Virus record (IMG/VR): IMGVR_UViG_3300007541_004389
Span: 1-20,611 of that record
Strand: one strand, 5' to 3'
Length of the DNA stretch: 20,611 nt
Source: a virus
The translations under genes were made by a program, and so were the position numbers. Below the pieces are notes generated by a model. That model did not search any database, was not told the DNA's origin, and saw only the letters and a list, made by a program, of their open reading frames with translations. Of this stretch, positions 1-20,611 are shown piece after piece; the stretch's first letter is position 1, and each line of letters begins with the position of its first letter.

Positions 1-168
1 ATTGAACCTAAGCGTAGACAAAAAGACATTGAAACTGATGACGAGTTCTTTGAAGGTCTAATCGCTGACGCTAAGTTCAAAGATTTCATCGAACGTAAAT
101 TTAAACTAACTACTAAGGAAGTACAATATGCTAGAGAAGACGATCTTATCGAATCTGATTCTGAATGA
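1..168 (+). CDS. C-terminal fragment of a probable UvsX/RecA-like recombinase (partial)
   Basis: An open frame runs from the first base to a TGA at 166-168 and gives 55 residues; its start lies outside the window. The fragment is strongly acidic and basic, with an aromatic-rich stretch (FFEGL..AKFKDFIERKFKL) and an acidic end (EDDLIESDSE). It overlaps the first 41 bases of the helicase gene in another frame, as expected of two coupled genes. In T4-like phages the recombinase uvsX lies just upstream of the gene 41 helicase, and UvsX proteins end in an acidic tail, so this is the most likely identity. No ATPase motif is in the visible part, so the assignment rests on position and composition. 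Another replication gene is possible. Confidence 0.45.
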   Translation: MEPKRRQKDIETDDEFFEGLIADAKFKDFIERKFKLTTKEVQYAREDDLIESDSE

Positions 169-1576
169 GGAGTATAGCCGTAAGGTTTATCCATATCTCA
201 AGGAAGACTATTTCGATGACAACGCTCTTCGTAAAATCTTTGCAACCTGTTCTGAGTATGTAGAAAAATACAAAGAGCCTCCCTCAAAAGAGGCTCTTAA
301 GATTGCTATTGATAAGCGTAAAGATCTTAACGAAGATGTTTACAACCAAGTCCACGAGGTTATCAATGAACTCGCATTGGACAAGACAACGAACATGGAG
401 TTCTTAATTGACGAGACTGAAAAGTTTTGCCAAGACAAAGATCTTTATAACGCTATTCGTAAGTCGATTCTCATTCTCGATGGTCAAGATCGAGAGAATG
501 ATAAGGGTTCTATTCCTAAGATTCTTTCTGACTCTCTAGGAATTAGTTTTGACAGCAGTATTGGTCACGATTTCTTGTATGATTACAATGATCGTTATGA
601 ACATTATCATAAGAAAGAAGAACGTATTCCTTTCGACATTGACATCTTCAATAAGATTACTAAGGGTGGATTACCTCGTAAATCAATGACTGTACTACTC
701 GCAACAACGGGTGGTGGTAAATCATTGTTGAAATGCCACATGGCTGCTAATCACTTGATGTACGGTAAGAATGTACTCTACATTACGATGGAAATGGCCG
801 AAGAAGAAATTGGTCGTCGTATCGATGCTAACATCATGGATATTACCATTGACGAAGTAAAAGAAGTTCCTCGTGACGTTTATGAGAAACGAATGAATCG
901 ATATAAAACCAAAACGACTGGTAAGCTAGTGATCAAAGAATATCCTACTGGTTCTGTTCATTCAGGTCATTTCAGACACTTACTCAACGAGTTACGCCTC
1001 AAGAAAAACTTTCAACCGGATGTTATCTTTCTAGATTACTTAAACATCTGTGCTTCAGCTCGTGTTAAAGGTTCGGCTGCAGCAAATTCTTATACACTCG
1101 TTAAATCAATTGCAGAGGAAGTTCGTGGACTCGCCATGGAATATAATTGTGCTGTTGTTACTAGTTCTCAGTTTAATCGTGATGGTTATGGAAACTCTGA
1201 CGTGGATCTTACCAATACTTCTGAATCAATGGGTATCACACATACTGCTGATGCTATTTTCGCTATAGTAACATCTGAAGCTCTAGATGATCTTGGTCAA
1301 ATTATGATCAAGCAATTGAAAAATCGTTGGGGTGATATTAGCTACTATCGTCGATTCTTAGTAGGTATTGATCGAGCTAAGATGAAGATTTATGAACTCG
1401 AAGAAAGCGCTCAACGTAATATTAATGTAGACGATGGCTCAAATGGAGGTAACAGCGGAAAAAAGTCTTCGAGTAACTACGACGACACGCCTCTCTTTGA
1501 CAAAACTGACATAGGACAAAGGCTAGGATCTCGCAGAAAAACCCGCAACGTGTTCGGTGACGTACAACTTACATAA
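128..1576 (+). CDS. 41: DnaB-family replicative DNA helicase (T4 gp41-like)
   Basis: A 482-residue protein of the usual length for the phage replicative helicase, which encircles the lagging strand and unwinds the fork using NTP. The N-terminal ~150 residues look like the helical domain that contacts primase. A RecA-type core follows: Walker A TTGGGKS at residues 193-199, a conserved YITMEMAEEEIGRR segment near 218-231, Walker B VIFLDYL at 299-305, and the nucleotide-sensing TSSQFNR at 345-351. The C-terminus (about 425-482) is Ser/Gly/Asn-rich and probably disordered. The start lies inside the end of the upstream gene, so the pair is probably translationally coupled. The stop is directly followed by a late promoter, marking the boundary between replication and late genes. 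All key ATPase residues are present. Confidence 0.93.
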   Translation: MLEKTILSNLILNEEYSRKVYPYLKEDYFDDNALRKIFATCSEYVEKYKEPPSKEALKIAIDKRKDLNEDVYNQVHEVINELALDKTTNMEFLIDETEKFCQDKDLYNAIRKSILILDGQDRENDKGSIPKILSDSLGISFDSSIGHDFLYDYNDRYEHYHKKEERIPFDIDIFNKITKGGLPRKSMTVLLATTGGGKSLLKCHMAANHLMYGKNVLYITMEMAEEEIGRRIDANIMDITIDEVKEVPRDVYEKRMNRYKTKTTGKLVIKEYPTGSVHSGHFRHLLNELRLKKNFQPDVIFLDYLNICASARVKGSAAANSYTLVKSIAEEVRGLAMEYNCAVVTSSQFNRDGYGNSDVDLTNTSESMGITHTADAIFAIVTSEALDDLGQIMIKQLKNRWGDISYYRRFLVGIDRAKMKIYELEESAQRNINVDDGSNGGNSGKKSSSNYDDTPLFDKTDIGQRLGSRRKTRNVFGDVQLT

Positions 1577-1577
1577 T

Positions 1578-1585
1578 TATAAATA
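1578..1585 (+). promoter_or_regulatory. T4-type late promoter TATAAATA
   Basis: An exact TATAAATA octamer sits two bases after the helicase stop and 35 bases before the ATG at 1620. In T4-like phages this sequence, recognised by gp55 sigma with gp33 and the gp45 clamp, is the whole late promoter. A 14-bp core (AATTATAAATAACA, 1575-1588) recurs exactly at 11592-11605, again just upstream of a gene for a putative head protein. It would drive the coupled genes from 1620. Confidence 0.8.
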
Positions 1586-1619
1586 ACAGAAATAAACCAT
1601 AACTTTCATCATAGGCGCC

Positions 1620-3119
1620 ATGAAAAAGTTTAAATCTCACATTTCTGAACAAAGAGTAAGGTTCTCGAAGCTTGATCTCGACTTCATGTCGTTTATGGGC
1701 GAGGATCTTGGTATCGGTCGTCCATCAGGAAACGAAGAAAAATTCGTCTTAGACGTTCTCTCTAAGATCGATGACCAGATCAGTTCTATTAAGACCGAGA
1801 TCGAAATTGATAACAGACCAGGAAAGTCGAACAGCAAAAAGCTAGCTATCTCTCAAGTGATGGCTGATAAAGATCGTACAAAGTTTGCTGCTTTAGCTAA
1901 TGAGATTATCGATAAAGAAGCCGATCTCGAAAGAGGTCCTGTTCCTGCTCCTCGTAAAGAAAAAGATTATTCTTTTAAACATAAAGACATGAGCCGTTAC
2001 GTCTACGTTAACTGTCGTCCTGATGGTAAGCGATCTGCAGCTGGTGATGATCCTAATGAGCTTATGGCTGCAGCACTTTGTTTAAAATCTTCACTTAAAA
2101 TTCCTACAAATTCAGACGAAATGGACGCTCTTATTAACGACGTTCGATTAGGTCTCACTAAAGTAAAAGGTTATAAGAAAGGACAAGTCGAAAGCTTATC
2201 CGGCGATTATCCTAACTTATGTCAAGCAGTATCAGCAGCTAAAGCTGTTCATGATGCTGGATACGGTGATGCTGATATGGTCTATCTTACAGGACAATCT
2301 TGGGACGATGATGTTAAACAATTCCAAATCACTAAGTATGGAATGGCTGACTTCAACTCATCAGACTTCATCGTAAGAAAAGGTAATAGGTTTCTAGGTG
2401 TTTCACTTAAGAAAAAGAAAAGACTGAACGAAGAAGATCCTACACTAATTAACAAGTCGTTTTCGACGATGTTCAAAGATAGAAAGTTCGACGACATCAT
2501 GAAACAGCTTGATCACAAGACTGGTTTCTTCTATCTTAAAGTGTTAGCTCGTGCTAAGCGTGAGGGCAAAGCAAGTCCTCAATTGCTAAAAGACATGGAA
2601 AAAACTCGTCCTAATACCGATAACTGGAAACAGTTTATTCAGCGAATCGACAACGCAGTTATCAATAGAGAACTTAAGTCTAGCCAATCTTTGTTTAAAG
2701 ACATGGCCAACATCATTCTTAAGAACAAGACTCTTATCGCTGATCAGCTCATGCAACTTATTTTCAAAGCAGATCTCAAAGACCTACAGAAAGTTAATTT
2801 TGACTTCGCACTCGTTACTGGTATCGGTGATTATGGTCCTCAGAAAGGTGTAGTTATCGAACAAGGTGAGTATAAAGACATCAATACAGTAACTACTAAA
2901 CTCGATGATCTCGCTAATACAGGTAAAGTTGATTTAAGATTTACTCCCGGAACAGTTCAAGCATTTCAGCCTGGAGCCACTGCAGCAGTTCTTAAGTTTG
3001 ATCTTGTTTTAGGTGACGTTCCTCTTTGCAACATCTCTCTAAGATACAAAGGCAACTTTAGATCAGCACCTTCGTTCCTAGCTACTATGACACCAGAATT
3101 CAAGGCTATTTACAAATGA
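1620..3119 (+). CDS. Putative packaged internal head protein, possible PD-(D/E)XK-like nuclease fold
   Basis: A 499-residue protein that starts MKKFKSHISEQ, matching the T4 capsid-targeting pattern (short basic/aromatic helix, then I-x-E). I do not recognise the family with confidence. Residues about 230-265 read GQSWDDDVKQF...NSSDFIV.....FLGVSLKKK: an acidic residue at the start of one strand and S-x-K on the next. Some restriction-enzyme-like folds use this D...(E/Q/S)-x-K spacing, so a PD-(D/E)XK-type nuclease is conceivable but not established. The C-terminal third alternates strands and ends with a hydrophobic segment. It is the first gene after the late promoter and overlaps the downstream kinase gene by four bases (ATGA), so the two are probably made together. 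Alternative: a purely structural head protein. Confidence 0.6.
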   Translation: MKKFKSHISEQRVRFSKLDLDFMSFMGEDLGIGRPSGNEEKFVLDVLSKIDDQISSIKTEIEIDNRPGKSNSKKLAISQVMADKDRTKFAALANEIIDKEADLERGPVPAPRKEKDYSFKHKDMSRYVYVNCRPDGKRSAAGDDPNELMAAALCLKSSLKIPTNSDEMDALINDVRLGLTKVKGYKKGQVESLSGDYPNLCQAVSAAKAVHDAGYGDADMVYLTGQSWDDDVKQFQITKYGMADFNSSDFIVRKGNRFLGVSLKKKKRLNEEDPTLINKSFSTMFKDRKFDDIMKQLDHKTGFFYLKVLARAKREGKASPQLLKDMEKTRPNTDNWKQFIQRIDNAVINRELKSSQSLFKDMANIILKNKTLIADQLMQLIFKADLKDLQKVNFDFALVTGIGDYGPQKGVVIEQGEYKDINTVTTKLDDLANTGKVDLRFTPGTVQAFQPGATAAVLKFDLVLGDVPLCNISLRYKGNFRSAPSFLATMTPEFKAIYK

Positions 3120-4159
3120 TAAGATTTAAGAGATTTTTAGAAGAAGGCATCAATGATCCTGCTATCTTTAAAGCAGTGTTTCTTGCCGGTGGCCCAGGAT
3201 CTGGTAAGTCGTTTGTTGTAGGCCAAACTGCGTTAACAGCCTTAGGATTCAAGCTCATTAATTCAGACGACGCGTTTGAAGTCGCTTTAAGCAAAGCCGG
3301 TTTAGAACCAGATCCAGAAACTTTATTTTCACCTAAGGGCCAAGAACTTCGTAGCAAAGCAAAAGCGTTAACCGGTAATAAGATGAAACGAGCTATCGAA
3401 GGTCGACTCGGTTTAGTAATCGATGGTACTGGAAAAGATTACGATAAAATCAAAAAACAGGTTGACATGTTGCGTGAAATAGGTTATAGTGTTATGATGT
3501 TATTCGTTAACACAGACATTGAAACCGCTCTGAATCGTAATAGTAAAAGAGATCGTTCTTTGCCTGATGACACAGTTAAGAAAATGTGGAATTCAGTACA
3601 AACAAACATTGGAAAGTTTCAAAACTTGTTTAGAGATCGTATGATTGTAGTAGATAATTCAGACGGTGCAAATTCTCAAAAAATCTTAAACTCAGTCTAT
3701 AAGCGTGTAGCTACTTGGTCTAAGACTTCGTCTGATAATCATATTGCTAAAAAATGGATTTCTCAACAAAAGAAAGAACGTGGTATTAAAGAAGATAAGC
3801 AATCCGTAAAACATCACCTTGGTATAGGTGTAAGTTTCAAACACCAGTCAAAAGATGCTCTTAAGCATTTTGACAGAGATAACGACGGTGATGTAGATGC
3901 AGATGATTTTAGTGGTAAGATTCCCGATGAAATTACTGGAACTGAGCCTAAAGATTTAACAAAGAGAATGCTGAAGAAATATGATCGTGAAAGAGCACAC
4001 ACTCGAAAAGGTGTTGCTTTTGAAGACGCAGAACTTAATGCTAGACAAGCTGATGAAGTACAAAGATTAAGAGACAGACAAAAGAGAGAGAAAGAGTCAT
4101 TGAAGCGTAGACACGATCAACAAGACGCACAAGCTAAAAGAGAGCGAGAAAGACAATAA
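3116..4159 (+). CDS. P-loop kinase (zeta-toxin/polynucleotide-kinase-like) with EF-hand-like loop and capsid-targeting-like N-terminus
   Basis: A 347-residue protein. It opens MIRFKRFLEEG, the same targeting-like peptide as its neighbours, followed at once by a P-loop kinase: VFLAGGPGSGKS at residues 21-32, INSDD near 51-55, and VIDGTGKDYDKI as the second core strand. A later NTDIETALNRN..RDRSLPDD segment resembles the LID region of zeta toxins and phage polynucleotide kinases. The kinase ends near residue 200. A calcium-loop-like D-R-D-N-D-G-D-V-D-A-D-D lies at 253-264. The last ~50 residues are an extremely charged Arg/Lys/Glu/Gln helix, probably a coiled coil. The substrate is unknown: RNA or DNA 5' ends, or a small molecule such as a UDP-sugar. 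Overlaps with both neighbours place it between the possible nuclease and the ligase-like gene. Confidence 0.75.
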   Translation: MIRFKRFLEEGINDPAIFKAVFLAGGPGSGKSFVVGQTALTALGFKLINSDDAFEVALSKAGLEPDPETLFSPKGQELRSKAKALTGNKMKRAIEGRLGLVIDGTGKDYDKIKKQVDMLREIGYSVMMLFVNTDIETALNRNSKRDRSLPDDTVKKMWNSVQTNIGKFQNLFRDRMIVVDNSDGANSQKILNSVYKRVATWSKTSSDNHIAKKWISQQKKERGIKEDKQSVKHHLGIGVSFKHQSKDALKHFDRDNDGDVDADDFSGKIPDEITGTEPKDLTKRMLKKYDRERAHTRKGVAFEDAELNARQADEVQRLRDRQKREKESLKRRHDQQDAQAKRERERQ

Positions 4160-5397
4160 TGAAAGGCTTTAAAGCATACATTACAGAAGCAGCAGGTAAG
4201 AACCTTCACATGACGCATTTAGAAGATGCTGTTATCGATGGAGGTGTTACTGGTACAAGGAATGTTTTTAATTATCTAAGAGCTCTCCGTGACATGCTAG
4301 CAGGCAACGCTTCTGCTCCTGTGAGCATCACAGTCAAGTGGGACGGTGCACCAGCTTTATTCGCTGGGGTTGATCCTTCTGATGGTAAGTTCTTTATTGC
4401 TAAGAAAGGAGTCTTTAATAAGAATCCAAAAATTTATAAAACAAATGCAGAAATTGATAATGATCTGAGTGGCGATCTAGCAGCTAAATTTAAAGTTGCT
4501 CTTAAGGAATTCGCCAAACTCGGGATCAGTGAAGGAGTGATACAAGGTGATTTCTTATTTACGAAAGACGATCTCAAAACAGAAACTATTGATGGAGAAT
4601 CGTATATTACTTTCCATCCTAACACGATTGTTTACGCGGTACCAACGAACAGCGACCTCGGTAAAACAATTGCAGGATCCGAAATCGGTGTGGTTTGGCA
4701 CACAACGTACCGAGGATCAGATTTTGAATCAATGTCAGCAAGTTTTGGAAAGAAGATTGTCCCAAGCCTCAACAAAACAAAAACAGTCTGGGCAGTAGAC
4801 GCAGTATTCGAAGACAAATCTGGTAACGCAACGTTTACTAAGAATGAAACTGACGAAATTACAAAACTTCTATCTGACGCAGGACGAATCTTTAGAACAG
4901 TAAGTCCTAAAGTGCTAAATGAATTAGGCACAAACACTGAGCTCAATGCTCGAGTGAATACATACATCAATTCAAAAGTGCGTGAAGGATCACGAATCGG
5001 CGATCCTCGCGGATTCATTATAGGTCTACAACAATACATTAAAGAATACTATCAGAAAGAAGCTGATAAAGTAAAACAACAAAAAAGTAAAGATATTAAG
5101 ATCGCTAAAGGCGAAGAACTATTAAAGTTTTTTGCTAGAACAAATATGAAACACATTTTAAATATCTTTACACTCTACAATATTCTAGTCGATTGCAAGT
5201 TGATGGTTATTGAGAAGCTTAATCATGTTGACGGACTCAAGACTTTCTTGAAAACAAATAAAGGATTCGAAGTAACTGGCCAAGAAGGTTTTGTTGCTAT
5301 TGACCATCTTGGAAAGAATTCGTTGAAACTCGTCGATCGCTTGCAGTTTAGTAAAGCAAACTTTAGTACAGAATACATTAAAGGGTGGCAGAAATAA
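4159..5397 (+). CDS. KWDG nucleotidyltransferase/ligase-like protein with capsid-targeting-like N-terminus
   Basis: A 412-residue protein that begins MKGFKAYITEA, the clearest targeting-like peptide in the window. Residues 58-63 read TVKWDGAP, the K-x-D-G motif I of covalent nucleotidyltransferases (DNA ligases, RNA ligases, capping enzymes), with K60 as the predicted AMP-accepting lysine. Later candidates follow in order: FFIAKKG near 78-84, EGVIQGDFLF at 125-134 (motif III/IIIa-like), EIGVVWHTTYRG at 175-186 (motif IV-like), and basic residues beyond 200. The C-terminal half is helical, and I see no recognisable OB domain. Relatives are known in marine T4-like phages, sometimes annotated as RNA ligase or as a DUF. 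The reaction is inferred from motif I. The start overlaps the kinase stop (TAATG), continuing the coupled trio. Confidence 0.72.
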   Translation: MKGFKAYITEAAGKNLHMTHLEDAVIDGGVTGTRNVFNYLRALRDMLAGNASAPVSITVKWDGAPALFAGVDPSDGKFFIAKKGVFNKNPKIYKTNAEIDNDLSGDLAAKFKVALKEFAKLGISEGVIQGDFLFTKDDLKTETIDGESYITFHPNTIVYAVPTNSDLGKTIAGSEIGVVWHTTYRGSDFESMSASFGKKIVPSLNKTKTVWAVDAVFEDKSGNATFTKNETDEITKLLSDAGRIFRTVSPKVLNELGTNTELNARVNTYINSKVREGSRIGDPRGFIIGLQQYIKEYYQKEADKVKQQKSKDIKIAKGEELLKFFARTNMKHILNIFTLYNILVDCKLMVIEKLNHVDGLKTFLKTNKGFEVTGQEGFVAIDHLGKNSLKLVDRLQFSKANFSTEYIKGWQK

Positions 5398-5630
5398 TGG
5401 CTTGGGTAGCAGTACCAGGATCAGATAGCATCTGGGAATACGACAACGCAGCAAACACGTCTTTAGCTGACGTGTACGCCGATGCTAACGGAACAGTAAC
5501 AGCTGGAGTTAGAGCGTTTACTCCTCCAGGTGGCAACACACAATACACTTATATACGATGCAGAAAAGCGGGTGAAACGATTGTCCGTGGTGAGTTAAAC
5601 AAAAACTATTACGATAATCTAATACCATAG
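5397..5630 (+). CDS. Small putative virion protein
   Basis: A 77-residue protein that starts MAWVAVPGSDSIWEYDN. I chose the ATG at 5397 over the in-frame GTG at 5385 because it overlaps the upstream TAA (TAATG), as other gene junctions here do, and because the protein then starts with a hydrophobic strand. The sequence is rich in Trp, Tyr, Thr and Gly, suggesting a small beta-rich fold, with the end LNKNYYDNLIP. It has no signal peptide, membrane segment or catalytic motif. Its position between packaged-type proteins and a larger beta-rich protein suggests a minor virion component. I do not recognise a named family. Confidence 0.7.
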   Translation: MAWVAVPGSDSIWEYDNAANTSLADVYADANGTVTAGVRAFTPPGGNTQYTYIRCRKAGETIVRGELNKNYYDNLIP

Positions 5631-5641
5631 GAATTAATTAA

Positions 5642-6475
5642 ATGGCAATTTGGAATAAGAACGATCAAGCATATTTAGATAATAATAAAACTTTATTTGA
5701 AGCATTTATGCTATCTGATAAAGATGGCAATATTATTAACTCATTTGGAATTGCTTCAAATATTCCTATTGCTGCAGGCGAATTAGACGGTTGGGCCGCA
5801 ATCCATAAATTTGGTGCGGTTCCTCTCATGTCAACAAACCCAGGCGTTGGTTCAGTTTGGGATAAGAGTGATACCTTTTATCCTTGGACTGCTTTTAATA
5901 CACCAGGGCCACTTACTATTTCAACGACAACATCTAACGGAACTTTATCTTCCTTAGATACTGGAATGACTGTAACGATTGTTGGGCTTGATGAAAATTT
6001 CGAAGCTACTCAAGAAACAATTACAATTACAGGTGATGCAGGTGCTGGTACTCAGAATTTTTCCCGCGTATATCGAGCATTCACTTCTCAAGATAATCAA
6101 ACTGAGGTGCGCGTATCTACAACAACGGGTACACCAACCGAAGTTCTTAGAATTAATATTCTAAAAGGCCAAACACTAATGGCTGTTTATACAGTTCCTG
6201 CTGGTAAAACAGCATACCTAACAAAAGGCACAGCTACTTGTGCTGCTAACGCTGACACAACAATTGATATGTTTGTTCGTTATGGCGGAGTAGGTGCATT
6301 TAGAATTGGTCATACTGCTGAGGTTGCTGGTGTTGGTGGACAATATACATATGAATTTGCTGTTCCAATTCAAATGCCTGAAAAGACAGACATTGATATT
6401 AGAGCAACAGTTCGTTCAAATAACGCAAGAGTAACAGCAGCATTTGATCTAATTTTGATTGACAATCCCGCTTAG
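5642..6475 (+). CDS. Putative beta-rich virion structural protein
   Basis: A 277-residue protein beginning MAIWNKNDQAYL, preceded by AGGA at a good distance. After a short N-terminal region it is mostly Thr/Ser/Gly/Val with alternating strands (TISTTTSNGTLSSLDTG..VTIVG, ETITITGDAGAGTQ), and the C-terminal half (GKTAYLTKGTATCAAN..IDMFVRYGG) reads like a jelly-roll or Ig-like domain. This fits a head-decoration, neck or fibre-associated protein in T4-like marine phages. It ends just before the sigma70 promoter that opens the accessory cassette, so it is the last gene of the late unit. The exact role cannot be assigned from sequence. Confidence 0.7.
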   Translation: MAIWNKNDQAYLDNNKTLFEAFMLSDKDGNIINSFGIASNIPIAAGELDGWAAIHKFGAVPLMSTNPGVGSVWDKSDTFYPWTAFNTPGPLTISTTTSNGTLSSLDTGMTVTIVGLDENFEATQETITITGDAGAGTQNFSRVYRAFTSQDNQTEVRVSTTTGTPTEVLRINILKGQTLMAVYTVPAGKTAYLTKGTATCAANADTTIDMFVRYGGVGAFRIGHTAEVAGVGGQYTYEFAVPIQMPEKTDIDIRATVRSNNARVTAAFDLILIDNPA

Positions 6476-6478
6476 TGG

Positions 6479-6507
6479 TTGACATTTACACCTAACTGAT
6501 ATATAAT
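6479..6507 (+). promoter_or_regulatory. Consensus sigma70 (host RNA polymerase) promoter
   Basis: TTGACA at 6479-6484 and TATAAT at 6502-6507 are separated by exactly 17 bp, a perfect match to the bacterial housekeeping promoter. It lies in the 40-bp gap between the structural gene ending at 6475 and the ATG at 6516. Transcription should start at about 6513-6515, almost on the ATG, so the first transcript would be leaderless or nearly so. It contrasts with the TATAAATA late promoters on both sides and implies early expression of the following cassette. Confidence 0.85.
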
Positions 6508-6515
6508 TATATGCT

Positions 6516-7151
6516 ATGGTTAAAGATGATTTTGAGACATACATTCGAGGAAAGCGAGTAGCTGTTGTAGGTAACGCGCTTTCTTTGTTTGATACTCAAT
6601 GTGGTAGTGAGATTGATGATCATGAAGTTGTAATTCGTATCAACACCCCCGCAATATTCTTCCAAGATCTCACACCTAGACACTCCCACGGAACTCGTAT
6701 TCATGTATGGGCTTTCTGGGATTATTTTCGTTATGCTACAAGTGACCATAGAGATAAACCAAGCAAACTTCTAGATACTTTCTGGAATACAGATAGATAT
6801 AACGTACTAGATTTAAACATGCTTAACAAAAAAGAAGCAGGTTTCAAATGGAACAAAAACGATTTCTTTTTTGAAATAAAACAAAACATGCTAAAAGAAA
6901 CTGGTAATCCTTCTGCGGGTTTATCCATTCTTTATTTACTTAATGAATGTGATCCTGCAGTAGTAAATGTTTATGGTTTTGATTTTAAACGCACACCTAC
7001 TTTTAGTAATTTTAATCAGGATGTTGATAGTAATAGATTTGATTCTTTCTACCGACACGACTACGCATTTGAAGAACAATATGCAAAACAAAAGTTCTTT
7101 ACACAAGAACGATTTAATTTAAAAGGAGAATATTATGGGACGTATTCGTGA
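6516..7151 (+). CDS. GT29 sialyltransferase-like glycosyltransferase
   Basis: A 211-residue protein with the ordered motifs of the GT29 (eukaryotic-type sialyltransferase) fold. The L motif is KRVAVVGNALSLF...IDDHEVVIRIN at residues 13-43, where VVGN and the [ED]ID-x-H-[DE]-V-V-I-R-[IM]-N core match the CMP-sialic-acid-binding segment. The S motif is GNPSAGLSILYLLNECDP..VNVYGFDF at 130-157. The VS motif H-x4-E is H181-E186 (HDYAFE). Family members transfer a sugar from a CMP-linked donor; the phage acceptor and donor are unknown. It is shorter than animal enzymes because it lacks the membrane stem. It starts the cassette, right after a sigma70 promoter, and its end overlaps the methyltransferase gene by 17 bases. 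Activity is inferred; the family match is strong by eye. Confidence 0.8.
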   Translation: MVKDDFETYIRGKRVAVVGNALSLFDTQCGSEIDDHEVVIRINTPAIFFQDLTPRHSHGTRIHVWAFWDYFRYATSDHRDKPSKLLDTFWNTDRYNVLDLNMLNKKEAGFKWNKNDFFFEIKQNMLKETGNPSAGLSILYLLNECDPAVVNVYGFDFKRTPTFSNFNQDVDSNRFDSFYRHDYAFEEQYAKQKFFTQERFNLKGEYYGTYS

Positions 7152-7701
7152 TAGAGGTCATGATGGCGGTAACATTTGGAGATGGCATACTATTGAAAAG
7201 TATGTTCGAAAAAACGGCTGGACAAAGGGCGCTGAACTAGGAGTGTGGTTAGGTGAAACATTTAAACATTTGGTCAAGACTTGTCATAATCTTCATCTTA
7301 TTGGTGTGGATCTTTATGCTCCCCAACCAGAAAACAACGGACCAGAAAAATGGACTTCTGGTGAAAATGGTCATGCATGGAATCACGAAGCATACTATCA
7401 AGACTTGGTAAGATTCTGTCAAGCATATCCAGGTCGAGCAGAAATCATTAAAGACTATACAACAGAAGCTGCAAAAGAAGTAGCTGATGAGAGTCTAGAT
7501 TTCGTATTCATTGATGCTGATCATGGATACGAAGGTTGTCTTCGCGATATTCAAGCATGGACTCCTAAAGTCCGTAAAGGTGGTATGATCATTGGCCACG
7601 ATATTCATTTCCCAACAGTTGAGCGAGCAGTCACCGAATACTTCGGTCCTAACTCGTGGAAAGTAGAAGACGATTTCTTGTGGTTAGTCGAGAAAACATA
7701 A
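7135..7701 (+). CDS. Class I SAM-dependent methyltransferase (Methyltransf_24-like)
   Basis: A 188-residue protein. Motif I is AELGVWLGET at residues 33-42 (SAM-binding glycine loop), LHLIGVDLY at 53-61 supplies the acidic residue for the ribose, and LDFVFIDADHGYEG at 121-134 is typical of the Methyltransf_24/O-methyltransferase group, followed by WTPKVRKGGMIIGHD. In sugar and antibiotic gene clusters this group often methylates hydroxyl groups of sugars. The ATG at 7135 is preceded by AAAAGGAGAAT, one of the best ribosome sites in the window, inside the end of the glycosyltransferase gene. Its stop overlaps the next small gene (TAATG). The substrate is unknown; O-methylation of a sugar fits the neighbours. 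Confidence 0.8.
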   Translation: MGRIRDRGHDGGNIWRWHTIEKYVRKNGWTKGAELGVWLGETFKHLVKTCHNLHLIGVDLYAPQPENNGPEKWTSGENGHAWNHEAYYQDLVRFCQAYPGRAEIIKDYTTEAAKEVADESLDFVFIDADHGYEGCLRDIQAWTPKVRKGGMIIGHDIHFPTVERAVTEYFGPNSWKVEDDFLWLVEKT

Positions 7702-7823
7702 TGAAGCGTTGCCAGTATTGTGGTAAAAGGTTCAGAGTCGTTCTTCTAAGCTCTGGTGTATTATGGTGTAGTTATGAGTGCAGTGAAAAGGATCTCAAAG
7801 GTGAAAAGAACGCGTGTAATTAA
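7701..7823 (+). CDS. 40-residue zinc-ribbon/knuckle-like protein
   Basis: A short open frame starts with the ATG overlapping the methyltransferase stop (TAATG) and encodes 40 residues. It carries C-x2-C at residues 4-7 (CQYC) and C-x3-C at 23-27 (CSYEC), a spacing suited to binding one zinc, with basic residues between. The TAATG coupling, the paired cysteines and the absence of any other gene covering 7702-7755 support it as real. Its end overlaps the start of the kinase gene. The role is unknown; it could be a small nucleic-acid- or protein-binding adaptor. Confidence 0.6.
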   Translation: MKRCQYCGKRFRVVLLSSGVLWCSYECSEKDLKGEKNACN

Positions 7824-8340
7824 TTTTTATGGTGGGCCCTGCTCAGGTAAAAGTACAGCTGCTGCAGGTTTATTTTACAAGATGAAGCTACTTAACTATA
7901 GTGTTGAGTTAACAGACGAGTTCGCTAAAGAATGTGTTTGGGAAGGAAATGTTCCTATGCTCAAAGACCAACTCTGGATCTTAGCTCATCAACATCGAAA
8001 GATTCTCAGACTAGTTGGTAAAGTAGATTATATTATCACTGATTCTCCAGTTCTACTTAGTCCCATCTATCGAGAAGTTTATGAAGGTCCTCTGTATAGC
8101 AATCTAATTGACAAGTTAGCTTTAGAATGTTATAATATGTACGACAATATTAACTTTATGTTAAGTCGCCCTCGTGATTTCGATCCTAATGGGCGAGCAC
8201 AAAACGAAGTCGAGAGTGTTCGCATTGATCTTGAGATCGTCGATCAATTCAAACGCTTAGACATACCCTATATACAAATTGAAGGATCTGATCACGCTTC
8301 TCTCGCTTACGACAAATTGGTGACTTTTTATGCACATTGA
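7801..8340 (+). CDS. P-loop nucleotide kinase-like ATPase (AAA_28-like)
   Basis: I favour the GTG at 7801, which has AAAAGGA eight to nine bases upstream and gives 179 residues with the P-loop close to the N-terminus. An ATG at 7774 (188 aa) and a GTG at 7756 are also in frame but lack a visible ribosome site. The core reads VINFYGGPCSGKST (residues 6-19), VDYIITDSPVL as the Walker B-like strand, and RDFDPNGRAQNEVESVRIDLEI as a LID-type region. This resembles AAA_28/NadR-kinase-like phage ATPases that phosphorylate small nucleotides or nucleosides. The substrate is unknown. Its end overlaps the hydroxymethyltransferase start by 11 bases. Confidence 0.75.
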   Translation: MKRTRVINFYGGPCSGKSTAAAGLFYKMKLLNYSVELTDEFAKECVWEGNVPMLKDQLWILAHQHRKILRLVGKVDYIITDSPVLLSPIYREVYEGPLYSNLIDKLALECYNMYDNINFMLSRPRDFDPNGRAQNEVESVRIDLEIVDQFKRLDIPYIQIEGSDHASLAYDKLVTFYAH

Positions 8341-9472
8341 AATTGACAAAATCTATCAGCGCGAACTCATGCGCCAACATAGTACTATAGAGTTTATTGC
8401 TAGTGAGAACTTTGCTTCTGACGCAGTAATGAAACTTTGTGGTTCTGAATTTACTAACAAATATGCTGAAGGCTATCCTGGCAAGCGTTATTACAACGGT
8501 TGCGAACACATGGACGAAATTGAAATCTTAGCGATTCAAAAGCTTAAAGACATCTATGGTTGTGCTTTTGCCAATGTTCAACCACACTCAGGTGCTAATG
8601 CTAACGCAGCAGTATTCCAAGCATTTCTAAAACCCGGCGATCGTATTCTTGGTATGGATCTTGCAAGTGGAGGACATCTTTCTCACGGTGCTCCTGTTAA
8701 CATGTCAGGTAAAAACTATCAAGCGTTTTCCTATGGTGTAGATAGTGTAGGTATGCTTGATTACGATCGTATTATGGATATTGCTAAAATCGTCAAACCT
8801 AAGATGATCATCGCGGGCGCTAGCGCGTACCCACGAAAAATCTATTGGGAAAAGTTTAGAGAGATCGCAGACGAAGTAGGTGCTTTGCTAATGGTTGATA
8901 TGGCACACTATTCTGGACTCATCGCTGGCGAAGCTTATCCTAATCCAGTTCCTTATGCAGATGTAGTTACTTCAACTACACACAAGACGCTCCGTGGTCC
9001 TCGTGGAGGAATCATTCTTTGGAATAACGACGAATACACTAAGAAAATTAACAGCGCAGTATTTCCTGGAACACAGGGTGGTCCTCTCATGAATATCATT
9101 GCAGCAAAAGCACAGTGTTTCATGGAAGCCGACACTCCTGAATTTTACGATTATGCAGATCGTGTAATTAAGAATGCTAAAGCGATGTGTGAAGTATTCA
9201 GTAAGTCTAATACGATTAAAGTACTTACGGACGGAACTGATTCGCACATCATTCTACTCGATCTAAGTGAATCAAAATACAGTGGTCGTCAAGCAGCTGA
9301 TATGCTCGAAGAAAATGGAATCACCGTAAATAAGAATGGTGTACCCAATGATCCTCGTCCCTTTATGGAAACTTCTGGTATCCGTATCGGAACTGCTGCT
9401 GAAACAACTCGCGGCCGCGACGAAAAATGGTTTAGAAGACAAGCAGAAAGAATATTGGAAATCATAGGATGA
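8330..9472 (+). CDS. glyA: Serine hydroxymethyltransferase
   Basis: A 380-residue PLP enzyme that interconverts serine plus tetrahydrofolate with glycine plus 5,10-methylene-tetrahydrofolate. Signature stretches are IEFIASENF (20-28), TNKYAEGYPGKRYYNGCE (42-59), NVQPHSGANAN (82-92), GGHLSHGAPVNMSGK (114-128), VDMAHYSGLIAG (189-200, with the PLP-ring aspartate D190), the PLP-binding TTHKTLRGPRGG with K219, and TSGIRIGT (348-355) with the substrate-carboxylate arginine R352. Active-site residues look complete. Compared with E. coli GlyA as I recall it, it is shorter at the start and lacks about 30 C-terminal residues, ending right after the last core helix. It probably feeds one-carbon units to thymidylate or modified-base synthesis, or makes glycine. 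It overlaps both neighbours, so it belongs to the cassette. Confidence 0.95.
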   Translation: MHIEIDKIYQRELMRQHSTIEFIASENFASDAVMKLCGSEFTNKYAEGYPGKRYYNGCEHMDEIEILAIQKLKDIYGCAFANVQPHSGANANAAVFQAFLKPGDRILGMDLASGGHLSHGAPVNMSGKNYQAFSYGVDSVGMLDYDRIMDIAKIVKPKMIIAGASAYPRKIYWEKFREIADEVGALLMVDMAHYSGLIAGEAYPNPVPYADVVTSTTHKTLRGPRGGIILWNNDEYTKKINSAVFPGTQGGPLMNIIAAKAQCFMEADTPEFYDYADRVIKNAKAMCEVFSKSNTIKVLTDGTDSHIILLDLSESKYSGRQAADMLEENGITVNKNGVPNDPRPFMETSGIRIGTAAETTRGRDEKWFRRQAERILEIIG

Positions 9473-10131
9473 AAACAAGTATCGAAAAGAAACTCAGCCA
9501 CATTTGGATCGGGCCAAAGCCAGCTCCACTAAAGTGGATGTACACTTGGCGCGATAAACATCCCGATTGGGAGTATAGTATTTTTACCGATACTATGCTT
9601 AGGACTCGTCGATGGAAGAACCAACACTTGATCGAAGAGTATTATAATAGACGCTTATGGCCTGGTGTTTCTGACCTTATTCGATACGAACTTCTTTATG
9701 AAAATGGTGGATTCATTGCTGAAGCAGATATGATCTGTTTAGAGAATACTGATGAACTATTCCAAAGTCCTGAAGATCACGCTTATACTTGCTTTGAGAA
9801 CGAAAAAGGAAGACCTAATTTTGTTCAACCTATTTTTGCTTGCAATCCTGAAAACAAATTCATAGCTATGGTAATAGATGAACTTCATAAACTCAGACGA
9901 GGCGATCTTCATCCACAACCTTTCATGTCAACGGGTAATGCTTTTCTAGCTAAGCACGTGCCTCAATGGCGAGACAAACTTACTATATGGCCGTCACACT
10001 ATTTCATTCCTCAGTTCTATGTAGCTGGAGCGAAGAGATACGATGGGCCAGATAAAGTGTATGCAGATCATAAGTGGGGTTCTACCGGAATGCACGCTCA
10101 CTGCTTACAATATTCAGACGGGGTTCTATAA
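9469..10131 (+). CDS. GT32-like glycosyltransferase (DXD-sugar family)
   Basis: A 220-residue protein. The N-terminus KKLSHIWIGPKPAPLKW (residues 7-23) is the typical first strand of the Gly_transf_sug/GT32 group. It is followed by W-x-x-x-x-P-D-W-E-Y and then SDLIRYELLYENGGFIAEADM at 68-88, where the group normally carries a D-x-D for metal and sugar-nucleotide binding. Here the motif is E-A-D (85-87), a conservative change that should still bind a metal but deserves checking. Related proteins transfer mannose, glucose or galactose to lipids or polysaccharides. Its ATG overlaps the upstream TGA (ATGA), and its stop overlaps the sulfotransferase start, so translation of this cassette section is probably coupled. 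Confidence 0.8.
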   Translation: MKTSIEKKLSHIWIGPKPAPLKWMYTWRDKHPDWEYSIFTDTMLRTRRWKNQHLIEEYYNRRLWPGVSDLIRYELLYENGGFIAEADMICLENTDELFQSPEDHAYTCFENEKGRPNFVQPIFACNPENKFIAMVIDELHKLRRGDLHPQPFMSTGNAFLAKHVPQWRDKLTIWPSHYFIPQFYVAGAKRYDGPDKVYADHKWGSTGMHAHCLQYSDGVL

Positions 10132-10790
10132 TGTACTTATCACACAAATATAAATTTCTATTCTTACGTACGCCAAAGACTGCAAGCAGCAGTCTTTCGG
10201 ATTTTTTTATTCGCAACATCAATGATCCTGAAGCGATCTATACTGAAGTTGAAGATTCAAACTTACCAGGAACACTTGACGAGAGTATCGTATCTCGTTA
10301 TCGTCCCTATGCTTTCTATCATTTTACTCTCGATCAATTAATTCATGAAGGAGTAATTACAGAAGAGCAAGCTCGTGAATACGATGTTTTTGCGCTACTG
10401 AGAGATCCTATTGATAGAGCAAAAAGTTTTTACTACTTCTATAAGAAATTTAGATCACCAGGAACTTCTCCTTCTCTTGAAGAATATAAGAGATGGACTA
10501 ACAAGGGAGTGTTTAATAACGATCCTAACTCCGCAATAGTGCAAACAGACCTATTAAAAATCAAAGGTGAATCGGTAGGTCGATACTGGTTATATGAGAA
10601 TCTTGAAAAAGAATTATCTAATTTTATGTTCCACAGAAGATTGAGAATCGATCATCCTCTACCTCGGCATAAAACAGATACACGAAAAGTTAAAAAGAAC
10701 GAGATTGAATTTGATGAAACTTCTTTAAACGATTTACGAGAGCACTTTCAAAACGATTTCATACTGTACGAGCAACTTAAGAAAAAGTAA
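10131..10790 (+). CDS. PAPS-dependent sulfotransferase-like protein
   Basis: A 219-residue protein starting at the ATG that overlaps the previous stop (TAATG). An in-frame upstream start at 10074 would lie inside the glycosyltransferase and is less likely. The opening FLFLRTPKTASSSL (residues 10-22) is the 5'-phosphosulfate loop of Sulfotransfer_2-type enzymes, and FALLRDPIDRAKSFYYFY at 87-104 is the 3'-phosphate-binding region with R91 and S99. His64 (YAFYHF) is a candidate catalytic residue. Family members add sulfate from PAPS to sugars, peptides or lipids. With three glycosyltransferases and a methyltransferase in the same unit, a carbohydrate acceptor is the simplest inference. A terminator-like hairpin lies inside its first 70 bases. 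Confidence 0.82.
   Translation: MYLSHKYKFLFLRTPKTASSSLSDFFIRNINDPEAIYTEVEDSNLPGTLDESIVSRYRPYAFYHFTLDQLIHEGVITEEQAREYDVFALLRDPIDRAKSFYYFYKKFRSPGTSPSLEEYKRWTNKGVFNNDPNSAIVQTDLLKIKGESVGRYWLYENLEKELSNFMFHRRLRIDHPLPRHKTDTRKVKKNEIEFDETSLNDLREHFQNDFILYEQLKKK
10175..10208 (+). other. Terminator-like hairpin inside the sulfotransferase gene
   Basis: A perfect 9-bp stem, AAAGACTGC (10175-10183) paired with GCAGTCTTT (10189-10197), closes a 5-base loop (AAGCA). CGGA and then seven T residues (10202-10208) follow. This resembles an intrinsic terminator except for the 4-base spacer before the T-run. The same bases encode the PAPS-binding loop, so coding constraint could explain it. Function is unproven. 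Confidence 0.4.
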
Positions 10791-10912
10791 TGAAAAGATT
10801 CTTTGCTAAGCTATGGGATAAATTCACATTACTACTTACTTACGCTTTATTGTTCGTGAGTGTGTTTATGTTCTTGTACGCACTGATTCTTTTCTACGCA
10901 AATACAAATTAA
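10790..10912 (+). CDS. 40-residue single-pass membrane protein
   Basis: The frame opens with an ATG overlapping the sulfotransferase stop (TAATG) and encodes 40 residues. A short basic, aromatic N-terminus (MKRFFAKLWDKF) is followed by about 24 hydrophobic residues (LLLTYALLFVSVFMFLYALI and beyond) and a polar end (YANTN). This is a single transmembrane helix, with the N-terminus predicted in the cytoplasm by the positive-inside rule. It fills the whole space between two confident genes, which supports it as real. It could anchor the cassette enzymes at the inner membrane; a holin-like role is less likely from one helix and this location. Confidence 0.6.
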   Translation: MKRFFAKLWDKFTLLLTYALLFVSVFMFLYALILFYANTN

Positions 10913-10913
10913 A

Positions 10914-11603
10914 ATGAGCACAAAGGCATATATTCTTAAAATTAACACGCCGGTTTCTCAAGAATATGCTAAGATATGCGCAGATTCTTGTGATAGTGTC
11001 GGTCTAAAGTGGGAATACTTTCAAGGCTATCAGAATATGACTGGCCGAGCAGGTTGGTGTTTAACTGGAATTAGAATGCACTTCCATGAACCTGTCCGTT
11101 ATCTACCAGATCCTAATCCTTCACAAAAAGCAAATGCGTGTAGCGCTGGTCACGGTGCTATTTGGAAACTTATCGCTGATGGTCCTGATGATGTAGGTGT
11201 GGTACTAGAGCACGATGCTATCATGCTCCAACCACTTACTATAAATATTCCAGATAACGTTATAGTTGTTTTGGGATACAAAGTATCAAACCCAAAGCGA
11301 TATGATCATGTTAGTGCCGGAGAGCCACGGGAATTAATAGATATAGATGGACACGAAGGTGCTCATGCTTATGCTATGACTAGGAATACAGCTAAGTTTT
11401 TAGTCAGTGAAATAGAACAAAGAGGTATTTTAGGAGCTGTTGATAACGCATACTTTATTAGAGGACAGCGAAGAACAGCAATACCACTTAAGATAGCTAG
11501 CCCTACTCCAGCTCTTGGCTGGATTAGAGAAAGCACAATATGGGGCTCTAGCGCCCATAGAAACTACGAATTCATTTCCTCGTTTAAAGAAAATTATAAA
11601 TAA
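10914..11603 (+). CDS. GT25-like glycosyltransferase
   Basis: A 229-residue protein. Features of the GT25 (LPS glycosyltransferase) group occur in order: an N-terminal strand AYILKIN, then ACSAGHGAIWKLI (75-87, equivalent to the family's GCxxSHxxIW), GVVLEHDAIML (95-105, with E-H-D at the usual E-D-D position), and GAHAYAMTRNTAKFLV (about 148-163), followed by AVDNAYF, the region that carries a conserved aspartate. Family members mostly transfer galactose or glucose to lipooligosaccharide or hydroxylysine. It is the last gene of the sigma70-driven cassette, and its final codons and stop lie within the next late promoter. The acceptor is unknown. Confidence 0.75.
   Translation: MSTKAYILKINTPVSQEYAKICADSCDSVGLKWEYFQGYQNMTGRAGWCLTGIRMHFHEPVRYLPDPNPSQKANACSAGHGAIWKLIADGPDDVGVVLEHDAIMLQPLTINIPDNVIVVLGYKVSNPKRYDHVSAGEPRELIDIDGHEGAHAYAMTRNTAKFLVSEIEQRGILGAVDNAYFIRGQRRTAIPLKIASPTPALGWIRESTIWGSSAHRNYEFISSFKENYK
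11595..11602 (+). promoter_or_regulatory. T4-type late promoter TATAAATA
   Basis: An exact TATAAATA overlaps the last codons of the GT25-like gene; its final TA is the start of that gene's TAA stop (11601-11603). It lies 39 bases before the ATG at 11642. The surrounding 14 bp are identical to those at 1575-1588. It should drive the head-protein genes from 11642 onward. Confidence 0.8.
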
Positions 11604-11641
11604 CAAAGAGTAGATTCAAATTTAACTAGGACTTATCAATA

Positions 11642-13729
11642 ATGAGCCAAATATTTCAAGAATTCTTGAATTCCGTTAAATCGTGTGATATTTCGTTGCC
11701 TGTATCTTTCGTAGAGGCACCAGACGACGATGACGCAGCGCTTGAAATCGATCCAAGTGATGACGATAATCCGGAAGTCGAAAAACCAAAACCAAAGAAA
11801 AAAGTCACTAAAAAGAAGAAGTGGAAACCAAGTTTCAATCCAGACAAATATGTTGATGTGAAACCTGAATTAAGAGAAGCGCCAAAGAGTGACACTGCAG
11901 TCATTACATTTGGGCGAATGAATCCAATCACAACTGGCCATAATGTACTTGTTAACGCAGTGGTTGCAACCGCTCTTAAGTCCGGCGGAATACCACTCGT
12001 TTACTTATCTCAAAGTACTGATCCTAAAAAGAATCCTCTAACTTATGACCAAAAAATCAGATTCGCAAAGCGCGCGTTTGGTGCTAAGTTAATTGTTAAA
12101 AGCAAGTCTAGAACTATTCTCGAAGTTGCAACAGAGCTTCAGAATAGATTTAAGAAACTCATTGTAGTCGTAGGCTCAGATAGAGTCTCTGAATTTGATA
12201 ATCTACTCAACAAATATAATGGTAATCTCTACAATTATGATGAGATCAAAGTAGTATCTGCAGGTGAGCGCGATCCTGATTCAGACGATGTTTCAGGTAT
12301 GTCAGCTTCTAAAGCAAGAGGATTTGCAAAAGATGGTGACATGGAGTCTTTCAAGAAAAGCTTACCTCCTAAACTTCAATCTCAAGCGGCTTCTGTTTAT
12401 AACGCAGTTAGAGCTGGCATGGGAATTAAAGAAGCAGTCGAACAACTCGAACTAGAAGAAGCTCTAACACGTCAACAAAGACTCAAGCGCAAGATGATTA
12501 TGCGCAGAATTAAGTCTAAGATTCAAATGGGTCGTCGTAGAGCTATGAGACGTAGAGCGACCACAGCTGTGGTTCAAAAACGCGCTAAGAAAATGGTTCT
12601 TCGTATGCTCAAGCAAAGATTTGCTAAGAGTAATCGATATGCAGATCTTCCATATAGTGCAAGACAGCGTATCGACGATCGTATTGCGCGTATTCCTAAA
12701 GCTCGTCTCAAGATTCTAATGAGACGCTACATTCCGAAAATTAAGAAAATGGAGAGAGATAGATTTGCAGCTAAGGTTGCAAAAGCAACAGCTCCAGCAG
12801 CTTATAAGCCAAAACCAGTCTCTATTGTTAAAGCTAGAGTTCCTGAGAGTGTAAGCATAAACTTCAACAGCATCTTCGAAAAGTTTATTTCAGAAAGAGT
12901 TGAAAAACCAGAATCACTTCCAAACACAAAAAGTAATCTCGAATTAGCAGTTGAAATGGCAAACACCCTCGGCGCTAATATGAATTACGCTATTAAAGAA
13001 ATTGATAAGATTAAGAAAGGATTGTCTCGACATCCTGAAGTAAAGAATGCGCTAAGATTAACTAATGCACGCTTTAACGAAGAAGTATATCAGCAATACA
13101 CCTTTGAGAAAAGACTCGAAGAAGGTGCATCATATCACGCAGGACTTTCAAAGTCAACCGCAGCTAAGCGCAAAGCACAATTCAATAAACAAGCAAAGAT
13201 GGACGATGATAATCCTGCAGCCTATAAGCCAGCTCCTGGTGATGCTACTGCAGAGACAAAGCCTAGCAAACATACTTCAAAGTTTAAAAAGATATTCGGC
13301 GAAACTAATTACGAGAAAGCTCACCTCAAGAAGCCACACATGCTTTTAGATAAGAAAGGTGCAGTCGTAATTGATAAGCGTTTTCGTATGTTTAAGAAAG
13401 CAAAAGAAGTCGATATGGTATTAGCTCAATACAATAAAGAAGAAAAGATTCAAGAGATTAATGATCTAATAGAATCTGTTGAGTTTGTTTTCGAGAGCAA
13501 TCCTAAAAAATCATTAAGAGACAAAGCCGAAAAGACAGGGATTTCTTATTCCATTCTTAAAAAAGTTTTTGATCGTGGTGTCGCAGCATGGCGCACAGGT
13601 CATAGACCAGGTACAACTCCTACACAATGGGGATTAGCTAGAGTTAATTCATTTGCAACTGGTGGAAAAACACAAAAAACAACAGACAAAGATCTTTGGG
13701 ATCAACACAGAGGAAGTAAAAGTGATTAA
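11642..13729 (+). CDS. Nucleotidyltransferase (HxGH-type) fused to a basic domain and a DUF5824-like C-terminus; putative head protein
   Basis: A 695-residue multidomain protein. Residues 28-45 are Asp-rich and 49-62 Lys-rich linkers. Residues 85-230 form a cytidylyltransferase-like domain: TAVITFGRMNPITTGH (85-100) carries the T/H-x-G-H motif and GMSASKARG (219-227) the I-S-x-T-x-x-R-type motif of NMN/pantetheine adenylyltransferases. At 266-274 VEQLELEEA looks like a prohead-protease site. Residues 275-375 are extremely Arg/Lys/Met-rich (e.g. KMIMRRIKSKIQMGRRRAMR), suited to binding DNA. Residues 431-481 carry a module shared with the gene at 17820. The last ~75 residues (GISYSILKK...AAWRTGHRPGTTPTQWGLARV) match a DUF5824-type phage domain. 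The N-terminus MSQIFQEFLNS only weakly resembles the targeting peptide. The nucleotide product is unknown. Confidence 0.8.
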   Translation: MSQIFQEFLNSVKSCDISLPVSFVEAPDDDDAALEIDPSDDDNPEVEKPKPKKKVTKKKKWKPSFNPDKYVDVKPELREAPKSDTAVITFGRMNPITTGHNVLVNAVVATALKSGGIPLVYLSQSTDPKKNPLTYDQKIRFAKRAFGAKLIVKSKSRTILEVATELQNRFKKLIVVVGSDRVSEFDNLLNKYNGNLYNYDEIKVVSAGERDPDSDDVSGMSASKARGFAKDGDMESFKKSLPPKLQSQAASVYNAVRAGMGIKEAVEQLELEEALTRQQRLKRKMIMRRIKSKIQMGRRRAMRRRATTAVVQKRAKKMVLRMLKQRFAKSNRYADLPYSARQRIDDRIARIPKARLKILMRRYIPKIKKMERDRFAAKVAKATAPAAYKPKPVSIVKARVPESVSINFNSIFEKFISERVEKPESLPNTKSNLELAVEMANTLGANMNYAIKEIDKIKKGLSRHPEVKNALRLTNARFNEEVYQQYTFEKRLEEGASYHAGLSKSTAAKRKAQFNKQAKMDDDNPAAYKPAPGDATAETKPSKHTSKFKKIFGETNYEKAHLKKPHMLLDKKGAVVIDKRFRMFKKAKEVDMVLAQYNKEEKIQEINDLIESVEFVFESNPKKSLRDKAEKTGISYSILKKVFDRGVAAWRTGHRPGTTPTQWGLARVNSFATGGKTQKTTDKDLWDQHRGSKSD

Positions 13730-14834
13730 GTTCAAGGACCTAAAAGAAGCAGGTGGAGCAGGAGACTGGGGAACTGACAAAGCTCGTAAGAAGCTTCAAC
13801 AAGACACTCCAGGCCAAGGCATTACTGATATGGGCGTAAAAAATAAACAGCGTAAAGAATCAGTTGAACTTAGCGAAAAGCTAAAAGTGTCTGATGGTCT
13901 AGGTGCTTGGATCGACGATTTCATGAAGTCAGATGCTCCTCAGTTTAAAAATGCAGATGATAAGAAGCGCCGTGACATGGCGATCGCAGCATTTACTTCA
14001 GCCGGTGGTAAACTCGATGAGTCAGTTATATCCATTGAAGAAGGAGCTGTTGCTCTTTCCACAGTTGAAAAAGAAATCAGATCAAACGGTGGAAAGATTG
14101 TTAAGAAAGACGACAGATCAATTACATTTACTTTAAACGGTGCTCAAAGAAAAGTTCCAGTAGATAGAGGACATGTACTAGATACTTATTACATGCAACT
14201 TCAGAAAATGTTCGAAGAAGTAGAATACGTTAGTGAAGATGGACAATGGGGCGTTAAGAACGTATATTTGAAATACACACCAGATGTTCTCAAATTAAAG
14301 AAGATCAAAATTCAAGATACAATTAGCAACCTTAAGAGACAACACAGCAGCTTAACTGCACTAGGTGGTAAGAATCCACGAGCTGAAGAGATCAAAGAGT
14401 TAGAAGGAAAACTTCGCATGATCGATCAAGCAATGAGAACTAAGAAAGAATCGCTTGATCTTGATGAAGCAGACACCTACGCAATCTACAAGAAAGGTAA
14501 AGTATTCGATACTTTCAGATCCAAAGAAGATGCGCATGACTCTCTAGATAGTATGGGTCTTTCTGCGATCAGCAAAAAAGATTATAGCGTAAGAAAACTT
14601 CCTGCTAATTATAAAAGCAACTGGTCGATGAAAGAAGAAGTCGAGCTTGATGAAGGAACTCTAGCTGCGAGTGACGGGAGTGTTGTTGATGCGCTACTCA
14701 CCGCAGTAAAAGATAAATTGATGAAAGATTTAAGTAGTGGAAATGTTGATGATGCTAACGAAATTGCAAAGATGGTCAAAATGACTATAGAAAAAGATTA
14801 TAAACGCAAAGGATTTTCGAGGCTAAAAAGATGA
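13722..14834 (+). CDS. Putative packaged head protein with several prohead-protease-like sites
   Basis: I place the start at the GTG at 13722, which follows AGAGGAAG by about eight bases and gives MIKFKDLKEAG, the same targeting-like peptide as other genes here; a longer frame from 13653 would run inside the upstream gene. The 370-residue product is charged and helical. It contains DGLGAWIDDFMKSDAPQF...RRDMAIAAF, a module I associate with structural proteins of T4-like marine phages. Candidate cleavage motifs are ESVELSEK, VISIEEG, SLDLDEA and EEVELDEG, spaced so that cutting would release several fragments. No enzyme motif is visible. It overlaps the upstream gene by eight bases and the downstream gene by four. 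Confidence 0.72.
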   Translation: MIKFKDLKEAGGAGDWGTDKARKKLQQDTPGQGITDMGVKNKQRKESVELSEKLKVSDGLGAWIDDFMKSDAPQFKNADDKKRRDMAIAAFTSAGGKLDESVISIEEGAVALSTVEKEIRSNGGKIVKKDDRSITFTLNGAQRKVPVDRGHVLDTYYMQLQKMFEEVEYVSEDGQWGVKNVYLKYTPDVLKLKKIKIQDTISNLKRQHSSLTALGGKNPRAEEIKELEGKLRMIDQAMRTKKESLDLDEADTYAIYKKGKVFDTFRSKEDAHDSLDSMGLSAISKKDYSVRKLPANYKSNWSMKEEVELDEGTLAASDGSVVDALLTAVKDKLMKDLSSGNVDDANEIAKMVKMTIEKDYKRKGFSRLKR

Positions 14835-15442
14835 AAAAATTTATAAACTTTATAGAAGAAAAGGGTGAAGCTGTTGACGCAACAGACATGCCAAAACTCC
14901 AACAATTAATTAGACTTGGTCTCGCTGATAGTAAAGACCTAGCGCTAATCAAGAGAACCATTATGAAAATGGATTCTGGCGAAGAGCTAACAATGAAAGA
15001 GAAGAAGATGGCAGAAAAGCTAGCCAAGATTCTTCTTGACAAAGTAATTGGAAACAAAGTAATTTACAACTTAGTTCGCCAAGGTCTTGGAAAAGAGAGT
15101 GTGCAAGAAGATCTCGATGAAAACGCAAGACGTGATGCTATGGCTGCTATCCGCAGAGATAAAGATTTTAGAGACAAAGATGATGAAGACGACGTAGCTA
15201 CAGATGCTGATCGAGCTGCTGCTAAGAAGAATCCTATCATGCAATTGAGAAAGATTTCTGATATCGAAGGTGGAGAGATGGAGTTCACCAATCGCAAGAA
15301 AATGAAAGTTTCTAAAGTAGATGCTGACAAGATTCTAAGAGCTTTTGGTACTATTCAAAAGTCTTTAGACAAGCAAAAGTTTCAAACTCTAATCGGACGT
15401 AGTCCAGAAGATTTCAAGAAAATACTTAAGATTCTAAGATAA
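14831..15442 (+). CDS. Putative packaged internal head protein (charged, helical)
   Basis: A 203-residue protein that opens MKKFINFIEEKG, a near-ideal match to the T4 capsid-targeting pattern, with I-E-E as the expected cleavage point. The rest is very charged and helical. It includes the Lys-rich stretch MKEKKMAEKLAKILLDK, EDLDENARRDAMAAIRRDKDFRDKDDEDD (split here by a possible L-D-E site), and a C-terminal helix FKKILKILR. No catalytic motif is visible. Composition resembles small basic/acidic core proteins packed with DNA. It overlaps the upstream stop (ATGA) and the downstream start (TAATG), so translation is probably coupled across the set. Confidence 0.7.
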   Translation: MKKFINFIEEKGEAVDATDMPKLQQLIRLGLADSKDLALIKRTIMKMDSGEELTMKEKKMAEKLAKILLDKVIGNKVIYNLVRQGLGKESVQEDLDENARRDAMAAIRRDKDFRDKDDEDDVATDADRAAAKKNPIMQLRKISDIEGGEMEFTNRKKMKVSKVDADKILRAFGTIQKSLDKQKFQTLIGRSPEDFKKILKILR

Positions 15443-15672
15443 TGAAAAGCTTTAAAGAGTTTATTTCAGAAGGTTCTGAAACTTGGGAAGCGGGTTTCAA
15501 GCGCAGAGTCGTAAAGACAACTAAACCTGAGCACAAAGAAAAAGGTTACAACTGGCGCATCAAAGGAAAAGATCGTCCAGAGATAAGCATTAAATTATAT
15601 AAAGACAAACCATCATTTGATGAATTTAAAAAACAAATGAAGCGTGTTGCAGGACACGAATTCGGAGGATAA
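15442..15672 (+). CDS. Small putative packaged internal head protein
   Basis: A 76-residue protein beginning MKSFKEFISEG, where cleavage after I-S-E would leave about 66 residues. The remainder is basic (FKRRVVKTTKPEHKEKGYNWR, KQMKRVAG) with a short predicted sheet. The size and charge fit the class of small internal proteins that T4 packages with its genome. The start overlaps the upstream stop. I do not recognise a named family. Confidence 0.68.
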   Translation: MKSFKEFISEGSETWEAGFKRRVVKTTKPEHKEKGYNWRIKGKDRPEISIKLYKDKPSFDEFKKQMKRVAGHEFGG

Positions 15673-15677
15673 GAAAA

Positions 15678-16301
15678 ATGTTAAGATTTAAGCGATTTGT
15701 TGAACAGACAGAACTAGTCGAGTCGCATTTCGAAGTAGGCGATAAAGTTAAGTGTGTTCATAGCGGCAAGGAAGGCGTCGTCACTAAAGTTGATCCTTCT
15801 GAAAAAGGTAAGTACTACACTGTTAAGCGCGATGATGGTGAAGTCATGCAGTACGCACCAGACGACCTCGAGGCTTTGAAAGAAGAAGTCGAACTTGATG
15901 AAGCAGGTTATAAAGTGCCGAAGAACTATGCTTCTATGATGGCGAAGAAACGTAGAAAGGCTGGCACTTCTGAGTTTGGCACGCACCCAGATAAGAAAAA
16001 AGAGGTAAAGAAAGAAGAAATCGAGCTTGAAGAAGGACGTAACGAAGCACTTAAAGCCCTCGAAGGACTCGCTAAGCGCGGAGGAATGGATAAAGCTGAT
16101 TTTCAAAAAGCTCATGATCTATATAAAGCCAACAAACTCACCGATCTCAGAAAACATATCTACGGACTAGATACAGATCCTAGTGAAGCTATCGCAGACG
16201 TTATTAACAGACATGATTCAAAAGCATTTAACAGCATGTATCCAAAAGCTAAAGCTGGTGATTACCTTCGTATGATTATATTAAATCACGGTGGAAAATA
16301 A
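15678..16301 (+). CDS. Putative packaged protein with KOW/SH3-like domain and two protease-like sites
   Basis: A 207-residue protein opening MLRFKRFVEQTE. Residues 19-70 (FEVGDKVKCVHSGKEGVVTKV...YYTVKRDDGEVMQYAPDDLEAL) read as a small SH3-like barrel of the KOW type, with the G-D-x-V start and the central G-x-V turn; such barrels often bind nucleic acid or protein. KEEVELDEAG then marks the domain end, and a short basic linker (MMAKKRRKAGTSEFGTH) follows before KKEEIELEEG. The last ~90 residues are helical (ALEGLAKRGGMDKADFQKAHDLYK). Cleavage at both motifs would produce a barrel domain, a basic peptide and a helical domain. It lies five bases after the previous stop. Confidence 0.7.
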   Translation: MLRFKRFVEQTELVESHFEVGDKVKCVHSGKEGVVTKVDPSEKGKYYTVKRDDGEVMQYAPDDLEALKEEVELDEAGYKVPKNYASMMAKKRRKAGTSEFGTHPDKKKEVKKEEIELEEGRNEALKALEGLAKRGGMDKADFQKAHDLYKANKLTDLRKHIYGLDTDPSEAIADVINRHDSKAFNSMYPKAKAGDYLRMIILNHGGK

Positions 16302-16303
16302 AA

Positions 16304-16705
16304 TTGAAAGGCTTTAAGAACTTTTACAACGAAGAAAGGTTCGGCATTTACGAGGGGGTTACAGTCCCTCTCGAACAGCCTATGATCGAGTTCGATAGTT
16401 CTATGGGACTCTTGGCTGCAGAAAAAGAACCAGAACTAAATTCACCAAAGCGAAGCTCTGGTGATAAGAAATACGTTGTTTATGTTCGTAATCCAAAAAC
16501 AAGAAACATCAAGAAGATCGAGTTCGGAGATGAAAAAGGTGGACTCACTTCAAAGATTAACGATAGAGACGCTGCAAAGAGTTTTGCTGCAAGACACCAA
16601 TGTGATACTAAGAACGATAAGATGACTCCAGGATACTGGGCGTGTCGTTTACCTAAGTATGCTAAGTCTTTAGGATTGCAGGGCGGTGGCGATTATTTTT
16701 GGTAA
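16304..16705 (+). CDS. Putative packaged head protein with conserved Cys-containing phage domain
   Basis: A 133-residue protein with a TTG start at 16304; the N-terminus then reads MKGFKNFYNEE, again the targeting-like peptide, and the upstream GGTGGA can serve as ribosome site. The 13 bases TGAAAGGCTTTAA at the start also occur at the start of the ligase-like gene at 4159. After a variable linker, residues about 55-125 (KKYVVYVRNPKTRNIKKIEFGD...FAARHQCDT..DKMTPGYWACRLP) match a small domain I recall from T4-like marine phages, with C-D-T and W-A-C cysteines that may pair or bind metal. The function of that domain is unknown to me. Confidence 0.68.
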   Translation: MKGFKNFYNEERFGIYEGVTVPLEQPMIEFDSSMGLLAAEKEPELNSPKRSSGDKKYVVYVRNPKTRNIKKIEFGDEKGGLTSKINDRDAAKSFAARHQCDTKNDKMTPGYWACRLPKYAKSLGLQGGGDYFW

Positions 16706-16715
16706 GGAGTAAAAA

Positions 16716-17096
16716 ATGAAAAAATTAGTATTAGGTCTAGTGTTAGTAACATTTTTAGGTGGCTGTTCAAGTCTTGGAAAGTTTATTCCAAGTAAGTTCG
16801 ACAATGTTGAATATGGAAAGCTCGTCGAGTTAAATGTAATTTCTACTATGGCTCCCGCTGGGTGGTGTCAAGAATCTGCAATTCAACAAATGAATTATAG
16901 AGCAGTGTGGTTACAAACGTATAGTAAGTATAGACTTAACGAGAACATCGCTAAGATATATGAACAAATAGGTGATATTACAAAAGAATTGAATGAGCGT
17001 GAGAATCCTAGTGAAGCTTATTGCCGCATCAAAAGAGAAAACATACACAAAATAACAGCTGAAGCTCTACAAGTATTCGGAGGTAGAAGATCGTGA
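16716..17096 (+). CDS. Putative phage lipoprotein
   Basis: A 126-residue protein with a clear lipoprotein signal: MKK, the hydrophobic stretch LVLGLVLVTFLGG, and lipobox L-G-G-C with Cys17 as the lipidated residue. The mature part is mostly helical with two further cysteines (Cys47 in GWCQES and one in AYCRIK). An AAGGAG ribosome site precedes the ATG. Lipidation implies the periplasmic face of the inner or outer membrane of a Gram-negative host. Possible jobs are superinfection exclusion or helping lysis; the sequence does not decide. Its end overlaps the next gene's GTG start. Confidence 0.72.
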   Translation: MKKLVLGLVLVTFLGGCSSLGKFIPSKFDNVEYGKLVELNVISTMAPAGWCQESAIQQMNYRAVWLQTYSKYRLNENIAKIYEQIGDITKELNERENPSEAYCRIKRENIHKITAEALQVFGGRRS

Positions 17097-17308
17097 ATCT
17101 AGAAACATGGCAAGAAATTCAAGAAGCAAAGGTAAGAGAACTTAAAGAATTATATGACGCTGGAAATCTTTCAGAGTCAGAGTACACAGAATTAGTCGAA
17201 GATCTACTCGATCTTCAAAAAATTTCTGATGGTCTAGATCTCGAAGAAAATAAAATTCGCGCTCAAAAAGCTATAGAAGCGATTAGGATGGTTGCGGGAC
17301 TTATCTAA
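17093..17308 (+). CDS. Small helical protein with SHOCT-like segment
   Basis: A 71-residue protein starting with the GTG at 17093, which overlaps the lipoprotein stop (GTGA). The central segment KVRELKELYDAGNLSESEYTELVEDLL resembles the SHOCT motif (L-x-x-L-x-D-x-G-x-[IL]-[ST]-x-x-E-[FY]), a short two-helix element common at protein ends. The rest is amphipathic helix ending AIRMVAGLI. There is no membrane segment or enzyme motif. Overlap with both neighbours suggests co-translation with the lipoprotein and the coiled-coil protein. Confidence 0.62.
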   Translation: MNLETWQEIQEAKVRELKELYDAGNLSESEYTELVEDLLDLQKISDGLDLEENKIRAQKAIEAIRMVAGLI

Positions 17309-17529
17309 TGTCCAGCAACATATTGTTGCTAGCTGATATTATAGAACAGAAAGTTAGAAAAGAAAAAGAACTCGAATTTTATCAAGAACAGCTAGAAAAA
17401 CTTGAAAGGAAGATGTGGTTCATTCGAAAAGAAATCGAAGTGACCAATCTTTGTATAGAAATTATTCAAAACGAAAAAGCGGATATTTTATCCGGAAGGT
17501 TGATTAGTAATGACATCACTCACGAATGA
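17308..17529 (+). CDS. Small coiled-coil protein
   Basis: A 73-residue protein whose ATG overlaps the previous stop (TAATG). Almost all of it (residues 8-60) is a charged heptad-like helix (KEKELEFYQEQLEKLERKMWFIRKEIEV), so a coiled-coil dimer is likely. The function is unknown. It could pair with the neighbouring SHOCT-like protein. The last 20 bases overlap the next gene. Confidence 0.58.
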   Translation: MSSNILLLADIIEQKVRKEKELEFYQEQLEKLERKMWFIRKEIEVTNLCIEIIQNEKADILSGRLISNDITHE

Positions 17530-17791
17530 GTATTATGAACCTTATTACAATGTGGGTGACATAAGAATATTTGATGTGGATGCTGAAGACGAAAATTACG
17601 TCTGGCACATGGATCACGACAATAGACGGATAAAGATTTTAGAGGGAGACGGCTGGCAATTTCAATGGGAAGGCTGCCTTCCATGGCTTTTGAAGCCAGG
17701 TATGGAGTTCAATATTAAAAAGAACGAATACCACAGGTTAATTAAAGGTGTAAACGATCTCAAGATACAAATTACATCATTAGATAAATAA
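17510..17791 (+). CDS. Small cupin-like protein
   Basis: A 93-residue protein. The alternating strands VWHMDHDNRRIKILEGDGWQF, LPWLLKPGMEFNI and KNEYHRLIKG..DLKIQI follow the cupin pattern: G-D-G-W turn, P-G-x-x-F-x-I, and a conserved histidine (EYHRLIKG) on the second motif. Similar short cupin-fold proteins are familiar from T4-like phages. Only one or two of the usual metal ligands are obvious (His in VWHMDH and EYHR), so it may bind a ligand rather than catalyse. The start lies inside the coiled-coil gene after GGAAGG. Confidence 0.65.
   Translation: MTSLTNEYYEPYYNVGDIRIFDVDAEDENYVWHMDHDNRRIKILEGDGWQFQWEGCLPWLLKPGMEFNIKKNEYHRLIKGVNDLKIQITSLDK
17783..17790 (+). promoter_or_regulatory. Variant late promoter GATAAATA
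   Basis: GATAAATA lies at the end of the cupin-like gene, 29 bases before the ATG at 17820. It differs from TATAAATA only in the first base, the position I understand to be least constrained in marine T4-like phages. The downstream product looks like a head protein, which fits late expression. Confidence 0.5.
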
Positions 17792-17819
17792 ACAATAAGT
17801 ATTTTTATAGGAGACTGAA

Positions 17820-18500
17820 ATGTCGTTCAAAGATAAAATTGATGAGATTCTAGCAAGTGCTATTCGTTCTCAGCTAAATGAGAAGAAGAAAATGGATCCT
17901 GTCGGTAAAGCAGACGCTGACATCGATAATGATGGTGACGTAGATTCTTCTGACGAGTATCTTCACAATCGTCGTAAAGCAATTGCTAAAGCGATGAAGA
18001 AAGAAGAAGCTAGCGATGAGCCTATTACTGCACAAGATATTAAAATGGCGATAGGTATTGCAAACGATGCTCGTTATAAAGACGGCAACTATACTGCTGC
18101 TTATAACAAAATTGCTAACATGAAAAAAGGTTTAGTATCTCACCCTCGCGTTAAAGATGCTCTAAGAAGAGCAAACGAAGAATTAGAGCTTGACGAAGCT
18201 ACTCTAAGAGTTCCTGCATTCACTGGAAAAATTGGAGATCGTACAGGTTTTAGAATGACACGAGGCGCAGCTAGTATGTATGGCGGATATGATGTAACAC
18301 TCAGCGGCGATGAAAAAGCTATCTTATCATACGCTAAAAGACATTTAGGTGGAGAAGGTGATACACTTGCAGACGTACAACGCAGTCTGCGCCCAGTGGG
18401 TGAAGAAGACAAACAAGAAGGATCTTGTGGAACGACTAATTCGTCTTACATGAATGCTTCTTATTTGAAGGCGGCCGCAAAAGCTTCTAAGAAAAAATAA
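17820..18500 (+). CDS. Putative head protein with EF-hand-like loop and protease-like site
   Basis: A 226-residue protein preceded by AGGAG. After an N-terminal helix (MSFKDKIDEIL), residues 34-45 read D-I-D-N-D-G-D-V-D-S-S-D, an EF-hand-type calcium loop followed by EYLHNRRKAIAKAM. Residues 72-121 carry the module A-I-x-I-A-N...NY..A...I..MKKGLVSHPRVKDALRRANEE, shared with the gene at 11642. ELELDEAT follows, a prohead-protease-like site. The C-terminal ~100 residues (GKIGDRTGFRMTRGAASMYGGYDVTLS) include a Gly-rich domain, and the end is Lys/Ala-rich (KAAAKASKKK). Marine T4-like phages have similar proteins of unknown role; a head-core or packaged protein is the best guess. Confidence 0.7.
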   Translation: MSFKDKIDEILASAIRSQLNEKKKMDPVGKADADIDNDGDVDSSDEYLHNRRKAIAKAMKKEEASDEPITAQDIKMAIGIANDARYKDGNYTAAYNKIANMKKGLVSHPRVKDALRRANEELELDEATLRVPAFTGKIGDRTGFRMTRGAASMYGGYDVTLSGDEKAILSYAKRHLGGEGDTLADVQRSLRPVGEEDKQEGSCGTTNSSYMNASYLKAAAKASKKK

Positions 18501-18513
18501 GCTGAAACGGATA

Positions 18514-18521
18514 TATAAATT
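18514..18521 (+). promoter_or_regulatory. Possible late promoter TATAAATT
   Basis: TATAAATT, 7 of 8 bases of the late consensus, lies 27 bases before the ATG at 18549 and after the stop of the head-protein gene. The last base differs from consensus, so this is weaker than the sites at 1578 and 11595. Confidence 0.35.
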
Positions 18522-18548
18522 AGATTAACTATATTATAGGAGTAAATT

Positions 18549-18803
18549 ATGAAAGCACTAATTGAATGGTTCAAAGATTTTTTTGGACTTGGACTTAAAT
18601 TTGAAGAAGTAACACCAGTGGTTCGTGAAGAACCAGTAACTAAAGCTGAAGTTGCTGCAGGACCTAAGGTCACTAAAGCATCTTTGAATAAGTTGACTAA
18701 AGCTCAACTTGAAGAGCGTGCGGTAGAACTCGGTGTTATTCTTAAAAAAGGTTTGAAGAAAGCTGAATTAGTAAACGAACTTTTTAAAGCTGAAAAGAAA
18801 TAA
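18549..18803 (+). CDS. Small SAP/Rho-N-like (HeH-type) protein
   Basis: An 84-residue protein with TAGGAG upstream. The N-terminus MKALIEWFKDFFGLGLKF is an amphipathic, aromatic helix that may touch a membrane or another protein. A flexible acidic/Pro linker follows. Residues 47-81 (LNKLTKAQLEERAVELGVILKKGLKKAELVNELF) form the helix-extended loop-helix of the SAP/Rho-N/LEM group, small domains that bind nucleic acid or proteins. Such modules occur in T4-like phage proteins. A virion or DNA-associated accessory role is likely but unproven. Confidence 0.62.
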   Translation: MKALIEWFKDFFGLGLKFEEVTPVVREEPVTKAEVAAGPKVTKASLNKLTKAQLEERAVELGVILKKGLKKAELVNELFKAEKK

Positions 18804-18812
18804 TATTTGTTA

Positions 18813-18830
18813 TAATTTAACGTTAAATTA
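18813..18830. repeat. 18-bp perfect palindrome in an intergenic gap
   Basis: TAATTTAACGTTAAATTA is its own reverse complement over all 18 bases, with no loop. It sits in the 45-base gap between the SAP-like gene and the gene at 18849. A dimeric DNA-binding protein could recognise it. The sequence is 16/18 A or T, so chance and AT richness are real alternatives. Confidence 0.6.
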
Positions 18831-18848
18831 AATAACAGGAGAAAACAA

Positions 18849-19166
18849 ATGGCACTATGGGGAAAAACAGACGCTGTTGCTAGCGTACCTAAGTGGCTCG
18901 AAGACGACGCAAACAACACTAACAAGTCTCACGACAAAGACAACGCAGTATTCGTTGACTTAACAGAGGCTGGTGTTGCTGCTAACAGAGCTAAAGGTCT
19001 TCATACACCAGGTTGGAACTTGTATCACACTTACACTGATCAGAATGGCGTAACTCGTCATAAAGCTGAGCCTCTCGTAGTAATGAAGGTTTCTGCTGCT
19101 GACGCAGGTGACTTAGGTGTAACAGGTAACACAGCGGTGGAAGATACTATCGTAGCTGATAGCTAA
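18849..19166 (+). CDS. Small putative virion structural protein
   Basis: A 105-residue protein with AGGAG upstream, starting MALWGKTDAVASVPKWLED. Small virion-type proteins with a similar MA[IL]WG start are familiar from T4-like marine phages. Strands alternate in the centre (NAVFVDLTEAGVAANRAKGLHTPGWNLYHTYTDQNG), and the end is Val/Asp-rich. There is no enzyme motif, signal peptide or membrane segment. A head, neck or tail accessory protein is likely; I cannot name it more precisely. Confidence 0.65.
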   Translation: MALWGKTDAVASVPKWLEDDANNTNKSHDKDNAVFVDLTEAGVAANRAKGLHTPGWNLYHTYTDQNGVTRHKAEPLVVMKVSAADAGDLGVTGNTAVEDTIVADS

Positions 19167-19184
19167 AATTAATTTTTATTGATT

Positions 19185-19559
19185 ATGAAGTTGACGGAAT
19201 CGACCTTTTTACTTTATGCGATGAAACACTATGACAATCCTCAGTGTACTGAGATGTCAGAATTTGAAGAAGATATGAAAAGATTTCAATATCTTCGAAA
19301 GTTGTTTAGTCGTTATAGACAAGATGGAGATCTTAAAGAACGGTTGATTCTAAACCACCTCATTGTGTTGTTCAATGTGTTTGGTCCTGAGGCAACGAAC
19401 ATGCTCTTCATGAGGCTTCACGAATATCACGAATATTTGAAGCCTTTTGTTGAGTATCTAAATTTCATGCCACAGTTAATAGTTTATGATGATATTAGCA
19501 TCAATGCTGATAGCATAAATTCAGATATTATAATTCTGGAAACACTTAAGGAAATATAA
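19185..19559 (+). CDS. Conserved T4-like phage protein (DUF7207-like)
   Basis: A 124-residue protein. I use the ATG at 19185, giving MKLTESTFLLYAMKHYDNPQ, rather than the TTG two codons earlier. The order LLYAMKHYDNP..C....EFEEDMKRFQYLRKLF..Y...GDLKERLILNHLIVLFNVFG is a pattern I recall from a small conserved family in T4-like phages, especially marine ones, whose role is not established. It is all helical with no catalytic motif. No good ribosome site is visible. Its stop abuts the next start. Confidence 0.7.
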   Translation: MKLTESTFLLYAMKHYDNPQCTEMSEFEEDMKRFQYLRKLFSRYRQDGDLKERLILNHLIVLFNVFGPEATNMLFMRLHEYHEYLKPFVEYLNFMPQLIVYDDISINADSINSDIIILETLKEI

Positions 19560-20093
19560 ATGGTCGTAGATCTATTTTTAGTTTACCAATTTATCAGAAG
19601 GCTAGTAACGCCTTTTGAAAAGTGGGAAGCTTATAAGTTAGGAATCATCGATGCGAAAGGAAATATCCTTATTCCTCGTAAAGATTTCACTAAGATCGCC
19701 GAAAGAAAAGCTTTCGGTATATTCGATAGATTGGTCTTAAACCTTAAGAGACTTCTAGGAAAACTTCCACTAGGTCAAACTAGAATAGCTTCCTATGCTG
19801 CAGCACTTTGGTTAATCAAAGAAGAACAAAGAATGCTAGATGCTGGACTATTGAACGAAGATTACGAACTAGATGATATTGAGATTGAAACAAGATTACA
19901 AGCCTTCTTAGATGAGTACGGTGAAATTATTGCAGAAGCTAATAAGAACGAGATGACCGGCGTCGGCAGTGGTGCTATCGCTGGCCTCGGTGTTGGACCG
20001 CAAGGAGAACCTGGCCTTACACCAGCACAACAGAAAAAATATAAGAAAAAGAATTTTAAACAGTTGATGCTTGATATAAAACCAAAATCGTAG
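19560..20093 (+). CDS. Conserved T4-like virion-associated protein
   Basis: A 177-residue protein. The start VVDLFLVYQFIRRLVTPFEKWEAYKLGIIDAKGNIL, then FDRLVLNLKRLLGKLPLGQTRIASYAAALWLIKE, matches a conserved family I recall from T4-like marine phages. The tail AIAGLGVGPQGEPGLTPAQQKKYKKK is a Gly/Pro/Lys segment that recurs in this family. No enzyme motif is present. The gene directly follows the previous stop (TAA, ATG), so the two are probably a conserved pair. Structural or assembly functions are likely but not shown by the sequence. Confidence 0.7.
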   Translation: MVVDLFLVYQFIRRLVTPFEKWEAYKLGIIDAKGNILIPRKDFTKIAERKAFGIFDRLVLNLKRLLGKLPLGQTRIASYAAALWLIKEEQRMLDAGLLNEDYELDDIEIETRLQAFLDEYGEIIAEANKNEMTGVGSGAIAGLGVGPQGEPGLTPAQQKKYKKKNFKQLMLDIKPKS

Positions 20094-20117
20094 TAAACAA
20101 AATCATGGAGAAGTAAG

Positions 20118-20611
20118 ATGAAATTAAGTAAGAACTTTGCATTAAACGAATTCACCAAATCGGCAACCGCTACCAAATTAGGTATCGATAACACACCGAA
20201 AGGCGAACATCTTGAGAATCTTCAATATGTAGTTGAAAAAATATGTCAGCCAGCTAGAGAGTTTTTCGATAAGCCAGTAACAGTAAATAGCGGTTACAGA
20301 TCACCCGAGTTGAATAAAGCAGTAGGTGGAGCTTCATCTTCACAGCATTGTAACGGTGAAGCAGTAGACATCGAAATCATGGGTGTTCCTAATAAAGTTC
20401 TTGCAGATTGGATTACAGAAAACTGTGAGTTTGATCAAGTCATTCTTGAGTTTTACAATCCAGAAGAAGGTATCAATTCTGGGTGGGTCCATGCTTCATT
20501 GAAGAAAGATGGTCCAAATAGAAAAACAAAACTAATAGCGTTTAAAGACGGAAAATCAACGCGTTATCAGGCAGTCGATGATTTTGATCCTGATAATGAT
20601 TATAAAAGGTA
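20118..20611 (+). CDS. M15-family peptidase, probable endolysin (3' end outside window)
   Basis: A frame from the ATG at 20118 (GGAG upstream) stays open to the last base, giving 164 residues. VNSGYRSPELNKAVGGASSSQHCNGEAVDIEI (residues 57-88) is the M15/VanY-like zinc-peptidase signature S-x-H-x-x-G-x-A-x-D, with His77 and Asp84 as ligands and His125 in GWVHAS as the third. This group (Peptidase M15_3) cuts peptide crosslinks of cell-wall murein, and phages use it for lysis or wall entry. The acidic end (DDFDPDNDYKR) is close to the expected C-terminus for this family. No signal peptide is visible, so release would need a holin, or the protein is virion-borne. Confidence 0.88.
   Translation, partial: MKLSKNFALNEFTKSATATKLGIDNTPKGEHLENLQYVVEKICQPAREFFDKPVTVNSGYRSPELNKAVGGASSSQHCNGEAVDIEIMGVPNKVLADWITENCEFDQVILEFYNPEEGINSGWVHASLKKDGPNRKTKLIAFKDGKSTRYQAVDDFDPDNDYKR

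Follow-up and report, generated by a model that had tools for sequence, protein, structure and literature searches.

A leader of about ten residues is common to the N-termini of unrelated proteins encoded in the window, i.e., the whole stretch of 20,611 nucleotides of viral DNA analysed here. This shared N-terminus is, with a probability of roughly 85%, a capsid-targeting sequence of the phage T4 type, and the proteins that it tags would be packaged, cut and injected as laid out below. The window derives from a marine virus of bacteria, and its leader is very probably the tag with which relatives of phage T4 bring proteins, enzymes among them, into the head together with the DNA; a search of phage records with the window at the level of near-identical DNA gave no match.

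The leader in the window

A first-pass annotation had placed eight leader peptides in the window, and all eight are encoded at the starts given there (genes A to H below), from ATG in six cases, GTG in gene D and TTG in gene H. Gene X is listed with them; slashes mark the predicted cut.

Gene A, 1620..3119, + strand: 499 aa, MKKFKSHISE/Q, 19.9 bits
Gene B, 3116..4159, + strand: 347 aa, MIRFKRFLEE/G, 19.7 bits
Gene C, 4159..5397, + strand: 412 aa, MKGFKAYITE/A; DUF6267 (E 2.6e-107)
Gene X, 11642..13729, + strand: 695 aa, MSQIFQEFLNS; cytidylyltransferase/NMNAT-like
Gene D, 13722..14834, + strand: GTG start, MIKFKDLKEA, weak leader
Gene E, 14831..15442, + strand: 203 aa, MKKFINFIEE/K, 16.4 bits
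Gene F, 15442..15672, + strand: 76 aa, MKSFKEFISE/G, 19.0 bits
Gene G, 15678..16301, + strand: 207 aa, MLRFKRFVEQ, 9.5 bits
Gene H, 16304..16705, + strand: TTG start, 133 aa, MKGFKNFYNE/E, 14.8 bits; phrog_7595

The consensus written in that annotation is too strict in its wording, since its near-equivalent M..[FY]..[FYLW][ILVM].E is matched by four of the eight leaders (genes B, C, E and F). The departures are H at position 7 in gene A, Y at position 8 in gene H, E at 9 with Q at 10 in gene G, and L7 K8 E9 A10 in gene D. That the leader itself is real is shown by a profile search, a kind of check which the annotation had proposed for the rest of the genome, using a profile built from a single family (DUF6267) whose orthologs were picked by homology of the protein body (one row, L039, was left out because it had no start). 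This profile scores seven of the eight leaders at 9.5 to 20.4 bits, gene C being a member of the training set, while gene D is not among the matches of at least 6 bits in the window. At a threshold of at least 7 bits, 7 of the 29 called genes of the window match (six besides the DUF6267 member), where the match rate at 458,920 internal positions would lead one to expect 0.03.

The start choice for gene D is supported by orthologs in the relatives L002 (ATG, MIKFKELLEK) and L003 (GTG, MIKFKELVKEA, with E at position 10), which are orthologous from the first residue and use the same start site. Gene X, which lacks E10, begins with a degenerate leader at best. For gene E, two related viral contigs were found, at 100% and 67%.

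The bodies behind the eight leaders are unrelated, as had been claimed: blastp gives no pair of them an E value under 0.01, and genes F and A come nearest to it (E 0.013). Gene duplication was therefore rejected as the origin of the shared start. Outside the eight, gene X and the gene at 17820 have a segment in common (E 3e-6).

Virion proteomes of related phages

If the leader directs packaging, leader genes should be found among virion proteins, and we scored annotated CDS for S-SZBM1 and S-CREM2, and three annotated stretches plus gene calls elsewhere for S-SCSM1. In S-CREM2 (219 annotated CDS), four of the five genes scoring at least 7 bits are among the 52 virion proteins in Table 3 of PMC10665884 (p 0.012, or p 0.0016 without the 24 structural proteins). 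At a threshold of at least 6 bits, five of six are in the virion (p 0.003; 2e-4 without structural proteins), and the next score is 0.5. The leader proteins detected include a SAM hydrolase, a kinase and a cytidylyltransferase; gp175 (9.0 bits) is absent from the list. The scores of non-structural virion proteins as a whole are not shifted relative to undetected proteins (Mann-Whitney p 0.22), so most virion hypotheticals do without the leader.

One of two leader genes was detected in S-SCSM1, where the top-scoring of 266 called genes is SSCSM1_91, an NMNAT labelled as a virion protein, and S-SCSM1_30 (15.1 bits) has no virion label. Neither leader gene of S-SZBM1 was detected: gp192 (24.2 bits) and gp191 (19.9 bits), as well as gp64 (6.4 bits), are absent from the 30 detected proteins. 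The virion list of S-SZBM1 does include the cytidylyltransferase gp140, whose leader is one residue shorter (MRFRQFIIE/A). SSCSM1_91, gp140 and S-CREM2 gp154 are leader-bearing virion proteins homologous to gene X. Pooled over the three phages, 5 of 9 leader genes are in the virion versus 1.8 expected (p 0.018). A looser pooled count of 8/12 is not relied on, since it was chosen post hoc and omits undetected loose matches such as S-SZBM1 gp64 and S-CREM2 gp16. The g130 kinase of S-CRM01 begins with MISFDQFLSE, and according to the accessible text of PMC10665884 a kinase was detected in S-CRM01 virions.

Two observations bear on how such enzymes come to be in virions. The parts available of PMC10665884 describe an NMNAT and kinases in virions of S-CBWM1, a non-T4 phage, in which 0 of 186 called genes match the profile, no gp21-family match was found and the NMNAT has no leader at its annotated start; enzymes can thus enter virions in another way. 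In addition, the authors of PMC10665884 and PMC9602691 consider, in the sections accessible, that virion enzymes may have been carried over during CsCl purification.

The 20.6 kb window, itself a genome fragment, has no gene of the prohead protease (gp21) family. Nine of 14 related virus records do have the family, as do 6 of 8 named phages (S-TIM5 entered this check only, not the leader scan). Together with the virion detection in relatives, the protease family partly supports the earlier reading that these are head-packaged proteins, whereas four leader genes of the relatives went undetected. The leader proteins of the window phage itself would likewise be virion proteins.

On this reading, the leader proteins would be made late, and the aromatic residues 4 and 7 would bind the prohead scaffold such that the protein is enclosed as the shell forms. 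A gp21-type protease would then cut after residue 10, mostly at [IL]-x-E, and the mature protein would stay in the head with the DNA and most likely enter the host with it, by analogy with the T4 internal proteins and Alt. The tag would thus act as a plug-in signal on unrelated bodies, i.e., a P-loop kinase, the RNA-ligase-like DUF6267 protein, a nuclease-like protein and small proteins. In the relatives, leader-bearing bodies are a SAM hydrolase, an APH/ChoK-like kinase and NMNAT/cytidylyltransferases.

The same leader could instead dock assembly (core) factors on the scaffold, which would be destroyed or expelled at maturation rather than injected. S-SZBM1 gp191 and gp192 and S-SCSM1 gene 30, leader genes that lie near terminase genes, went undetected in virions, which fits such a role. 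In T4, gp22, gp67 and gp68 of the core end up as short fragments after cleavage, according to the accessible part of PMC5694885; gp68 is marked as uncut in a table of the portion available of PMC9026906. Extra cleavage-like sites also occur in three window proteins: [ILV]xE[AGS] is enriched in genes X, D and G (p 0.010, 0.010 and 0.040 among 28 genes), which is not significant after correction. Gene D has five such sites, its leader's own included, and gene G has the internal gp21-type sites EEVELDE/A and EEIELEE/G. The pattern around EE[VIL]EL[DE]E[AG] occurs four times in three window genes and 0 times in G001, and a narrower form of it 17 times in 80 related loci. However, leader-bearing enzymes are found in the virions of S-CREM2, S-SCSM1 and S-SZBM1, and kinases and nucleotidyltransferases would be odd scaffold parts. 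We consider the core-factor explanation unlikely, though it is the most serious of the alternatives.

Conservation of the leader in orthologs

Among 50 body-selected DUF6267 N-termini, the lowest-entropy positions are 10, 4, 8 and 7. T4 mutagenesis of the capsid-targeting sequence, as far as the available text of PMC9026906 reports it, ties positions 4 and 7 to targeting, and 8 and 10 to processing. The two sets coincide exactly, and the chance of hitting those four among nine positions is 1 in 126. The leader is also present in body-selected orthologs of gene A (11 of 27 distinct N-termini), gene B (17/34) and gene H (9/36), as against 0/90 for seven control genes of the window (the sum of seven counts); loci left out numbered 1, 11 and 1 for families A, B and H, and 10 for c128. 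Aromatic residues at 4 and 7, an aliphatic at 8 and E10 occur all together in 3/27, 11/34 and 4/36 distinct N-termini of A, B and H, respectively, so that cleavage is doubtful for many members.

Applied to T4 (261 called genes), the DUF6267 profile gives four matches, among them the annotated ipII and ipIII, and recovers ipI more weakly (6.5 bits). The match at 72271-72486 overlies annotated tRNA genes and was rejected as spurious. With the determinants conserved, the profile specific and the T4 ip genes recovered, the first-pass reading of a T4-type targeting leader is strongly supported.

A feature of late-gene translation or expression, such as a Lys-rich start aiding ribosome binding, or a leftover of module exchange could also give a shared start, with no targeting involved. 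At positions 2, 3 and 5 of the DUF6267 N-termini, Lys is indeed more frequent than any other residue, and L004 (ATG) joins a start of the gene D type to a body like that of gene G. The late-promoter-like TATAAATA precedes both leader-gene clusters. Two elements of this kind were noted:

1578..1589, + strand: TATAAATAACAG, T4-late-promoter-like, ~30 nt before gene A
11595..11606, + strand: TATAAATAACAA, T4-late-promoter-like, ~35 nt before gene X

The likening is to the T4 late-promoter motif; ATAAATA is not enriched in the window (4 versus 6.5 by chance), and it is the placement alone that is suggestive of a role. However, it is amino-acid positions 4, 7, 8 and 10 that are most conserved, and not 2, 3 and 5, the control genes score 0/90, and leader status accompanies virion detection in S-CREM2, which together make an expression or exchange origin very improbable. 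Chance similarity helped by the reader's selection, for which one might cite the exact fit of the earlier consensus to only half of the leaders, has a negligible probability and is rejected by the 7/29 genes versus 0.03 expected under a one-family profile and by the ortholog leaders versus none in the controls.

Candidate activities of the tagged proteins

Gene B is a P-loop kinase of the AAA_33 / Zeta_toxin superfamily (Pfam), with GGPGSGK invariant in 29 sequences of its family. For gene C, an alignment of 37 DUF6267 sequences has K60, D62 and G63 invariant, and KxDG is motif I of nucleic-acid ligases. All of the best 50 of 267 VIA matches of the DUF6267 model carry titles of RNA or DNA ligases or of complexes with these, the best at Z 8.3 over 187 residues, where a Z near 8 can be background. 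Foldseek gave no match for this model at E <= 0.001, and among PDB sequences the DUF6267 profile found no ligase and no match of any kind below E 0.3. DUF6267 is proposed to be an RNA-ligase-like nucleotidyltransferase, an identity that would extend to a family matched in 461 phage records, duplicate entries included.

At the fold level only, the N-terminal part of the gene A model resembles nucleotidyltransferase folds, and the part after it a HinP1I-like nuclease fold. Among the 50 VIA matches listed, 49 are nucleotidyltransferase folds over ~90-100 residues of the N-terminal part (TUTases, poly(A) polymerases, cGAS, Pol mu, SpoT and the like), and one is HinP1I, covering the rest of the protein (Z 8.6, 208 residues). 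No Foldseek match at E <= 0.001 was obtained for the gene A model, nor anything significant for its profile against PDB sequences.

The kinase and the RNA-ligase-like DUF6267 protein hint at nucleic-acid end processing as a role of the cargo. A more speculative extension, which we regard as rather doubtful, is a head-borne repair kit of kinase, RNA-ligase-like, nuclease-like and nucleotidyltransferase proteins, injected with the DNA under one tag and acting before phage gene expression. If true, such a kit may, e.g., repair RNAs or phage ends that host defences have cut. T4 uses Pnkp and RNA ligase 1 against such cuts at a later stage of infection. On the nucleotidyltransferase of the window phage, the tag is imperfect.

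Comparison with known systems

Virion enzymes recur in T4-like cyanophages, and the authors who reported them are undecided between cargo and contamination. They were published as unexplained, with no targeting signal mentioned in the accessible portions of the reports, and our literature search found no paper on this signal in cyanophages. The leader is common to the virion NMNAT/cytidylyltransferases, APH/ChoK-like kinase and SAM hydrolase of S-CREM2, S-SCSM1, S-SZBM1 and S-CRM01, which include homologs of gene X. A ten-residue tag readable from sequence would give an answer for part of the virion enzymes of these related ocean phages. It also allows new cargo to be predicted in marine T4-like phages and would make injected effectors that act before expression, a dark class of phage genes, searchable.

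In the giant phages SPN3US and phiKZ, N-termini removed by the prohead protease are thought to target head proteins, according to the part of PMC5694885 at hand. The SPN3US propeptides described there differ in sequence and are mostly much longer (over 100 residues in several cases; a propeptide of 20 is mentioned as well).

Closer is the likeness to T4, in which IPI, IPII and IPIII also carry a 10-residue N-terminal leader on unrelated bodies, and a gp21-family protease is encoded in genomes related to the window phage. The cargo of the window differs from the T4 internal proteins in including longer proteins of nucleic-acid enzyme families, for which processing and injection are predicted. 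IPII and IPIII share with the leader an aromatic residue at both 4 and 7, an aliphatic one at 8 and Glu 10, whereas position 4 of the leader is mostly F, as in IPI, and Y in IPII and IPIII.

The leader and its conserved positions

The first-pass annotation had read a shared N-terminal leader of about ten residues, resembling the T4 capsid-targeting sequence, on eight genes of the window, and all eight peptides are indeed encoded at the starts it assigned. A T4-like regular expression matches 4 of the 29 called window genes versus 0.04 expected. Because circularity was to be limited, a profile was built from the orthologs of the DUF6267 gene (gene C) alone, picked by body homology; it rests on 79 loci, whose N-termini come in 50 different versions over 14 residues and in 47 over the first ten (that of the window among these), one additional locus that lacks a start being kept outside, and one of the six peptide patterns that fetched the loci was derived from the leader, a small bias. 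Entropy is lowest at positions 10 (Glu, 44/50), 4 (Phe, 42/50), 8 (Leu/Ile, 48/50) and 7 (Tyr/Phe/His, 49/50). According to a T4 review (PMC9026906), the first ten residues of T4 IPIII suffice for incorporation (citing original work), targeting being governed chiefly by residues 4 and 7 and processing by residues 8 and 10.

Specificity across genomes and families

At a cut-off of at least 7 bits, reached at a rate of 0.00044 per internal position, the profile matches 7/29 window genes (6/28 without DUF6267). Two related virus records, G001 and G002, were scanned whole, along with named phages.

Profile matches of at least 7 bits per called gene (denominators are our own gene calls; part of the matches are DUF6267 orthologs)
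G001, 3/173
G002, 5/169
Melnitz, 6/206
C48C1, 5/193
S-CREM2, 5/202
S-SZBM1, 2/202
S-SCSM1, 2/266
S-CRM01, 6/300
T4, 4/261
DLP6, 1/221
HTVC008M, 2/187 (both weak)
S-CBWM1, 0/186

In T4, the annotated internal virion proteins ipII and ipIII score 9.8 bits each and ipI 6.5 bits, and one of the four matches is an ORF overlying tRNA genes. The top leader match in this genome, above ipII and ipIII, reaches 18.3 bits:
18966-19130 of the T4 locus L117, minus strand: gene 61.1, a 54-aa hypothetical protein starting MKTFKEFIKEDM
On this leader score, gp61.1 is a candidate for an internal protein of T4 that has so far gone unrecognised.

Orthologs of genes A (1620), B (3116) and H (16304) were fetched with leader-free queries, and the leader was found in 11/27, 17/34 and 9/36 of their distinct N-termini, respectively, and in 0/90 for seven control genes. 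Taken strictly, the four determinants (aromatic residues at 4 and 7, aliphatic at 8, Glu at 10) occur together in 3/27, 11/34 and 4/36.

No near DNA match to the window was found among 50,697 phage records; at the protein level its kin are marine T4-like phages. Phage records matching DUF6267 number 461 (duplicate entries included) and belong mostly to Synechococcus and Prochlorococcus phages, while the closest, at 47-50% identity, come from Phage C48C1, from the Melnitz phages of Methylophilales and from Stenotrophomonas phage DLP6. Of 252 relatives found in IMG/VR (identity up to 100%), 80 were kept. The family of gp21, the T4 prohead protease, has no match within the 20,611-base window, a fragment, and is present in 9/14 related virus records. 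G001 (169.7 kb) and G002 (143.9 kb), the longest two, are among these nine; the five records without it are all at most 72.1 kb. It is also present in 6/8 named phages, S-CBWM1 and S-TIM5 being without.

Virion proteomes of relatives

The first-pass annotation proposed seeking the leader proteins in purified virions. In the published proteomes of three relatives, taken together, five of nine leader genes scoring at least 7 bits are virion proteins, versus 1.8 expected (p 0.018), the other four being undetected.

For S-CREM2, PMC10665884 (Table 3) gives 52 virion proteins, unexplained enzymes among them. At annotated starts, 5/219 CDS score at least 7 bits. Four of the five are in that list, namely gp154 (cytidylyltransferase), gp14 (APH/ChoK-like kinase), gp6 (SAM hydrolase) and gp13, and gp175 is absent from it (4/5, p 0.012; with the 24 structural proteins left out, 0.0016). 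Including gp136, also a virion protein at 6.1 bits, gives 5/6 (p 0.003; 2e-4 without the 24), the next score being 0.5. The listed non-structural virion set, taken whole, is not shifted in leader score (p 0.22), so the leader explains only part of the cargo. One virion protein carries a leader-like stretch internally:
7704-10313 of the S-CREM2 locus L081, minus strand: gp12, Cas9-like, with LRFASFMAE at residues 17-25, not N-terminal, and the expected gp21-type cut before the following A

In S-SCSM1, SSCSM1_91, an NMNAT labelled as a virion protein (PMC9602691), tops the 266 called genes; the second match, SSCSM1_30, bears no such label. In S-SZBM1, PMC9146016 reports detection of the gp140 cytidylyltransferase, whose leader register is one residue shorter; gp192 and gp191, with excellent leaders, are absent from the detected proteins there. 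A leader-bearing look-alike of gp191 is S-SCSM1 gene 30, undetected likewise.
22311-23125 of the S-SZBM1 locus L087: gp191 and gp192, near the terminase gene
The S-CRM01 kinase g130 starts MISFDQFLSE; PMC10665884 reports a kinase from S-CRM01 virions, for which g130 is a candidate.

Natural variation bears on the same point. Window gene 11642 has as homologs S-SCSM1_91, S-CREM2 gp154, S-SZBM1 gp140 and S-CRM01 g127, the first three being leader-bearing virion proteins; the window copy starts MSQIFQEFLNS, an imperfect leader. The DUF6267 protein of S-SZBM1, gp141, is without a leader and without an entry in the virion list (PMC9146016).

Identities of the probable cargo

Gene B encodes a P-loop kinase with an invariant GGPGSGK and a PDB profile match to zeta (5e-5). 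In the gene A model, among the matches listed and at fold level only, the N-terminal part resembles nucleotidyltransferase folds and the remainder endonuclease HinP1I.
4159-5397: gene C, DUF6267, in which KxDG is invariant and three further stretches, similar to QGDFLF, EGFVA and KLVDR, are conserved
We take KxDG and the three stretches to be similar to motifs I, III, IV and V of ligases. The predicted model of gene C has a mean pLDDT of 78.5, with residues 1-17 (the leader and slightly more) below 50. Going by title, the 50 structural neighbours listed of 267 are without exception RNA or DNA ligases or complexes of these, the best Z being 8.3, and Foldseek on the model gave no match at E of at most 0.001. 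Based on KxDG and these neighbours, DUF6267, of which a literature search found no mention, looks like an RNA-ligase-like nucleotidyltransferase.

Proposed mechanism and novelty

By analogy with T4, the leader genes would be expressed late (TATAAATA precedes both clusters, which is suggestive only), positions 4 and 7 would bind the scaffold, the tagged protein would then be enclosed in the head, gp21 would cut after position 10, and the mature protein would be delivered along with the DNA. Presence in the virion has been seen for some relatives; we infer the remaining steps from T4.

The tag is already known from T4, and the T4 review suggests that a range of proteins can be carried by T4-like phages by means of it (PMC9026906). 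In the literature searched, with subscription journals mostly outside it, capsid targeting in cyanophages is not described, the review's "cyanophage" occurring in references alone, and the tag on enzymes of marine T4-like phages is new within that literature.

Mosaic starts and possible internal cleavage sites

In the related loci L002 and L003, the ORF that opens with a start of the 13722 type is orthologous to 13722 along its length from residue one. In locus L004, an ORF from 13257 joins such a start to a 15678-like body and another 13722 segment. Starts and bodies are thus exchanged, which fits a plug-in signal, and modules are shuffled between leader genes.

The octapeptide EE[VIL]EL[DE]E[AG] occurs in four copies in three window genes (13722-14834, 15678-16301 and 17820-18500), resembling spaced prohead-protease cleavage sites. 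The leader clusters are set about 6 kb apart by other genes (5642-11603), some of which, recognised by eye, resemble serine hydroxymethyltransferase (8330-9472) and glycosyltransferases. In Melnitz, a DnaB-like helicase is immediately followed by leader genes (12203-16866), two of them being DUF6267 and the homolog of the cytidylyltransferase.

Follow-up and report, generated by a model that had tools for sequence, protein, structure and literature searches.

The window analysed here, a stretch of 20,611 nucleotides from a marine T4-like virus, carries three genes on the forward strand, encoding ORF1, a P-loop kinase and a member of DUF6267, each of which overlaps the next start to stop (Table 1). 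A late promoter box of the exact T4 type precedes them, so that the first-pass annotation of three overlapping genes under one late promoter was verified, and the same box, TATAAATA, recurs after the stop codon of the helicase gene in 22 of the 67 related flanks, compared with 2.2% of control windows. Scans of the window for Rfam families and tRNAs gave no matches.

Table 1. Positions of genes, leaders and motifs in the window
Feature	Position	Strand	Remarks
Late promoter box	1578..1585	+	exact T4 type, TATAAATA; directly 3' of DnaB-like helicase gene
ORF1	1620..3119	+	499 aa; phrog_3060 (function not annotated); putative PD-(D/E)XK-like nuclease; MKKFKSHISE
ORF1 leader	1620..1649	+	capsid-targeting; 18.2 bits
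ORF1 D249...S262-L-K264	2364..2411	+	D249, S262, L263, K264 invariant
P-loop kinase	3116..4159	+	347 aa; Zeta_toxin/AAA_33 superfamily; MIRFKRFLEE
Kinase leader	3116..3145	+	capsid-targeting; 17.0 bits
Walker A GGPGSGKS	3188..3211	+	kinase residues 25-32
DUF6267 protein	4159..5397	+	412 aa; putative divergent ligase-type nucleotidyltransferase; MKGFKAYITE
DUF6267 leader	4159..4188	+	capsid-targeting; 15.8 bits; [IL]xE prohead-protease-type site ITE
Ligase motif I, K60-W-D-G	4336..4347	+	DUF6267 alignment
Ligase motif III, Q129-G-D	4543..4551	+	DUF6267 alignment
Ligase motif IV, E376-G-F-V	5284..5295	+	DUF6267 alignment
Ligase motif V, K390-L-V	5326..5334	+	DUF6267 alignment
Cytidyltransferase-DUF5824 protein	11642..13729	+	weak leader (MSQIFQEFLNSV)
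Leader-bearing protein	14831..15442	+	MKKFINFIEE
Leader-bearing protein	15442..15672	+	MKSFKEFISE
Leader-like protein	15678..16301	+	MLRFKRFVEQ (from sequence)
Leader-bearing protein	16304..16705	+	MKGFKNFYNE

Leaders of the capsid-targeting type

The leaders follow the pattern M-x-x-F-K-x-[FY]-[IL]-x-E, a T4-type capsid-targeting sequence, and occur well above chance expectation, with a score of at least 8 bits reached by 6 of the 29 window genes (null = 0). Applied to T4, a matrix trained on DUF6267 leaders alone placed IPIII, IPII and IPI at ranks 1, 2 and 3 among 2044 start codons, and in cyanophage S-CREM2 ranks 1-4 and 6 of 3104 starts fell on genes of virion proteins detected by mass spectrometry (PMC10665884); the packaging leaders claimed earlier for all three genes were thus borne out. 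The [IL]-x-E site is present in 45 of 46 DUF6267 leaders, as against 4% at internal positions, and T4 Alt is cleaved at ITE-6 and LTE-619 (PMC5694885). A gp21-family protease (PF03420) is encoded in all seven large relatives scanned, the window contig itself being 20.6 kb.

The arrangement bears a close likeness to T4 IPI, IPII, IPIII and Alt, with which it shares the leader pattern, the [IL]xE site, a varied cargo behind a conserved leader, the late promoter and, in the relatives of the window, the T4-type prohead protease. However, the T4 cargo comprises small inhibitors and an ADP-ribosyltransferase, whereas here the proteins are ligase-like, kinase and nuclease-like. Head packaging of leader-bearing proteins is therefore likely as judged from sequence, and this ten-residue leader, which can be read directly from a genome, seems to mark enzymes carried in the heads of marine T4-like phages.

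The kinase and its gene neighbourhood

The kinase falls into the Zeta/AAA_33 P-loop class, nearest to T4 Pnkp (pseT) and zeta toxin, and conserves K31, D51 and R145, the catalytic Asp and lid Arg being kept. The first-pass annotation had likened it to Pnkp, which holds for the superfamily, the P-loop and the catalytic residues. However, Phe54 occupies the position of Arg38, the acceptor-contact residue of T4 Pnkp, whose equivalent is not conserved, and domain analysis found no C-terminal HAD phosphatase domain. The kinase lies within 6.5 kb of DUF6267 in 19 of 138 distinct DUF6267 loci; on this count a fixed kinase-ligase operon as a general rule was rejected.

Among the alternatives the strongest, which we consider quite possible without favouring it, is a general effector island in which unrelated anti-host enzymes are packaged, the kinase being a zeta-like enzyme for small molecules or modified bases, ORF1 an independent nuclease, and ligase and kinase sharing only a route of delivery. 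The small number of paired loci is in keeping with such an island, as is the kinase itself, for which Zeta_toxin is the top Pfam match in 15 of 15 members (6 with a weak 5-hmdU DNA kinase match) and which has not conserved Arg38. So are the 25 BLAST-unrelated cargo clusters of the leader census, among which are HAD, HD and ParB-like proteins and many with a D..[SE]xK segment, and the slot upstream of DUF6267, in which many unrelated families are exchanged. It fits less well with the presence of DUF6267 on 14 of the 16 large kinase contigs, or with a 170-kb relative (G001) in which leaders above 10 bits are limited to the kinase and DUF6267. Moreover, one close relative (L455) groups an RNA ligase, a Pol-beta nucleotidyltransferase (NTase) and a cytidyltransferase-kinase fusion. 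It is possible that kinase, DUF6267 and ORF1 form a concerted end-repair set.

DUF6267 and ORF1

The KWDG protein is a full-length member of DUF6267 (PF19782, annotated as of unknown function; E 2.6e-107), a family with members in 461 phage records and in hundreds of environmental contigs, and for which, as for packaged RNA ligases, our literature search found no paper. It is also known as phrog_455 and as cyanophage T4-GC 71. Across 46 homologues K60, D62 and G63 never vary and W61 is almost invariant, and in 115 DUF6267 sequences K60-W-D-G, Q129-G-D, E376-G-x-V379 and K390 are at least 97% conserved, with the motifs in ligase order. A ligase motif pattern, drawn up after DUF6267 had been seen, matched only four DUF6267 proteins and three RNA ligases, including T4 Rnl1 and Rnl2, among 565 ORFs of five T4-like phages. 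In its EG-x-V ... K-x-[VK] motif pair DUF6267 comes close to T4 Rnl1 (rnlA; EGYVAVMKDGSHFKIK vs EGFVAIDHLGKNSLKLV).

A leader-bearing RNA_ligase (PF09414, E 6.8e-9) occurs on six contigs, and DUF6267 was absent from all five of these that were scanned. In L455 this ligase sits at the exact position which DUF6267 holds in the syntenic relative L190, with flanks up to 92% identical, and is followed by a leader-bearing protein with the Pol-beta-type nucleotidyltransferase signature LLGS...DIDI...LDF.

More distant comparisons gave less. The fold search of DUF6267 against the PDB returned no match at E<=0.001, although DNA or RNA ligases made up 7 of the top 38 matches, none significant, and a sequence search against solved structures found no matches. 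HHalign against ligase profiles and 336 decoy proteins was likewise not significant and did not distinguish ligases from decoys, a single ligase (L317) scoring above all decoys (30.2 vs 28.7). The family differs from T4 Rnl1 and Rnl2 in having no significant profile match to either and in its large helical insertion. The motifs I, III, IV and V and the in-place RNA_ligase substitution nevertheless support a ligase-like protein well, despite the lack of significant profile or fold homology, and DUF6267 is therefore likely, on sequence evidence, to be a ligase-type covalent nucleotidyltransferase. The KWDG nucleotidyltransferase of the first-pass annotation was upheld by the motifs and the substitution.

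What such an enzyme first served is a separate matter. In origin DUF6267 could be a DNA ligase of marine T4-like phages, namely the gp30 that cyanophages are missing, used in replication or recombination, with the leader a later gain in one lineage and perhaps of small import. We regard this as unlikely, even though the DUF6267 gene comes immediately behind the gp41/MazG replication block and is present in S-CREM2, S-SZBM1, P-HM2, HTVC008M and Melnitz, which lack PF01068, PF09414 and PF01653. Of these, Methylophilales phage Melnitz EXVC044M is an isolate whose DUF6267 (gene 16) bears the leader. Cyanomyoviruses have been remarked upon as having no gp30 homologues, distant undetected ones being possible (PMC2984593), and DUF6267 is a candidate for this apparently missing ligase; in the cyanophages examined it has no leader. 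In the lineage of the window, however, leader and late promoter are conserved, and the in-place substitute is an RNA_ligase rather than a DNA ligase. In most large relatives whose DUF6267 bears a leader, a conventional DNA or RNA ligase gene is found as well, and a conventional DNA ligase is present in most phages of this kind; no NAD-dependent ligase was found in them.

For ORF1, the D...S-x-K segment that had been read as a possible PD-(D/E)XK fold is conserved, with D249, S262, L263 and K264 invariant in 21 homologues. A conserved D..[SE]xK segment recurs in a number of unrelated families occupying the same slot, as determined by conservation within each family, since a plain regular expression was too blunt as proof; a Pfam search of these upstream families gave no nuclease match. 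A PD-(D/E)XK-like nuclease is thus plausible from the sequence. However, the fold matches lean weakly the other way. They are mostly Pol-beta NTases (TUT7, DncV, OAS, pol beta, and DmTailor with a probability of 1.00), the viral fold library brought up RelA/SpoT and CCA-type enzymes, and among the matches listed none is of restriction-nuclease type. ORF1 might then be a Pol-beta-type nucleotidyltransferase that extends RNA ends with nucleotides ahead of ligation, the role proposed for RlaP enzymes. Its TGQSW...SSDFIV...NFDFALV is similar to LLGS...SGDIDI...LDFMLV, and the RNA ligase of L455 is accompanied by a leader-bearing protein with that signature. This too appears improbable, as all PDB fold matches lie above E 0.001, Ile251 stands at the second catalytic acid of DxD, and the invariant S262-L-K264, together with D..[SE]xK in unrelated families, suits PD-(D/E)XK better.

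A proposed role at the onset of infection

We propose that the late operon at 1578-5397 provides cargo for the phage head. The leader would draw each product into the prohead core, a gp21-type prohead protease would then cut it off, and the enzyme thus matured would exit with the DNA at injection. DUF6267, as a divergent member of the RNA/DNA-ligase superfamily with a helical insertion separating motif IIIa from motif IV, would load AMP onto K60 and transfer it by motifs III-V; its likeliest role would be sealing breaks in RNA, such as tRNA or the like, or nicks in DNA as infection starts. The kinase would ready 5' ends or serve as an independent cargo kinase, and ORF1 may be a nuclease-like partner drawn from a rapidly exchanged slot. 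Taken as a whole, this explanation is in our judgement evenly balanced between right and wrong. Since no virion proteome was found in the literature for any phage with a leader-bearing DUF6267, packaging of these exact three proteins is something we infer, as are adenylylation, the substrate and cooperation among the enzymes; the computation itself shows the identity of the leaders, the motif set and the in-place replacement by a Pfam RNA ligase.

More tentatively, marine T4-like phages may inject through such leaders a pre-made repair kit, which undoes anticodon- or DNA-cleaving host defences before phage gene expression, the leader being a general predictor of injected effectors. Such a kit would comprise DUF6267 and the Pnkp/zeta-class kinase and, in relatives, the RNA ligase, the Pol-beta NTase and a polynucleotide-phosphatase-like HAD; a leader-bearing HAD phosphatase of the census matches phrog_415 'polynucleotide kinase'. 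T4 Pnkp, Rnl1 and Rnl2 differ in having no such leader. If true, such a kit, arriving together with the genome, would at once counter nucleases which cut tRNA or DNA at infection. DUF6267, with no known function, gains a testable activity.

That the leader is instead an assembly or solubility motif unconnected with packaging is very improbable: the missing proteome and the absence of two strong-leader proteins of S-SZBM1 from its 30-protein virion list would agree with this, but the T4 IP ranking, the S-CREM2 matches, the [IL]xE enrichment and PF03420 in the relatives would not, and nor would the leader-bearing cytidyltransferases, which are published as virion proteins of S-SM1, S-SZBM1 and S-CREM2. 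The leaderless cyanophage DUF6267 does not appear in the published virion lists of S-SZBM1 and S-CREM2. The published virion-associated enzymes include cytidylyltransferase/NMNAT, SAM hydrolase and the APH/ChoK kinase of S-CREM2, whose reports, in the parts available, name no leader and leave contamination or high expression possible. These enzymes have been detected in virions and are, like the proteins described here, leader-bearing and from T4-like marine phages, with a cytidyltransferase in the same gene cluster, and the leader would account for their puzzling presence there.

Probable capsid-targeting leaders and the late operon

The products of ORF1, the kinase gene and the DUF6267 gene share an N-terminal leader of M-x-x-F-K-x-x-[IL]-x-E type, which is very probably a packaging signal. 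A position matrix trained on residues 1-10 of DUF6267 homologues alone placed T4 IPIII, IPII and IPI at ranks 1, 2 and 3 among 2044 start codons; all three are T4 internal head proteins that gp21 trims and that enter by way of a capsid-targeting sequence (PMC3012670; PMC5694885). Leader scores of at least 8 bits were found for six of the 29 window genes as opposed to none in a null of internal positions, and the [IL]xE site, a type shared with the T4 Alt cleavage sites ITE and LTE (PMC5694885), occurs in 45 of 46 DUF6267 leaders versus 4% at internal positions. The predicted structures have very low confidence at DUF6267 residues 1-17 and ORF1 residues 1-29, as would be expected of a detachable segment. 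A gp21-family protease gene is present in all seven large relatives, and in one 170 kb contig (G001, 161 genes scored) only the kinase and DUF6267 carry leaders above 10 bits.

The matrix, with one length variant permitted, was also run over the 3104 start codons of cyanophage S-CREM2, for which a virion proteome is published (PMC10665884, Table 3). Ranks 1-4 were a cytidylyltransferase (ORF154), an APH/ChoK-like kinase (ORF14), a SAM hydrolase (ORF6) and a hypothetical protein (ORF13), all four virion-detected according to that table; rank 5 was an internal start inside a gene listed there as virion-detected and rank 6, ORF136, likewise a listed virion protein. In their account of the proteome, the authors are undecided as to whether such virion enzymes are cargo or contamination (PMC10665884). 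A leader-bearing cytidylyltransferase is also listed as a virion protein in S-SM1 and S-SZBM1. However, S-SZBM1 provides a counter-example, as its two strongest leaders belong to small proteins (gp084 and gp085; NC_070839 122311-123125) outside the published list of 30 virion proteins. With the T4 internal proteins ranked top and S-CREM2 virion proteins recovered, the packaging leaders claimed in the first-pass annotation stand, and ORF1, the kinase and the DUF6267 protein are all likely to lie inside the head.

The three overlapping genes and the late promoter described earlier were also located. The box alone is not rare (3 observed in the window versus 1.7 expected), but its place just after the helicase stop is unusual: among related flanks, 67 of them distinct, 22 have it there, versus 2.2% of random windows.

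Features of the window
Feature	Position	Strand	Remark
DnaB/gp41-like helicase gene	128-1576		upstream of the three-gene run
T4 late-promoter box TATAAATA	1578-1585		between helicase gene and ORF1
ORF1	1620-3119	+	overlaps kinase gene start-to-stop
Kinase gene	3116-4159	+	overlaps ORF1 and DUF6267 gene start-to-stop
DUF6267 (KWDG) gene	4159-5397	+	overlaps kinase gene start-to-stop
Second P-loop kinase-like gene	7756-8340		no leader
Serine hydroxymethyltransferase-like gene	8330-9472		sequence inspection alone
Two glycosyltransferase-like genes, one sulfotransferase-like gene	9469-11603		among leader genes; by inspection

DUF6267 and its RNA ligase counterpart

The KWDG protein belongs to DUF6267 (PF19782, E 2.6e-107; phrog_455), found in 461 phage records, mostly of cyanophages, and at least 593 environmental contigs. 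Residues conserved across 115 sequences include K60-W-D-G, Q129-G-D, E376-G-x-V379 and K390, the counterparts of ligase motifs I, III, IV and V; in the structure model they lie at or beside predicted strands 56-60, 127-135, 377-381 and 388-391, and a helical insertion occupies roughly residues 228-354. The motif pattern matched seven of 565 ORFs from five T4-like phages (four of them DUF6267 proteins, the other three RNA ligases that include T4 Rnl1 and Rnl2) and 0.18% of shuffled DUF6267 sequences. As the pattern was devised with the DUF6267 family already in view, the result counts as supporting evidence rather than as a blind test. Comparison with ligase profiles gave no significance, and the fold search returned no significant match, DNA/RNA ligases being seven of the first 38 matches. 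The motifs fit the nucleotidyltransferase proposed around K60, although none of the fold matches reaches significance; a ligase-type nucleotidyltransferase is the probable identity.

Contig L455 is one of six with a leader-bearing RNA_ligase (Pfam, E 6.8e-9 in L455), which here occupies the DUF6267 position of locus L190, the flanks being 91% (helicase), 92% (461-aa gene) and 79% (cytidyltransferase) identical. Five of the six RNA_ligase contigs were scanned, and DUF6267 was found in none of these five. The ligase copy of another contig, L317, scored above 336 of 336 decoys against the DUF6267 profile, with leader, THIE and KxDG aligned, in a modest alignment (E 0.0025 for a single comparison) to whose score the shared leader adds. 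Next after the L455 ligase comes a 297-aa protein, also leader-bearing, in which a Pol-beta signature (LLGS...SGDIDI...LDFMLV) was seen by eye, not by Pfam; phage RNA ligases have known Pol-beta enzyme companions (RlaP, PMC7824862). At L455 5575-7881, a single 768-aa protein with a leader-like start combines a cytidyltransferase, a P-loop kinase and DUF5824.

Kinase, ORF1 and the proposed end-repair set

The kinase falls in the Zeta_toxin/AAA_33 group of P-loop kinases, and is not placed solely with small-molecule kinases: among solved structures, its profile best matches T4 Pnkp (E 0.0012) and zeta toxin (0.002). It keeps Walker A, the lid arginines and D51 as the catalytic Asp, whilst the T4 Pnkp phosphatase domain has no counterpart and Arg38, essential in T4 Pnkp, is replaced by Phe54.

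ORF1 (phrog_3060), put forward as a possible nuclease, has invariant residues D249, S262 and K264, but its model gave fold matches that are weakly Pol-beta-like. The slot directly upstream of DUF6267 is hypervariable and holds many unrelated families (152 loci; e.g., L005, L016, L142, L151), of which many have leaders together with a D..[SE]xK segment that is conserved. As this segment is prominent in six of eight aligned multi-member families, including that of ORF1 (in a seventh the match is merely the kinase P-loop), the nuclease reading is tentatively put somewhat ahead of the Pol-beta-like one.

That the three proteins together form one end-repair set is possible, with an even chance at best; our grading of packaging, ligase type and repair set is by judgement. 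DUF6267 is also on 14 of the 16 large kinase contigs, yet of 138 distinct loci only 19 have the kinase no more than 6.5 kb from DUF6267.

Lineage and range of probable cargo

In the cyanophages examined (P-HM2, S-SZBM1, S-SM1, S-CREM2) DUF6267 is leaderless, beginning at the domain, and as far as the published lists indicate it is not among the virion proteins of S-SZBM1 and S-CREM2, so the leader is a module gained or lost by an older enzyme. A conventional ligase was not found in S-CREM2, S-SZBM1, P-HM2, HTVC008M or Melnitz, and cyanomyoviruses lack gp30 according to a review (PMC2984593); DUF6267 is a candidate stand-in for the gp30 role in phages without a conventional ligase.

The leader proteins of 357 related loci, 343 of them distinct, group into 25 clusters. 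Represented among these are the RNA ligase, several D..[SE]xK families, a ParB-like protein, an HD hydrolase and a HAD phosphatase akin to the polynucleotide kinase/phosphatase family. A 137-aa leader protein of locus L126 (MKSFIEFLNEAKTVF), with neither Pfam nor PHROG match, has by eye the look of a small ADP-ribosyltransferase, which would parallel T4 Alt. At L033 4845-6001, DUF6267 is immediately preceded by two leader-bearing proteins, one a HAD phosphatase (phrog_415 polynucleotide kinase), the other an HD-domain hydrolase.

Follow-up and report, generated by a model that had tools for sequence, protein, structure and literature searches.

Nonapeptide sites and leaders at the locus

The window analyzed here is the whole 20,611-nt stretch of IMG/VR virus record IMGVR_UViG_3300007541_004389, with 28 predicted proteins (6,523 aa). 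Seven nonapeptides, taken in the original prediction for prohead-protease sites, are spread over four open reading frames (ORFs), with one in ORF 11642-13729, three in 13722-14834, two in 15678-16301, and one in 17820-18500 (Table 1). A check of the window ORFs placed all seven in frame on the + strand, where they had been predicted. The consensus proposed for them, [VIL]-E-L-[DE]-E-[AG], is exact in five, but KESVELSEK and KESLDLDEA need the wider core [VIL][ED]L[DES]E. This core occurs nine times in the 28 proteins (mean of 0.24 in composition-preserving shuffles, reached by 0 of 1,000), and a longer form, [EQ][ESQ][VIL][ED]L[DES]E[AGK], fitted to the seven sites themselves, occurs seven times and in the four ORFs only (shuffle mean 0.00, likewise reached by 0 of 1,000). 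The two core-only matches elsewhere, neither of which has the flanking pattern, lie in a serine hydroxymethyltransferase ORF (8330-9472) and a 71-aa protein (17093-17308). Because charged residues are abundant in these proteins, the sites might be a chance outcome of glutamate- and lysine-rich composition; however, the shuffles never reach the observed counts and module boundaries would not follow from composition, and we give this explanation almost no credence. A plain DNA repeat as the source of the motif was ruled out because codon usage varies among the window sites.

Table 1. Features of the window, all on the + strand; a slash marks the predicted cut
Positions	Feature	Remarks
1620..1649	CTS-like N-terminus MKKFKSHISE/ of ORF 1620-3119 (phrog_3060)	Loose pattern
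3116..3145	CTS-like N-terminus MIRFKRFLEE/ of P-loop kinase ORF 3116-4159	Strict pattern
4159..4188	CTS-like N-terminus MKGFKAYITE/ of DUF6267 ORF 4159-5397	Strict pattern
11642..13729	Cytidylyltransferase, very basic module (net +38), and DUF5824	No clear CTS
12437..12463	Site VEQLELEE/A	Predicted cut after 12460
13722..14834	Modular polyprotein, GTG start, CTS-like VIKFKDLKE/	CTS by eye only; six predicted pieces
13854..13880	Site KESVELSE/K	Cut after 13877; module KLKVSDGLGAWIDDF, CTS-led instead in L005, L008, L010, L025
14028..14042	Predicted site ISIEE/G	Module GAVALSTVEKEI, behind VELDE/ in L025 and DILDE/ in L005
14226..14237	Predicted site YVSE/D	Module DGQWGV, behind LKNE/ in L005
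14445..14471	Site KESLDLDE/A	Cut after 14468; module ADTYAIYKKGKVFD behind it
14631..14657	Site KEEVELDE/G	Cut after 14654
14831..14860	CTS-like N-terminus MKKFINFIEE/ of ORF 14831-15442	Strict pattern
15442..15672	Short CTS-led protein MKSFKEFISE/GSETWEAGF...	CTS pattern
15678..16301	Modular polyprotein, CTS-like MLRFKRFVEQTELVE/	Loose pattern; three pieces
15879..15905	Site KEEVELDE/A	Cut after 15902; module behind EELDE/ in L041
16011..16037	Site KEEIELEE/G	Cut after 16034
16304..16705	CTS-like protein LKGFKNFYNEE..., TTG start	Loose pattern
17820..18500	Modular protein: EF-hand-like (by eye), IKMAIGIA, and TGKIGDRTG pieces	No clear CTS
18174..18200	Site NEELELDE/A	Cut after 18197

ORFs were also screened by a strict and a loose pattern for leaders resembling the T4 capsid-targeting sequence (CTS), a peptide that terminates in a head-protease site. 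Within the window, 4 of the 28 ORFs fit the strict pattern and 7 the loose one, with an eighth recognized by eye only; among the motif ORFs, 15678 fits loosely, 13722 by eye only, and 11642 and 17820 have no clear CTS. As far as the accessible text of the source goes, CTS residues 4 and 7 are key for targeting and residues 8 and 10 for processing (PMC9026906). These leaders had escaped the original prediction, though they are central to the argument, as had other probable sites: besides the CTS ends, there is one at ISIEE/ (cut after 14042) and one at YVSE/ (after 14237).

Modules recur behind other partners or leaders

Each site directly precedes a small module that recurs behind other partners or a CTS, which supports the claim that the sites lie between domains; all seven downstream modules recur in this way in related phages. 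The proteins had been described as otherwise unrelated, which is inexact, as they are built of modules that have been swapped from gene to gene in these phages. The sequence KLKVSDGLGAW follows VELSE/ in the window and a CTS in L005 and L025 (MKTFREFLEE/, MKSFKQYLEE/), and GSETWEAG, CTS-led in the window, is a C-terminal piece behind KLDE/ in L008; in L025, L055, L073, and L086, too, the module of ORF 15442-15672 forms the C terminus of a longer ORF. One other instance each was found of ADTYAIYKKGKVFD (L025, in a different ORF, behind another module) and of the module behind the site at 14631 (L005, preceded by a different module). ORF 15678 is composed of an SH3/Tudor-like barrel, a PKNYASMM piece, and a GRNEALKALEG piece, the last of a type that is elsewhere preceded by FLNE/, VELEE/, VDLDE/, VDLGE/, and GGLKE/. 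The module ATLRVPAFTGKI behind NEELELDE/ is elsewhere preceded by PLVE/, VMYE/, EMTE/, and AELDE/. In phage C48C1, DUF5824 and a module resembling the basic one that follows VEQLELEE/ are both separate CTS-led ORFs; the latter similarity (30% identity, E value of 3e-8) comes from one direct pairwise comparison over a K/R-rich stretch, and tblastn with the basic module at 1e-5 gave no match. That modules exist both fused and as separate CTS-led ORFs lends indirect support to a polyprotein nature.

No phage relatives of 13713-16301 turned up at the nucleotide level, and tblastn at 1e-3 with a 407-aa relative polyprotein (L027) found no relatives. Pfam and PHROG scans named few modules (DUF5824, DUF3008-like, EF-hand-like, and DUF7421), and the functions of most pieces are therefore guesses. 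Searching with the predicted structure of ORF 15678 yielded only weak matches, which were SH3/Tudor-like and confined to one module.

The main boundary evidence is provided by module starts that lack the strict motif: in 67 of 116, a [LIVMFY]-x-E ends no more than one residue away, compared with a mean of 8.7 (standard deviation 2.7, maximum 19 in 1,000 draws) for random positions; for 27 of all 163 starts, the nearest [LIVMFY]-x-E is more than 4 residues away. BLAST-end tests were not used as main evidence because the motif can itself stretch an alignment and masking tends to end one. The unmasked test was about 2- to 3-fold enriched, and the masked repeat, which was stronger, gave 125 starts against 18.3 expected and 136 ends against 18.0 (n = 907).

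In the AlphaFold models, which are of low confidence (mean pLDDT 58 to 60), the sites fall in or at poorly modeled stretches between pieces, with the site at 15879 at a low-confidence stretch; a helix is modeled through the sites at 14445 and 16011, and poor stretches also occur outside the sites. Such placement would suit an uncut flexible linker, the acidic motif being a favored interdomain hinge that is kept as recombination happens to reuse the seam. DNA could help such recombination, since a single 21-mer accounts for 34 of 126 EEVELDE instances; however, the 126 are encoded by 44 distinct 21-mers, which indicates conservation at the protein level. A linker also leaves unexplained why the same modules start directly behind a CTS end and why the [LIV]-x-E spacing persists at starts without the strict motif, and we regard it as unlikely.

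Genomic context and the head protease

The syntenic HTVC008M was rejected as a reference genome, as it lacks the nine-residue motif altogether and has a single copy of the core, which lies outside the cluster; comparisons also drew on C48C1, Melnitz (first 50 kb), and IMG/VR relatives. The nine-residue motif has 12 matches among the 310,395 aa of eight phage records; 11 fall in multi-module ORFs, and the remaining one is in an ORF of 253 aa, a piece of which is shared by a second ORF of that genome. It is missing from HTVC008M, G004, and C48C1 and is therefore not universal even among syntenic phages. Of the 102 motif ORFs in the IMG/VR pattern-scan loci, 90 are no more than 5 kb from a head-operon or cluster marker, a zone that contains 20 to 35% of coding sequence, and 12 are near no marker. 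By these counts, the long form is not as common in nonstructural genes; the five-residue core alone is not confined and is also present in ribonucleotide reductase and other unrelated proteins. CTS patterns, in seven large genomes, were found in 13 of 341 ORFs near markers and in 3 of 827 far from them.

Head operons hold 25 of 119 motif ORFs, of which 10 lie between the portal (gp20) and protease (gp21) genes, the T4 gene 67/68 slot, 14 are consistent with this interval but lack one flank, and 1 is scaffold gp22 (L057). This slot, and the presence of the motif in ORFs 11642 and 17820 despite no clear CTS, could also be accounted for by an internal docking peptide that binds scaffold, portal, or protease and carries the protein into the core uncut. 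Docking would not explain, however, why module boundaries fall directly after the glutamate or why short CTS-led ORFs contain the same modules split off, and it is compatible with cutting, as in the T4 CTS; as a replacement for cutting it appears quite improbable.

No Peptidase_S77 gene was found in the 20.6-kb window fragment, which leaves room for cutting by another protease, host- or phage-encoded; 14 control genomes also gave no match. The same query, however, gave matches over the curated cut-off in 7 of 10 related records, including the one that holds a syntenic locus (G003, L006), and the three records without a match are only 25.7 to 48.5 kb long. Together with the fit of the sites to the Glu-specific head-protease rule and the head-operon cases, this makes a protease other than gp21 very hard to sustain. 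Candidate sites resembling x-L-x-E are also present, where expected, in capsid proteins of the same genomes, for example SLLSE/A.

The prohead-protease reading of the sites is well supported, because modules recur behind a CTS, the end of which is a head-protease site in T4, and because module starts without the strict motif follow [LIVMFY]-x-E above chance. Polyprotein-like cutting between domains, as originally proposed, is supported with it, but cleavage itself is inferred and remains unproven, with no mass spectrometry peptide. In the available portions of two papers, cytidylyltransferases homologous to ORF 11642 are reported in purified virions of the cyanophages S-SM1 and S-CREM2 (PMC3037559, PMC10665884). 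SSM1_190 of S-SM1 and gp154 of S-CREM2, which the papers report in virions, have CTS-like leaders at their start.

Proposed processing and exchange of modules

The motif, leaders, modules, [LIV]-x-E seams, and genomic position were established by computation. We consider it probable that CTS-targeted internal head proteins of a marine T4-like phage are modular polyproteins shuffled at gp21-type sites, with cleavage inferred. CTS-like leaders would direct the products of these ORFs into the prohead core, like T4 internal proteins, two of the four motif ORFs having no clear leader. A gp21-type prohead protease would then cut behind x-L-x-E, not only at the leader but also at the [VIL][ED]L[DES]E seams, yielding several small pieces of about 40 to 90 residues and whole enzymes. 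Pieces that stay with the DNA would probably be ejected into the host, and others may be lost in the way that core fragments are in T4. The enzyme, retention in the head, and ejection are all inferred. As each piece would be released separately, pieces could be gained, lost, and re-ordered at the seams, and such exchange would cause the genes to evolve as shuffled polyproteins.

A wider reading, which we advance only tentatively, is that marine T4-like phages hold a combinatorial store of injected proteins, in which swappable modules of ~40 to 90 residues are carried in polyproteins of up to 1,417 residues, one head-protease code serves both as the prohead cutting site and as the seam for swaps between genes and phages, and the modules form a large unexplored anti-defense or takeover set delivered with the DNA. 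Its probability is slightly lowered because core fragments exit the head in T4 (PMC5694885, available text). If polyprotein processing is true, the seam would reveal, from sequence alone, head-packed proteins of marine T4-like phages and mark the start and end of each mature piece. This would offer a simple route to new cargo, as a domain placed behind x-L-x-E in the chain would be packaged and released.

Comparison with known systems

In giant phages (phiKZ, SPN3US, and 201phi2-1), many proteins are packaged and, as proposed here, the head protease recognizes a short motif and cuts behind its Glu (A-x-E in SPN3US; PMC5694885). Unlike the present case, the accessible parts of the sources describe mostly propeptide removal there and no shuffled module chain. 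In our literature search, which did not cover most subscription journals, we recognized no paper on polyproteins of T4-like phages that are shuffled at head-protease sites.

Polyvalent proteins of phages and conjugative elements are also multi-domain and carried into the host, and their authors liken them to polyproteins (PMC5512222, available portion). Their release relies on embedded peptidase domains, whereas Pfam found none (E value of 0.01) in 12 window ORFs and eight related polyproteins and PHROGs named none; here, the cutter would be the prohead protease.

T4 gp67, gp68, and scaffold gp22 become short fragments after gp21 cutting. The motif proteins resemble these core proteins in having multiple predicted sites each and in the 24 motif ORFs in, or consistent with, the portal-protease interval. 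Unlike the T4 core fragments, their pieces are conserved and found again as modules in other genes, and retention in the head is not established.

T4 IPI, IPII, IPIII, and Alt are CTS-led, processed by gp21, and ejected; Alt additionally loses a C-terminal peptide. The window leaders share with them aromatic residues at 4 and 7, a hydrophobic residue at 8, and Glu at 10 (PMC9026906, as far as its accessible text goes). T4 internal proteins are described, in the available text of two papers, as injected inhibitors of restriction enzymes (PMC12373910, PMC3012670), and the modules are therefore candidates for counter-defense in phages of ocean bacteria. The sets are variable and the net charge is positive in both, and the mature proteins here would be small like those of T4; however, each T4 gene for an internal protein yields one mature piece, whereas the genes described here would yield several, shuffled between genes.

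Motif sites and exchangeable modules

The original prediction had marked seven nonapeptides as probable prohead-protease sites; all of them are confirmed, each in the reading frame of a plus-strand ORF, and they are spread over four ORFs. Its motif [VIL]-E-L-[DE]-E-[AG] holds exactly at five of the seven, and the other two require the wider core [VIL][ED]L[DES]E. Among the 28 window proteins (6523 aa), this core has 9 matches versus a shuffle mean of 0.24, and a longer form, which was fitted to the seven sites themselves, has 7 versus 0.00; none of 1000 composition-preserving shuffles equaled the observed counts for either form. The remaining two core matches, in a serine hydroxymethyltransferase ORF and a 71-aa ORF, are without the flanking pattern.

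Judged from sequence, IMG/VR relatives show that the pieces between the putative sites are exchangeable modules. The module KLKVSDGLGAWIDDF, located behind VELSE/ in the window (a slash marks the predicted cut point), lies in four loci from related phages (L005, L008, L010, and L025) directly behind an N-terminal leader resembling the T4 capsid-targeting sequence (CTS), and module ADTYAIYKKGKVFD is placed in another ORF in L025. In the window, GSETWEAGF forms an ORF of its own with a leader, and in L008 (KLDE/), L025, L055, L073, and L086 it makes up the C-terminal part of a longer ORF; the order of the GAVAL, DGQWGV, and GTLAAS modules differs in L005, and a GRNEALKALEG-type module is preceded by IELEE/, FLNE/, VELEE/, VDLDE/, VDLGE/, or GGLKE/. 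Two parts of ORF 11642 have counterparts in phage C48C1 that stand alone as ORFs with a leader: the C-terminal domain, DUF5824, and the basic module, which the C48C1 ORF resembles at 30% identity in K/R-rich sequence. Because of these recurrences, each of the seven sites lies where a module begins that is preceded by something different in other places; 14445 and 14631 each have a single other instance to support this.

Module families, eleven from fragments cut at strict sites and one typed, were searched in 2868 distinct ORFs, yielding 163 instances, 46 with the strict motif, 1 excluded because the upstream part was too short, and 116 left. For 67 of these 116, the end of an [LIVMFY]-x-E tripeptide is no more than one residue from the module start, versus a random mean of 8.7 (standard deviation, 2.7; maximum, 19; 1000 draws of random positions in the same proteins); for 38 it is exactly at the start, versus 3.0. 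Because the instances are related to each other, the counts cannot be treated as independent. Nor is the rule absolute, since in another tally of 163 instances, which includes a second typed family, 27 lack such a tripeptide up to four residues from the start.

Overall confidence is low in the AlphaFold models of ORFs 15678 and 13722 (mean pLDDT, 58.3 and 59.6), with few sequences. For ORF 15678, a compact barrel is predicted at about residues 20 to 67, with weak likeness to SH3/Tudor-like folds (best Foldseek E value, 1.1e-3), and then a low-confidence stretch at 71-82, overlapping with the first site, at 68-75; the stretch 94-121 contains the second site (112-119), a helix is drawn across that site, and 165-207, inside the last module, is also poor. 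In the ORF 13722 model, stretches 30-57, 98-107, 166-179, 247-249, and 298-319 overlap five predicted internal sites, the fourth predicted site only at a helix end.

Features of the window and of related phages (candidate capsid sites predicted by eye)
Feature	Record	Coordinates	Description
Motif ORF	window	11642-13729	site 12437
Motif ORF	window	13722-14834	sites 13854, 14445, 14631
Motif ORF	window	15678-16301	sites 15879, 16011
Motif ORF	window	17820-18500	site 18174; EF-hand/dockerin-like piece (DxDIDNDGDVDxSDEYLHxRRKA), recurring in polyproteins of L117, L028, L026
Adjoining CTS-led enzymes	window	3116-5397	P-loop kinase (zeta-toxin/AAA_33, also polynucleotide-kinase PHROG) and DUF6267
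phrog_455, single profile	window	4159-5397, 11642-13729	covers DUF6267 (profile positions 19-341) and cytidylyltransferase (412-661)
Cargo-gene island	window	6516-11603	between DUF6267 and cytidylyltransferase ORFs; Pfam: glycosyltransferase 29-like, methyltransferase, AAA_28 kinase-like, serine hydroxymethyltransferase, sugar transferase, sulfotransferase
Small protein	window; L005	17093-17308; 13676-13894	conserved L-[DE]-L-E-E-N-K, weak SHOCT match; segment fits core motif, flanks absent, no sign of seam
Scaffold gp22	L057	2932-4116	carries NEEVELDEGT; fits known gp21 cutting of scaffolds
1417-aa chain	L083	4151-8404	seven marked strict sites, several looser ones
Non-capsid protein	L206 (S-SM1)	20806-21354	stretch like major capsid protein N-terminal arm, e.g., TGGFSSSADATGPNAGYDP
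Non-capsid protein, gp160	L207 (S-CREM2)	14343-15236	stretch like the same arm; in published virion list (PMC10665884, excerpt)
Candidate capsid site	G003, L127		SLLSE/A
Candidate capsid site	G008		SLLQE/A
Candidate capsid site	G001		ALFE/A
Candidate capsid site	G004		GFMTE/S
Candidate capsid site	HTVC008M		FLGE/I
Candidate capsid site	G002		FLYE/A
Candidate capsid site	C48C1		GFLTE/T

Leaders and genomic location

When alternative start codons are treated as M, the strict leader pattern M..[FY]..[FY][LIV].E opens 4 of the 28 window ORFs (3116, 4159, 14831, and 15442), and a looser one opens 7, adding 1620, 15678, and 16304; the leader of ORF 13722 (GTG start) was counted by eye only. In the T4 IPIII leader, targeting acts mainly via residues 4 and 7 and processing via 8 and 10 (review, PMC9026906, excerpt). 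Across seven large genomes, three of which had been found via a motif match, the strict leader opens 13 of the 341 ORFs no more than 5 kb from markers (head-operon genes gp20 to gp23 or cluster genes) versus 3 of the 827 other ORFs (Fisher P = 2e-5), and one of the latter three starts identically to the window's kinase ORF. No strict leader was found in two of the seven, HTVC008M and G008.

A degenerate DNA scan of IMG/VR for E-E-V-E-L-D-E-[AG] returned at least 120 stretches, and 119 of 139 motif ORFs pooled from all loci were retained after removal of near-identical ones. Among the matches listed, 102 of the 119 are on scan loci: 66 lie no more than 5 kb from cluster markers, 24 are that close to gp20 to gp23, and 12 are near neither; the baseline in the seven large genomes is 20 to 35% of coding sequence within 5 kb of a marker. 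The 25 head-operon motif ORFs, again among the matches listed, comprise 10 between gp20 and gp21, the interval that holds genes 67 and 68 in T4, 1 that is scaffold gp22 itself, and 14 with one flank present and the ORF on its correct side. The T4 gene 67 and 68 products are cut by gp21, and their fragments exit the head (PMC5694885, excerpt).

In eight records (310,395 aa), four of them found via a motif match, the nine-residue motif has 12 matches, 11 in multi-module ORFs; the twelfth is in a 253-aa ORF of G002, outside the marked regions, which has one piece in common with another ORF of that genome (E value, 8.5e-12). Among the eight, HTVC008M, G004, and C48C1 have no match. The five-residue core alone is not confined, occurring in the portal, the scaffold, and a ribonucleotide-reductase-like ORF of G003 and in the ribonucleotide reductase large subunit of C48C1. 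Capsid proteins of these phages carry a candidate site, predicted by eye, near the T4 gp23 cut position.

Evidence for packaging, and neighboring genes

Purified S-SM1 virions contain the cytidylyltransferase T4-GC190 (Sullivan et al., PMC3037559, excerpt), and S-CREM2 virion proteins include the cytidylyltransferase ORF154 and the hypothetical ORF155, ORF156, and ORF160 (PMC10665884, excerpt). CTS-like leaders open SSM1_190 (ending F-L-N-E/A) and S-CREM2 gp154 (F-L-T-E/A), the latter 35% identical to window ORF 11642 over 193 columns. Charge was examined for 21 of the 28 window proteins: the net charge is positive (+1 to +55) in all 10 that bear a leader or motif, and the other 11 are neutral or negative except for two (+3 and +4). 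The positive charge of the former suits contact with DNA in the head.

The window and Kyanoviridae such as HTVC008M and Melnitz have in common a group of neighboring genes: a gp41-type helicase, DUF6267 (closest isolate, C48C1; 50% identity), a P-loop kinase, and a cytidylyltransferase with DUF5824. The protease family has no match in the 20,611-base window fragment; Peptidase_S77 is above the curated cutoff in 7 of 10 related records. KWDGAPA in DUF6267 is similar to the KxDG nucleotidyl-transfer motif of ligases, and the kinase and DUF6267 could be a packaged end-repair pair. Because phrog_455 spans both, DUF6267 and the cytidylyltransferase are probably fused in some phages. Several cargo-island genes are also present in L005 and L025. 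The EF-hand/dockerin-like piece suggests putative calcium binding by packaged proteins.

Proposed mechanism and comparison with known systems

A gp21-type protease would cut leaders and internal seams in the prohead; pieces remaining with the DNA would be ejected, and others may exit like T4 core fragments. Seam cutting, protease identity, retention, and ejection are all inferred. In the literature searched, no paper was recognized as describing polyproteins of T4-like phages that are shuffled at prohead-protease seams. A comparison to polyproteins has been made for phage polyvalent proteins (PMC5512222, excerpt). T-even phages are known to have internal proteins that share a conserved leader and are unrelated in the rest of their sequence, and T4 Ip1 to Ip3 are injected and inhibit type IV restriction enzymes (PMC12373910 and PMC3012670, excerpts). 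Leader-based targeting and processing are already known in T4, whereas multi-piece chains with shuffling are the new part here.
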